NCBI GenBank assembly: GCA_964017235.1
Contig: OZ024928.1
Span: 3,162,001 to 3,226,000, forward strand
Reading direction: 5' to 3'
Source of the DNA: Sabellastarte sp. h YS-2021
Taxonomy: Eukaryota; Annelida; Polychaeta; Sabellida; Sabellidae
Length of the DNA: 64,000 nucleotides
Shown here: piece by piece, positions 1 through 64,000 of the stretch
Layout: every line of letters begins with the position of its first letter
Numbering within the stretch: position 1 is the stretch's first letter
Notes under the pieces: generated by a model
What the model was told of the DNA's origin: nothing
Seen by the model: the letters and a program-made list of their open reading frames with translations, nothing else
Database searches by the model: none
Translations under genes and position numbers: made by a program

Positions 1-59
1 GCAATTGCTAGAAACAGCCAAACAGAATCAAGTAAGTTATTCCTAATTTATATTTACAC

Positions 60-65
60 AATGAT
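60..65. repeat. Left target-site duplication AATGAT of the Polinton
   Basis: AATGAT stands directly before the left terminus (AGTAGTA...). The same six bases follow the right terminus at 35819-35824. Six-base duplications are the known integration footprint of Polintons/Mavericks. Bases 1-59 would then be host flank. Confidence 0.88.
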
Positions 66-255
66 AGTAGTAAGTGTTGGGTTAACATTTGGGCCATTAT
101 TGGGGTTAACATTTGGACCAATATTAGAATTTGTCTTTACCTCCACCATATCAAAAATGGCCCAAAAGTTAACCCAACTTTTTAACCAAAAAAAGTTATC
201 CAACCAGTTAAGTTAGTACTTGAGACTCCAGGAATTGTTTTCATTAGACAGTAAA
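66..255 (+). repeat. Left terminal inverted repeat of the Polinton
   Basis: About 190 bp matching the reverse complement of 35629-35818, with landmarks shared in order: AGTAGTA start, TTAACATTTGGGCC, TTAACATTTGGACCA, ATGGCCCAAAAGTTAACCC, CCAGTTAAGTT, GAGACTCCAGGAATTGTTTT, TAGACA(G/A)TAAA. It contains two direct copies of a TTAACATTTGG(G/A)CC motif at about 82 and 105 and an inverted partner (GGCCCAAAAGTTAACCC) at about 160, so the terminus can itself fold. Confidence 0.88.
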
Positions 256-860
256 AAAAGTTTTTAGAGTTGCTAGTATTGTACTGCGGCACCACGGACA
301 TTTATTTAGTTGCTCTGCACACCTCTCACAACAGAGTAGATGTCGACAAGGTAGAAGAACTATTGTAATATTGCCATCCATACAAATCTTACAAGCCGGT
401 GCTGAATCTGATCTTCTGTTCTCCTGAACAACTCGTTCATCTTCAATTTCAAATATTGCATCCAATAAATCCACTGCTTTAATAGTATTGCCTTTCAACT
501 TTTCCAACCCGTCTCTTATTAACTTATCAGAAAAACCTGACGTACAATTTTCTCTGCACTTTTGTGTATTGAACACTGGGTCATATTGGTGTAATCCTGA
601 TTTAAAATTTCGGTGGCCCTCATTTTAGCAAATTTACAAAATGGAAAATGCTTAAGATGTTCTTTTAAAGGAATATCTCCTGTAACCCAGTTTTACATAA
701 TACCACCACAGAAGGCACATTTAACTCTGTCTCCAGGTCCACAATAAAATAACCCGGCTTTAACTAAATCAACTGGTGACACAATTTCATCCTTCAGCCA
801 TTTATCCAGGAAGCTAGCAAAACGAAGACCTTCTGATGTATATTGATCATCTAAAGCTTT
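244..860 (-). pseudogene. BIR-RING inhibitor-of-apoptosis-like gene, broken
   Basis: Read on the minus strand, about 860-630 encodes a BIR domain: RFASFLDKWL, the zinc-binding CAFC pair, then NWVTGDIPLKEHLKHFPFC with the His and final Cys. 576-244 encodes a C-terminal RING of IAP type (ACKICMDG, PCRHLLCCERC, CPWC). The order BIR then RING is that of animal and viral IAPs, which bind caspases and ubiquitinate targets. The copy is dead: an in-frame TAA (693-695) sits between the CAFCGG motif and NW, and the BIR and RING frames differ, with the switch at an A-run near 627. Upstream (870-1140) are two degenerate repeats of the BIR start. It lies inside the element's left arm, so it was either carried by the element or inserted later. 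Family assignment is firm; activity is not expected. Confidence 0.8.
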
Positions 861-1140
861 TGCCATTTTAATTACATGTCAGTCATCATCAAATCCTTGT
901 CACACAGGGAATTATAACTGTTTTCATCCTTTCTTAAAAGAAGCTAGCCAAAATGAAGAAAAGACTCTACTACCTTCTAATGTATATTGATCATCTAAAG
1001 CTTTTGCCTTTTTAATTACATGTCAAAGTCATCATCAAATTCTTGTCACACAGGGAATTGTAACTGTTTTCATCCTTTGGTCACTTAAAAGAAGCTTGCC
1101 AAAATGAAGAAAAGACCCTACTGATGCATACAACTTTGTC
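840..1140 (-). repeat. Tandem duplication of the BIR-domain start (degenerate)
   Basis: About 840-955 and 985-1110 repeat the same text (tgtatattgatcatctaaagc, ttaattacatgtca, cacagggaatt, aactgttttcatcctt, aaaagaagc). On the minus strand each carries a decayed version of the segment leading into the BIR domain. No open frame survives. Confidence 0.6.
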
Positions 1141-1227
1141 ATTTTATGTATTGTCCTAGTTAAATCTTGATATTCACCTCTTTATCAATCAATATTTCCT
1201 TCTACATAAAATAAAATAATTTTTTGT

Positions 1228-4200
1228 TCATTTTAACCAAGTATCCACTTTCGTTTTCAGACTGATCTTGTTGTCATATAAAAAATTCCCAAGAAACAGC
1301 AACTGAATGTGTAAAATAAATGAAAAACACATCCAAGTCACTATTCCCAGGGCTGCACTCATTGCCTCTTCCCTGAAATAGACAAAAAAGAATACCCACA
1401 GCTTAATACACATCTACACCAATCATTTTGATTTTCAAATTTAATATACAATATGATATTATCTGTAAGAATTTACATAATGTAACTGAATATTGAAAAA
1501 TTATATATCCTGTGCTCTTAAATCTTTTTGGATATTTATGTTAATCCATTTCTAGAATTAACTGATTATTTTACAACTGAATACAAAAGGTATTAATGAA
1601 CATCTTACCTTCCTTTCTTTTGAAAATATTCATCCATAAAAACATTGCTTTGTCCCATGACTTTTTCTTGTTACAGAAAAAGGTAAATGAAAAGTTAAAG
1701 TTAGTGTTTTAGATGTTGTTTAATAACCAGGGTCATATTGTGATAGATCCTCAGCATTGCTACTTGTGTTTGTGTGTGTTGGAAGCTTGAACCCCCAGAC
1801 ACAACAGTCTATGTTTGTTTTACGTCGCTTTCAACACTGTACAGGTCATATCATGACAGTAGTTGGAAGGGCAGAGGAAACCAGTACATAGAGTTCACTA
1901 GGGTTCTGTACTGTAAACTACAGAACCAACAGTAAGCAACTATCATCTTTCCCACTTGAGACCATGCTGGGAATCGATCCCCCTCAGAGGTGGGAGGAGA
2001 ACCACCATGGCCCCCCCACACAACAGCCTATGATTAGATGTCAAATTTGCTAATAACTAGGTCACCTGTTGGAAGCTTGAAAGCCCCAGACACAACAGCC
2101 TATGAATAGATGACAAATTTGCTAAGAACTAGGTCACCAAGGATCTCAGGGGGAAAAGACCTTAAATAAAACAAAGTAATAAATTTTGAAAAACTTTATT
2201 TTTTGTTTCTAAATTTACAAAAAAATAATAATTTTGATCAAACAATTTTATAAATTTTTTAAAAAAGGTCTTCTTGTTTTTTTCTTATGTTCTGAAAAAA
2301 ATAAAAAGAACAACCTTTTAAATAAAAGATATAAAATAACTAAATGGCATATTACAAGAAATACAAGAAATGAAAAGTAACAAAGTAACTTTTTAAAAAA
2401 GAAGCCTGTCAATGAACTTACCTCTTTATTTTTTCATCATCTGGATCTGAAATAGATAAAAAAATTATGGATACAAATCCATAATAATATACATAACCAT
2501 TGTGATATATAACATGTTACCATTTATTTTGGAAACCATTTTTTAGGAACATGTCACAATTATTTATTTATAATCAGGAAAAAAATACTTTCACCAATCA
2601 TATGTATATCAGGCCGGGCGCTTCATGTAGGAAAAGTTGGTAGTTACTTGCCAATGCCCCCGGTGGTTTACAGTGCAGTATGCACTGGTTTCCTCCACCT
2701 GTAAACTACCCGTCACAATATGACCCTGGCTGTTGAACACAACATAAAAACCCCAAATAAATAAATAAATGCTCTATATTATATTTGAAGATAACAATCA
2801 AAATTACTTAAAGCCAAATCTACAAAATAAATGACAATAGAAATACCACATAATATGGTAAAATGTAACAATAAAGTTATATTTACAATTGTCTTTTTGG
2901 ACCTCCTGATCTGTAAGTATAAAAATAGAAAAACCACAGTTACACAACTAAATGCTCTATATTACAATGAAAATAACAATTAAAATTACTAAAACCAATC
3001 TTGTAATATTATTGAAAACCACCACACTTTATAATATGGTTAAGCAAAACATTAAAATTATATTTACCATGGTCCTTTTTCACCTGATGATCTGTAAACA
3101 TAAAATAGAAAAAAACAATAGTTATAGAACTAAATTGCTTATAATGAAAAACACCCACACCTCTTGTAACCTAAATTTTAAAAAATACAAAATAAAATTA
3201 CCTCAACCAAAAATTTACTGATAAAATTAATCATAACTATAGAATAATATGGAAACCAAAGGAATAAAGTTATACTTGCCTCTGTCATGCTTATTTGCCT
3301 GATCTGTAAACATGCACAAGAAACAACAATTAGTAGGACTTTTTTCGTCCCAAGAAGAAAATCTTAAATGACAAAGATCATACATTTGAACTCTTTATAT
3401 ACTTATATCAACAAACACCATAGCTTACTGGGATATAAAATGACACCGTTTAACATCAGTAATAAACTCTTCCCTCCAGAGAAAGAGGGCACAAGTCCTC
3501 AAGGAATTTTATTACCTCATTTATTTTTTTCTTACTGGTTTTAATGCACAGTATAAAATTTTATTTACATGTTAAGTTTTAATGTATAGCAAAAACTTTG
3601 GAATATCCTAAGGTATGAAAGAAATATAAAAAAAAGCTTATCTACTTACTCAGGCTCTCACTGTGTATCTGAAAATGAAAAGGTGAAAAGATAATATGTA
3701 TATGTGTTAGAAATCTGCCTGTTAAAATCATAGTTATTTACTTTTGAAGAAATAATGTCTCAAGAAGAAAAATTTCACCAATTAAGAGTTATCAATGTTC
3801 TTGTATAAATATTTACTCAAAGTCTTGTGAATCAGTAAAAACAATTAGTGAATGACATAATAAAGCAATGCATTACATTATCCTCTGAGTAGTGAAAAGT
3901 AGAAAAAACACAAACTGATATACCTAATAGTAAAATAACACATTAAGACTAATAAAGACCATAATTGTTCATGTACATGTAAGTTTTATAAACAAAGCAT
4001 ATTTACAGTAAAAAGGAAGTAATTACTCCTGATTTCACAATTAGACTAGTAATACACTTACATTAACACTGATTCTGGAGCGCTGTAAAAAAAGAAACAA
4101 AAATAAAGGCGATAGAAGAAATTGGTTATCAAAAGCAAAATAAATAATAGACTTACAGATTTCCCAAAAATGATGTAGCAATACACATGTGACTAATCAT

Positions 4201-5946
4201 AATTGTGCACCTTATCTTTCTGACTTTTTGCAGTGTGTGTTAACAGTTTTATAAACTGGTAATACTACAAGGAAAACCCAGAACCTTTTAACACATGTAA
4301 AAAATAGATATTTTTTACATTTTTATAATCAATTAATAATGCTATTTTGTCTTAATTTATAAGTCCTCATCTATGTTACCACTTTGCACAGTCTTAAAAG
4401 TAGCAATACTACAAGAAAATTATGAACTCTCCGATATGTAAAAAAACACTCTAAACATTTTTACTTTTAAATAAAGAACTATTAAATAAGAAAAACTTTC
4501 AGAAATTGCCTAAAACTGATAAAAAAATTAGTACATACCTGAATCATCCTCTGTTTTATTTCTGTAAAATAGAGATTTATAAAAAGTAATAAAAGATACA
4601 AAGTTAGACATTTCTTTCTAATTTTTGAATAAAATTATTTTTTGTAAACTTTAAATACAAACAACAACTTTCATAACAAATTTGAAAAAATAAGTGTAAT
4701 TTCTCACCAATATTCACATCTTTTTTGACAGGCTGAAAAAAAAGAAAATCTATAAATAATAAAAGTTTCACAATGACAAATCAAACAAAAATTTCTTCAG
4801 GTTAAAATGTCTAATTTTCATATTTTAGTAAAACCTCACTTAGGTGGAAATATTTGAGTAGATACAGACCCCTACCAAACCAAATTGAACAAATTTCATT
4901 TGAATGAAAATGATTATTAGTGGTATTGTATTTTGTTCTTTATCAGATTTTAAAATGAAACTATTTCAATTATATCTACACCTCTATATATCTGGATGAC
5001 TTGCAGGTTCATAAAACAAAATATACACACACACACACAAACACTACTACAGCAGTGCACCCAGTAATATTTGTGACCTCAAGGTTAGTTTTGCTATATA
5101 TGACAAAGCTGTATTTACTTTAATTCCTGATTACTTAGTCATTAACATTAGTAATTACCCACCAAAGCATGTGTTTCAAAATTCTGTTTGGGGAAAATGA
5201 TTTACCAAAATGTTTTTAAAGCTTTTTTTGTCTTGTGGGGAGGGTGTAAGAAAGTAAGAAGACTTACAATTTTCATGGGCTCTTCTCTACTTTCTTCATC
5301 TCTACAACATAAAATACACAAAATCCCTTGGACTACGTTTTTGGTCACTACATCTGTTAACCTAGTGCATTATGTTCCCTATTGTGGCAAATATTTTCGA
5401 CTTTTGGAGGGCACTAGATTAGTAATCTCTAACAAAAAACACATATATGATACAATCTATGAACACCAAAATGTAACCAACTGTTTTACCTCTGACATAT
5501 TATTATTAACATACAAGTTATTATCCTAACTAAACCAATTATTATATGTTGTGTCACTACACACAAATATTTTTTTAAAAACCTTTTTAATAACCACAGC
5601 TTATACAAAAACTAATATCATTATAAAATATACTTACATTTTCCTCTTCTTACTACTCCTGAGATCCCTGTGCAGCACAAAATACAAAAAAACATGAATT
5701 AAGAAGTTATTCCAATTTACTTTTTTTAAAATTAAAATACACTAAACTTCCTTATTACACTTACATTTTTCTTTTTCTTTTCCAACTGTGCCGCAAAGTG
5801 CGTGGAATGCATCTTTTAAAGGGAAAGATGACGTAATAATGATGCGTGTATACAGTAATGACCTTTTTTTCAGATTTACCATAAGTATTACAGAAAAGGT
5901 ATTCCTTTTTGGCTCTATCCAAAATTGAACCTACTTGTCCTGTCAC
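1228..5946 (-). CDS. Spliced microexon gene in the left arm (unknown product)
   Basis: On the minus strand a series of very short exons has consensus splice sites (…TTTACAG or TTTCAG before, GTAAGT/GTATGT/GTGAGA after): 5765-5946 (5' limit uncertain), 5638-5667, 5268-5301, 4708-4732, 4539-4561, 4062-4082, 3650-3668, 3280-3303 (GC donor), 3068-3091, 2887-2910, 2422-2446. Lengths are 30, 34, 25, 23, 21, 19, 24, 24, 24 and 25 nt after the first. Although many are not multiples of 3, the phases chain without a stop through all eleven. The encoded segment is strongly charged (Lys, Arg, Glu, Asp). Two further exons, 1609-1666 and 1372-1228, also join in phase and end in a hydrophobic, membrane-like stretch and a stop. 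Between 2422 and 1666 the phases disagree, so an exon (2 mod 3) is missing or undetected; SINEs have inserted there. Exons 3280, 3068 and 2887 and their flanks resemble one another, suggesting growth by local duplication. No family recognised. Confidence 0.6.
1814..2017 (-). mobile_element. tRNA-derived SINE (family A) nested in a family B SINE
   Basis: Reads on the minus strand as tRNA-like head, unique body and a tail ending GACGTAAAAC. It is flanked by ACACAACAGTCTATG (1799-1813) and ACACAACAGCCTATG (2018-2032), a 15-bp duplication with one mismatch. The target is a fragment of the second SINE family, which resumes at 2033 and is itself partly duplicated near 2069-2130. Confidence 0.75.
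2609..2765 (+). mobile_element. SINE family A fragment, 5'-truncated
   Basis: Contains the body and tail only (aaagttggtagttacttgcc, gtttacagtgcagta, ctggtttcctccacctgtaaactacccgtc, ataaaaaccccaaataaataaataaa). The tRNA-like head is missing. It lies in an intron of the microexon gene. Confidence 0.65.
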
Positions 5947-7040
5947 ACAGTGTGAAGTTTATATATATATATATATATCACCAAAGTATTAAATTTTTAG
6001 GTAAATTATTGTTTTTTTGCAGTAAATTGTTTTAATTGTGTTATTTTTGATGGGCAAAATATTACAATTTACAATAGAAATGTGTAACAGCTACTGCTAT
6101 GTGTCACTATTAGGTAAATTGATCTGTAAGGTATAAAAAATAATCTGAAACAAGAAATAATTAGTTTTGCTATAAAAAGTGTTCATTTTCTCAGATTTAT
6201 AATGACAGTTAACCTTTTAATTTTTGTTACAAATCTTTAGTATTGGATTCACCTTTAACAGGCTACTGTAATACAGCATTACGTGTTAATACCTTGCATT
6301 GATGTAATGTTATAAAACCGACAATTTTTATGGAAATTTACAGTACAGATAAAAATCCCCAAGAATTGACAATAATAGATTGAAGTTTTTCATGTTAAAT
6401 ATGTTGTTTTACTCATTTTACGTAAACTACTTTATGTTTACAGTGAGTGAAAATAAAACTTTTTCCCCATTATCTTGAATTGTTAAAATTAAACTGAAAG
6501 CCAACACCTCTTAAGACAAATTATCTTAAACCTATGATGAAATTGCAATTTACTCCAACTGTACAATCACTGTTTTTCTGCAACAAGGGTGACTTAAGAT
6601 CATACTGAATAATTGCCTCAAGAACAACTTTTCTTTACAGGTGTGACATTTGTAGATGCATGTCTTGAATGCATACATCACTGGTAAATTGTCAATGAAC
6701 TCGCCTAGTATAAAAAGAAATGAATTCTTTAGAAAATGATTTAGTTAGCCCTTTGAAATCAATTATAGTGAAATATGTAATGAATGCATGAAAACCTCAA
6801 ACACCTCTTGAATGTATTATTATTGAGAAAAAAATTATGACTTATAAGCCATTCATTTAAATATAACTTATGGATAGTTCCTCCTTCAAAAAACTTTTTT
6901 TAACTCATGTTTTCAAATGAATATATTCTCTCAAAGAGAAATATGTATCTTATTACAAGTTCTTAGTATTGTAAAAGAAAATTTTAACTAACACAAACCT
7001 CATTCCAAGTAATTGTCAAACTGTTACAATCTTTCCTTTG
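5947..7040. other. Left arm spacer, no gene seen
   Basis: AT-rich sequence with a short TA microsatellite near 5959-5978. No open frame with coding character and no clear splice-site pair was recognised. Confidence 0.5.
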
Positions 7041-7042
7041 AA

Positions 7043-7660
7043 TTTTCATTTAAACTAATATCGCACAAGTGACACAGGATTTCTCAATGTAACATTTTCT
7101 TGAATTTTGCTTTCCTAGAAATGTAAAGTTTGTTTTTTCATTAAAACATACCACAAAATATCTTAATTGTATTCTTCCCAATTAAACATTCCTCACAATT
7201 TAAACCCGCAGCAATATCACCATCCTTTGGCACCCTATTGAACAATAAGCCTTCAATTCTTTCTCTTCAGATATTTATTGAAAATCTGTGCAATAGTTCT
7301 GGAAAGTTCTATAAAAACGGGAATGTGTCCCACTGAACATTAGCTGAATTTTCATTTTAAATTAATTCCACACAAGTGACACAGGATTTCTCAATGTAAC
7401 ATTTTCTTGAATTTTGCTTTCCTAGAAATGTAAAGTTTGTTTTTTTTCATTAAAACATACCACAAAATATCTTAATTGTATTCTTCCCACTTAAACATTC
7501 CCCACAATTCAAACCTGCAGCACTATCACCATCCTTTGGCACCCTATTGAACAATAACCCTTCAATTCTTTCTCTTCAGATATTTATTGAAAATCTGTGC
7601 AATAGTTCTGGAAATTTCTTTAAAAAACGGGAATGTGTCCCACTGAACATTAGTTGTAAT
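7043..7660 (+). repeat. Tandem duplication, about 307-bp period
   Basis: 7043-7349 and 7350-7660 are near-identical (cacaagtgacacaggatttctcaatg, cttcagatatttattgaaaatctgtgcaatagttctgg, gggaatgtgtcccactgaacatta). Related motifs (cccactgaacatt, cttgtgttctagaaa) recur at 7680-7790 and again at 13440-15700 beyond the LINE, so this spacer family was continuous before the LINE landed. Confidence 0.75.
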
Positions 7661-8160
7661 AACTACTGTCAGATTTATTGTATAGTTTTGTCATTATTAC
7701 AACGAATGTAATAACCTCTCTGTGCTTGTGTTTCTGGAAAGTTCTGTCTGTATGTTGACCCACTGAACATTCTACAGATAATGTAAAACCTAATATTATT
7801 TTTATGGTCTTCTATGATAATTTATTGTTTATGAGTCAGTTTTTTTTTTTTTTGTTTTTGTTTTTTTTTTGTTTTTTGTTTTTTTTTTTTTTTTACCTTC
7901 AATATACTTTTTATTCACCCTTTTTTCACATCAGTGCAAAAGAATCTGGGAGGGCGAGAGTGGCAAACCCTCCATCAGATCTATTTACAAGTGCAGTGTA
8001 TTGCAAAGACAACAAGGTCAACATTTTTGCTATTTTATATACTTTTAAATAGAAAAATAACAACTGATTTTTTTTTGCAATTGCATAACTCCACAAGGTC
8101 TTCTGTGTGACAGAAAAATGAAATAAAGCAAGAAAAAAAACATAATACCTAGACGAAATA

Positions 8161-11100
8161 TCAAACTAAAAGTAAATGACCAATAAGTGGTTGCCACTTT
8201 TTCCAAATTTTATTAAAATAAGTTTCTTTATGATATAACTGACTTAACAACTTTTGTTCCGAGTATACTTGATGTAATCGATGGATAAATCCATTTAGAT
8301 TAAGATTTTGACATTTATTTGAAGACTCAAATATATATTTTTTAGCAACAAGAAGAATTGTATTGATGGGTTGCTGATTGAACTCCGCTAAAGTATAGCC
8401 TAATATAATATTAAAAGGTGTAAGTGACAATGTTGTTGTGACCTTACTTTTGATATATGTTAGAACTAGGTTCCAAAACTGTTTTACCTTCGGACAAAGG
8501 ACAAACATATGAATTATATTTTCCATTTCATTTCTGCATCTAAAGCATCTAGCGTCTTCACTGATATTTACTTTAGATAAATATGACCTTGTTCCCAGTA
8601 TTCTATACAAAATTCTTAATTGGAACCATTTATATGTATTGTCTCTAATTGACCCATGACAAATTTGGAATATACGTTTCCATATTTGATTATTGATTGT
8701 AACATTTAATTCATTTTCCCATTTGCCTCTTGCAACATGGTCATTTTGATGCTTAACAAGTAAACTTTTATAAAAACCGCTGGTGTCGTTATTCTTGAGT
8801 ATCCAATAATTCAGTGGCATAATAGGGCCAATTATTTTATTATAATCTCCATGCTTATGTTTGTTAATAAATTTATGGACAACAGTTGATAAACGAAGGT
8901 AATCTAAAAAATTCAACGAATCCAGATTGTAACGATCTTTCAATTTCTGGCTTGTGAGAACCTTTCCCTCATTGTCTATTATATCAGAAATCATTATTAT
9001 TCCTTTAGAATACAATTTCGGGTAAAACATAGCTTTAACTGATAGATCCTCATTGTACCAAAGATGACTTGATGCAATTTGTAAATTGGAATTTATTTGT
9101 TTTTCCTTTGTTAATTTTTTCCATGCAGCAAGGACATCTAACCAAAATATATTACTTGTTTTCATTTGTATAGCATTGCTGTAGTCAGGCCCAAAGTCTG
9201 TAAGTCGTCTTAAGTCCCAAAGGATTGTTAGTTGGAATAATTTTGTCCATGGGGAGGATTTACTGATCAGTCTATTTATCCATCTGGCCTTTATAGCCAC
9301 CAGAAAGTACTGCAAGTGTGTCATTTTCAGTCCTCCCATTGAATGATCTAAAATTGTTACATCCCTATTTATTTTATCTGGTTTATTTGACCACACAAAT
9401 TTAAAAAATATATCATTTAATTCCTTCAATAAAGAATTAGTTGGTGTAGGTAAGCTTGAAAACAAATGGTTTAACTTGGATAAAAGAATTGTTTTGACCA
9501 CCACTATTTTTCCTAATGGAGTTAAGTGTCTTTTACTCCAAATGGATATTTCTCTTTTTATTTGATTTATTTTCTCTGTTAGATTAAGATCAAGCATTTC
9601 AGACAGATCTACTGAAAATTTTAGTCCTAGCAGGTCAAATTTTGTAGTATTCCACTCAAACTTTTTTGGAATTAGTTGATCTTGAGAATATCTTTTTTTA
9701 CCAATCCAAGTTACCTTGGTTTTATCTGTATTAATTTTCAACCCTGATATGCTACCAAAAAGTTCAAGAGTATTTAAAGCTGCTACCATGGACTCACGTG
9801 AGCCATTTAATATGAGTGTGGTATCATCTGCGAATTGAGATATTTTGAATTCACAGTCTTTTATAGTGATCCCTTTTATTTCTACATTTTTGATTATAAG
9901 AAGGTTTAGTATCTGAGCTGCTATAATAAATAAATAAGGGGAAATGGGATCCCCTTGTCGACAACCACGGCCAATGCTAATAAATTCAGACATGAAACCA
10001 CTTTGTAATACTATTGCTTTAATCTCAGTATTGAATAATTTTATCCATTTCAAAAATTCATTTGAAAAGCCCAAAAAAGATAAAGTCTTGTATATAAAAT
10101 TCCAAGATATCGAATCGAAAGCTTTTTGAAAATCAATGAGGATGAGGAGCCCTGGTATTTGTGCCTTTTGAGTATAATGCATTATATCGTATATTAGTCG
10201 AGTTGATTCACCTATAAATCTGCCAGGCACAAAACCTGTCTGCTCATTATTGATTAAAAAGTTTAAAAATGGTTTTATTCGATTGGCTATTGCTCCTGAA
10301 GCTAATTTATAAACAACACATAGCATTGATAGAGGACGCCAATTGCCAATACAATCCCTTGGTTTTCCAGGCTTTGGCAGGCAAGTGATAATACACTGTC
10401 TCAATGACAAAGGCATTGTGCCACTTCTGAAACTGTAGTTTAAAGCTCGTAGAACCCAAAATTTAATTCTATTCCAAAAAACCTTTAAGAATTCAGCTGG
10501 TAAGCCATCTATGCCGGGACACTTATTGTGTTTCATATTTTTTAAAACTGTGTTCAACTCCTCAAGTTGAAGCTCTCCTTCAAGAGATTTAGCTTGTGAT
10601 TCATTAAGTTTGTTAATTTCAGTGTCACAGAACAAATGTTTAAGGTTTAAGTCTTCAAGTTGATTGTCATAAGATTTGAATAATTTCTTATAATACATTT
10701 GGAATTCAGTCAAAATGTCTTTTTGTTTGGTAATATAAGTGCCATCATACCTCTTGATTCGTTTTAAAGTTTTATTTATATAGTTTCTCTTTTCAAGCGA
10801 ACAGAAGAATTTGGTAGGTTTTTCCCCATCTAGTAACCACTGCGCTCTAGATCTGACATAGTGTCCTTTCATTTTCTTTTCCCTAATCTCCAACAATTCA
10901 TATTGTTTTTGGTTTATTTTGTTGTGACTATCTGCCATGTCTTCTTCATTTTCAAGTTTTTCTAGATCGGATAACAACTCAGATTCACGTGAGACCTCCA
11001 GTTTATTCTTTGTACTTGAATACCGTACAGTTTCCCCTCTAATACGAAGGAAGAGCATTTCAAGGAACAGATTTTCAGATATTGTTATTTGTAGCTCATT

Positions 11101-12032
11101 TTCTGGGATTGTATTTATAGATTGCATATTATACACTGGAACAGCATATTTTATCACCTCATCCTTTATACATTGGTTTATTAATTCTAAGTAGGCCTGA
11201 TCTCGTAATAAATTTGTATTAAATTTCCACACTCCTTTTCCCCTTGTAAACTTGCTTTGTAAAATATTTACCTCTAACATAGAATGATCTGTTCTGTAGC
11301 CAGGTTTAATATTTACACTTTCGACTAAATCTATTACACTCTCTGATACTATGAAGTAGTCAAGTCTGGCTTGTTTTAGGGGTTTGTATCTGCGCCAGGT
11401 GTAACGCCTTGTGTCTGGGTGAAAATGCCTGTACAGATCAAATAAACTATGATCTTTTATAATATCTAAGGTGACACAACGTGAATTTGGATTGTTGATA
11501 TTTGAGTAATTGTAACTATCTAGTTCAGGGTTCAAGGTCATATTAAAGTCGCCACACCAAAGTATATAATCTTGCTCATTATCATTTAAATTCTGATTTA
11601 AAGAATTATAGAAACTTACTTCATCTTTGTTTGGACCATATATATTAATCAATTTAAGGTTAAGGTCATTAACCTGTATATTATTAATCAACCATATATA
11701 TTAATCAATTTAAGGTTAAGGTCATTAACCTGTATATCAAGTACTATTTTATTTCCCTCCTTGTCCTTGATCATGTTTTTTGTAGTATAATTTAATGTGT
11801 TACTTAGTAAAATTGCAACCCCCCTTGAATTTGTACTTTGTCCATGTAAAATAATTTCCCCATTCCACAGTTGTTTACAATCCCCAATGTCAGTTTCGAT
11901 TAAGTGTGTGTCCTGAAGACATATTATTTGTGCATTTTGGTCTTTTAGATAGTTAATGATGTCATATCGTTTTACTTTATTTCGTAACCCTCTGCAATTC
12001 AAACTTATGATTTTCATGACATCTTTTGGCAT
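8161..12032 (-). pseudogene. LINE ORF2: AP-type endonuclease plus reverse transcriptase, frame-broken
   Basis: The product would nick target DNA and prime cDNA synthesis from it. The N-terminal endonuclease part (12032-11688) shows KIISLNCRGLRNK and QIICLQDTHL. After the break it continues with LWCGDFN and YRTDHSMLEV. The reverse transcriptase follows with RPLSMLCVVYK, LILIDFQKAFDS, GCRQGDPISPYLF and the catalytic QFADDTT, then a C-terminal region with a CX2C-H-C knuckle (CFRCRNE...HMFVLCP). About 1,290 residues in total, near full length for L1/Tx1-like ORF2. The frame is broken at 11635-11737, where a 47-bp segment is directly repeated with an offset of 56 bp, so the two ORFs share the residues QVNDLNLKLINIYG. 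No ORF1 was found upstream. Confidence 0.9.
11635..11737. repeat. 47-bp direct duplication inside the LINE endonuclease
   Basis: 11635-11681 and 11691-11737 are identical (accatatatattaatc...cctgtatat), separated by 9 bp. The 56-bp offset is not a multiple of three and breaks ORF2. A duplication of this kind is a typical replication-slippage or repair scar. Confidence 0.9.
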
Positions 12033-13411
12033 CTCTGCAAGAATTTTTTACAAGAAAATTTACAATCCATATCAATCACTATCACACTAAAGCCAAATGG
12101 AAGCATGCAACTGCCATAACAACACTTGTATTGTATTTTTTGACATTTCCAATTTTTATTATGCATTTCAAAGAACAAGGCACTGATGCCATAGATGGTT
12201 CTAATAACCAAATTTGCTGTACTGAAGGAATTTTTAAAAAAAGAAAGAACTTGACTATATAACAACAAAAGACAAACAATATAAACATATATACATTTGT
12301 ACATTATGGTGTCTGATAGCCCAAGACACATTGGTTTTGGTGAGGTAAGACGGAAGGAATGGAAAAAAATTTTTAAATTTAGAAAATTATAAAAAAAATT
12401 AAAAAAAAAATAAAAAAATTCAGGCATCTGGTAACTTAAACCTGTCAAAAGGACATGTCATATTTTCTTTGATATTTTGTACTTAAGTACTTGTGTATTT
12501 AACAATGTGTTGAGTTTGTTAAATTTCTTGGTCATAATTAACACTATTTCCATACTTTACAGCCTGCGGTAACTTCCCATTATTGATATTTTATGCACAT
12601 CTAATAAGTCGAAACCAGTGATCTTTATACAGAAATGTCAGTTACGTAGCAGATTAATTGATCATCAATCTACTCTTGAAGTTCGTACTATTCAAGTTCT
12701 AATTATTGTTGGAGTAAGTGAAACAGCAATGTACCTTTTGCTGTAAAATAGGTACAAAACACTGCAAAATTTTATATCAAAGCATTATGTTGTAATTCTA
12801 TGTCTAGACATAAAAGTAGCATATTTTTGTAGGAATACAATGTATACATTTTTTTCAGATGCAATCAGTGTATTACACCTAACACTTATTATATTGGACC
12901 ATGTAGAGGCTATTTTCGAATACTGACATGACTAAAATTGCTTTTACAGCTTTTATCAAACCATTTGCCAGTTCTCTGATTTTGAGACAAGGGTCCTAAT
13001 TTTCACGAGTGTCATATTGGGACTTGCCTCCAGCAAGTTAAAATCATGCAGGATGGATCTTTCTCTAACATTGTTAAAAGTTATATCCCTTAAAAAACCT
13101 GGATTGTTATAACAGCCCATATTCTGAATGTATATATTTAGAAGTACTTTACTACACAATGACAGCACAATATTAAATTATTAGGATTTAGAATCTTACA
13201 ACATGTAGACAACAATGTCAAGAAAATTTCAAATGACAGATCTTATTTGGGGTTTTACGTCGCTTTCAACACTGTACAGGTCATATCACGACGGGTAGTT
13301 GGAAGGGCAGAGGAAATGACAGAACTTAGTTTTTCAATTCCAATGTAGCTATTATGACCCATAAAGACGCAGCTTATCATAAACATTTTTTGATCATGAG
13401 TCAGTTTTTTT

Positions 13412-13974
13412 GTATCAGTGTTTTTTTAACTTTTGTGAACTGCCATTCTAGAAAGTTCTGCACTTTAATTTTTTCATCTGTAGAGCCATTACCAGTTTTT
13501 TTCCTCATGTAAAATGTGTTGCATTTATGTCAGTTTATTGCAATGATCTCATTACTTCTTTGCACTTGTGTTCTAGAAACACACACACACACAACAAAAA
13601 TCCTCTCAGTACCATTTGTCACACTGCAAATTTTTACAAATGTCTTTTTATCACAAACAGGGTTTCAATTTTGATGAATGGTTTTAGAGGTTTTAGTTTC
13701 CTGTCTAGAAATAAATGGTTTCTAGAAGACTCATTTCATGATATTGATTGACTCTATTTAGAAGACACCCATGCCGTGTCTGCTATTTAATGTTTTTTGT
13801 TACAAACACAAGGTTGGGTTTTCAATTGATTCAGAGAGGAAGGGAAAAAAATGCGCTTTATACAGGGTTCACATTCTTGTGACTGTAAAGACACAGCTGC
13901 TTGTTTTATATTATAATTATCTGTCTGTGTGAAAGGTTAATAACCAACCAGGCAAAAAGATAGCTGCAGTAGTA
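13412..13974. other. Polinton spacer upstream of the NADAR gene
   Basis: AT-rich sequence of the 'cttgtgttctagaaa' spacer family with an AC microsatellite near 13577. No gene is supported. Confidence 0.45.
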
Positions 13975-14460
13975 ATGGGAGACAAAGAAAGGTATACCTT
14001 GTTTTATGGAATTCAGTCACCTTTCAGTCAGTTTCACCCTTCTAACTTTACTATTGACGGAGTAATGTATAGATGTGCTGAACAGTATATGATGTATTGT
14101 AAGGCAATCATATTTAAAGACTATATTACAGCCCAAAAAATTATGGAGGTGAAAGACCCCAAAGTAATGAAAAGACTGGGTAGAAAAGTAAGGAATTTTA
14201 ACAAACAAAGATGGCTGACAAAATCCAAAGCCATTGTTAAAAAAGCTTCACTAGCAAAGTTTACTCAAAATTCAAAATTGAAAGAAAAACTTTTGAAAAC
14301 TGCAGGTACCATTCTTGTTGAGGCCAGCCCTTGGGACATAGTATGGGGAATTGGTAGGTATGCTTCTGATCCTAAAAGTAAGTTTAAAAAGTATTGGAGG
14401 GGGAAAAACTGGCTAGGATATATACTTACAGATGTAAGAGATCAAATTTTAATGTCATAA
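13975..14460 (+). CDS. NADAR (YbiA/DUF1768) family protein
   Basis: 161 residues spanning the whole domain, the usual family length. Visible family motifs are PFSQFHPSNF (16-25), CAEQYMMYCKA (34-44), VEASPWDIVWGIG (115-127) and W-GKNWLG (141-148). NADAR proteins are N-glycosidases of ADP-ribose-type substrates; relatives act on riboflavin-pathway intermediates or remove ADP-ribose from guanine bases. The ATG at 13975 fits the conserved start and the frame ends at 14460. It is the first plus-strand gene of the element, set apart from the next gene by 1.4 kb of tandem-repeat spacer. Such proteins are not part of the standard Polinton set, so this is probably an acquired gene. A role in countering host ADP-ribosylation or handling NAD-derived metabolites is only an inference. 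Confidence 0.88.
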   Translation: MGDKERYTLFYGIQSPFSQFHPSNFTIDGVMYRCAEQYMMYCKAIIFKDYITAQKIMEVKDPKVMKRLGRKVRNFNKQRWLTKSKAIVKKASLAKFTQNSKLKEKLLKTAGTILVEASPWDIVWGIGRYASDPKSKFKKYWRGKNWLGYILTDVRDQILMS

Positions 14461-15754
14461 TGTACAAACAGAGGTTGGGGTTTTTTTTTGTTGATTCACC
14501 AATGCTAGTTACTACAGAACATCAGGCGCAAGTCAATTTATCTCAACACACCCCCTGTGAACTTATAACCTAGATTCCATAATTCATGACTATAATATAT
14601 AGATTGCCACATATTTCAAAAACTAAACATATTCGGGGTTGTGTTTTTTTCCCTCTCTGTAGAACAGTGTCTGGTGTTTTTTTTAACATTTGATAGTGTC
14701 TTAAAGATTTATTGCATTCACATTGCTATGAATTCTCCCAATTCAACATTGTTCTGTGTGTAGAAACACTTGAGCATTTTGACTCTAGAAACTTCCTCTT
14801 AATAATGTCTCCATCTGTTATCCCATTGCAAAATTGCTTGGAATGGTTTACAATTAATGATTTATTGAAACTGGTCATGAGGCGTCCCACTGAACATTTC
14901 TTGCTTCTCTGCAGAACATCAGGTGCAGACGATGTGTTCAGTAAGCTATTTTTATTTCAACATTTTCACAAAACCCCCTATGAACTTGCTTTTGATTTCT
15001 TTTTTTGCGCTTTATGGACTTGTGTTCTAGAATATGTCTTCATTTATTGAAAATGGTCATGAGATGTCCCATTGAACATTTTACAGAATACTAGGTTTTT
15101 TTGACATGTAACCTTAGTGGACTTGTGTTCTAGAAACTTTTCATAATATATCTTCATCTGCTGCAATGAACTTAATGATTTATTGAAAATGGTTATGAGG
15201 CGTCCCACTGAACATTTCTTGCTTCTCTGCAGAACATCAGGTGCAGATGATGTGTTCAGTAAGCTATTTTTATCTCAACATTTTCACAAAACCCCCTATG
15301 AACTTGCTTTTGATTTCTTTTTTTGCGCTTTATGGACTTGTGTTCTAGAATATGTCTTCATTTATTGAAAATGGTCATGAGATGTCCCATTGAACATTTT
15401 ACAGAATACTAGGTTTTTTTGACATGTAACCTTAGTGGACTTGTGTTCTAGAAACTTTTCATAATATATCTTCATCTGCTGCAATGAACATTACATTTAA
15501 TGATTTATTACATTTCTCCGTTCTGAAAGTCATCTGGGTGTTTTGACATTTAATGCTATTCTAAAAAAGTTCTACAAGCAATATGTCAGTTCTCAATACA
15601 ATGTCCTTTTTCTCTCTCTCTGTCTACTTGAGATTTTTTTTGCTGCATTTCTTATCATAGTTTCTGTGTAAGTTCTAGAACTTTCTAATTATCCCCACAT
15701 CTGTTGTCCCATTGCAAATTTCCTGTAAATGCGCAGTTATCTTTTCTCAGATCT
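14461..15754 (+). repeat. Tandem-repeat spacer, about 318-bp unit
   Basis: 14862-15179 and 15180-15497 are near-identical (ttattgaaa, atgaggcgtcccactgaacatttcttgc, gcagaacatcaggtgca, gatgtgttcagtaagc). Single motifs recur before and after. Short open frames in both copies are identical because the DNA is duplicated, not because of selection. No gene is called here. Confidence 0.7.
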
Positions 15755-15763
15755 TATATAAAG
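15755..15763 (+). promoter_or_regulatory. TATA box candidate for the plus-strand gene block
   Basis: TATATAAAG stands 122 bp upstream of the ATG at 15885, in the right orientation and at a plausible distance for a leader beginning near 15785. It is the only strong TATA match noticed before the compact gene block. Prediction by motif only. Confidence 0.4.
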
Positions 15764-15884
15764 GCCATGTGGTGACTATTAACTCCTCACACTTTACTGT
15801 GCTGCAAAAGGGGAGTAATCTACTGAGGTGCAATTGTTGTTTTTAAAGTACTGGATAAATTTAAAGAGAGGTTTGTAGTACTAT

Positions 15885-17351
15885 TTGAATAACTTTATGA
15901 AAATTAATCAGATCTTATTAAAATTTGAGATATTCAGCAAAAATAAAGAAAGAGTTGCAATTGTAAAGTCTGAGCTTATTAGGCAGAACACTTTTGTAAT
16001 ACAGAATCAACAAGACATTTTAATTTTTAGATTTCTACACATTACTTTTAAATATTTTGTCAAAAATTCTAGAGGTTTTATATTTTTAAGAAAAGTTAAT
16101 ACACTAAGTAATTACCGTGGAATAGAAGATATAGTGAAATATTTTTTAAAGAACTACATACAACCTTATTTAGTGAAATCATCAGTTGACCTAGTGATAC
16201 TCAAAACTTTAAATTATCATTGGGAAATCAAAGTTTTATATCTTGGAGAGAAGCGAATTAATCATTCAGAATTTCAAAAATATTTTCAAAGAATACCAGA
16301 CTTAGAAACAAAGGAACGCATCTCTACTAAGTACACAAGCAATAGTTTAGTATTTACCGTATACTCACAACAAAACAACTGTTTAAAAGTTACCGGTTGC
16401 ACAAAACAGATTGAAAAAGTACCGAGTATTAAACAAATTTTCCTTTCAGCTAACCAGGACATCACCATGAATTCATATTTAACACAAGCATTTGTAATGA
16501 AATACCTTCAGACTTTAGCTCACCTTCTGTTGCAAGATATAAACCTGTCTTTTCTCACCGATTACTACACATATTTCTATCAAACATTCAATATCGTTGA
16601 TGAACCTACACTATATAAAAAATTAAAAGATATGTTCATCGATTCACTTGAAGAGACAGATAATGAAGCTTTGAAAAGTAGAAATATGGTTTCTTTTAAT
16701 TCTATAGATAGATTTATGCACAGTTTGTCAGAAAAAATATGTGCTTTCTTCACCGTACACTTCACAAAGGATTGTATTAAAACCTACGTTTCAAAAACAA
16801 ATTTGAGGGGGGAGTTATATGAGTTAAACACCTCTGAGGACGGGAGTGTGGAATTTTACAAAAATACCGAATCTTTCTTACCTTTATCTTCTGATTCCGA
16901 ATCAGAAACAGAGTTGGTAGAACCCATCTGTAAAAAGCCAAAGGAAGCAGAATTCAGTTGTCCAAGACCTTCACAAATTTGTTCTGTAGAACCAGTACCT
17001 AAAAGAAAGATACCGCTGAAAATTTCAGAATCAAAAAACAGAAACCCATTTATGAAATGTAAAAGTCCACAAATTGATTTGCAAAACCACAACACCCTCG
17101 AACATTTTACTGAGCAGAATGATTTACAGCATTACCATAACATTGCAAAAGAAAATTTAATCAACCTGACAGATAATGTGGATAAACTTAATCAAATTTT
17201 AAAGAAAACAATAGCTTCGATAAATTCCTTTTTACCACAAAACTTAAAAACTGAAGAATTATCCTGCCAGGCAAAATGTCCATTGCACTGTAGTTTACTA
17301 TCAAGGGCACAGGCTATAAAGAAACTGAAGGGTAGAAAAACCAAACATTAA
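15885..17351 (+). CDS. Unknown 488-aa Polinton protein, possibly TBP-like fold
   Basis: An intact frame with no confident family. The N-terminal 200 residues look like two related modules: one with ILIFRFLHITFKYFVKN and GFIFLRKVNTL, the second with SNSLVFTVYSQQNNCLKVTG. The beta-rich pattern ending in a 'KVTGC' turn resembles TATA-binding-protein repeats, but this is a weak resemblance judged by eye. The middle is helical; about residues 330-400 are Ser/Glu- and Lys/Pro-rich and probably disordered; the C-terminus has a coiled-coil-like stretch (about 425-455), a CQAKCPLHC cluster and a basic tail. The next gene starts 2 bases after the stop, which suggests co-expression. It may be a transcription or replication accessory factor; this is inference. 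Confidence 0.7.
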   Translation: MNNFMKINQILLKFEIFSKNKERVAIVKSELIRQNTFVIQNQQDILIFRFLHITFKYFVKNSRGFIFLRKVNTLSNYRGIEDIVKYFLKNYIQPYLVKSSVDLVILKTLNYHWEIKVLYLGEKRINHSEFQKYFQRIPDLETKERISTKYTSNSLVFTVYSQQNNCLKVTGCTKQIEKVPSIKQIFLSANQDITMNSYLTQAFVMKYLQTLAHLLLQDINLSFLTDYYTYFYQTFNIVDEPTLYKKLKDMFIDSLEETDNEALKSRNMVSFNSIDRFMHSLSEKICAFFTVHFTKDCIKTYVSKTNLRGELYELNTSEDGSVEFYKNTESFLPLSSDSESETELVEPICKKPKEAEFSCPRPSQICSVEPVPKRKIPLKISESKNRNPFMKCKSPQIDLQNHNTLEHFTEQNDLQHYHNIAKENLINLTDNVDKLNQILKKTIASINSFLPQNLKTEELSCQAKCPLHCSLLSRAQAIKKLKGRKTKH

Positions 17352-17353
17352 TA

Positions 17354-17815
17354 ATGACCAAAATAAAAGCTTATGTGTCAGTTCAGTTGCAACACATAAA
17401 AAATAGAGTAACCATGATGTCAGTTAGGTATAATAACAAAGCTACGTGTGATTGTGGTTACCACTTTGAATGGTATTACTTGTATCCTTACATAGAAAAA
17501 GGATTAAAGTTATTTCCTGGTACGGAAATCACGAGAGATATTGTTGAACTTGCAGAGAGCATCAGATATGAACTTTTTAAAAATGATCAACTTGTAACAT
17601 TAAAAGAATTTTGTTTTTCAAAAATTTATCAATTCAACCTAAATGTTAGATTACTTCCCAAGCGGCTATGGGAACAGTTTATTGAAAAATACGTGTTTGA
17701 AAAAGTTTCTTGGAATTATCTGGAGTTTGTCATTCCAAGATTTCTGAGTAAACATTTGGGGGGACATTGGTTTACAAAACTATACTCTGTTCCCCAGAAA
17801 AAGAAATATTTGTAA
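17354..17815 (+). CDS. Small conserved protein, paralogue 1 (unknown function)
   Basis: 153 residues; initiation may be at one of the internal Met codons (17414 or 17417), since conservation with the neighbour begins near the CDC motif. It is a paralogue of the gene at 18120-18503. Shared features in the same order are C-x-C-x3-H, then W, a (I/V)(E/K)xGLxxxPGxxIT stretch, a Cys in an (E/D)(F/L)C motif, LNxxLLP and a final F…(Y)(V/L)(F/Y)(E/D) helix. The Cys/His cluster could bind zinc. Function unknown. It starts 2 bases after the 488-aa gene. The tail after about residue 135 is copied in the wreck downstream. Confidence 0.65.
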   Translation: MTKIKAYVSVQLQHIKNRVTMMSVRYNNKATCDCGYHFEWYYLYPYIEKGLKLFPGTEITRDIVELAESIRYELFKNDQLVTLKEFCFSKIYQFNLNVRLLPKRLWEQFIEKYVFEKVSWNYLEFVIPRFLSKHLGGHWFTKLYSVPQKKKYL

Positions 17816-17819
17816 GAAA

Positions 17820-18053
17820 CATTAATAATGGACAGTGGGAAAGACAGAACTTTTCCTAGTTGATGTAGAAATTTGTCAATGTAGAACAACTTGTAATATT
17901 TTAAAAGAAGTTTGTTTTATTTATCAATTCAAAAATAAATGTTAGATTACTCCCACCAAGTGGTTGTGTGGGGGAGAAATATGTGTTTGAAAAAGTTTCT
18001 TGGAATTATCTAGAGTTTACCATTCCAAATATTTTTGAGTAAACATTATTTTT
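17820..18053 (+). pseudogene. Chimeric dead copy of the paralogue pair
   Basis: The first 80 bp repeat the start of the downstream paralogue (aataatggacagtgggaaag, gatgtagaaatttgtcaatgtagaa) but are soon frameshifted. The rest repeats the middle and end of the upstream paralogue (atgttagattactcccac, tatgtgtttgaaaaagtttcttggaattatct, catttccaa-like end) with deletions. It therefore joins the head of one gene to the body of the other, as expected from unequal recombination in a tandem family. Confidence 0.75.
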
Positions 18054-18119
18054 TTGGGGGGAGGGAGAGGACATTGGTTTACAAAAAAAGAAAAATATTT
18101 TGTAAGAGAAACAGTAATA

Positions 18120-18503
18120 ATGGACAGTGGGAAAGATATAACTTTCCTAGTTGATGGAGAAATTTGTCAATGTAGAAATCATGTACTGAAATGGAGAGAT
18201 TTAGATGTGTTTGTGAAACACGGGTTAACTGTACAACCAGGAATAACAATAACCCCTATATTAGTTTATCAGTGTTTAGATGTTACTGTATCTTTATTTA
18301 AACATTATTTTGGGCTTAACCCACGCAGTTTGCAAGATTTGTGTGCTGGTACTATACAATTTAGTACACTGAACAAAGCTTTATTGCCACATCAACTGCA
18401 AAAGTTTTGTCAGGACTACCTCTATGATGAATTAAATTTTTGGTTTATCAAATGGGATGCAGCAATGCATTTACTCTCACATATGTATCACCAACTGGGT
18501 TAA
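18120..18503 (+). CDS. Small conserved protein, paralogue 2 (unknown function)
   Basis: 127 residues from the ATG at 18120. The frame is open further upstream to 18054, but that part is copied from the end of paralogue 1 and is Gly-rich, so the internal start is preferred. It shares with 17354-17815 the CxCx3H cluster (CQCRNH), VKHGLTVQPGITIT, a Cys-containing 'LQDLC' and LNKALLPHQL. No known family recognised. The pair looks like a local duplication inside the element. A CA repeat (18523-18542) separates it from the dUTPase. Confidence 0.62.
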   Translation: MDSGKDITFLVDGEICQCRNHVLKWRDLDVFVKHGLTVQPGITITPILVYQCLDVTVSLFKHYFGLNPRSLQDLCAGTIQFSTLNKALLPHQLQKFCQDYLYDELNFWFIKWDAAMHLLSHMYHQLG

Positions 18504-18589
18504 ATAAAAAACATTTTTTAGAGACACACACACACACACACAAAAAGAAACAGTGTGTGACAGTTAGAAAGCCACTGTTTGATGTGACA

Positions 18590-19030
18590 ATGGAAGTTAA
18601 GGTTAAATTTTTGTGTGATGGACAACAAAAAAACTTGTACAAATCATCTCCGAATGCAGTTGGTTATGAGTTATTTAGTACTGAATGCTTTGAACTATTA
18701 CCTAATGAAATAAGGAAGCTGCCTACGGGTGTGATATTGGAATTACCAGAATCATTGTACGTACAAGTAGCAGAAAAGAGCAGTGTTAGTCTATGTGGAC
18801 TCCGTGTATTGGCTGGAATCGTTGATCCGGACTATCGAGCACAAATATTTGTGGTACTACACAATATTACAAATCAAAAAATTTCATGGGACACGACAAA
18901 ACCCATAGCACAGTTGATATTTCATTCAAGCATTAATCCTTGTATCGTAAAAACGGAAAACATTGTAGTGGAAACATTTCGAGGAAGTAAAGGATTTGGT
19001 GAGTGTACTGAATTGAAACAACAATTTTAA
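18590..19030 (+). CDS. dUTPase (trimeric type)
   Basis: Hydrolyses dUTP to dUMP and pyrophosphate, keeping uracil out of new DNA and supplying dTTP synthesis. From the ATG at 18590 the protein has 146 residues, the usual size; the frame upstream to 18440 covers a CA repeat and is not part of it. The five family motifs are in order: AVGYELFS (23-30), EKSSVSL (62-68), GIVDPDYR with the catalytic Asp (76-83), KPIAQLIF (104-111) and FRGSKGFG (130-137). Motif 1 has Glu in place of the common Asp, and motif 2 has Lys-Ser-Ser rather than Arg-Ser-Gly; both are mild changes. It sits just before the penton gene (4-base gap). dUTPases are common in large DNA viruses and occur in some Polinton relatives. 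Confidence 0.92.
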   Translation: MEVKVKFLCDGQQKNLYKSSPNAVGYELFSTECFELLPNEIRKLPTGVILELPESLYVQVAEKSSVSLCGLRVLAGIVDPDYRAQIFVVLHNITNQKISWDTTKPIAQLIFHSSINPCIVKTENIVVETFRGSKGFGECTELKQQF

Positions 19031-19034
19031 CACC

Positions 19035-19829
19035 ATGTCGAGTGTTTTGGGAAACTCTTCAGAAGGGGGAGTCAGCACAATTTTTTTACCGTCGAATGCT
19101 AAATGTGACTATTTTGAAAACAAAACATCACACTTTGTGACAGATTTAGCTGAACCAATTAACCTAAAACCCGGGGCAAAGATAGCTCTTGCTGAAATCA
19201 TTTATCCAAACAGTATAATGAATGTGTTTGAACCAATGACTGAAATTCATCTTTCGAAAAAGAGAGGTATAAAAACAGGGCATTATAACAAGACGATCCT
19301 CGGTAAAAATTACCGCAATATAGAACAGTTAATACGGGTAATAAATGGGGCTATCAAAAGTGCAAAGATGGAATCCACGTTGCGGGTAAACAACAAAACT
19401 GGGCTGTGTGAAATGATTGTAGAGAGCGAAGAGACAATAAAGGTCCACAGAAAGTTGGCAAATATTTTAGGATTTATTGACAAGGTAGAGTTTGCAAATG
19501 TAGGAAACACACCCTCTTTACCAAGAGCATATGCAGGTGATGTGGTGCCCGACATCAATTTGCTCACTTTCAGTCTTTACATCTACAGCGATATTGTCTA
19601 CCCTACTTGTGTGGGAAATACAATTGTTCCAATTTTAGGGATCATTCACTGTGACAGTCGTCTCGATTCACAATATACTCACAGGACTCTTCCTATTTTA
19701 AACTATATCCCTGTGATAGGAAACGTACTGAGTAAAATTGAACTTAAAATCACAGACACAACGGGGGACCTGATTCATTTTCAATTTGGAAAGGTGATAA
19801 TCAGACTTTCTTTATTCCAACCAGATTAA
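19035..19829 (+). CDS. Penton-like minor capsid protein (single jelly roll)
   Basis: 264 residues, intact. It matches the Polinton minor capsid family. The N-terminal region carries PINLKPGAKIALAEIIYP, and the C-terminal region the hallmark YIYSDIVYPTCVGN followed by a strand pair (VPILGIIHC) and a closing IIRLSLF strand. In Polintons this protein forms the fivefold vertices of the predicted icosahedral capsid. It is encoded between dUTPase and polymerase, separate from the major capsid gene at 28322. No lesion is seen. Confidence 0.82.
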   Translation: MSSVLGNSSEGGVSTIFLPSNAKCDYFENKTSHFVTDLAEPINLKPGAKIALAEIIYPNSIMNVFEPMTEIHLSKKRGIKTGHYNKTILGKNYRNIEQLIRVINGAIKSAKMESTLRVNNKTGLCEMIVESEETIKVHRKLANILGFIDKVEFANVGNTPSLPRAYAGDVVPDINLLTFSLYIYSDIVYPTCVGNTIVPILGIIHCDSRLDSQYTHRTLPILNYIPVIGNVLSKIELKITDTTGDLIHFQFGKVIIRLSLFQPD

Positions 19830-19833
19830 AAAA

Positions 19834-22800
19834 ATGAAACATCACAAATTTAAAGATGTATATAAGAGGTACAGAATTGAACTTCCCAGGTACAAGAAAA
19901 TGGATGTGGAAATGTATCTATCAAAATCTTACCCGATGGTCAAAAATAAAATTAAAAAAGCATTGCGTAAATTGAAGAGTTTAAAGATACAACTGTCTCT
20001 GAGGGTAAAACTTAAAAAGTACAGACAAACAGAAGATGATTTTGTTCACATCAAACCGTACTTTACATCGGAAACAAAGGGAATTCTTTCGAAGGTACAT
20101 ATCAAAAGGATTATATCCGAATTAACTAAAGAGGTAGCATCTAGATTCGGAACCTAGTCAAGATTTATAGTCTTGAATTGAAAATAGTGAAGTACGCTCC
20201 AATTTTTGGTGGGTGTAAACAAGGAAACCTTCCAAAATTTCTGAAAAACAGACACTGTTTACTCGACTTATCTTCCCCAGAAAACCAATGCTTTCTGTAC
20301 GCAGTAGCAGCAGGTATCCAACCAAAGGCAACGCATGCGAGTCGTACGGGTCAAAATAAAACCTTGGTGGAAAATTTTAACACAAATGAAATTTCACTAC
20401 CCATGACATTGGATAATATCCAACTGTTTGAAGAACGAAATGATGTTTCTATAAACTGTTATGACATTAACCCGGTATCTCATGAACCAGGGGTGCTACA
20501 CATAAGTTCTGAAGAAAACAAGAAACATCACGTAAATATATTGTTATACAAAGGACATTATTACACAATAAGGAGTCTTTCCAGATTTCTGTGTAGTTTT
20601 CGTTGTTCAAACAGGAAAAAAGGTTATTACTGCAAAACCTGTTTGACAAAAAAGTATTCAGAGCAAGCTCTGAAAGAACATGAAAACTCTTGCAGTATAA
20701 ATATGGTTAAACCTAAAGGACAAGTACCAATTCCAGGATCTGGTGAGGACCTGTTACAATTTAGAAACTATGAAAAAAAATTCATGGCACCCTTTGTTAT
20801 ATACATGGATTTTGAGACTTATCAGAGCAGAGTGACCGATAAAAGAGTCAGTGGAAAAACTAGATTTAATACCCAGCATAAACAGTTAAGCGTTGGCATG
20901 AAACACGTATGTCATGTGAATAATAAGTTCAACGGTCCTGTAAGGTGTTACACAGGAGAAAATTGTGCCAAAAAAGCGATTGAGATGTTGATGGAGGAGC
21001 AAAGTCGTATCAATGTAATTTTGAACGAATGTAGATACCCCATGACCAACACTGGAAAAACTTGGCAAATGTTGAAAAAGGCTACCCATTGCTATATATG
21101 TGATTCAGCTTTTAACGGTGACAAAAAATGTAGGGATCACAACCACCTGCAAAGCCCTAAGGTGACTGAAGAACACCCTTTTGGGAGTGTACTCGGTATA
21201 GCCTATAATAGGTGCAACCTGAAATACTCCTCAATTTCCAATGAGCCAAAAATTCCAGTATTTCTCCATAATGGATCAAAGTACGACTTCAAATTGTTGA
21301 TAAGAGAATTGTGCCAAAACAGTGAAAACCAATTAAAAATTATTCCAAGAACAAGCGAGACATTTGCGTGTATCTCTTTTCAAAATTTCCAATTCATTGA
21401 CACCTATGCTCATTTACCTAACAGTTTATCAAACCTGACGGACATCCTGAGAAGTGGACAAGAAAGTAAGGATAAATTATTCAAACACACTAGACAATTA
21501 TATCCTGAAGAATCTACATTTTTAAAATTGCTCAAAAAAGGTTTCTTCCCCTATGAGTATCTCACGGGGATCGATGTTCTGAATGAATGCAAACTACCAA
21601 AACGAGAACACTTTTACAGCTCTCTTACAAAAAAGACCATCACCCCTGAACAGTATCAACATGCACAGTCAATGTTTACGCTTTTAAAATGTTCAAATTT
21701 AGGGGAATACTTAGAGGCCTACCTGAAATTAGATGTGACCTTACTGGCGGATGTTTTTGAAAATTTCAGAGCAATAAACCATAAACTGTACGGGTTAGAC
21801 GTTGCAAAATATTTAAGCCTACCAAGTTTCTCATTTGATGCAATGTTGCTTCAAACCAAAGTAAAGCTCAAACTGATCACTGATCTTGAACAGTATGAAT
21901 TCATACAGAAAGCTATTAGAGGTGGCATCTCTGGTCAATACACAAGGTTTGCAAAAGCGAACTATACAACTTTACCAGACTACAACGAAACAGAACCGTT
22001 AACTTACCTTCACATGTTTGACTGCAATTCATTATATGCCTACTGTTTGTCAAAAAAACTACCGGTTGGTAAATTTAGGTGGTTAGAAAAGAATGAAATT
22101 TCAAACTTTGACATAGAAAACACGGGGTCAAATACTAATCTAGGGTACATTTTAGAGGTTGACTTGGTATACCCAGAGAATTTACATGTAAAACATTCGG
22201 ATTTTCCACTGGCGCCGATAAAGAAGAAAATAAAATACGATGAACTCAGTCCTTACAACCAAAATATCCAAAGATCGAGTGATATGAAAAACTTATTCAG
22301 CAATGCAGAAAAGTTAGTTCAAACATTAGAGGACAAGAAAAACTATGTAATACATTTTGAACTACTTAAACTGTACTTAAAGCTTGGACTTAAACTGACA
22401 AAAATTCACAGAGTTCTCACGTTTGAACAGAGAGCATTCATGAAGTCATTTATTGAGATCAATATTGAAAGAAGAAAGGCGGCCAACACAGAATTTGAGA
22501 GCAACAATCTAAAAATGGCAAACAATGCTCTTTATGGAAAAACCATAGAAAATGTGTTCAAAAGAAGAAAAGTCAGACTAGTGAATTCTTCTGAAAAACT
22601 TCTGAAATTGTCAAACAAACCTACATTTCAAAGGGTGGAGTTACTCGACCCTAAAATTGCAGCAGTGGAACTGAAAAATCATACAGTTAAATTGGACACA
22701 CCAATTTTCATTGGATTCACAGTTTTAGAATTAGCAAAGAAAGTCATGTATCAATTTCTGTATCTATTTCTTCCAAAAATTTTTGGTATGTGGTATACAG

Positions 22801-23330
22801 TACACCCGCTATACAGTGATACGGATTCGTTCTTGTTAAAAATTGTTGCAAAAGATGAATCAGTTCCTACACCAAACGATATATACAGAGTTAACTCTAA
22901 GTACTTCGATTTTTCCAATTTTCCAGCCACACATCCACTGTACCACACTAAAAACTCAAGAAAAAAAGGTTATTTTAAATTTGAATACTCATCCAAAGAA
23001 CTAAGAGAGTTTGTGGGTTTAAAATCAAAACAATATTCCATATTATGTTCCTGTGACACCATACATAGAGCTAAAGGAGTACCAAAGGCAGCTGCTAATG
23101 AACTGGTACATGCAGACTACCTACATACTTTGAGAAAAAATCAACCAAAGACTGTTCACTTTTCTGCAATACGAAGTTTCAAACACAAACACTACACAGT
23201 GGATACAGAAAAAATAGCCCTCAGTGCATTTGATGACAAAAGATATATACTAGACGACGGTATTAATTCCTTAGCCTACGGAGATTATCGAATAGCAAGA
23301 TGGGATTCAAAGCAAAAGCTTTCAAAATAA
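19834..23330 (+). pseudogene. polB: Protein-primed family B DNA polymerase, one frameshift
   Basis: Replicates the element from a protein primer at the ends. 19834-20157 encodes a basic N-terminal region and ends at a stop; the homologous continuation is in another frame, open from 20145. The two halves overlap by about 12 bp, so one frameshift lies at 20145-20157. The main frame (to 23330) has a C2H2 cluster (CSFRC...CKTC...H...C), ExoI with VIYMDFETY, an endonuclease-VII-like HNH motif (CYICDSAF, CRDHNH, GIAYNRCN), motif A MFDCNSLYAYC, motif B MANNALYGK, motif C YSDTDSF, and the closing FDDKRYILDDGINSLAYGDY. The TTG at 20178 is only a frame boundary, not a real start. Apart from the frameshift it is complete. 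The frameshift should abolish the full-length enzyme unless it is corrected during translation. Confidence 0.93.
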
Positions 23331-23593
23331 ATGCTCGTAAAAGGGCCTCGGTCACTAAATTCAAAGGGAAACTGTACTGCCACTTTTCTGATCAGTTCTC
23401 GAGAAAAAATGTGACTTTTAACTATCCTGAGTTGAAAAAGCTGAAGAAAATTTTACCTTCGTTGTTAGATATTTTAAAAAAATATGATGGAAAGAAACAG
23501 AAAAAAAAGTGTGAGACACCCGATGAAATGGAAGACGGTTGTGACTCACCTTACAATACCACACCTGAAAGCAGCGATATTGAGTCAGAATAA
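23300..23593 (+). CDS. PC4/Sub1-like ssDNA-binding protein (tentative)
   Basis: 97 residues, starting inside the last 31 bases of polB in another frame. Residues 16-60 fit the PC4 core by eye: ASVTKFKGKLYCHF, then VTFNYPELKKLKKILPSLL, corresponding to the beta-strands and C-terminal helix that bind single-stranded DNA. A Lys-rich then acidic, Ser-rich tail follows. PC4-like proteins act in transcription and in binding unwound DNA; next to the polymerase such a role would make sense. Its stop overlaps the kinase start as TAATG (23591-23595), which suggests coupled expression. The match is short and should be tested by profile search. Confidence 0.55.
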   Translation: MGFKAKAFKINARKRASVTKFKGKLYCHFSDQFSRKNVTFNYPELKKLKKILPSLLDILKKYDGKKQKKKCETPDEMEDGCDSPYNTTPESSDIESE

Positions 23594-24164
23594 TGAAGTT
23601 ACTTAGCATTGATGGGATCATGGGTGCTGGAAAAAGTTATCTCTTTAATTTGTTAAAAGAAAATTTTGCACACAATAAAAAATTGGGTTTGTAGAGGAAC
23701 CAGTGGAGAAATTTAAAAAATATTTACGGTACAATCCATTGAGGGAATATTACAGTGACCCAGTGAAAAATGCTGCACTTTGTCAACACTACTTCTTGAA
23801 TGTCTTAGGAAAGTTATACTCAGAAAGCCTACACAAAACCAGTGACATAGATTACCTCATATCCGAAAGTAACTTGTACAGCACAGTTATTTTCATAAAC
23901 GCTCAGTATGAAAGAGGATACCTGTCAGACTTTCAACATGATTATCTTACAGATCGGGTACACGAAAAAATTGGGGAAACACTCAACAAAGACTGTGGGT
24001 TAGGTTGCAACAAGTTGGTGTACGTAGTCACAGATGTTGAGAGATGTTTGGAACGGATATTACAACGAAAAGAAGAAAGCACCATGATAGAATTACGGGA
24101 CTACCTGCATTGTCTCCAAAAGGAGTACGATGAGTATTATTGCATTTTTGTAGAACAAAAGTGA
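23593..24164 (+). pseudogene. Deoxynucleoside kinase copy 1, frameshifted
   Basis: The start ATG at 23593 leads to LSIDGIMGAGKSYLF, a P-loop of the deoxynucleoside/thymidine kinase family, but the frame stops near 23693. The homologous continuation lies in the next frame from about 23680 (GFVEEPVEKFKKYL) to 24164. The switch falls at a run of six A's (about 23676-23681), so a one- or two-base indel is likely. Later motifs fit the family: an INAQYERGYLSDFQHDY helix, LVYVVTDVERCLERI and the lid region with RILQRKEES. The enzyme would phosphorylate deoxynucleosides to feed DNA synthesis, matching the dUTPase in purpose. The C-terminus beyond 24164 is also degraded (24165-24245). Confidence 0.8.
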
Positions 24165-24245
24165 CAGCGCCGAGAAATTGACTAACATCGATGAGGATGA
24201 AGTTCTTGTGAGAAAAGTTGAAAGACTGTTAAGAAAATCATCAAG

Positions 24246-24669
24246 ATGAAACTGGCAACCATAGAGGGACTTATGGGTGCTGGAAAAACTTATCTCTTTG
24301 AAAAAATTAAATACGCAATACGAAATGGGTTACCTGAATGACTTTCAATACGATTACTTGTCAGATATCATTCAACAAAATATAACAGACACTCTACCCC
24401 AATTCTGCAAGTTAGGTTGCAATAGGCTAGTTTACATCGATACAGATGTTGCAACATGTTTGAAAAGAATCACGGACAGAAAAGGACAGAGCAACATGGA
24501 AAATTTTGAAGATTACCTGAACTGTTTACAAAAAGCGTACGAAGACTACTGCAACATTTTTTCAGAAGAAAATGGAAGGCATTACCTAGTAAGAGTAAAA
24601 AACTCTGATGCAGAATTAGGTGTAAAAACATTGCTAGTTAACAATAATATGTCCGTGTGTCAAGACTGA
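24246..24669 (+). pseudogene. Deoxynucleoside kinase copy 2, internal deletion
   Basis: A second copy starts at 24246 with a P-loop (EGLMGAGKTYLFEK) and, after only a few codons, jumps to the equivalent of the mid-protein helix (LNTQYEMGYLNDFQYDY), in another frame. About 75 residues between P-loop and helix are deleted relative to copy 1. The rest is intact (LVYIDTDVATCLKRI, TDRKGQS, NFEDYLNCLQKAYEDY) and its C-terminus is longer than in copy 1. The two genes are a tandem duplication, both disabled, and diverged enough that the duplication is not recent. Confidence 0.82.
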
Positions 24670-24671
24670 AC

Positions 24672-25112
24672 ATGCCTTACAAACATAGCCCAACAATGGA
24701 GATTTTTTCAAATGATGAATCAGATGTTTCGTGTGAACAGATACAGTGTTGTTCATACTGTTCCAAAGACAAGGTTTTGGTGAAAGGGAAAACCTACTGT
24801 CACGACTGTAAAAGTAATTGCTTCAGGGAATGTAAATGCTGCAAGCGACCATTCCACGATGAAAAATACTTCACTTACTCGGAGACTAGATGTAACTCTT
24901 GTCACAAGAAATACTTAAACGAGAAGGTTAAACGAGAGCAACGAAAGAGGAAACCCGTGGAAGATCCTGTGAACAACAAAAAAACATCTGGAGTGGAGAA
25001 GGTGGAAGAAAAAAGCCCGTGTGAAAAAAGAAAAGCATTAAAGATAATAGGTTTCCTCCCGGTGTTCTGTTTAGGACAGAAGTTAGAAAACCATGAAATT
25101 CAACATAACTAA
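24672..25112 (+). CDS. Cys-rich zinc-binding protein upstream of integrase
   Basis: 146 residues from the ATG at 24672 (a later start at METs near 24699 is possible). Residues about 25-80 hold paired cysteines: CCSYC, YCHDCKSNC, CKCCKRPFH and RCNSC, a pattern of two small treble-clef or ribbon zinc sites. The rest is Lys/Glu-rich. No named family was recognised. Cys-rich small proteins next to the integrase are frequent in Polintons, and a DNA- or capsid-related role is guesswork. Its last bases overlap a possible 47-aa frame that runs into the integrase start. Confidence 0.6.
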   Translation: MPYKHSPTMEIFSNDESDVSCEQIQCCSYCSKDKVLVKGKTYCHDCKSNCFRECKCCKRPFHDEKYFTYSETRCNSCHKKYLNEKVKREQRKRKPVEDPVNNKKTSGVEKVEEKSPCEKRKALKIIGFLPVFCLGQKLENHEIQHN

Positions 25113-25236
25113 TAATACTGTTATCATCACCTGTTGTGAAACTGAAAAAAGGGAGAAAGACCAAACTGACCATTCAGAGGTAGGAAAGAAAGGGTGTTGT
25201 CCATTTGTCCTAAGATTTAGATACAAAAAAGAATGA
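25093..25236 (+). CDS. Possible 47-aa overlapping ORF
   Basis: ATG at 25093 inside the end of the Cys-rich gene, stop TGA at 25234-25236 overlapping the integrase ATG as ATGA. The small protein has CC pairs (IITCCE, GCCPF) and a basic C-terminus (VLRFRYKKE). The exact overlap with the next start is like other junctions in this block, which is the only support. It could be chance. Confidence 0.3.
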   Translation: MKFNITNNTVIITCCETEKREKDQTDHSEVGKKGCCPFVLRFRYKKE

Positions 25237-26183
25237 GCAGCAAAACAGACATTTTACTGAAGAAATTGTATTACAATGTCAAGAAACCAAGTTCATTTTC
25301 AAACAGCTACAAACTTTATAAAGCAGCAAAGAGGAAAAACAGAAATATAACACTCTCCATGGTTCAAGATTTCTTAGCTGGGGAAGACGTTTATACACTA
25401 CACAAACCAACCAGAAAACCTAAGAAATACAGGAAGACTATTGCACATGGTATTGATGTTATACATCAAGCCGATCTTGTAGATGTCAGTGCCCTGTCTA
25501 GAGAAAATAAAGGAAATAAATTTATTCTCACTAACATTGACATTTTTTCGAGAAAGGCATGGGCAGTACCTATCAAAAATAAAACCGGAATATCGGTGAA
25601 AAATGCCTTTGAACTAATTCACAAAGAGAGTGTGCCACAGAAAGTACATACCGACTTAGGCAGTGAGTTTTACAACAAAACTGTACAGGAGTACTTCAAA
25701 TCTAAAGGTATCACACATTACTCCTCTGCGTCTGACTTCAAAGCAGCCATTTGTGAAAGATTCAACCGGACATTAAAATCAAAAATGTGGAAGTATTTCA
25801 GCAAAACTGGGAAATTGAATTACACCTCTATCTTACAAGATATTGTACAAAGCTACAACAACAGTAAACATTCATTCATTGGAACGTCACCAAATCATGT
25901 CACAAAGAGGAATGAGAGCAGAATTTGGAATCATCAATACAAAGATGAAATTGATAAACGTCAGAGCAGACATAAGTACAAGATAGGAGACTTTGTGAGA
26001 CTGATACATTTAGACAATCCTTTCACTAAAAAATATCTTCCAAGATTTACAAAAGAAGTTTTCATTATAGCGGACAGACTTAACACCAAACCTGTGACAT
26101 ATAGAGTAATGGACCAAAAACAGGACATTATTAAAGGTGGATTTTATGACAATGAGTTGGTAAGAGTAAAGATAAAAGACTAA
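25233..26183 (+). CDS. Retroviral-type (rve) DDE integrase of the Polinton
   Basis: 316 residues, intact. It joins the element's ends to target DNA and makes the 6-bp duplication seen at 60-65 and 35819-35824. The RNase-H-fold core shows the acidic triad: D81 in HQADLVDV, D141 in VHTDLGSEFYN and E175 in AAICERFNRTLKSKM. The region before it is basic and helical. After the core, KYKIGDFVRLI begins an SH3-like C-terminal domain. A chromodomain, present in some Polinton integrases, is not evident. Start chosen at 25233 because it overlaps the preceding stop and fits family length. Confidence 0.93.
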   Translation: MSSKTDILLKKLYYNVKKPSSFSNSYKLYKAAKRKNRNITLSMVQDFLAGEDVYTLHKPTRKPKKYRKTIAHGIDVIHQADLVDVSALSRENKGNKFILTNIDIFSRKAWAVPIKNKTGISVKNAFELIHKESVPQKVHTDLGSEFYNKTVQEYFKSKGITHYSSASDFKAAICERFNRTLKSKMWKYFSKTGKLNYTSILQDIVQSYNNSKHSFIGTSPNHVTKRNESRIWNHQYKDEIDKRQSRHKYKIGDFVRLIHLDNPFTKKYLPRFTKEVFIIADRLNTKPVTYRVMDQKQDIIKGGFYDNELVRVKIKD

Positions 26184-26250
26184 TGAGACGCACCACCCAC
26201 CTTCACCATTTTGTGGTGGGTCTGTGTAATTTGTTCATACACAAAAAACA

Positions 26251-26913
26251 ATGAGTTTTGAAGTTTTTGATGCGCGTCTAAGGACACCATTTTCTGCAGT
26301 TGTAGCCGGCCCAAGCATGTGCGGGAAAACTCAGTTTGTGCTCAAGCTATTGGAGTCTTGGAATACAATAGTGGATACTCCATTCGACTATATTGTTTGG
26401 TCATATGGCCAGAAAACGGAAGCATTAGAAAAAATTTAAAAATTATACGGTGACAAAATTACTCTTGTGGAAGGGATACCGGATGACTTGACTGGTTTCA
26501 CAAAACAGAAACAACATGGTGTATTTATCTTCGATGATTCTCAATCCGACATCTGTGATTCTCAAGAAATAGCGGATTTGTTCACCAAAAAATGTCACCA
26601 CGAGAATATCAGCACCATTGTGATATTTCAAAATCTATTTTGTGAGGGAAAACACAGAAAAACCATCTATAGGAATGCCTCATACCTTATCTTATTTAAC
26701 AATCCCCTAGATTACACATTGGCTTATTCCCTAGCTAGAAAAATTTATCCACACAAGTCGGGCATATTTTTAGACATATTTAAAAATGCAACGAGGAGAC
26801 CTTATACTTATTTATTTATAGATGGAAAAGTCAGCACACCAGAGGATGCTCGTTTTAGAACAGATTTGTTTGGTAAAAACTTCCAGAGAGTTTTTGTGCC
26901 CAACAAAGCATAA
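26251..26913 (+). pseudogene. Packaging ATPase (FtsK/HerA-A32 type), one nonsense codon
   Basis: This ATPase pumps DNA into preformed capsids. The Walker A motif is VVAGPSMCGKTQF (residues 20-27 core), and Walker B is GVFIFDDSQSD. A further conserved stretch, STIVIFQNLF, fits the sensor region. The gene is one frame of about 220 codons, the normal size for Polintons, but codon 63 is TAA (26437-26439, within LEKI-stop-KLYGDK). Nothing else is broken; frame and spacing continue. The lesion is therefore a single substitution or an unusual allele. It stands between integrase and the small virion-type genes, the usual Polinton neighbourhood. Confidence 0.9.
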
Positions 26914-26982
26914 AAAATTATCCGTGTGACAGATTCAAACAACAGTTAATAATAGTATGGAAGAAAGAGACAAAAAGATAAT

Positions 26983-27315
26983 ATGGGATCTGCACTAAAG
27001 AGAAGAGATTATCTCACATTACTAGCAAATTCAAAAGATGTGAAAAGAAGGAAGGCACTTTTAGATGTAGCCACAAAACAAGAAATTGATGCTATATCAG
27101 AGTGCTTGTTAAACATAGTAAATGGTCGTGTGAGAATTTCACCCTCTAAAATTGGAAAGTTAAAGAAAATAAAAAGACACCTCAAAGATCTCACAAACAA
27201 AAGGTGTTCATTTAAGAAAAGAAAACAAATTCTGAAACAGGAAGGGGGATTCTTGACGAGTATATTACCGGTGGCATTGTCTGTGCTAGGTTCACTATTT
27301 GGAGGTGGGAAATGA
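26983..27315 (+). CDS. Conserved small Polinton protein with hydrophobic C-terminus
   Basis: 110 residues. The N-terminal two thirds are helical and strongly basic (KRRDYLTLL, RRKALLDVA, KKIKRHLKDL, KKRKQILKQ). The end is a Gly-flanked hydrophobic stretch, GGFLTSILPVALSVLGSLF. Proteins of this plan lie beside the capsid genes in many invertebrate Polintons. The basic part could contact DNA and the hydrophobic tail a membrane, but the role is not established. Its TGA overlaps the next ATG as ATGA (27312-27315). Confidence 0.7.
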   Translation: MGSALKRRDYLTLLANSKDVKRRKALLDVATKQEIDAISECLLNIVNGRVRISPSKIGKLKKIKRHLKDLTNKRCSFKKRKQILKQEGGFLTSILPVALSVLGSLFGGGK

Positions 27316-27863
27316 ATTATAAAGAGGCTGTAATTGTTCCACTGGAAGTATTTAACAAGTGTAACTTTAACCCACAGGAGAAAGAACTTCCTCCCCAAAA
27401 AACTGGTGACATACTTGATGACAAAACTCTTCCTCCAGATGTGAAAATTAAGCTTTATAATCAGAAAAAGAAATTGACCAAGAGACCCCTTCCAGAACCA
27501 CAACTTGTACAGATTAAAAAAGACGTAGAAGTAGAAGCTCCATCTGAAGATATCATATTAAACCAATTTCCCCTGAGAACAAAACCTGTGGTTAATTTAA
27601 TTTTAAAATATATGAAAGACTCGCGAGGTATCTTATCATGGACGGATAACCTGGAAATTGTAATCGAGGGTGACACAATACAAGACAGTAATCTTATTCA
27701 GTTACTTCGGTTTGTAACAAACAGTTTAACCATTACATCTGCTAAAGATATACCCGTGGGAGCAGAGAATTTTGTGGATACGTTGGTGGATATTGGTGTT
27801 CCTAAGGCATACATACAACTACCGCGAAGAAGTACGAAAAAGAGTGAGTGGGTGAAGTTTTAA
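27312..27863 (+). CDS. Conserved Polinton protein of the capsid gene cluster
   Basis: 183 residues, intact. It begins with a short conserved MNYKEAVIVPLEVF element, then a DDKTLPPDVKIKLYNQ motif, a Pro/Lys-rich linker and a C-terminal half containing RGILSWTDNLEIVIEGD and DSNLIQLLRFV. The family is recognised as a frequent partner of the double-jelly-roll capsid gene in animal Polintons; its function is unknown. The ATGA overlap with the preceding gene points to joint expression. Confidence 0.7.
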   Translation: MNYKEAVIVPLEVFNKCNFNPQEKELPPQKTGDILDDKTLPPDVKIKLYNQKKKLTKRPLPEPQLVQIKKDVEVEAPSEDIILNQFPLRTKPVVNLILKYMKDSRGILSWTDNLEIVIEGDTIQDSNLIQLLRFVTNSLTITSAKDIPVGAENFVDTLVDIGVPKAYIQLPRRSTKKSEWVKF

Positions 27864-27937
27864 ATGGACTGTGTGATGTTTTGAAAAGTGACAGTTTCTT
27901 AATGTAAAGGACTAAGAATTTTCCTCATGACATCAAG

Positions 27938-28315
27938 ATGAGAATCATCAAATATTATCCAAACACAAAAGGAATAGAACACCATTACTGTCAATCCGGG
28001 GGAAATATTCCAGTTTTTGTTGGATCTCCAATTCAACGAGGTAGTGGTCTAGGTCAAATATTATCCGGTTTATTCAAACGAGCACTGCCAATTCTAAAGG
28101 AAAAAGTATTACCAGCAGTTGTCCGTTCCGGAAAAGAGGTGTTATCAGACGTCATAATAAACAAGAAAGGAGTAAAACAAGCCCTATTAGACACTGGGAA
28201 GAATCGCATCTCAGAATTTGTGGGAAACACTCCTGTGACGGGTAGATCTAAGAAGCGTAAAAAGAGCTCTCCGCAAACCAGTGGGAAAAGAAGAAAGTTA
28301 AATCTTGTACTATAA
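27938..28315 (+). CDS. pX/pVI-like minor virion protein
   Basis: 125 residues. The start has a motif common to this family, GGNIPVFVGSPIQRGSGLG, then an amphipathic helix region (QILSGLFKRALPILKEKVLP) and a very basic C-terminus (KKRKKSS, KRRKLN). In adenoviruses and Polintons, short Gly- and Lys-rich proteins of this type lie inside the capsid, condense DNA or disturb membranes, and are often cleaved by the viral protease. A GG-x context near the N-terminus would fit such processing. Assignment by composition, motif and position between ATPase and capsid genes. Confidence 0.7.
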   Translation: MRIIKYYPNTKGIEHHYCQSGGNIPVFVGSPIQRGSGLGQILSGLFKRALPILKEKVLPAVVRSGKEVLSDVIINKKGVKQALLDTGKNRISEFVGNTPVTGRSKKRKKSSPQTSGKRRKLNLVL

Positions 28316-28321
28316 AGAAAT

Positions 28322-29671
28322 ATGGCTATTCACCCACAGTCCTGCGAGAGTGCAATGTCTAATCTAGAGCTCTTCACTGTACCGAGCACGCATATTTCTA
28401 CTGAGGCATCGAGATACGTCGAGCACAAACCTGTAAGCACTTTAGACAAAGGGAGTGATCTGCATTTCAAAATTAAAGCCGACGAGAGTGAATATTTAGA
28501 TTTTAGCCAGTCATTGTTGCACCTAAAATGTAAAATACTAGCCGCAGATGGTGGAGTCCTTAGAAGGAAAGTAGCCGACGACGATCCCACAGTACCACAT
28601 CGATCCATTGTATTTCCTGTCAACTATCTAATTGCAGCAATGTTCAAACAAGTAGAGGTTTATCTCGGAGGAAGATTAGTGTCCTCAAATGACACGATGT
28701 ATCCGTACCGAGCTTTTCTGGAAACGTTACTCTCATATACCAAGGATGTTAAGAATGAATTTCTGGCAATGTCATTATACTTTCCGGAAACAAAGGACTT
28801 AGAGGCGATAGCACCAGTAGCCCTTGCAGACACAAGCAATGTGAATCCATCTGCAGTTACAAGATTTAACAAAACAAAATTTGGAAAATCATTCGAATTA
28901 ATTGGAAGAATACATGCCGATTTCTTTAACCAAGCAAGATACCTGATGGGAAAGTGCTCGGTTAAAGTGAAATTGCACAGACACTCACCGAAATTCTTTC
29001 TGATGGCTGCAACAGAGAACAATGAATATGTTTTAGAAATTGAAAGTGCTTCTTTCTTTGTGAAACATGACACAATTATACCGTCCATAAGAGCTGCTCA
29101 CTTAAAAAATCTACAGTCGGACCGGATAAAGTATCCCATAAAAAGAGTTGAGATGAAATATTTTACCAAAGGGGCCAATCGAGATGATATGTCCGAGCGA
29201 AATCTATGTGATGGTCAACTACCAACAAGAATTGTTCTTGGGATGGTGAACTCTTCCGCCTTTAATGGAAATATAAAACAAAACCCTTTCAATTTTCAAC
29301 ACTTCAATGTGCGGAGTATAGTACTGAGAGTCAATGGGAAAGCCGTTCCATTCGAGGAGTTGGAGATGGATTTCTCTTCTGGCAAATACCTTATGGGGTA
29401 CCTTTCACTGTTTCAAGGGACAGATACCGTATACTCGAATAATTCAATGGGTGTTACAACTGAAAATTATAAAAATGGTCACACCATTTATGCCTTTGAC
29501 TTGGAGACCAATTCAGTCCCGGGTGAGATGACGCTGATCAAAAACGGAGAGGTCGGGGTTGAAATAAAACTGTCAGAAACCTGCACTACTGCTGTCACTT
29601 TTGTTGCATATTTTGAATATCAGGACATGATTGAGATAGATTCGGAAATGAATCCTGCAACCGAGGTATAA
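28322..29671 (+). CDS. Major capsid protein (double jelly roll, hexon-like)
   Basis: 449 residues, intact, and the usual length for the Polinton family often annotated in invertebrate genomes as 'F54H12.2-like'. Recognisable positions are the N-terminal LELFTVPSTHIS, YLDFSQSLLHLKCKI (first strand set), FKQVEVYLGGRLVSS, YPYRAFLETLLSY, the domain junction IGRIHADFFNQARYL, PIKRVEMKYF, LPTRIVLGMV, NPFNFQHFNV and the closing VAYFEYQDMIEID. It is predicted to form the trimeric capsomers of the shell. It is followed by the protease after 5 bases. Confidence 0.92.
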   Translation: MAIHPQSCESAMSNLELFTVPSTHISTEASRYVEHKPVSTLDKGSDLHFKIKADESEYLDFSQSLLHLKCKILAADGGVLRRKVADDDPTVPHRSIVFPVNYLIAAMFKQVEVYLGGRLVSSNDTMYPYRAFLETLLSYTKDVKNEFLAMSLYFPETKDLEAIAPVALADTSNVNPSAVTRFNKTKFGKSFELIGRIHADFFNQARYLMGKCSVKVKLHRHSPKFFLMAATENNEYVLEIESASFFVKHDTIIPSIRAAHLKNLQSDRIKYPIKRVEMKYFTKGANRDDMSERNLCDGQLPTRIVLGMVNSSAFNGNIKQNPFNFQHFNVRSIVLRVNGKAVPFEELEMDFSSGKYLMGYLSLFQGTDTVYSNNSMGVTTENYKNGHTIYAFDLETNSVPGEMTLIKNGEVGVEIKLSETCTTAVTFVAYFEYQDMIEIDSEMNPATEV

Positions 29672-29676
29672 AAGCA

Positions 29677-30207
29677 ATGGACACTCAGCAAATTACTCAA
29701 GTGTTAAGTACGAACAATATTACAAAAAATGCATACATCGGCACATTACCATGTGATAAACTACCAACAAAAATAGATCGAATTCCGTTTGCTGTTGTAG
29801 TCAACACAGATGTACACACCAAACCAGGAACGCATTGGACTGCTATTTATTTACCATCAGTAAAGGAACCAATAGAATATTTTGATAGTTATGGGGGAGA
29901 ACCAACTAATAAATACATTGTAAAATTCCTCGAAATGGTAGACCAGTATAGCTACAACAGCAGAAGAGTACAACACCTTTTCTCTACCGCATGTGGTCAA
30001 CATTGTATCTACTTCATCTCAAATAGGTGTAAAGGTATGTCATACAATAACATCATGAATACGTACAACCATGAGGGTTACAGTAAAAATGACAAAATGG
30101 TCAAAGAGTTTTGTAAAAGGAAATTTGGTTTAGACATAAGTAAAAAAGTTTCAGAAGATTTCTTAACCCGACAAATTTCACGTCAGTTAATTGATAGTTT
30201 GCAGTAA
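29677..30207 (+). CDS. Adenain-like cysteine protease
   Basis: 176 residues, intact. It matures capsid proteins in Polintons and adenoviruses. The catalytic set is visible in order: H53 in GTHWTAIY, D70 in EYFDSYGG, Q99 and C106 in VQHLFSTACGQHC, with the Gln-to-Cys spacing of seven seen in adenain. A basic helix follows. It comes 5 bases after the major capsid gene, the conserved Polinton arrangement. The retained active site contrasts with the broken polymerase and ATPase. Confidence 0.92.
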   Translation: MDTQQITQVLSTNNITKNAYIGTLPCDKLPTKIDRIPFAVVVNTDVHTKPGTHWTAIYLPSVKEPIEYFDSYGGEPTNKYIVKFLEMVDQYSYNSRRVQHLFSTACGQHCIYFISNRCKGMSYNNIMNTYNHEGYSKNDKMVKEFCKRKFGLDISKKVSEDFLTRQISRQLIDSLQ

Positions 30208-30278
30208 ATATTCTTTTCTTTATATGAACTATGTGACAAGGCTAATTTTCACTGTACAAAGAAATACTTATCAAAACC

Positions 30279-30719
30279 ATGTTTTCAACGGTACTCTTGT
30301 GGTCTTGCTTTGTAGTATCCGCATTTAGCAGTAAGTGCGGTAATCCACCAGTTTGTTGGTGTACTAACGCTGTTGGAATTATCTTGTGTAAAAATATTGA
30401 TACGCTACCTTTTTTTAATGAGGATGATAAAAATACAGCAATATTCTTAGACTTAATTAATACAGGCATAACAGAATTGCCCAATTTTAGGTCATGGCCT
30501 ATCCTGGAAATGATTGTTATCAGAAACAGCACGCATCTGTGTAATATTACAATCGATAAACCTGAACACATTTGGCTCGATTCGGACTGTCCGGGTCACC
30601 AAAATCTTGAAAATATTGTGCAGGGAGAACATCATTACAAGTTAAGAAGGGTGGATTGGCCATACCTCTTATTACTTATTCCTCTTTTTTCATTGGGCTA
30701 TTTATTGGTTACGAAGTAA
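30279..30719 (+). CDS. Single-pass membrane protein with LRR-like ectodomain
   Basis: 146 residues. A signal peptide (about 1-18, hydrophobic, ending SAFSS) leads to a Cys-capped segment like an LRR N-terminal cap (KCGNPPVCWCTN...LCKN), one or two leucine-rich repeats (TAIFLDLINTGITELPNF), several Cys and N-glycosylation sites (NST, NIT), and a C-terminal membrane segment (PYLLLLIPLFSLGYLLV) with almost no tail. A 30-codon basic frame at 30722-30814 just after the stop might be a lost tail in another frame. It is the last gene of the block. It might act at a membrane or on the cell surface; nothing in the sequence shows which. Possibly captured from a host LRR receptor. Confidence 0.68.
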   Translation: MFSTVLLWSCFVVSAFSSKCGNPPVCWCTNAVGIILCKNIDTLPFFNEDDKNTAIFLDLINTGITELPNFRSWPILEMIVIRNSTHLCNITIDKPEHIWLDSDCPGHQNLENIVQGEHHYKLRRVDWPYLLLLIPLFSLGYLLVTK

Positions 30720-30808
30720 GGATGAAAGGAAACACAATTCAGTTTTATCGGAAAAAGAAGGGCAGTAAAACTTCAAATAATGTTAGCTTAACAAACATAG
30801 ATGACAGG

Positions 30809-31560
30809 AAATAAGTGTTTCTTGGCGTTTTACGAAGCTTTGTCATGTAATAATAATTGTCATTATTATTATGTATGCATACTGTGTGGTGGTAGTTCAG
30901 TGTGGGTTATAATCATTGTGTATAATATAAAAAGAGCAAATAAATATAAATGCTCTTGTTATAAAAATAGAAGTTTGTTTTTTATGATAACTCAAACATG
31001 CTGTGTTTTGTTGTTACAACTGCAAAAAATTAAATTTTGTTATGGTGGTAGTTCAAAGCATATTGTGTATGTAATGATGTAAGTTATATTGTGTATAAAA
31101 TAAATATGCATAGTTATAAATTAATAAAGTGTTTCTTGGTGTTTTACAAACCTTTGTCATGTATTAATAACTGCATTATTATTATGTATTGTTACAAAAA
31201 ATAGAAGTTTGTTTTTTTATAGTCATGATAATTCAAACATGCTGTGTTGTTCAAAGCATATTGTGTATGTAATAATGTAAGTTATATTGTGTATAAAATA
31301 AAGAAATATGCATAGTTATAAATTAATAAGTGTTTCTTGGTGTTTTACAAACCTTTGTCATGTATTAATAACTGCATTATTATTGTGTATTAACAAAATG
31401 TTGTTACAATTGCATATATTTCATGGTCATAGTTCAAAGAATACTGTGTGGGTTCTAATCATTGTCTAATATAAAAAAGACAGAGAAGCTGTAACTATAA
31501 TGCTCTTGTTACAAAAATAGAAGTTTGTTTTTTCATAGCCATGATAATTCAAACATGCTG
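30809..31560 (+). repeat. Tandem repeats behind the gene block
   Basis: The phrase gtgtttcttgg(c/t)gttttac with ctttgtcatgtattaataa follows near 30812, 31128 and 31327. The phrases agaagtttgttttt and aattcaaacatgctgtg recur near 30970, 31203 and 31521. Copies are imperfect, with a period of roughly 200-310 bp. Many AATAAA hexamers lie here, so this may serve as 3'-UTR and poly-A region for the block. Confidence 0.65.
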
Positions 31561-33552
31561 TGTTTGTAGGTATCATAGACTGTTAAATTAATAAAAAATG
31601 CAAAAGCATGTTGTTACAATTGAAAAAATTAAATTTTCATATGGTGGTAGTTCAAAGCATATTCTGTGTGTAATGATGTAAGTTATATATTGTGCATAAA
31701 GTAAACATAGTTATAATTTTGCTTGTGTGTACAATAATGTTACTTTGTATAACAAATTGTTCAAATATTAAAAAATGAAAAATCTATTAATTATAAGCAT
31801 ACTATTAAACTATTGTACTTGCATTAACTCTACAAGTGTTAAGAATTGTAAAATAAATCTTGTGTGTTAAATTGTTTTAAATATTGTACATAAAATAAAA
31901 ATGGTGATTGGGTGTCAAACATGTGTTTTTTTTTCCTTTTCTAAGACAAAGAATATTATTACTTTTTATAGTATTTAATCTCTATCTCTCTGTGATAAAA
32001 CTCACATAACAGGAAGGAAAAACGAAAATGACCAGACGGACGACGCAAAAACACAAACGAAACATAACAAAGGCAAAAAACCAAGATCTTCGAAACTGAA
32101 CGAACGAACGACGCCAAACACAACATAAAAAAACAAAAACTCACTGTTCACAATCCATGATGTCAACTTTTGGACGACTCAGAGAAACTGTGCTGTATAT
32201 TTGGTTGCAGAAGACTAGAGACATACATCATTCAGACACTGCATGAACCTAAAAACAAAAAACACACATGTCTAAAACACATATATCTTTGTGCATTTGT
32301 AATAGTGATCTACCTTTCAACCTGTTAGGGTTTCCACATTTACAAGAGTAGGTCACACCAGGGAACATTATATAAGGAAACTGTGATCTAAAACTTACTA
32401 ATAATTACTAAGTCTGAATGATAAAGATGTTCACATTTACTCATATTTTCTAGATCCTACATCTCCAAGATTCATCAAACTAGTACGTTTCATTATTAAT
32501 TTTTTAACAGTAGTTTCAAAATAGTATATCACAAAACATGTGAATCTACAATAGTACTTTTAAAAAATTCTTTCATCTAAAAGTGATTACAAATAAACAA
32601 AAAAACTTCTCTATTATTATAATCTCTTCATGTCTGTAAATGTGGGAGAATTCATCAATGAACGAAAAAAGAAGGGCCTCCAATGGTCAACAGCTGTGCT
32701 CACCCGGAAGAAACAGTTGACAGCTGAACACAAAAAGAAACACAATACACACAAACATGAAAAACAGTCAGTCTTGTAAATATTGATCAAAAGTGATATT
32801 TGAATGGAAGTCAAATGCTGTGCTCAACAGGAGGTTCCCACTAGACATCAGAACACAAACTACACAATAACACACACAGACAAGGTCTAGAAATATTGAT
32901 CAATGATATTTCAATGGAAATGGAATGTAAGATCAATTTGCAATCAATGTTAACTTTGCTATTGCCACCCTTTTTAAAACAGACTATAGAAAATGTAAAA
33001 TATATTTCCCTTTCTAATTAAATGTTTTATAACAAACCTATATTCTATCAGGTTATTAAAAATAAAAAAATACATTTCAAAATTTTCACCACCAACCTTC
33101 TACCTTCCTATGACAAATTGAAAGTGATATTTTCCCCTCTATTCCCAGTACATTTATATATAATGCAAAGGCATTGTGTATTTTCTTCTATAAACAATCC
33201 AATTGTCCAAAAGCACAACAAAAAAACAATGTCAATTTGTTTGTCTATAACAAGAAAAAAACAATTACACCTACATACAAAGCAAATTGTTTTGATTAAG
33301 ATAATTACACACAATATTATTTTGGTTAGAATAGGTGAAACAATACAAATAGATGCTAAGGAATATAAAAAAACAAGCATAGAAATTTTGATCTTTCACC
33401 AATGCATCAAAAATACATCTAAGACAAACATTTTATATAACAGAAAATGAAAATTTATATTTAATTATGCAGCAGATATATCTAGTATTTACATTATAAC
33501 TATTATCTTTTATATACATTCTACCCACATATATTATAAAGAAGACACTTAC
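31561..33552. other. Right-arm spacer without a supported gene
   Basis: AT-rich. A possible terminal exon on the minus strand begins after a TTTTTAG acceptor near 32247. A basic 49-codon plus-strand frame at 32630-32779 and a 142-codon frame at 33022-33450 have no family resemblance and are not called as genes. Confidence 0.4.
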
Positions 33553-33633
33553 CAAACACATGCATGTGATGTATTCCTTAGGATTCTCCACTATATCCAT
33601 TCCAATTACGCTGACACAAAATTTTACAATTTG
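33553..33633 (-). other. Isolated splice-flanked exon in the right arm
   Basis: 81 nt, open in one frame for 27 codons, preceded on the minus strand by an ATTTTTAG acceptor and followed by a perfect GTAAGTG donor. The style resembles the microexon gene of the left arm. Its partners are not identified; an exon near 32247 would join in phase and stop after six codons. Confidence 0.4.
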
Positions 33634-33779
33634 CTAAAAATAAACTAAATAGATGTAAATAATAAGAGGAGAAATTGATTTTTTTATCTCAAAATTGCCA
33701 AGTGATATTGATTCAATTAACTCTTCAAACTAACTGGCTACATATTTTACAAAGAATTAAACCTACCATCGTTTCCAAA

Positions 33780-35330
33780 TACCTTTGCAAATAAAATATA
33801 TTTTATTTAATATCCATCTACATTGCTAGTTCATGATACCCTTCCAAAGAGTAAGCAAATATGAAAATATTTTAAACTACAAGCAGTCCACGATCTTGTT
33901 TGCAAACTAAATGGCCACATATTTTACAAAGAACGCACCCAACATATCTGTCGTCGTTTTCCAACCAAATATATATTATTTTATTTAATATCCATCTTGT
34001 GTACATTGCTAGTTCACGATACCCTTCCAAAGAGTAAACAAATATGAAAATATTATAAACTACAAGCAGTCCACGATCTTTCTACAAACTAACTGGCTAC
34101 ATATTTTACAAAGATTTAAACCCAGAACGTAGTTTCCAAATAAAATATATTTTATTTAATATCCATCTACATATTTGCTACGTAGTTCACGATGCTGCCC
34201 TACCAAGAGTAAACAAAAGCAGGTCCACGATCTTGTTTGCAAACTAAATGGCCACATATTTTACAAAAAGAACGTACCCAACATGTATGTCGTCGTTTTC
34301 CAAATAAATATATATTATTTTATTTAATATCCATCTACATATTTGCTACGTAGTTCACGATGCTGCCCTACCAAGAGTAAACAATGAAATATTTTAAACT
34401 GAAGACACGAGTTCCGGGATTCGTGTGCGCATGCTCGAGGCGGGGGGATTTTCTCAAAAGTATCATAACAAAACGAGTTTCTTATCGAAATATATATTTT
34501 GCAAACCAAGGCAGATCTATTTACAAACTAACTGGCCACATATTTTACAACGAGAACGTACCCAACATGTCTGTCGTCGTTTTCTAACCAAATATATATA
34601 TTTTTATTTAATATCCATCTACATATTGCTGCGTAGTTTACGATGCTGCCCTACCAAGAGTAAACAATGAAATATTTTGCAAACCAAAGCAAGTCCACGA
34701 TCTCTTACAAACTAACTGGCCACATATTTCACCACAAATTAAACAAAGAACGCACCCAACATGTCTGTCGTCGTTTTCCAAATATATATTATTTTATTTA
34801 ATAGCCATCTACATATTTGCTACGTAGTTCACGATGCTGCCCTACCAAGAGTAAACAATGAAATATTTTAAACTGAAGACACGAGTTCCGGGATTCGTGT
34901 GCGCATGCTCGAGGCGAGGGGGATTTTCTCAAAAGTATCATAACAAAACGAGTTTCCTATCGAAATATATATTTTGCAAACCAAGGCAGATCTATTTACA
35001 AACTAACTGGCTACATATTTTACAAAAAGAACGCACCCAACATGTCTGTCGTCGTTTTCCAACCAAATATATATTATTTTATTTAATATCCATCTACATA
35101 TTTGCTGCATAGTTCACGATGCTGCCCTACCAAGAGTAAACAATGAAATATTTTGCAAACCAAAGCAAGTCCACGATCTCTTACAAACTAACTGGCCACA
35201 TATTTCACCACAAATTAAACAAAGAACGCACCCAACATGTCTGTCGTCGTTTTCCAACCAAATACCTTTGCAAATATATAATATTTTATTTAATATCCAT
35301 CATATTGCTGCATAGTTCACAATAAAATAA
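33780..35330. repeat. Subterminal tandem-repeat array next to the right TIR
   Basis: At least six related blocks carry the same phrases: ttatttaatatccatcta, cacgatgctgccctaccaag (or accctyccaaagagt), agtaaacaa, actaactggc(c/t)acatatttt, aacatgtctgtcgtcgtttt. A higher-order unit of about 474 bp is visible at 34384 and 34858, each with a GC-richer insert (acacgagttccgggattcg, tgcgcatgctcgaggcg). The repeated frames are by-products. Position just inside the terminus could mean a replication or packaging role, or plain expansion. Confidence 0.8.
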
Positions 35331-35476
35331 AAATACAGACTGGTTCCTGAACAGGCTTTTTAAAAAATGGTCTGGTAACCTTGATTTTTTCACAGCTAGT
35401 ACTCAAAGAGTTAAAATGTTTTTCTTGCAGTCTTTAACCAAGAAATAAATATTCTCTATATTTTTAAAAAAAATTT

Positions 35477-35588
35477 TATTGTCTAGTAAAAAACAATTCC
35501 TGGAGTCTCAATGCTAACTTAAATGGTTGCTGATAAATTTTTAGTTAAAGGTTGGGTTAACTTTTGGGCCATTTTCGATGTGTTGCAG
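35477..35588 (-). repeat. Extra partial copy of the TIR inner half
   Basis: Repeats 35631-35743 almost exactly (tattgtctagtaaaaaacaa, ttcctggagtctcaatg, ggttgggttaacttttggg). The left end has a single copy. The right TIR is therefore extended by a tandem duplication of about 154 bp. Confidence 0.85.
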
Positions 35589-35628
35589 TCATTATCCAAA
35601 AAATAAATATTCCCTATATTCAAAAAAA

Positions 35629-35818
35629 TTTATTGTCTAGTAAAAAACAATTCCTGGAGTCTCAATGCCAACTTAACTGGTTTCTGATAAATTTTTTGGT
35701 TAAAGGTTGGGTTAACTTTTGGGCCATTTTCGATGTGGTGCAGGAAAAGGCCAGTTCTAATAATGGTCCAAATGTTAACCCTAATATTGGCCCAAATGTT
35801 AAGCCAACATATACTACT
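35629..35818 (-). repeat. Right terminal inverted repeat of the Polinton
   Basis: Reverse complement matches 66-255 over about 190 bp with scattered differences; both start AGTAGTA. The several per cent difference between the ends suggests the copy is not very recent or that the repeats have not been homogenised. Confidence 0.88.
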
Positions 35819-35824
35819 AATGAT
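35819..35824. repeat. Right target-site duplication AATGAT
   Basis: Exact repeat of 60-65, directly after ...TACTACT. Host sequence resumes at 35825. Confidence 0.88.
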
Positions 35825-36190
35825 ATTTCACATTTTCTCTATTAAATAATTTATGTTTCGCTTTATAAGTAAACCTTTGACATAATTATTTGCCAATGTA
35901 ATCAATGTTCATGAAATAGACAAGTGTTGCCTATTGTATGTTACACATAATTTCTAATGACTTTATAATGATATATGTTTCCAACAGGAATGATACGAAC
36001 AAAGTAAAACATAAATGAATACTGTGAATTAACTTTCTGTTTCCTCTGTTGTGTGTGTTTTGCACTTTTGTTTCATTTGTTCACACTGACCTAGTGGTTA
36101 TCATCTGATTAATGTGATTAATTTTAAACCCTTGCACTTTTGTTTGTATTTGTAATGCACATTGTTTAATTGTTTAACAATACTTAACAA
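35825..36190. other. Host flank without recognised features
   Basis: AT-rich DNA between the element's right end and the satellite. No coding frame or repeat of note. Confidence 0.45.
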
Positions 36191-36194
36191 TACA

Positions 36195-37018
36195 ACGACT
36201 TTGCTAACTTGTGGGAACGGGTTAGTATCTTGAGGTAACGACTTTGCTAACCTGTGGGAACGAGTTAGTATCTTGTGGTAATGACTTTGCTAACTTGTGA
36301 GAACTAGTTAGTATCTTGTGGTAATGACTTTGCTAACTTGTGGGAACAACTTAGTATCTTGTGGTAACGACTTTGCTAACTTGTGGGAACAACTTAGTAT
36401 CTTGTGGCAACGACTTAGTATCTTGTGGTAACGACTTGCTAACTTGTGGGAATGAGATAGTATCTTGTGGGAATGACTTGCTAACTTGTGGGAACGACTT
36501 GCTAACTTGTGGGAACGACTTTCTATCTTGTGGTAATGACTTACTAACTTGTGGGAATGACTTAGTATCTTGTGGTAACAAGATAAAAAAGTGCAAGGAA
36601 AACAGTAAGTCAAGGGTTAACAACTCATTATCACAAGTTGACAACTCATTACCACAAGTTGACAATTCATTACCACAAGTTGACAACTCATTACCACAAG
36701 TTAGAAAGTCGTTGCCACAAGTTAGAAAGTCGTTCCCACAAGTTAGAAAGTCATTCCCACAAGTTAGAAAGTCGTTCCCACAAGATAGAAAGTCGTTCCC
36801 ACAAGTAAGAAAGTGGCATCATAGCATGACTTAGTAAAACTTGTGGGAATGACTTCATATCTTGTGGTAATGACTTGCTCTCTTGTGGGAACGACTTGTT
36901 ATCTTGTGGGAACGACTTAGTATCTTGTGGTAACAACTTTGCTTAGTTGTGGGAACGAGTTAGTATCTTGTGGTAATGACTTTGCTAACTTGTGGGAATG
37001 AGTTAGTATCTTGTGGTT
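36195..37018. repeat. 21-bp-based satellite with an internal inversion
   Basis: Units of about 21 bp alternate: cttgtgggaacgacttagtat and cttgtggtaacgactttgctaa, making roughly 42-bp dimers. 36195-36585 runs in one direction, 36625-36815 carries the same unit reversed (ccacaagttagaaagtcgtt), and 36835-37018 returns to the first direction. Open frames in it (for example 36361-36834) are repeat artefacts. Confidence 0.9.
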
Positions 37019-37020
37019 TG

Positions 37021-38119
37021 TGCTATGTCCCTTCCAGGGCTCCGTACTAAAGTTTCACAACTTTTTTCTCACGTATTTAACAAGAATCCTTGAAAAATAC
37101 AGAAAACACAGTAAAATTATTATTACAAAACCTTAAAGCATCCATTTAAAAAGATTATCTATTTAAAATACATACCAGAAAAACTATAAATTAAGCTGTT
37201 TATTTCTACAGTTATCTGCAGATTTAGAAAATAAAATAAATAGTTCTCTCTTTGGTAAGCCATCAAAATCAGTATCAGCAATTGTCAAAACTATCCCAAA
37301 AAAGTTTATCCAAAGTATCACAATTTGCTTCAAGTATGGCATCACTTCAGTTTTAGATGCAACATGTTACTCTGAAAATTAAAGGAATACATGACATTAA
37401 ATGTTCTTTCATTAAGTACAATAAACGTAAGTTTACAGTGACCTTAAAACTTTAAAAATGTTTTTTGTTAGTTATTTGTATACATCCCCATCAAATTAGA
37501 TTCAGCACAAAAGAAGTACTCCTTGCAATACACCAAAGAGAGAAAAATGTGAATCACATGTCATACATAATTGAAAAGTCTACAAAACTGTGTATATTGT
37601 CACTTGTATTACCCACGCATGCCATATTAGACTTTAATAGAGGGATATACAGTTCGGGACAAATATCTTTTTTATATTTGTATTACCCTGACACAACTTA
37701 TAATGAATAATTAACATTACAAAATTGTCAAGTGCAGAGAATGGCATATATACAAGTGACATTTTAAATTTATCAAAATAAAAAATAACACCATGTATAC
37801 TGACACTGTGTTTATCCAAATGAGTCATGAAACATTATCATTGTTAACTTAGAAATTTATCTGTCATTTCCAAACTGATTTCATGGAAGAAGCTCTGTAT
37901 AATGCCATTCTTTTGATATACTTATAAATATTGATATTTATGCAAATTCAGCCAAATATTTCCATTAAAGTGTTCAGAGGAAATGTTCAGTATTTATGCA
38001 AAATGTGACCTCAAATTTAAAATATTGTCTGCGTACCCCAATTTCTTAAATAAATGGATTCCATTTAAATTGTTAGTTTTCACAAAGATGAAGTCACTTT
38101 GTAACAATACATATTTATT
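37021..38119. other. Spacer between satellite and NLR gene
   Basis: No coding frame with family resemblance. It would include the 3' end of the minus-strand NLR gene. Confidence 0.4.
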
Positions 38120-41100
38120 TCACCAAAACATATTTGGACCACGTTCCACTGAAACTTTTACACCCCTTTCATGAAGTCTGTGCATAAAATCTGGAGGGTA
38201 TTTGATCTGTCTACCCCACAGGTACATAGTCCTAAGACTATTACTTTTACACAGAGCGTCACTAATCTCCAATAGTGAGTCTTTCACAGAGATAGTGTTC
38301 AGGGACAATGTCTCCAATTTGGGGAGGTGTGGAACACAGTCTGTTATCACGGTGACTGCAAAGCCTGCTGTTCCAGAACCACAAGACAAATATTCCAGCT
38401 TCTTCAGGGATTTCACTGCATCGCAGAATTGAAATAATATGGCTTGACACACACTTTTAGCTAATATTTCAAATGACAGAATTTGTGATGACATGTGTGG
38501 CAAACAGTCTGTCAAAACTTTGTCAACACAGTTTGACTCTTTTTGTGATCCATTAACATGTAAGTGCTTGAGGTTGGGCAATGATTGAAGGGCGCCTGAT
38601 AGTGGTAAAACCATTTTTTCTTGTACATGTACATTACGTAAACACAGTTTTTCTACTTTTATGAGAGCTGGCAGGCAAGCTGATAACAAAAAATCTTCAT
38701 CTTTCGAAAGTACATCAAATTTAATGGTCAATTGTTCAAGGTTTTTCAGAGACTGAAATGCAGCACACAACTGAGAATGCATATCATGATCCACATGAAT
38801 ATCAATTTGTAACATTTTCAGATTTTGCATCTCGGCCAAACATATAAGCACACGAGCTCCAGCTTCATAAGACTCCCCATAGGGGAAAAATTTAAAACAT
38901 TCAAGGTTTTCTAAGGACTTAATTGCTTTAGAAAACTTATCAACTTGATCCAGTTTTCCATTAAGAATTATGCTTAAGTGCAATAGCGGTCTCATTTGAG
39001 GGAGGCATGAAGATAGCAATTCAAGTCCACCTACTGAGACATTTGTCATGTCTAACTCTGTTAGCTGTTTCAGTGACTGCTCAGCCTCACAAAAATTGTA
39101 AACAGCTCTATCTGATGAAAGACTACATCTCAGCGCATTAAGATTTTTCATTTTAGGTAGGCTTCTTGACAGTATTTCGTGCAAAGGTTGTGAGCTTGCA
39201 AAATGACCAATTGATACCCTTTCAACAATATTTAATTGTCGAAATGCTTGCATTAACATTTCCTTTACTGCATCAGCAATGCCTTTTGCCTCAAATACAA
39301 CATTCCGTAGAGTATGAGAACTGGCTTCTAAGACAGCGCAGTAAGCAAATCCTTCAGGTGCTGTTAACATTTTCTTAGTTATCAGATGAAATTCTTTTAG
39401 GTGCATCCAGCAGGCATTTTGTACTTCTAATGGCTTGTTTTGTAAAATATTCACATTCCATATATTCAAGTATGCTAACATTTCTTGCTTTGAAATGCAT
39501 TCCACATGCTGCTTTGGTACACAACATTCTTTTTCACTGTACAGCTTGACACTTCTCATTTCACTACACATTTTTCCATCTGGGTTGCCATTACTACTAT
39601 AGGGAATATATTCCTTACAGTTTAATGATATTTCCTTGATATTTGAAAATGTTGTTAGAATTCTTGGTAAATCTACATATGCCACAGCTTTCCTGTAATC
39701 TACAGTCACTGACTCTACACCTTGAATAATAATGTGACTGAGCAGTTCAGTCTGCAGCTGATCCATGCACAACTCAAGACCATTATTTGAAACATCATAC
39801 CCCCCAGTGTCTAAGCAATAGCACATACTTTGTCCATTTGACACTGGTTGCAGTTTTATTTTATAGAGGTTTGATAAAAGCTTGACAGCTATTTCCCCAC
39901 TAAAAGCAGTAGCGACTTTCTGAAGACGTTTGTGGTAGAATGCATAGTTTTCAGACTGATCCAATAAGAAATACAATTCCTTGTTGTCAAAGCACTTTAT
40001 ACTGGCTTTGCACAAATAGTCAATGAAAACTTTGACCGCATGTGCATCACAATTTGGTAGATGTTCAATGTTGCACTCTGCAAATAAAGCAGTCTCATAG
40101 TATACATCTACTCTTCCATCATACACACACTTCAATATACAGAAATGTGATACTGCAAAATCAAACAATTGTTTACAAAATTCTGAAGACAGTCCACAGG
40201 AGAACTGAGTTTTACTTTGTTGTGATCCCTCATTACTTGTGAAAGGGACTTGCCTTGATTTTGAGTTTCATTTAATAACTTGTGAAATGAAGGTTGGTGA
40301 ATTCCTTCACAGGCTAAATACACTCCAGCAAGATACTCCTGGATCTGCTTGTGAATGGGAAAGAAAGTTTCAGCTGATTCCATGTTTCCAACTGTGAAAA
40401 AACCACAAGCAACTATGTCATCCATGTTCAAAAAACATTTAGACGCATCAGCTTTGCTGAATTCATATAGACTTTTGTCAGATATCAAATCTTTGAAGCA
40501 CAGTTGGCCAATGGAGGATATGGTTCTCTTTATACCGGCTGGTACTGTACTATCTGAATCAAGTGGACTGTTCTCAAATTCTATTGCTGTCTCTTCATCA
40601 GCAGTTCTCTCGCCCCCCCTATTCACCCATCTGCTGATAAGGACATGCATAAAAGCATTGAAGAGAGCTGTCATTGTTTGAGGGATCCTAAGCTTTGTAC
40701 GTTTCACACCTTTGGCTATGTCTGCCTTAAAAACAAAACACAACAGTGTTAGGTATAGTGGAATGCGTAGAAGTTTCGAATCTGACAGCTTTTCTTCATA
40801 ATACCGCTTGAATTCATTCCATTCCTCTGCATTTTGTGTTAACACCGACTCTTTTATATATTTTTCTACTGTATCTTCAGTTGTTCCAAACAGGCTGACC
40901 TTTACTTTTGGCAAGTGACTGAAAGATTTTAGGCACTTCCCTTCAGGTCTTGCTGTCATTAAGACTGTTGAACCAGTAAAGAGTTGTCCTTCAATCAGTT
41001 TGTGTAATTCATTCCTGATGTCACTTTCATCAACCCCATCAAGAATAAAAATAGTCTGTTTGGCATTTTCTGGTCTGCTGAGATATTCATAAAGTCTATC

Positions 41101-42510
41101 TTGCAAAGATTTTTGTTTTGTAGGGCTGGGTGAAGGGGGCAACAGACTAAGGTGTGACAAAATGTCCATTACAGTACCTTCTTTGACCTTTCTTATGGAT
41201 ATGAAGAAAAGAAGTTTATAAGAAGCAGACAGCTCATTTTTTCTGTTTGCCCACAACCATGTCAGTCTTTTAACTAGGGTAGTTTTCCCTACCCCTGCAT
41301 CTCCAAGAAGTCTAACAAGATTTTTCTGTAGATTTAGTGCTCTGCTTTCTTGATCCCCATTAACTTTTCTGAAAATGTTATCTATAACAGAAACAGGCAA
41401 TTCACAGTAAGCCTCCTTTTCTTCGGCTGTTTTCTGGTGATTATGTATGCTATAACGGTTCTCTTCAGATTCCAGGTTTACCTCATAAGCTTTGAAATTG
41501 GGTGTCATAATCATTCTATCATCATCAATGCGGAATAATAAATCTTGATCTTCCGAGAGCTTGAACACAAGCACATCTTTTTTGTATTGTTTTTCTAAAG
41601 GTCAAAGTTGGGGTTTTACGTCCCGTTCAACAGCCAGGGTCATATTGGGACAGGTCCTCAGAATTGCCACTTGTGGGACTCGAACCCACAGAGGTGACAG
41701 CCTATGATTAGATGCCAAACTTGCTAACCACTAGGCCACTGAGGACCTATATTGTTTTTCTAAATGTCTTCTGATCTCTGCAAAATAAAAAGAAAAACAA
41801 TATATTACTATATATTTGCGGGTTTTTTTAAAAGTAATGTGGTCACTCAAGACATATCTTGAAAAGCATTAGGCCCGTGTCCAGTCTTTCTGAAAAGTCT
41901 TTTACTATTGGTTTACTCTAATTTTGTATACACCAAGATATATGTTATTAAACCACAAATTAGCAATATTGTTTGATTTTCTTATTTTTTCTCACACTAT
42001 TAAAATGATTTTTTTTAATTTGGTTAACACTGTCACAGTCAAAGTTAAATTCTAACATTAATTAATTTTGCAGTCAATTACATTTAAGCCTTGATTTTTA
42101 AATTATGATGTCCATAATTCATTTTCTTTTTCTGAGCTATGCATCAAATTTCTCAACATACCTGCCACATCAAGTTCTCCATGAAGAGACCACTCTCCGG
42201 ATTTGATTTTTTCCACACCTTTAGCAACCATATCCCAAGCCCAAGGAATCTCATTCCGTAGAACTTTAATAAAATTTACTACCTGTACTTCTCCATCTAC
42301 CACCATTGTCAGTAGCCTCCTGGTTGCCTTGATTGTCTTTGTTCCCTAGCTTTCAATTTCCTGCTTTTGTTCATCATCTATCACATCCTTTGACCACAGT
42401 ATGTCCACAATATTTGTCAGATCTACTTTCTTATCGAATTCTGGTATCATCCTTTTGATGGCACCCCTCAGAATGTCATCATTATACACAGGTCCTCTTG
42501 TATCAGCCAT
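38120..42510 (-). pseudogene. CARD-NACHT-LRR (NLR-like) immune receptor pseudogene
   Basis: Cytosolic sensor of the NLR type. Exon 1 (42510-42162) encodes a CARD (start MADTRGPVYNDD, helices with GAIKRMIPEF and VQVVNFIKVL) and ends at a GTATGT donor. Exon 2 begins after a TTTTGCAG acceptor at 41778 and holds the NACHT domain: Walker A GDAGVGKTTLVKRL, Walker B IFILDGVDES, TGSTVLMTARPEG and the helical half. From 40168 down to 38120 about 15 leucine-rich repeats follow (for example LKQLTELDMTNVSVGGLELL, LPKLETLSLNTISV). Three lesions are visible: TAG in the CARD (42346-42348), a SINE inside exon 2 (41600-41749), and a frameshift between NACHT and LRR in the window 40133-40262. The rest is well preserved, so silencing was recent. 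About 1,270 codons if complete. The two LRR/NACHT frames overlap by 37 bp. Confidence 0.88.
41600..41749 (-). mobile_element. SINE family B inserted in the NLR coding exon
   Basis: 150 bp flanked by TATTGTTTTTCTAAA at 41585-41599 and 41750-41764, a perfect 15-bp duplication. On the minus strand it has a tRNA-like head with an A box (TGGCCTAGTGGTTA) and a B box (GGTTCGAGTCC) and a tail ending ACGTAAAACCCC. It splits the codons between the splice acceptor (41778) and KDVLVFKLSED; removing it in thought restores a continuous frame with the CARD exon. Confidence 0.92.
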
Positions 42511-45500
42511 AGTAGATGTTTACTTGTTCAAGCTTTACATGAAAGTACAAGTATTTCTGCTCTAATAGTTACTTGTGTATTTGGCATATTATGTCACACC
42601 TAATACCTTTACTGATAGGATTGTAACAGGTAGTTAGGAGGGTGTATGAAACCAATAACCAAAAACCCATCATATATACATGGTATATCATGATGGCAAG
42701 TGCAAAGTGGAAATTTTTCCATAGTAGTTAGTCATGATTCTGCACTGCAAACTACAAGGTATCATGATGTAACTACCAAATTTTCCACTTCCAGCTGGGT
42801 CCAAGATTTGAACGTATGACCTAAAGGATGTTAGCTACTACTTACATAAATATTCTAAAAACATGTGTGTATTTGTTTGAGCATGCTTTACAGGCTGCCA
42901 AATTTCAAAACAATTTACATCAATATATCATTCATATTTTATGATGTGCAAAGCTTTGCAAATATGTTGCTTTATTTATTGCATCTGTGATCTAGATTCA
43001 TGTAATATAGTTTTTTAAAGATGCATACTAGCAGTGGCTTCATATAATCAACACATATCAGGATATTCTTAAAAATTTCTTAACAATTCTTTATTAATAA
43101 AAAATGCATTGATTAAGTCTTTAGAATTAATTCCATGTTGTTATTTGGAAAATAATTGATATTCACAACCTACCTCAAAAAGTTTTACATATTAAATAAT
43201 CTCCAATTGTAGTATAACTAAACTATTTTCCAATAAGAGAATTATTTAGCCTCAGTCATTGGTGTTCATGAGCAAATATTCAATGTAAAGGTATAAGAAG
43301 CATTTCTTTTTGTCTCGCTGTATGTGTCCTTCCCACGTGACCACCATGTAAATAATGGAACTGTACACAAAGATTGATCTCTTAGATCTCTGATACACCT
43401 GACTGTGAAAGTGAAAACAATTTTGATATCTTTTGATACACTACTGTTGTACATTCAGTTCCCATTTTGCTATTTTTTTTGTTGTTTTCAAATGCCTTTA
43501 ATTGCAATAAATATGCCAGCCAAGTGCCACCATGTCATTTTGCATTAGTATTTCGAAAAGCCTTTTTCAAAAGTCCATTCTCACATGATATATTTTTTAA
43601 AATCAAAACTATCTCCCAAAAACCTTAGTATGGTGTGTTACGTGTAGTAACCTTTTAAAAGAAAAGCTATCTGATGTGTAAATGTTTTTATTGTTATTAT
43701 TTTAAGGGAGAAATGATAAACTGTGTGTGCAGAATTTTTAGCCATCCTATCAGTGCCTGGGAGTAAAAGGCAGAGAGTAAACTTAATTAAACCATTTCAT
43801 ATAATTGCTAAGACATTCATTATAACAATATTAACTTACATTGTTATTTTCTAATACATTTTATATACACATTTAACATTATTAAACGTGTGTGGTTACT
43901 TTTAACATGAAGTTACATACTACGATTGACTGTTACAAAATACATTGCTTAAAGGCTTTAAGCATTATCCTGTGTGTGTGTTTCATTGTAACTAATCCCT
44001 AGCTACAAAACTGTAGGCCATATCAGTTTTTGATCAGTCATCTTGTATTTGACTTGTGTTCAAACTTTCTGAGATGTAAAAGTGTAAGCTTCTTATGTTA
44101 AGTGTAAACAATCCAGGATTTTCTGCAAATTACCTATTGCATAGCTACAAAACTGTAGGTCTTATGTATCAATCTATACAGCAGAGTGTAACCACCTGAC
44201 AATAAGCAAAACCTTTCAATGATGAAAAGGTCTTATTACCTTCAGAGTGACACACTGGCCATATCAATTTTGATCAGTCATCTTGTATTTTAGTTGTGTT
44301 CAAACTTTGAGATATAAAAGTGTAAGCTCTTTATGTTATCATTCATATAATCAAGTGTAAACAATCAAGGATTTTCTGCAAATTACCCATGTGTGGAATT
44401 TCAATGATGCCCACACAGATGAGTTCGTTTTACACTCATGCATCAATTCAAAATCGAAAAACAGCACTAGAAGAGAGCATACCTGCACCAAGGCCCAGCA
44501 TCTCCAATATTGTTTATGAATGCAATGACAAAAAAATCCTTGAAATAGTGAATCCAGACAGTTTTCCAAATCATCATCAATAATGAATCATCTGTTCCCT
44601 GTGAATGTGACAACAATTTTTTCCGAGTTATTTTGCGGAAGAGGTAAAAATTTAAATCCATCAATTTCCTTTATCATAGGTTTGGCTGGCTTTTCTAAGC
44701 ATAAATAAACACTTATCCCTGAGCAAGGTGAAATATTTGGAACTTTAAAGATATTTATAGCACTATTATTTGAAAATATTTCCTTGAATATTCAAATTAT
44801 AAAACTCATTTTCAAGATTTATTCATAAAACTTTAAACTACTTAATATAGCACATTACTTGAACCAATACCACAGGAGTAAGTAAACTGTTGAAGTAAAG
44901 AGTTTTGAAAAATATTCAAGCCTTAGAACACTTAAGCATGGCTAGTTACTGTGCAAAACTGAGATTTTAATGTAGGCAGGGTATGCTTGTGTGGTTTACT
45001 TAATTAAGATGGGCAGAGATTACAAGTAAAGAATAGACAAATACAAACAGAGCTCTGCTTGTGATGCTCTTACTTGGCTTGCCTATGTGTGAGTCCTACC
45101 ACGGCAAGCAATTCCGAGGCTTGTTCTTTTACAATTTGGATTTTATGCATAAGGTCTATTTAGCTTCAGAATTATGTACCAATATGTTAAGAAAGCTAGC
45201 AGCCTGTAGATTTTGATGTATCAGCAATAAAAACCCAAATTGCATCTGACTTATAATGTCCATGCAGGGAATAGGCTTTTCCAATGCAAAATACGCTATT
45301 TCTACACAGTCATTGAAAAACTCAATAATTTAGGTTCAAACCAATTTCATAATGGATGACTCAGCTGAGACCAAGGTTGGTTAGACTTAGCAGCTTTGTG
45401 ATACCCTATAAATCTATACTCTATAAGACCACAGACTTAGCCTGGGTTTAAGACGAAAGTCTTAACTTAAAGTCTATGTCCTGGCTAAATGTTTTTGTGA

Positions 45501-47266
45501 AACCTGCCCTTGCTGTTTCAGGTTCTTTGTAGAGGCTATTTTTTGGGTCGACAACACAAGACAAGTATCCAAAGCTTGCAACTTAGGCTTGAGAACTATT
45601 TAATAGTCCTGAAAACCTGACACATCCTTAGCACACTTTAAAGAAAGCACCCCAGTTTGTACATCAGAATTAATACTCAATCATGTTATTTAACTACTAT
45701 GCAGTTTTACCTTCTTAAAATTTATACTCAGTCCAAGAACTACCTACAGATTCTTTAATGTTAAAAAATATACATCATTTGCTTCAATGGAAAATGCTGT
45801 AAGAAAATATACATTTGTAAGAATTAGAATGTCTGACTTCCTGTGAGTTGTCACATTTCTATTGCCAATAATACCTACCAGAAAGAACCAAAGCAAATCA
45901 ATCATTTAAAAATTTAATAGTTTGTGTCCTTATGTTTCACACAAATTTTGAATAAATCCCTTGTTTTGTAAATGTTTCATGTACAACTGTCATGAAATTT
46001 TTAAAACTGGAAACTATTTCTCTCTTAAACCATAGTGGCTACGGGCCATGCAAGGTCAACCTGACCCGCCTAAAAACCAAAGAAAACCGAAAAAATAAAG
46101 ATTTGCCTTTAATTATCAGGAAACCTTCATATATGTAGTTTAGAACTTTTAGAAACGCGGGAAGATCAAAGTGTAAAGTTTTGGAGCCATCAAATTTACG
46201 GGGTTGGGGCAATAAGCCTGGATCATCTGTATCCCCCTCTTCTAGTGAGTTATACCAATCCATAGATATCTCCCTATTGTGGGTCAAGTCACTAGGGGCC
46301 GATAATCCTTCAAAATAAAACATAAATGAAAGGGAGCAGTGTAAAGATGCCTATAGTTTTCTTATGTACTATATATTTGTTTTATTAAGTTTTCAAAATA
46401 TTTCATGACAAATCTGCACTTCATTATTCAAAATCACCAAAATGTATCCCTAGTAAGATGCGCTGTGGAACTAAGTATATAGTTACCCAGTTAGTATGTC
46501 CTGGTACTTTTTGGTGAATTATTTAGTTAATAACAAAGATTTTATTCATTTTTTTACTTCAGTAACTATTATTGAGGTTTGTGGTAAATTGGCAAATTAT
46601 GTTATGGTGTATGTTATTTCTAATTGTGAACATTATTTTAAAAAATACTTATAATTTAACTGCTTTGGTTTTGACAACTACAGAACTGAACACGCTTGTA
46701 ATTTGTATTTTGATGCATTTTTGCCAACATACTTCAGTGTGACACTGACACTAGACTTTTCTCTGAGTATTACCACAACATTTAACGATCAGTTTACAGT
46801 CATGACATAAGCACATTTAACAAAATTGTCCGAGACCAAAGGTTTTTTATTTGTAAGCTCTGTAAAATGCAGGAATTATATAAATACCCCCATCTCCGTT
46901 ATAGTGTTCATAACGCTATTAACTAAAAATTAAATAATACATCAAGGAAAAAGCTATATCGAAGAAATGTGAGTGCATTTTGTATTTTTTCTTATGGAAA
47001 AAATACACATGTCAATGTAAAACAATTCAGTGGGCACATTTTGAATACTGTTCAGTATAGTCAATGCAAATAGCATAAAGAATAATCTGCAGTATAAAAC
47101 CTAACGTAAACAAGACCTGCCACACTAAAGATCTGTCTTCTCTTTTTTATTTCTCAACTTAAAAGCATGATAAACTGAGATGATTATTATGATTTATTTA
47201 CTCACTAGCTAGATAGATTGCTAGGAGACATGTGGGTGTCTTGGGGCTCAGTCCTGGTACAACCGC
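42511..47266. other. Gene-poor host DNA
   Basis: No supported gene. A decayed family A SINE lies at about 42690-42830. A segment near 44020-44130 is duplicated at 44260-44390 (gatcagtcatcttgtattt, tgtgttcaaactt, acaatc(c/a)aggattttctgcaaattacc). A 94-codon minus-strand frame at 46039-46323 has coding-like composition but no recognised family and no good splice donor. Confidence 0.5.
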
Positions 47267-47278
47267 AAATTCATTTTT

Positions 47279-47514
47279 ATTTATTTATTTATTTGGGGTT
47301 TTACGTCGCTTTCAACACTGTACAGGTCATATCACGACGGGTAGTTGGAAGGGCAGAGGAAACCAGTACATACAGTTCGCTAGGGTTGTGTACTGTAAAC
47401 TGCCGACCTACGGCAAGCAACTACCAGCTTTCCCACATAAGGCCATGACGGGGATAGAACCCCGGCCTCAGAGGTGGGAGGCGAGAGTGTTACCACTCTG
47501 CCACCGTGGCCCCC
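47279..47514 (-). mobile_element. SINE family A, full length
   Basis: Bracketed by AAATTCATTTTT at 47267-47278 and 47515-47526. On the minus strand: tRNA-like head with CAGAGTGGTAACACTC and a B-box-like GGGTTCTATCCC, body with AAAGCTGGTAGTTGCTTGCCG, and the tail TTGAAAGCGACGTAAAACCC plus an (AAAT)n end. Confidence 0.9.
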
Positions 47515-47640
47515 AAATTCATTTTTAAAGTAGGTTCTTGTTAACTATGTGCTGAATCCTATCATCTCTGTGATTGGCCAGTGGTGTGTGACCTTTGTTT
47601 CAGCAAGGAAATTGGTCACTTTGAATTTGGAAGGTGACCT

Positions 47641-48886
47641 GTGAACATAAACAAATTCTGCCTGTTACCATTTATTGCATGTTTTAGTGTTTCAGTTTTT
47701 TATACTTCAATTATGAATGAAGGCAGATATAATTTGAGGTCGAGCAGAGGGGAGTGCCGTATTCTAATCCACCTTCAGTTAGCGTCAGATGCTGATTTTT
47801 GGACGGCATCAGGAGATGGGCCAGTTTCCTCACAATCCAGGCAAGTTTGTTTTACTGATTTATCTGACTCAGGATCCAATATTGACATAGATGCATTGGT
47901 TGACCATTCAGATCAAAATTTGTCCTCAGATTCACATGTTTTGGAAAGGGTTCACAACGCTGGCAAAGGTCAGGCCCCACAGGCCTCGGGTTCGAATCAC
48001 AATTCTACAGATCAAAACTTTATTAATACCCAGATTTTGGCTCAGCTTAATGTGTTGGGGGATAGATTGGACAGTATGGAAAATTCAATGAAAACGGTCA
48101 AAAAGACTAATGACAGCACAAAAATTAAGAGGTCCAAAGTCAAAACTAAAGGTAGTGTTGCACATGTCAGTTTAAAAGAGATTGGGGCGACTTCTCCTGC
48201 TGTTCAAACAGTTCACAATATCCCCCCACCCAGTCAGTTGAGGGAGGAGGCTAGAATACAAGAAGAACTACAGAATAGGCTCAGGCATCTGGCGAATAAC
48301 ATGAAACCAGGTATGGGTAAGATTAAGTCCCAAAGGGGTGGGGCTGTGGATGTTTTTGTCAAGCACAAGGTCAGATGGCCACATGTGTTTAACCTCTCTG
48401 GTCAAAATAAGGACATAATCATTTACAATCAGCTGTCTCCAGTCCACTGGACGGCTGGCTTTTGCCGAAGCATCCGGAAGGAGTCAGACGTTGAAATTCG
48501 AGAACATATGTCGGATTGATTTGCTAGATGATGCTACGGACTTCTTCTGGGCTTCGGCAAAGGCCAGCAATGCTGTGCTTTTGTGTAGAATGGAACAGGG
48601 AGAGATTGGAAGTTGGCTAGAAACCAAACAAATTGACAGGGTACGACGGGCCCATGCTCAAAGACATAATGCTGGTCAGAGTAGTACTCAGAGAGCCCTC
48701 AACAAGCATCCCTCCGCCAAGACCGCCACTTGCATCTATTATAACAAATGTGTTTGCTCACAAAAACAAACACATGAAACAAAAGGTGTTCTTTATAAGC
48801 CTGTGTGTGCTTTGTGTTGGACAAAAGATGGTAAGGCCTATCCCCAACCTCAGACTGAATGTCATAGGAGTACAAAAAAAAAATAG
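47641..48886 (+). pseudogene. Gag-like ORF of a DIRS/Ngaro-type retroelement, frameshifted relic
   Basis: Two overlapping frames, 47641-48519 and 48491-48886, form one broken protein; the switch is near 48505 at the junction of EIREHMSD and IDLLDDATDF. Recognisable parts are an acidic Ser-rich N-terminus, a coiled-coil-like segment (QILAQLNVLGDRLDSMENS), then VDVFVKHKVRWPHVFNLSGQ, AVLLCRMEQGEIGSW and a C-terminal zinc cluster (CIYYNKCVCS, HETKGVLYKPVCALCW). This resembles the first ORF of tyrosine-recombinase retroelements common in molluscs and cnidarians. No reverse transcriptase or recombinase follows; 48887-49260 holds only decayed remnants. Family name is tentative, retroelement origin is likely. 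Confidence 0.62.
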
Positions 48887-49515
48887 ACCTGGACATTTCC
48901 CTGGGTTCGAGGCATGCCGATAAGGCTAGAACTGTCATAAATTCAAAAATTTCTAACAAAAACTTGCTCACCCTCTCTGGTTGGTCTAGGCGAAAAATTT
49001 AACAAAGGTTTGAATCTTTCCTGGCCTGTACGAGGCACAGGGACCACAGAACATGTGCTGAAGTTCTGTCAGATAAAGGTGACATGGGCCACAAGGTGGC
49101 CTTCATTAATGCTGGCCATAGGAAAACTCCAGTTACTGACCTTACTGCACCTAAACAGGAGGGCAATACTGTTTTCAGTACTAGTATAAATGATAGTATT
49201 GATGATAAATACAGGGCCTCTCATGCAACAAAATAAGCGTGTTGTCTTTCTTACATCAGGCTGACTGGGACTGGATTTAACAGTTAGAGGTAGATATATT
49301 TCGGCCTACAGAATGATCTATATCTACCAGAGCAAGGACTGTGACTTGATAGGGATCTACCAATGCACTGTATTTCTTTTTTGTTCCTTTTAGGCTTACA
49401 AGTTGGGGATGCAAAAGGTAATGTTTGTTCCAGGGAAAGAAGGTTGCAATGCTTACAGGCTCCCGTTCTCTATCCATGTGCTATCATGTTGTGTAATGAA
49501 TCCACTGACAGTCAA
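48887..49515. other. Decayed sequence after the gag relic
   Basis: Scattered protein-like fragments continue the retroelement coding style to about 49230, but no frame longer than 70 codons has recognisable homology. Confidence 0.4.
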
Positions 49516-49746
49516 GGGGGGCCATGGTGGCAGAGTGGTAACACTCTCTCCTCCCACCTCTGAGGCCAGGGTTCGATTCCTGGCATGGCCTCAAGTGGGA
49601 AAGCTGGTAGTTGCTTGCCGTTGGTCGGCAGTTTACAGTACAGAGCCCTAACGAACTGTATGTACTGGTTTCCTCTGCCCTTTCAACTACCCGTCGTGAT
49701 ATGACCTGTACAGTGTTGAAAGCGACGTAAAACCCCAAATAAATAA
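49516..49746 (+). mobile_element. SINE family A, full length, plus strand
   Basis: The cleanest copy: head GGCCATGGTGGCAGAGTGGT (A box) with B box GGTTCGATTCC (49570-49580), body AAAGCTGGTAGTTGCTTGCC, tail GTGTTGAAAGCGACGTAAAA then CCCCAAATAAATAA. RNA polymerase III promoter boxes are intact. Confidence 0.92.
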
Positions 49747-49837
49747 GGAAGAAAACATAAAAGTATGAAAAAAATTGTATTTCCTTATTTTTCTAATAGT
49801 CCAGATGCCAAATAACCATTATAGGTCCAAGCATGTT

Positions 49838-50165
49838 TTGTTGCTATTATGAAGTTTTTCTGATGATTCAGCACCTCAGAGCTGTCCTAATGGAAAAAAC
49901 AGCCGGGCGCCAGCTTGGCAACCTTGAGTAATTTTTTTAAAAGCCAAAAAACAAAACGGGTGCCATAAATAATGGAAAATTCTATTTTAACAAATAACTT
50001 TACTTACAATGTACTTAGAGACACAATCTTCGTGTCTATGTTTCTGGGGTCACGGAATCTATTAATTATCTTATAAAAGGTTTATAAACAACAGAAATAT
50101 CAGATGTGCAGGATAACTTTGGCTTAATCACCAAAAATATATTTAACAATTTAAAGCCTTGAATG
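49838..50165 (+). repeat. Dispersed repeat, inverted partner at 54545-54935
   Basis: Matches the reverse complement of 54545-54935 in order: tgttttgttgctattatgaag, tttttctg-tgattcagca, ggcgccagcttgg (ggtgccagcttgg), cttgag-aattttttt-aaaagccaaaa, acttagagacac, cttgtgtct-like, acaacagaaatatcag. About 5 kb apart in opposite orientation. No frame. Type of element unknown. Confidence 0.7.
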
Positions 50166-50180
50166 TTAATACACAATCAA

Positions 50181-50885
50181 CGATACATTTATATAACTAG
50201 ATCCAGAGAGGGTAGTTTGAACAAAGAGGCGCTGTTGGACTACATCCGTTATCACTTTGACTTAGAACGTAACTTTTTGGTTCACAAAAAAGGAAGCATA
50301 AATATTTTTGAAAATAAATGGAATCCACTAAATGTACTTTTGGGCAGTCTTTGTACAACTTAAATTTGAGTTGAATGATAATTATGTAAACATATCATGC
50401 ATCAGCATTCAGTAGAAAATCAAAAAGTAACACTGTGAAACAGACGTTTTGGGACTTTTGTGCTGGCACTGCAACTGCTATGAACAGTTATACCGTAAAT
50501 GACCTATTTAGTGCACAGTGCGCTAAGCAAAGTATATTTTTATTCAATATTTGTTGGGAAAAAATGTCCCTTTTAGCGCACCCATCATGAAACACTTTCC
50601 GGGATGAAGTATAGGTCAATCCGGTAGAAAAACGGGAAAAAGAGGTAGGGTGCGGTTACAGGGACGGATGCGCTGAATGGGTTATTTACGGTAGTTATTT
50701 TGTGAAATGTGCTATTATAAAAAAATCATTAGGCAGTTAGTAATTTGGTGTTTGAAAGTTAGAACAATACTACTGCAGTTTTCTTTTTCCGATGGTTCTT
50801 TTTTTGTAACTGTGTCAAAATATCATTATAATTGAAATATTTGTTATTTTAGAAAGGCAAATAAAAAATTAAAAAAAAAAAAAAA
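50181..50885 (+). mobile_element. 5'-truncated LINE insertion
   Basis: Flanked by ATACACAATCAA at 50169-50180 and 50886-50897, a perfect 12-bp duplication, and ending in poly-A (50862-50885). 50181-50363 encodes the last 60 codons of an ORF2 whose end (INIFENKWNPL) resembles the C-terminus of the LINE at 8161 (FNKIWKKWQPL), followed by about 500 bp of 3' UTR. A typical dead-on-arrival copy. Confidence 0.82.
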
Positions 50886-50897
50886 ATACACAATCAA

Positions 50898-52049
50898 AAC
50901 AATTCATTGACATTTAAATCTCCCCTGAAAATGTAAAAACAATGTTTATATCCAGATTTATATTTAAATTAGGTAAAACAATTTAAATTCCTTGGCGTTT
51001 AATTTACCAATAATGTAGAGTTAATGAGAGAGAAAAAGCAATCACCCCAGGCGAGCTAGCCTTGAAAAATTCTTAAGCAGAGAATAATTTCTCTAATTGA
51101 TAAAATAATAGTGATCAAGTCTCTGACTACACTGAAGCTTATGTACCCAATCTTGGTCTTCCCAAATATAACATTTACCACATAAATTTTTAAGAAAGTT
51201 CTGGAGCACACAAAAACCCAAGAATAGTCTTGTTACAACTGGGGCAGGATCTTCTGGAAGGGGAACTGATGTTGACAAATGTGTCTTGCTTAAATAATCC
51301 TTACAGCTAGCATGGATCATGCAAATTTTATTAAATTTGGCATTGGCAAAAACACTATTAAAGTTACTGATATGGACAAAAATCAAATTTTGGAACTAGA
51401 TAATTTTTTTCTGGAATATGTGATCAAAGAAATGGAAAATTCATTTTGGGATGCAATTTTCAAGTTCTTAAAAAGGTATAAGCTTAATTTTGAAAAAGAA
51501 ATACATGTAGATGTTTAAACCCACCCTTATTGGGATATTTTTACTTGGTGCATTCAAGTCTGAATGCAATCAAAAAAAAATTGTGTCACAAAGATTTAAT
51601 TACAAAATTAACTTCTTTGTTGAGTCTGGAATTTACTTGGGCACTTTGCTTTTGCGCAAAGATTAAAATTAAAATAAACATAGTTTTTTTGCTCACTTTG
51701 ATGACTAAAACATTTCACAGAAAGTAATCTATATTGTCATACGCAAATTAGATCTTAAAGATTACAATTTGAATGGGTAATAATATATGCCGAGCACAAT
51801 TTTACTGCCCTTGTCTCTTGCATAGTGACTACTTTTCCAATCTTGGGGTAGAATGAATAGGGACTTACAACTAGCGCAACACTTAAAACATTTTAATCTT
51901 TGCCTATAATGGAAATAATAGATCAAAATACAAAATCACCAAAATGATCATTTAGAAATTCCACCACAGGTTTTACATCACACCCACCTATTTATATTGC
52001 AATTCAGATGGCTAATTTTTTTAACATATGTGAGGTGCCATCTATAGCT
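50898..52049. other. Host spacer, no gene seen
   Basis: AT-rich. Short frames (51093-51386 minus, 51312-51518 plus) have no family resemblance or splice support. Confidence 0.45.
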
Positions 52050-52052
52050 CAG

Positions 52053-53059
52053 GGGCGGTATTCACTAACAAAGATTAAGATCAGATCAAGATCAGATCAA
52101 ATATGAGAAAAAAGTTTCAAGTGAGCCAGTGGATCAAATAGTTATTCACAAAGCATGGATCACTTGAGCTGAAAAGATCAAATATTTGATCTGTTTTTTT
52201 TTATCTGTCACACGAGATCTCACCGAAATTGTTGCATCAGACGGATACTTATATGGGGTAAGTAGCCAGTTGCTACATCCATAACCAGAATCCCCCAATA
52301 GAATACCTTTGTGATTTGGATTTCTGGTATCAAAGTATAGTTTCAATTGAGATTCTTTCAGGATGGTGCTGTCATGCACTGATCCCGGCCACTTGGCCAC
52401 AATGTTTGTGATTTTGCAATCAAAATCACAAACTACTTGCACATTTATTGAATGGTAATTCTGGTGATTGACATAGATTTCTTCCTGCTCTCTTGGGGCA
52501 ATAATCTGAACTTGGGTTCCATCTATTAATCCAACAATATTTGGTAATTTCAAGGTTCTAAAAAAATGCTGCTCATTGTGCAATATCTTGTCCTGTGTGG
52601 TGGGGAATTTAATAAAATCGTTTTTCATGGAACACAAAGACAGACAAAATGAGTTTACAACTCTGCTGATTGTAGCTTGTGAAAGGTTGATATCTCTACT
52701 GTCAGCCGTTATTCTTTGAAAACAACCGCTAGCAAGAAAGTATAAGGCTGATAGGACCTGCAAATGAACATCAACTGAACAAGAACGCTTGGTGGCCCTT
52801 TTCAAATGTGGCTCAAGAATGTCAATCAAGAATAAAATACCGTTTCTTGTGAACCTGTACTTTGTATAGAGTTCCTCGTCACTTAGGGAGTCTAAAGGGT
52901 TCATCCGGTCACGAAATACCCTCTGTCTCTGCAGTGACTGATCAAAATATTCCTCTTCTTCCCTGAGACATCTCCTGTCAGCCATTTTTGATCGAAAGTT
53001 GATCATTTTTGCTCAAATTTGATCTGATCTTTACTGATCCGTGTTCGTGAATACCGTCC
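52053..53059 (-). mobile_element. Harbinger-type DNA transposon, 1-kb deletion derivative
   Basis: Terminal inverted repeats start GGGCGGTATTCAC at the left and GGACGGTATTCAC (reverse complement of the right end), followed inward by several AGATCAGATCAA units. CAG flanks both ends (52050-52052 and 53060-53062), a 3-bp duplication as made by Harbinger/PIF elements. Only the nuclease gene is present; the Myb-like partner gene of autonomous copies is absent. Confidence 0.82.
52146..53006 (-). pseudogene. Harbinger transposase (HARBI1-like nuclease), C-terminally truncated
   Basis: 286 codons. It begins with a helical DNA-binding region (YTKYRFTRNGILFLIDILEP, VLSALYFLASG, HTH-like LSQATISRVVNSF) and continues with the DDE_4 nuclease: first Asp in GLIDGTQVQIIAP, second in WPGSVHDSTIL and a further Asp in LLGDSGYGCSNWLLTPY. 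Complete relatives have about 50 more residues with the last catalytic Glu in an E-(R)-x-FG context; here the frame runs directly into the terminal repeat. The catalytic centre is thus incomplete. The frame itself is otherwise open, so it could still make a DNA-binding protein. Confidence 0.88.
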
Positions 53060-53062
53060 CAG

Positions 53063-54544
53063 GATATGAAAGAAGAATTAAACAAAATAATTTAAAAGTG
53101 ACACAAAATACAGACTGTGACTTTAAAAGTATTTAAAGTGACTGACGTGTTAGTAAACTGAATGGATAATTAGTTTATTTGAAACAGTTTGCAAAACATA
53201 ATAAAATAGATAAAATGCCAATAAACAATGTCCCGAGTATATGCCTCCTCTCTTTGAGTAATTTGAGGACAGCAGTGATCCCTTTTGCCCAGTAGCTACA
53301 TCCTGAAACACAGAAACTTTGTTACAAGCTTTAACCTTTGCAACTTTGACAGTTGATGCCAGGTAAAAGTCAAGATCAGAACTCTAAAATCAAATATATA
53401 AAGTGGCTTTACAACTTTTAAACCTATTAAAATATTATAACTTTTGCAAAAGAACAAATTGGACTTTCCTGAGAATGAATAAGGTTAAATAAAGAACTAT
53501 TAATGAGGAATAGGGCTGTTGAGAAAAATTCCGACAACACCTTACAAAAATATCAAACTAATTAGTACAGTTGGCTCTAGAATGAGGAGTTTCCAATTTT
53601 AAATACTCCAAAGAATTTAATTACCAAAAGTAGTTTTAAAGATCTACAAGATCCTGTGTGATGATAACTGCAGCCTTTGCAGTACAATGTCTATAACTAC
53701 ATGCATATTTATGGGGATTATAGCTATAAATATACCAAAAGTTTTTGAGGACATCCCAGAGGTAAACTGGTATGTAACCTGTACTGGAATAGTGTTGTTC
53801 ATGCAAAGTATAGTAAAGTATAGCATTTGTACAAAATATTTTAGTTTGATAAATTTCAGTCAAAAAACTTATTATATCTGAGGCTATGCACATGATGAAA
53901 GAGATTATTGAAATTGAATACAAGATAGCAATTAAAAATGATATTTTGACCCAATGTAATAATAAATGGGACCAGCAGCAGTGCAATTATCATCATCATC
54001 ATCATCTGAGGACTGCCACTACTTTGATCTGTTTATTACAACAATCAGAGCCAAGCATTACAGCTGCCAAACATTGAACATTACATCTGTTCTGTCACAC
54101 AACCACACTTCCCAGGGAGCATGGATGACTGGTTGAACATCCACAACTTTGATCAATTGATGAATATTCCCACAAACGGCAGACACACCGGATAGTAGTG
54201 TCACTGAATAAAAAACATCAAACCATTTTCATCACCATGCTTTTCATATTGTGAAGACTTTCTCAATCCCGTATCTGGAGAGTGGAAATGTTACACACCT
54301 GTACTGACATAGGATCTTTTCCAGTGTGTTCTATTTGTTGAAAATCTGTTACATCAGATCTGCCAGATCAAATCAATAAATTGCACTTTGTTGAAAGTGA
54401 CAATGAATACCACTCTTTGTGCCAGAGGATATGAACATGTGCCATTTTAACAATGCTTGTCCACCTTTCTATTGACTTTAAATAAAAATTAAATTTAGGC
54501 TTGTTTACTTGTCAATAAAAATCTGATGTGCTTCATTTTAAAAA
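53063..54544. other. Host spacer, no gene seen
   Basis: Contains a short CAT run near 53991-54005 and small frames without resemblance to known families. No splice-flanked exon was recognised. Confidence 0.45.
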
Positions 54545-54935
54545 TTTTTAAATTAAAAAAGTGATCAGTGACAAGACAAAAAGGTTTTTACAAGAATATC
54601 AAAACTATTCTTGTGTCAAAATTTGGTGGGTGAATGTGAAAAACTGATATTTCTGTTGTACTTAAACCTTTTAAAGATAATAAGTAAATTCCTTTAGCCC
54701 AACAACCTAGGCTTAGACACCAAGGTAGTGTCTCTAAGTATCTTAGAAGTGAAGAGTGTGTCAAAATGTAATTTTGCATTATTTACAGCAGACATTTTCT
54801 TTTTTGGCTTTTGAAAAAATTCCTCAAGGGTGCCAAGCTGGCACCCAGCTGATTTTTCATTAGGACTGCTCAGAGATGCTGAATCAACAGAAAAACTTCA
54901 TAATAGCAACAAAACATATTTTCTTACGAAGCCAC
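54545..54935 (-). repeat. Inverted partner of the repeat at 49838-50165
   Basis: See the entry at 49838. The two copies face each other across 4.4 kb that includes the Harbinger and LINE insertions. Confidence 0.7.
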
Positions 54936-55119
54936 TTGACTATTATTTCTTCACCATCCTTATCATTGAAATCATGACTGCGATGCCATATTCAGATATC
55001 TCCAGGCAAACAGGACAATTTCTACGATCTCTTTAGTTGAATTGGTTATATCAAACAAAGCAAGAATATTGGAGAATATTGATTTATATCACATATTCTC
55101 TTAAGTTATTAACATCTTT

Positions 55120-55330
55120 TTTCGATATTTAGTCTGCCAGTTCTGCATAGCATTATGTATAAAATTCTGTATAAAACTATTCATTTGAAACCATCTGAGC
55201 TCATTATTTAACATGAAACTGAAGATGATTTGGATTATTGTTTGCCATGTTTCTTTGTCCAAAGATATACCTAGATCTATGTTCCACTTAGTTTTTATTT
55301 TATGGTCATTCTATTTTCTTTTGCTCCAAA
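55120..55330 (-). mobile_element. Decayed LINE fragment
   Basis: On the minus strand the pieces WFQ and LYRIL-like text (from ttctgtataaaactattcatttgaaacc) align with the end region of the LINE ORF2 at 8560-8740 (WFQLRILYRILGTR). Several frameshifts. Limits approximate. Confidence 0.5.
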
Positions 55331-55716
55331 GTTGCTCCAAAGTTTGCTCTACATGCCAGATTGTATCACTTGACTGATCCGATGTGGAAACCATAACAAT
55401 AATCAATCAGAGTGTAGAAATATATTTCGTATGACTACAATCTTTTCCTTGTACTCAACAGTTCAAAAAGTTTATAATTACTAAGGCAAACGTTTGTCAT
55501 GGATCAAAAATACAAAATGTCCCTGTACTTTAGAAACTGATGTGATCACGCAGTGGAGTTTGTGGATCCAGTTGAAAATATAAATTGGTAAATCAGGATA
55601 ACTTATCACAAACATGTAAGAGGGCCTAGGATCGTAGCTATGGTCCTCTTGTAAATGGTTTCCAAAAACTGGAAGCAGAATTAATCCTTGTGGGACAGTG
55701 GTTGACATAATTATAG

Positions 55717-58700
55717 AATCAAGGTACATACCGTTCACTGCTTTACCCATTTATATACATAGAAACAGAAAACGGTAAAGGACCCACTTCCGTTTTACTG
55801 TTTTACTGTTTTGAAACAGTTAAAGGGTTAGATACTTAATTCTATTTTTTGGCAAGTCAATGAGAAATGTGTAAAGCACCCTTTAACAGTTTATATGCTA
55901 TAATAAAGCATCATTGAATATCAGGCCTTTTACTGTTTTATATAATACCTATTAACTGTTTCACTATTTTTGCCTATTTTTTTTCTTTTTTTTGGGGGGG
56001 GGGGGACAGGGGGAGGGGGGCAGCCACGTGCTGGTGAGAAGTGACACTTGTGGTAATACTTCTGAGGCCTATGACGTCACTCATGCTAGTGATGTCACAA
56101 CAGAATTGTCACTTATGGGGGTTGAACCAGGCAGAGGTCATATCACGATGGGTAGTTTTATGGGCAGGGTACAGTTGGTCAAGCTTCTTTACTGTAAACT
56201 GGTGAATTTTTAGAATTTTGTATATTGTGTCATTTATGAAGTTTAGTTTCCTTATAGTTTGTAAATTATAAGCTTAATACTAAATACAATTTCTCAGTAC
56301 CCATTCCAAACAATAACTTAGGGTACCTACCGTTAATTCCTTTACCTAATACCATTTTATAAAATTTAAAAGGGAAAACTACCCATTACCATTCTATGCT
56401 TGCAATTTGATGAATTAAAAATATGTAGAATGTAATTTTTACCAATTTTCACTGGGCAACTGAAAACTTTGAAAACTACAGTTTTCCCTTTAAACTTTCG
56501 ACTTTAAAAAAACAGTTAAAGTGTAATTGATAAAAAGGCAAAACAGTTGATTATTTTTAATGGTACCAACTGTTAATCTAGTGTCTTTAAAATGACAGAT
56601 TTAATGTAGTGAACCAGTCAATCAGGGAACATACCATTCACTAGTTTACCAATTTATATACAAAGAAACACAAAAGGGTAAAGCACCCACTTCCGTTTTA
56701 CTGTTTTACTGTTTTATGGTTTTGGAATGCAGAGTTCTTTCTGTTTACCTTTTGACTTGATCTAACCAGGAAAGCTGTATAAGAGTAAGGATTCAAACCA
56801 GAAAGTAGCGTTTTCCTTTAGACTGTTTGTGGTGTATTTTAGCAATTTATACTTTGCCAAAGCCAATTAACTGAAGGTCATTTCCTTGGCAACCACAGTA
56901 GTCTTGATTGTGACGTCACAATGCAAAATCTAAAAATATTATTGGTTTTTAATGATTTTATATTGGCATATACTGTTAAAGGAATTCAAGAATATTTAGC
57001 AGATGATGCAAACTATGGAGACTACATTTATTTTATCGTGACCTTAAATTTCTGACAATAAGATTATTATAGAAACATTAAAGTTACCATTTATTAAAAA
57101 AAAATTACTAAATTTCAGTTATATTTGACATGTAGGTGCCAATTGGACCTTAAAAGCTGTGCACTGTAATGTAGCCTTAAAATAATAACAACCTATGTAT
57201 GACTTTAAGGTTGACCATTTAAGCCCCAATCAAGCAGAAGTGACTTGACAGATTGCATTTTTTCTTGGTACATGGCTGCGCATAGACCTGGCAACAGACA
57301 CCAACATTAGTAGTCATTAATTAAGATAAATAAATTGTGCTTAAAGTAGTGTAAAACTTTTGAGATGAATGTTTTCATAAAATTGTTTATTCAGGTACTT
57401 TATTAAGAGGAGTGTCCTGTACAAGTTGCAGATCCTTAGTTGTTTACTGACTGAGTACTTAGGAATTTTAATTAGTATTCAGCCTGCAACTTACAAAGTT
57501 TAAGGAAACTAAACTTCAAGGTTACCACTTACAGGGCCAATATGTACCATCCTCATACTAATTATTAATGTAATTCATCAAGCAGTTTTGGAATAATTCA
57601 TTTATTTGGCAATATAACCTCTTTTAAACCCATTCACATGTTTAAATTTTACACTGTGACGTCACAATCCAGCCTACTGTGGTTGCCAGGGATATGACCT
57701 TCACTTAATAAGCAGTGGGATACTTTGAAGGGCAAAATATGCCATAAACAGTCAAATGGAAAAAGAGCATTTTCTGTTTCAAATCCTGACCCTTATACAG
57801 TTTCCCTAATTACCCGGTATACTAAGTTAATATGTAAGGGGTAAGAATTACAGTATTCCCAAACCATAAAACAGTAAAACAGTAAAACGGAAGTAGGTGG
57901 TTTACTGTTTTGTCTTTATCTGTATATACATCTGGGTAAGTAGTGAATGGACTGTTTGTAAAAAGTTTTGAATATGGAATGGTTTTCGTATTAACAGTAG
58001 GTACCTTGTGAGGGGGTTTTAAACCTACTGTTTTGTACTTTTCCATATTAATCACACTCACATTGATTACAAGTGTGTTTCAGTTTATTCAAACTAAAAC
58101 AGTAAAAGGGTAGTAAACTGTTTACCGTTTCAATCTCAATAAAAAGAGTTACAGGTAAAGAAATTAACGGTAGGTACCCTGATTGGTGACACAGTGGTGC
58201 TCTGAGATTAGAGTTCGAATCCTGGTATTATCTTATCATGTACTATGGGCTTCCAACTTCCCCTCACAATATAACTGATAATGTAGTATGTGTGACGTAA
58301 AACAGTAGATTAATGCACAGAACGCTCTTCTTTAAAAATTACCAGAATAAACTATTCTATGAAAGTACCTATTTAAAAAATTATAGTTGTGTATAAACCC
58401 TACTCGAAATAGTATTTATGAATCCTAATGAATGACTACAAAAATTTACTGTTGGTGTCTGTCCCCAGATCTATGCGCAGCCATATGTGAAAATAAATTG
58501 AATCTGTCAAGTCACTCTTGTTTGACCCTTGAATGGGTAACCTTAAAGTCATTTGTAAGTTATTATTGCTCAGACTTTAAGGACACCTTACACTTACAAC
58601 ACCTATGTATCAAGTATAACTGAAATTCGGCAAGTATGTTTTTTATAATTTGTCCTGATAGTGGTAACCTTAATTTCTTTAAAGTTGCTATAATAGACTT

Positions 58701-59152
58701 ATTGTGTAGAGTTTAAGGTCACCATAAAGTGGAAGTACGCTTCATACTTTGTGTCATCCTCATACCAAATATTAATGAAATTCATGAAGCAGTTTTGGAG
58801 TATTTTATTTTATTTGGCAATATAAACTCTTTAGGCCCCTTCATACGTTAAATTTTGTATTGTGACATCACAATCCAGCCTACTGTGGTTGCCAGGGACA
58901 TGGCCTTCACTTCATAAGCTGTTGGATTTTTGAAGGCCAAAATATACCATAAACTGTCAAAGGGAAAAAGGCCATTTTCTGTTTCATATCCTGACCCTTA
59001 TACAGTTTTCTTAATTATAATTAGTCATTAGGTAAAGGGTAAGAATACAGTATTTCAAAACCATAAAACAGTAAAACGGAAGTGGGAGCTTTACCGTTTT
59101 GTGTTTCTATGTATATAAATGGGTAATGCAGTGAACGGTATGTACCTTGATT
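55717..59152. mobile_element. Non-coding inverted-repeat DNA element, 6-bp TSD
   Basis: The ends are inverted repeats of about 87 bp with few mismatches: AATCAAGGTACATACCGTTC, then a (T/A)TTACCCATTTATATACATAGAAA stretch, ACGGTAAAG and CCCACTTCCGTTTTACTG. TTATAG flanks both sides (55711-55716 and 59153-59158). Inside are further copies of the same text in both orientations (56625-56935 against 57640-57975 and 58850-59060), and a second inverted pair (see 56321). No transposase frame. The superfamily is not clear; a 6-bp duplication fits few known groups. Confidence 0.75.
56321..58182. mobile_element. Inner inverted-repeat element nested in 55717-59152
   Basis: GGGTACCTACCGTTAATT at 56321 is mirrored by AATTAACGGTAGGTACCC ending at 58180, with CTTTACCT continuing inward on both sides. 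The motif is a relative of the outer terminus. Decayed SINE A fragments lie at about 56100-56210 and just beyond the right end at 58186-58300. Confidence 0.6.
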
Positions 59153-59158
59153 TTATAG

Positions 59159-60992
59159 CTGAGTTTGCCTCCACCTATATTTCTGACAGTCACTATGTGA
59201 TGCAGGCATAAAATATGTGTGAGTAATGTAAATATGTATTCATTATGTACACATTCATAGACAAAGGGGATTTACATGAGTACATTTCAAGCTTGTTAAA
59301 CGTCATACAAATTTTCAATTTGACGAATGTGTATTACATAAAAAGCACTGTGTATTCCAGAATACATATAACATGCTAAGTCAGGTTGTTTATTTACAGT
59401 TGTATGTTTTAGCGTCTTAACTTTGAGATCATACAGAATAACTCATGGAAGATGATTTGTTCATTGTTACAAATATATTCAGGAATATCTGTGATTTGAT
59501 ATATATTATCCATCAATAGATTCTTACGTTTTTCTGTTAAATTAAAATAACCTAGTTTAGACAGTTGAAGTTTATAATATTCCAGTTTTCAGTGGCCTTA
59601 ACCAATATTTATTCATTTTATTTTAATGGAAAATAAATTAATTCCTATCACAATTTTTATTTATTGCATATATCTGTTGCTGTACATGTTCTTTTTATTC
59701 AACTTATCATTTTGATAATTTCAAAAATTGAAATTTTTATTTTTGTTAAACATATAACTAGTTTTAAGAAGGAAAAACAAATTCCATAGCTGATTAAAGA
59801 CTTTGTTAAAGCAAGGAAATATCATCCTGGCAAAGAGATACAAACAGCATTCTTACGTCAATATATATAAGAAAGGTTCAAGTACAGAAAATAAAATAAC
59901 TGTGTTAATACAGTAATGCCAACTGGCAAACATTGTAGTGCCATTGCCTTTGGATTCTCTGGCTTTTGTACAAGAGATTTAAAGCCAAGTAGATTATCCT
60001 AACAGTGTGTCACTTTAAGCCCTAGATATGACTGTTCGTTCATTACATATAAAACTGTCTTTATCCAAAAGTAATACCATGTTCACACATCTAAGAAAAA
60101 TATCCAGATCAGTTCTTAGAATGTTTCCACTTGAACAGATCATACCAGGTGACACATGATTGTGAACATGTTTGTACCATTTTAACTTTGATAGTCTCAC
60201 AATGAAAGGTGTAATCGATTATTTATGACACAATATAATGTATTACTAGGTTTGTCAAACAGATAACGGATCCCTGTAATGATCTTTACTGAATAAAAAC
60301 ATGTCCTGTTTCACATTTGAAACTAAATAGCTTTATAATCAGGGCAACATATGCCACGGATCAAAATAAAGCAGATCTACCTTCTCTGAAAACATTATGG
60401 TGTCAGAATTCGGAGGCCACAATGTAATTTTATTACAGTAAAATTTATTGCTGTCCCTTGGTAAATTGATGGCCTTATTGGTAAAGGGTGAACACAGTAT
60501 AAGACAAGAATACAATAATTTAATTGTTATAACTCGCCATTGCAAAGGTCTTAATAGGCCCTTGTTGGGTTACAATAACTTGGATTAACCCTTAACAGTA
60601 TTTCAACCTGTCATGTTTACTGCAAGCCATAATAATGTATTCATAGTACCTTCAGTATAGTGCCTTAGGAGACTTGACTAATACATATATACTTATATTG
60701 CTATTATTATTTAATAACAATTGACTTTTGTGAAATAATAAACAACATCATAAAGACTTATATGTACTTCATACCAGTAGCTGAGTGTTTTTAAATATGG
60801 AAAACAAGAAAGAATATGCAATTTGCTACATATAACAAAGCAGTAGTGTAGTCTAAAAAGGATGTGTCCACAAGTATACACATGATCCTATTTACCAGTA
60901 CTTAGGTACCAATACATGTACATGGATATATACTATAGCATCTCTTAGGGATTCCTTCTGTGCAAACTTCCTGGGAAGTCCATCTTTCTAGA
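59159..60992. other. Spacer upstream of the two-exon host gene
   Basis: AT-rich, no coding frame recognised. The promoter and 5' UTR of the gene at 60993 are expected near its right end, but no clear TATA box was chosen. Confidence 0.4.
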
Positions 60993-62907
60993 ATGAACGA
61001 AAATACTTTAAGTCCAGAGCAGGCTATAAATTTCCCCCATTTCCTTCCAAGCATAAATATCGACTACCCCGCACTGCGACTCTCAGGACCAAGTCCCCTG
61101 GATCACATTGGGACCATGCGTAAATCTGTGTCCCTGGATAATGTGTCTCCCAACCCACCAAGGATTCGCTTACCGCCTATCAGCAAGAGTGACTTGGAAG
61201 AGAGGAAACAGAATCGAACTCTCAGCAGATTCGCACATGCTTACCAGGTGAGTAAGAAACTTGAAATTATTGCTTGCACACTAATGTAAAACTTTACATT
61301 AATCCCGAAATCAAACATACTTCTAACGTCATCCATCACACAAGTAATTTTCTTCTCATTATTTCTGATTGTTATTGATCTTTAGACAAATGGTGACAAA
61401 ACAGGTTCACCTATCTGCAATAATCAGAACTATATCTTTGTAAAGTACTTGAATGGAGACAAATCCAAAAATGGCTTTTCAAAATTAACACTCCTCATGA
61501 AATTTCGCTTTTCTTAGATAATCCTCATTTCAAGTATGTGTAAGGGTTTTTTTACCGGTGCTAAGGAGGTATTATTTTCACCACTGTCTCTGTTAACAGG
61601 ATTACACATGTCAAAGTTTGGGTTTTACATCCTGTTTAACAGCCAGGGTAATATTGGAAAAGCTCCCCAGCATTGCCACTTATGGGAGTCGAACCCCACA
61701 CAGAGGTGACAGCCTGTGATCAGATGCCATACTTGCTAACCCACAAGGCCACTTAAGACCTCAGCAGGATTACACAAATACTGCTGATTGCACATTCATG
61801 AAAAATATCAGAAGATGGGTCTTGGTCCAACTTAGATCCCATTAAATTTTAAGTCACTTTGATCACCGTCAGGATAGAAAATAATCCGGATTTTACCACT
61901 TACTTATTTTTACATTCCTTAACAGGGTCTCTGCATTGAGTGCTCTTGTTTTATATTTCACTCATTTCTATCAAATTACTCTGTATTAATGTCACACCTG
62001 TAACAGGAAAGAGTAAAATGTTAAAAGATATAGATCATTCTGAATTTGATTTTAAAGGAATTGGTTTTAGAAATCAACTGAACTTATCAGCTTATCACAC
62101 CCTTGTATAATAATTATCATCTGCTTTGGTGACAATTAATTTTTCTGATCTTCTTACAAGTTGTACTGAGGGACCACAGTGGCAGAGTGATAACACTCTT
62201 TCCTCCCACCTCTGAAATTGGAGTTCGAATCCTGGCCCGACCTCAAGTGGGAAAGCTTGTAGTAGTTGCTTGCCGTTGGTCAGGAGTTTAATGTACAGAA
62301 CCTTGACCAACTGTATGTACTGGTTTCCTCTGTCCATAAAACTACCCGTCTTGATATGACCTATACAGTGGTGAAAGCGACGTTAAAACCCAAATAAATA
62401 AATACAAGCTGTACTGTTCATAGTTTACTTTTATTTTAATTTCAGGGTCTACTCTACAAATCCAAGCTTACCTCATCATTGCCAGATCTGAAACAGTCAA
62501 AAGGGAAAATGAAATACGAAAAAATGTGTTATTCAAAATCTGTACAGCCAGAACCAATGCAAAACCCCTTATCCAACCCAAACTATCTTCCGAGACAATA
62601 CATGAGCCACAGAAACAGACCCAAAGAGCTGCGAGCTATAGACCGGAAGTACGAGACGGACATATTGAACATAGTAAACACAACAAACAGAACTGTGCAA
62701 TATTACGAACACGATGGCCAAGTGTATGTAAGTGATCGCAATCAGTCTTGGAAGGACGACTGTGCATGCAAAATCTGTGAGAGGAATAAAAAGGAGTATT
62801 TTGACTCCAAGAGGAAACTGGAAGAAAGGAGGCAAAGGAAGATGAAAAATGCAGTATTATTGAGGGAAAAACATAATTCTCCTTTGAAAGAAATGAAAGA
62901 TGAATGA
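60993..62907 (+). CDS. Two-exon host gene of unknown function
   Basis: Exon 1 coding 60993-61247 and exon 2 62446-62907 join in phase 0 (…HAYQ|GLLYKS…). The intron has a GTGAGT donor and a TTTTAATTTCAG acceptor. The product has 238 residues. Exon 1 encodes a Pro/Ser-rich, probably disordered region (PPRIRLPPISKSDLEERK); exon 2 encodes a basic segment (YLPRQYMSHRNRPKELRAID), a predicted strand (TVQYYEHDGQVYVSDR), a DDCACKICERN cysteine pair and a Lys/Glu/Arg-rich helix. The ATG at 60993 is the first in-frame Met. No named family recognised. The intron holds two SINEs. AATAAA at about 63002 is a fitting poly-A signal. More 5' exons are possible. Confidence 0.75.
61609..61764 (-). mobile_element. 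SINE family B in the host-gene intron
   Basis: Flanked by CAGGATTACACA at 61597-61608 and 61765-61776. Same design as the copy in the NLR gene: starts GTCAAAGTTTGGGTTTTAC on the plus strand and carries the tRNA-like part in reverse. Confidence 0.9.
62169..62402 (+). mobile_element. SINE family A in the host-gene intron
   Basis: Flanked by TACAAGTTGTACTG (62155-62168) and TACAAGCTGTACTG (62403-62416), one mismatch. Head CCACAGTGGCAGAGTGATAA, B box GAGTTCGAATCC, tail GAAAGCGACGTTAAAACCC and (AAAT)n. It ends only about 40 bp before the exon 2 acceptor. Confidence 0.9.
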
Positions 62908-63000
62908 TGGCATATTTATGATGGTGTGTGTGTACGTTTGTAAAATAGTGAGTGTTGTTATTTAATTGGCGAAGATAAAAGTGGGATTTCATTAAGCAAA

Positions 63001-63008
63001 AAATAAAT
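63001..63008 (+). terminator. Poly-A signal of the two-exon host gene
   Basis: AATAAA lies about 95 bp after the stop codon of exon 2 on the same strand. Motif and position only. Confidence 0.5.
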
Positions 63009-63192
63009 ACATTACGCATCCAGTGGTTTTGATTATTTGGTCAAAGTTGTATAGGTTTAAAGTCTACTGACATGTGTTTACTGCTCAAACAATTAAGTTC
63101 AAAGACTCATAGAGGAGTAATATTAATTTTTAAACAAATCCACACGTGGTTGCAAAGGTCAAATTATTATTTGAGGTCCCTTCCTGCAGCCA

Positions 63193-63509
63193 GGGCCGTA
63201 TTAAAAAAAGATTAATCTAAGGGTTAGCTTAAGTTTTATGGAAAAAAAGGCTTACCTAATCTTAGGATTAATTCAATATTAATACAAAGTTATGCTAATT
63301 TTTTTTATTAAGTGCAAAAGATTCACATGTATTTAATTCAATATTTAATCCATTTTGAAGGATGGACTAAAGTTAGTCAAAAATTTCATGCAAAAATAGT
63401 TTAATTTTGCTGTGAATACTAACATTATTCCTAAACCAAATTTTAGACTAACTTATATATAAGCTATTTTTGGCTGATCTTTCACTCATCCCTTTTGTGA
63501 GTACGGCCT
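63193..63509. mobile_element. Possible Harbinger-like MITE
   Basis: Starts GGGCCGTATTAAAAAAAG and ends in CTTTTGTGAGTACGGCC, an imperfect inverted pair close in style to the Harbinger ends at 52053. About 315 bp, no frame, rich in paired 'ttaatctaag' type motifs. No clear duplication of the target. Confidence 0.4.
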
Positions 63510-64000
63510 ACAATCATACTGGAAGAGCCCATCCATATTGCCACTTATGGGAGTGCAACCCACACAGATGGCAGCCTGTGATTTGATGTCCAACTTGATA
63601 ATCACTAGGTCACTGAGGAGATGTAAAGTGCTTGCAACATTAATGCAGGTATTCCACTGGAGCCGACCCTGTAACCGACCCTACGACGCTAGATTTGGTT
63701 GCAAAAGATCCGAGTCGGTTATGACATCCCCAACGGGTCGGTTCACTTACAGACAGGACGTAATGGCCTTCCCAAGAAGATGTAGGGTCGGGGATGTTTA
63801 TTGCATGGCCAGTCGTAGAAGTGCTACAACAAGCCCTAAACCCCTAACAGACAAGCCTTACCAGGTCCCGACAAGCCATACTGATAAACAGGCAGGACTG
63901 GAGAAACATACAGGACCCCACGACCAGACTTGCAGTTGGTATTGTCAATACAGCTTTTGATGAATTTTTTGGGAAAAAAGAGGATTTTTTGCCCAAAAAT
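63510..64000. other. Right end of window: SINE B relic and GC-richer tract
   Basis: 63535-63625 is a decayed family B SINE (attgccacttatgggagt, cagcctgtgatttgatg, actaggtcactgaggag). 63640-63960 is richer in GC with repeated ggtcgg/ccgaccc motifs (gccgaccctgtaaccgaccc, aacgggtcggttcac, gtagggtcggggatg), perhaps one end of another repeat cut by the window. The 140-codon frame across it is not convincing. Confidence 0.4.

What the first reader, a model, noticed from the sequence alone, without database searches (positions are those of the whole stretch)
60..35824. Full-length, unusually large Polinton with exact 6-bp TSD and both termini
Both termini (AGTAGTA.../...TACTACT), inverted repeats of about 190 bp and AATGAT on each side define the insertion to the base. 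The gene set is that of an adintovirus-like Polinton. The length of about 35.75 kb (about 30 kb without the LINE) is well above the usual 15-20 kb, with extra cargo that is not standard.
Basis: partly seen in the sequence, partly recalled or inferred. Interest (0 to 1): 0.9.

Follow-up and report, generated by a model that had tools for sequence, protein, structure and literature searches.

The report
Oversized Polinton with apoptosis-inhibitor cargo
A large virus-like element built into an animal genome, about twice the usual size for its kind, carries a (here broken) apoptosis-inhibitor gene, a gene that appears to be cut into about twelve tiny exons, and a cluster of heat-shock-type switches, so its family may sense host stress and keep its host cell alive.

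Summary
The element is window 66-35818 (35,753 bp) with AGTAGTA/TACTACT ends and AATGAT on both sides. Its family is mobile: 4 of 6 other copies checked run terminus to terminus with their own 6-bp duplications, at 29.8-31.0 kb. The window copy is longer because of a 5.57-kb LINE insertion absent from all 6. It is an adintovirus-like Polinton and a defective copy.

(1) A single-exon BIR-RING inhibitor of apoptosis (IAP) at the left end, found beside 52 of 62 capsid-gene matches of this lineage and 0 of 18 of a second lineage. (2) A minus-strand gene predicted as about 12 exons, internal ones 19-34 nt, with a start codon formed by splicing; its frame is open in three diverged subfamilies, although Polinton genes are described as intronless. 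(3) A NADAR gene. (4) All 5 perfect three-unit heat-shock elements of the 64-kb window lie in the element's central region; three diverged subfamilies have 4-5 each there.

Most likely: a stress-responsive, apoptosis-blocking endogenous virus. Splicing, induction and function are inferred; there are no RNA data.

The parts
60..65 (.). left 6-bp target-site duplication AATGAT
35819..35824 (.). right target-site duplication AATGAT
66..255 (+). left terminal inverted repeat, (AGT)2 end
35629..35818 (-). right terminal inverted repeat, (ACT)2 end
247..866 (-). IAP gene (BIR, then RING); broken in this copy (stop in BIR, frame change); an unbroken 208-aa single-exon ORF exists in other copies
2190..5830 (-). 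predicted micro-exon gene: exons 5779-5765 (end of exon 1), 5667-5638, 5301-5268, 4732-4708, 4561-4539, 4082-4062, 3668-3650, 3303-3280 (GC donor), 3091-3068, 2910-2887, 2446-2422, 2291-; AATAAA near 2195; CRE-like 5827-5837 and TATA-like 5813-5823 upstream
7297..7744 (+). heat-shock elements (perfect TTCnnGAAnnTTC) at 7297, 7606, 7732
13446..15685 (+). heat-shock elements at 13446 and 15673 and several one-mismatch matches, in repeated upstream DNA
7847..13411 (-). later LINE insertion (RT ORF 8161-11700) with 16-bp duplication; absent from 6 of 6 other copies
13975..14460 (+). NADAR-domain gene, 161 aa, open
   Evidence: E 1.4e-48
15885..17351 (+). unknown 488-aa protein
   Evidence: no convincing family
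17354..18503 (+). two unknown proteins of about 150 aa, alike by eye only
18440..19030 (+). dUTPase
   Evidence: E 1.7e-18
19035..19829 (+). probable penton (minor capsid) by recalled resemblance; no Pfam hit
20178..23330 (+). [quoted passage not shown]
   Evidence: 51% identical relative P0141 hits PF03175 at 1.8e-22
23593..24164 (+). deoxynucleoside kinase, frame broken near 23690
24247..24669 (+). second, shortened deoxynucleoside kinase
24657..25112 (+). cysteine-rich protein, unknown
25233..26183 (+). rve integrase, 316 aa
   Evidence: E 4.1e-10
26251..26913 (+). FtsK/HerA-type packaging ATPase (by recalled motif), interrupted by one in-frame stop at 26437-26439
   Evidence: weak Pox_A32 E 0.18
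26956..28315 (+). three small proteins in the capsid-gene block, virion-type by recalled resemblance only
28322..29671 (+). major capsid protein (double jelly roll), 449 aa, open
   Evidence: 7 of 32 family members hit DJR-like_dom, best 3.5e-5; the window protein itself only 0.061
29677..30207 (+). adenain-like protease
   Evidence: Peptidase_C5 E 0.0022, below cut-off
30279..30719 (+). 146-aa protein, apparent signal peptide and one membrane span (by eye)
33722..35290 (.). direct repeats in right arm

Best explanation
This is one defective, recently integrated copy of an adintovirus-like Polinton lineage of about 30 kb: a protein-primed linear DNA virus that inserts by its own integrase. Beyond the replication-integration-capsid block it carries a left region of about 10 kb (LINE not counted): a leftward unit (a BIR-RING IAP and a micro-exon gene) and the start of a rightward unit (NADAR, followed by dUTPase, PolB and the rest), separated by a control region with clustered heat-shock elements. 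Most likely mechanism: when HSF is active (heat, proteotoxic or infection stress) the element's genes are switched on; the IAP holds off apoptosis; dUTPase and dNK supply nucleotides; NADAR trims ADP-ribose marks; the small charged micro-exon protein acts in the nucleus; the element then replicates, packages and reintegrates. Shown: anatomy, mobility, IAP and NADAR identity, IAP-capsid linkage, open micro-exon frame with splice signals, heat-shock-element clustering. Inferred: splicing in vivo, HSF induction, anti-apoptotic effect, NADAR and micro-exon roles, virion formation.
For: Termini, duplications and copies. Core genes. IAP: BIR E 9.8e-19, RING 2.1e-13 in copy L009; 76 loci aligned over at least 181 of 208 residues, 57 without a stop in the match, on 13 contigs; dN/dS 0.27-0.69 in 7 of 8 copy pairs, the eighth having dS 0. 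Linkage: of the first 62 of 98 rows of the capsid search (85-100% identity), 52 have the IAP in the expected orientation within 60 kb, 38 of the 52 at 22.4-25.6 kb; 0 of 18 rows of a second lineage do. Of 26 C-terminal IAP fragments that I picked by hand, 17 pair inverted with an IAP, 11 of the 17 at 28.3-31.0 kb. Micro-exon gene: 14 donor sites with a micro-exon acceptor against about 5 expected on minus (highest of 200 shuffles 12; of 100 shuffles 15), 0 on plus; the start-codon frame is open while the other two frames carry 8/12 stops (window), 9/6 (L023), 7/12 (L018); the longest open chain exceeds all 60 shuffles in 7 of 9 copies tested; length changes in exons 2 and 3 among 7 close copies are multiples of three, against 19 of 155 redundant pairwise indels in introns. 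Heat-shock elements: 5 of 5 in 4,447 of 64,000 bases, a region set after seeing them; 6 of 6 close copies keep four; 4, 5 and 4 in L020, L022, L023, all in the same region (binomial p 0.03, 0.01, 0.02).
Against: No RNA, protein or particle data. NADAR is open in 4 of the 11 copies where it was read, counting the window. Heat-shock elements are short, two of the five lie in a tandem repeat, and motif and region were chosen after reading the sequence; of 10 diverged copies, 2 have one and 5 have none, the 5 holding little or none of the region in the fetched piece. Micro-exons were chosen partly by hand; the first chain tried for L018 was not open and only the alternative third-exon acceptor made it so, and one L018 exon has a weak donor (GTTAAT). 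The chain test fails in L016 and is marginal in L021; the last coding exon differs by 4 bases between copies; one donor reads CT in L010. Micro-exons differ more than their flanks (124/167 against 634/764 identical), unexplained. 40 of 93 IAP rows have no listed capsid match of the lineage within 60 kb, and 10 of 62 capsid rows no IAP. PolB itself gives no Pfam polymerase hit, nor does its 63% relative P0138. Free-virus relatives were not found in IMG/VR, in two scans using few peptide patterns.
Confidence: 0.82

Rival explanations
1. An ordinary Polinton made long by later host insertions and junk; IAP, NADAR and the spliced region are captured host debris with no role in the element.
For: The window copy does contain a LINE and broken genes; the micro-exon region turns over fast between subfamilies; NADAR is broken in 7 of 11 copies read.
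Against: About 30 kb is the size of the 4 other verified full copies and of 11 of 17 inverted IAP pairs; the IAP match has no stop in 57 of 76 loci, dN/dS is below 1 in 7 of 8 pairs, and it lies beside 52 of 62 capsid rows; micro-exon frame open in three subfamilies.
Confidence: 0.1
2. The heat-shock elements are not regulatory: they arose by tandem repetition of a chance site within an AT-rich spacer.
For: 7297 and 7606 lie in a 309-bp repeat, and the 14.8-15.5 kb region is also repeated.
Against: Sites with different spacers (TG, TA, CG, AT) and one in the other orientation (GAATATTCTAGAA) in L020, L022, L023.
Confidence: 0.3
3. The leftward multi-exon unit is a non-coding spliced RNA or a chance series of splice sites.
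For: Chains found by the automatic search differ from the hand-chosen ones and some shuffles reach 7-9 exons; exon choice was partly by hand.
Against: Single open frame in three subfamilies, spliced start codon in each, frame-preserving indels in exons 2 and 3.
Confidence: 0.1
4. Mis-assembly joined the two halves.
For: None found directly; in 2 of 6 other copies the right end was not where expected.
Against: Same ends in 4 other full copies with their own duplications.
Confidence: 0.01

Closest known systems
Adintoviridae / animal Polintons (Mavericks)
   Same: Type B polymerase, rve integrase, packaging ATPase, double-jelly-roll capsid protein, adenain-like protease, TIRs, 6-bp duplication, (AGT)2//(ACT)2 ends
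   Different: About 30 kb instead of 12.7-24.6 kb (PMC8097293, passages); a predicted spliced gene of about 12 exons where intact vertebrate Mavericks are reported intronless; IAP, NADAR and a heat-shock-element cluster. [quoted passage not shown]
Baculovirus IAP genes (recalled)
   Same: A DNA virus carrying a BIR-RING IAP
   Different: Integrated Polinton of an animal genome, single BIR, gene next to the terminal repeat
Schistosome micro-exon genes (recalled)
   Same: Many very short exons building a short fast-changing protein
   Different: Carried by a virus-like element; protein is highly charged, no signal peptide seen by eye; start codon formed by splicing
Heat-activated transposons such as plant ONSEN (recalled)
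   Same: Heat-shock elements inside a mobile element
   Different: Self-synthesising DNA virus-like element; activation not tested
Intronless scattered IAP genes of the hard clam (PMC7831173, passages)
   Same: Intronless, dispersed, DNA-transposon-rich surroundings; ascribed there to retroposition
   Different: Here dispersed copies examined sit inside Polintons; whether this genome is the hard clam is not known, and the clam's BIR-only type may rather match the second mobile BIR family noted below

Membership tests
Polinton/Maverick | terminal inverted repeats with short end-motif repeats | tested here: met
   motif as in PMC8097293
Polinton/Maverick | 6-bp target-site duplication | tested here: met
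   window and 4 of 6 other copies
[quoted passage not shown]
   homologs with PF03175; the window protein itself has no Pfam polymerase hit
Polinton/Maverick | rve integrase | tested here: met
Polinton/Maverick | packaging ATPase | tested here: inconclusive
   Walker A motif by eye, weak Pox_A32 hit, stop in this copy
Polinton/Maverick | double-jelly-roll capsid protein | tested here: met
   through relatives: 7 of 32 hit the model; window protein 0.061; structure prediction never ran
Polinton/Maverick | adenovirus-like cysteine protease | tested here: inconclusive
   Peptidase_C5 E 0.0022, below the Pfam cut-off
Polinton/Maverick | usual 15-20 kb size and intronless genes | tested here: not met
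   30 kb; predicted spliced gene; these are usual rather than defining traits
Adintoviridae | hexon recognisable by BLASTp to adintovirus reference hexons | not tested
   no adintovirus reference at hand; named relatives are from Lytechinus (F54H12.2-like) and Littorina
Adintoviridae | OTU-like domain at PolB N-terminus; chromodomain at integrase C-terminus | tested here: inconclusive
   OTU-like part seen by eye only; Pfam gives no hit for either
IAP (BIR/RING) proteins | BIR and C-terminal RING | tested here: met
   for L009 and L023 copies, for L009; broken in the window copy
Micro-exon genes | most of the coding sequence in exons under 36 nt | tested here: met
   by prediction only; no RNA
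Heat-inducible transposons | transcription induced by heat through HSF | not testable with these tools
   sites only

The most novel reading that the evidence does not exclude
A lineage of integrating viruses that couples host stress sensing (heat-shock elements) to an apoptosis block and to a virus-borne micro-exon gene, and that has spread scores of intronless IAP genes through its host's genome, so that part of what is described as IAP 'retroposition' and stress-responsive IAP expansion in bivalves is viral cargo.
Probability: 0.38. Interest if true: 0.9.

Novelty: new variant of a known kind. Interest (0 to 1): 0.76.

Why it matters
It would make testable whether Polintons in animals are stress-reactivated viruses, whether dispersed IAP expansions are viral cargo, and how an element whose relatives are intronless evolved and keeps a gene of about twelve tiny exons. 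The word searches made here (open-licence PMC papers; capped listings of 5 to 20 papers, only one) listed no paper whose title or shown abstract start reports a Polinton with an IAP, heat-shock elements or a micro-exon gene; most matching papers were not opened, and the founding adintovirus paper is not held.

Tried and rejected
Rejected: assembly artefact (four other full copies). Rejected: tubulin matches of PolB in the PDB (chance). No Rfam or tRNA hit. Capsid protein: nothing in the PDB by sequence and no confirmed relative in IMG/VR. A second micro-exon gene in the right arm: splice-pair counts within or at the edge of shuffles. Dating by TIR divergence: not used, since another copy's right end matches the window's left TIR at a similar 87.6%. 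Genome-wide NADAR and right-end searches did not complete. Origin of the IAP: left open; the last row listed is 42% identical and lower ranks are not listed. Rows dropped: 18 further fragment rows before the count; C-terminal halves of broken IAPs before the count.
Full report
1. The observation. The window holds a complete element at 66-35818 between two copies of AATGAT. The ends are AGTAGTA and TACTACT, the motif most often seen in vertebrate Mavericks and thought to serve the jumping-back step of protein-primed replication (PMC8097293, passages). The inverted repeats pair 66-255 with 35629-35818 at 86%.

2. Other copies. The left 535 bases match 15 other places over their whole length at 96-99% (40 of 176 candidates scored). 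All 6 whose flanks I read start at the same base in different DNA. For these 6 I fetched the expected right end: 4 of 6 end at the same base and carry their own 6-bp duplication, with lengths of 29,784 to 30,951 bp; in 2 of 6 the end was not found there (three of the four lengths are my arithmetic). All 6 lack the window's LINE, an insertion at 7847-13411 with a 16-bp duplication. This copy less the insertion is 30,188 bp. In other subfamilies the inverted repeat seems to reach into the IAP gene: of 26 C-terminal IAP fragments that I picked by hand, 17 lie inverted to an IAP within 60 kb, 11 of the 17 at 28.3-31.0 kb.

3. Core genes. Polymerase (1,666 relatives; one, 51% identical, hits DNA_pol_B_2 at 1.8e-22, another, 63% identical, does not), integrase, capsid protein (149 relatives; 7 of 32 hit the double-jelly-roll model), protease (below Pfam's cut-off), ATPase and penton by recalled resemblance. 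Capsid relative P0002 and polymerase relative P0141 are both from contigs of 11,698 bp, probably one contig. In this copy the ATPase has one in-frame stop, and both deoxynucleoside kinases and the IAP are broken; polymerase, integrase, capsid protein, protease, dUTPase and NADAR are open.

4. IAP. The left end encodes, towards the terminus, a BIR-RING protein of 208 aa in one exon where it is unbroken. 76 loci align over at least 181 residues and 57 of these matches lack stops (the search scored 150 of 1,257 candidates). dN/dS is 0.27-0.69 in 7 of 8 pairs compared; the eighth has dS 0. Of the first 62 of 98 capsid rows (94 of 1,779 candidates scored), 52 have the IAP in the expected orientation within 60 kb, 38 of them at 22.4-25.6 kb; of 18 rows of a second Polinton lineage none has a listed copy of this IAP. 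40 of 93 IAP rows have no listed capsid match near, so fragments or unlisted partners are common. Where the IAP came from is open: the last row listed is 42% identical, and lower ranks are not listed.

5. Micro-exon gene. On the minus strand from about 5830 to 2190 the element shows a run of tiny exons with strong splice sites: 14 donors with a near acceptor against about 5 expected (highest of 200 shuffles 12; of 100 shuffles 15), and none on the other strand. In the window copy ten internal exons of 19-34 nt lie between a first and a last exon. Joined within one copy, the frame that begins with an ATG made by the exon 1-exon 2 junction is open to its end in the window copy (85 aa), in L023 (78 aa) and in L018 (91 aa), while the other frames hold 6-12 stops. 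The exons were picked partly by hand; for L018 the first chain was not open and the alternative third-exon acceptor was needed. In the six close copies the frame is also open and the splice sites are kept except one donor in L010. Exons 2 and 3 vary in length only by multiples of three; introns do so in 19 of 155 redundant pairwise cases. Against: the last coding exon varies by 4 bases; L016 fails and L021 is marginal in a chain test that 7 of 9 copies pass above all 60 shuffles; exons differ more than flanks. Intact vertebrate Mavericks are reported without introns.

6. Control region. All five perfect three-unit heat-shock elements of the window lie in 4,447 bases of the element around the LINE, a region set after seeing them; simulations of two segments (6600-7846 and 13385-15885) expect 0.08 together. 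All 6 close copies keep four of them in the stretch read. Of 10 diverged copies, L020, L022 and L023 have 4, 5 and 4, partly at other places and in the other orientation, L017 and L018 have one, and five have none, those five holding little or none of the region in the fetched piece. The region lies between the leftward IAP/micro-exon unit and the rightward unit from NADAR on.

7. Mechanism. I infer that HSF-driven transcription starts the early genes, the IAP delays cell death, nucleotide enzymes and PolB copy the linear DNA from its (AGT)2 ends, and the integrase reinserts it; NADAR may remove ADP-ribose from DNA or protein (recalled from the family). None of these steps was tested.

8. Host and literature. 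The genome (1.79 Gb, unnamed) is probably a mollusc: the named polymerase relatives listed are from Mytilus, Gigantopelta, Pecten and Haliotis, the named capsid relatives from a sea urchin and a periwinkle. PMC7831173 (passages) ascribes 51 of 159 hard-clam IAPs, intronless and scattered, to retroposition and notes DNA transposons around IAPs; the words Polinton and Maverick do not occur in its held text. Here such IAPs lie in Polintons, and a second dispersed BIR family, with a PC4-like ORF, looks more numerous still.

Noticed in passing
G000 loci L031, L032 (and diverged L033): A second dispersed family with an intronless BIR ORF next to a PC4-like ORF (below Pfam's cut-off), 99% identical between L031 and L032 over 3.6 kb; the BIR search found 1,221 candidates, of which 150 were scored. 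No DNA similarity to the window found by BLAST.
   Followed up: partly
window 38120-41574 (-): NACHT (E 5.7e-18) and weak LRR ORFs, a probable NLR-type host gene, a few kb from the insertion.
   Followed up: no
G000, MCP rows of 34-36% identity: A second Polinton lineage, 18 rows listed, without a listed copy of this IAP.
   Followed up: partly
window 36158-37060: Arrays of 21- and 43-bp repeats with large inverted repeats just outside the element.
   Followed up: no
window 3280-5667 compared with L023: Micro-exons differ more than their flanking introns between subfamilies (124/167 against 634/764 identical in 7 exons), with high apparent dS as well (1.95, about 48 codons); unexplained.
   Followed up: partly
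window 52146-53006 (-): DDE_Tnp_4 transposase ORF in the host flank.
   Followed up: no
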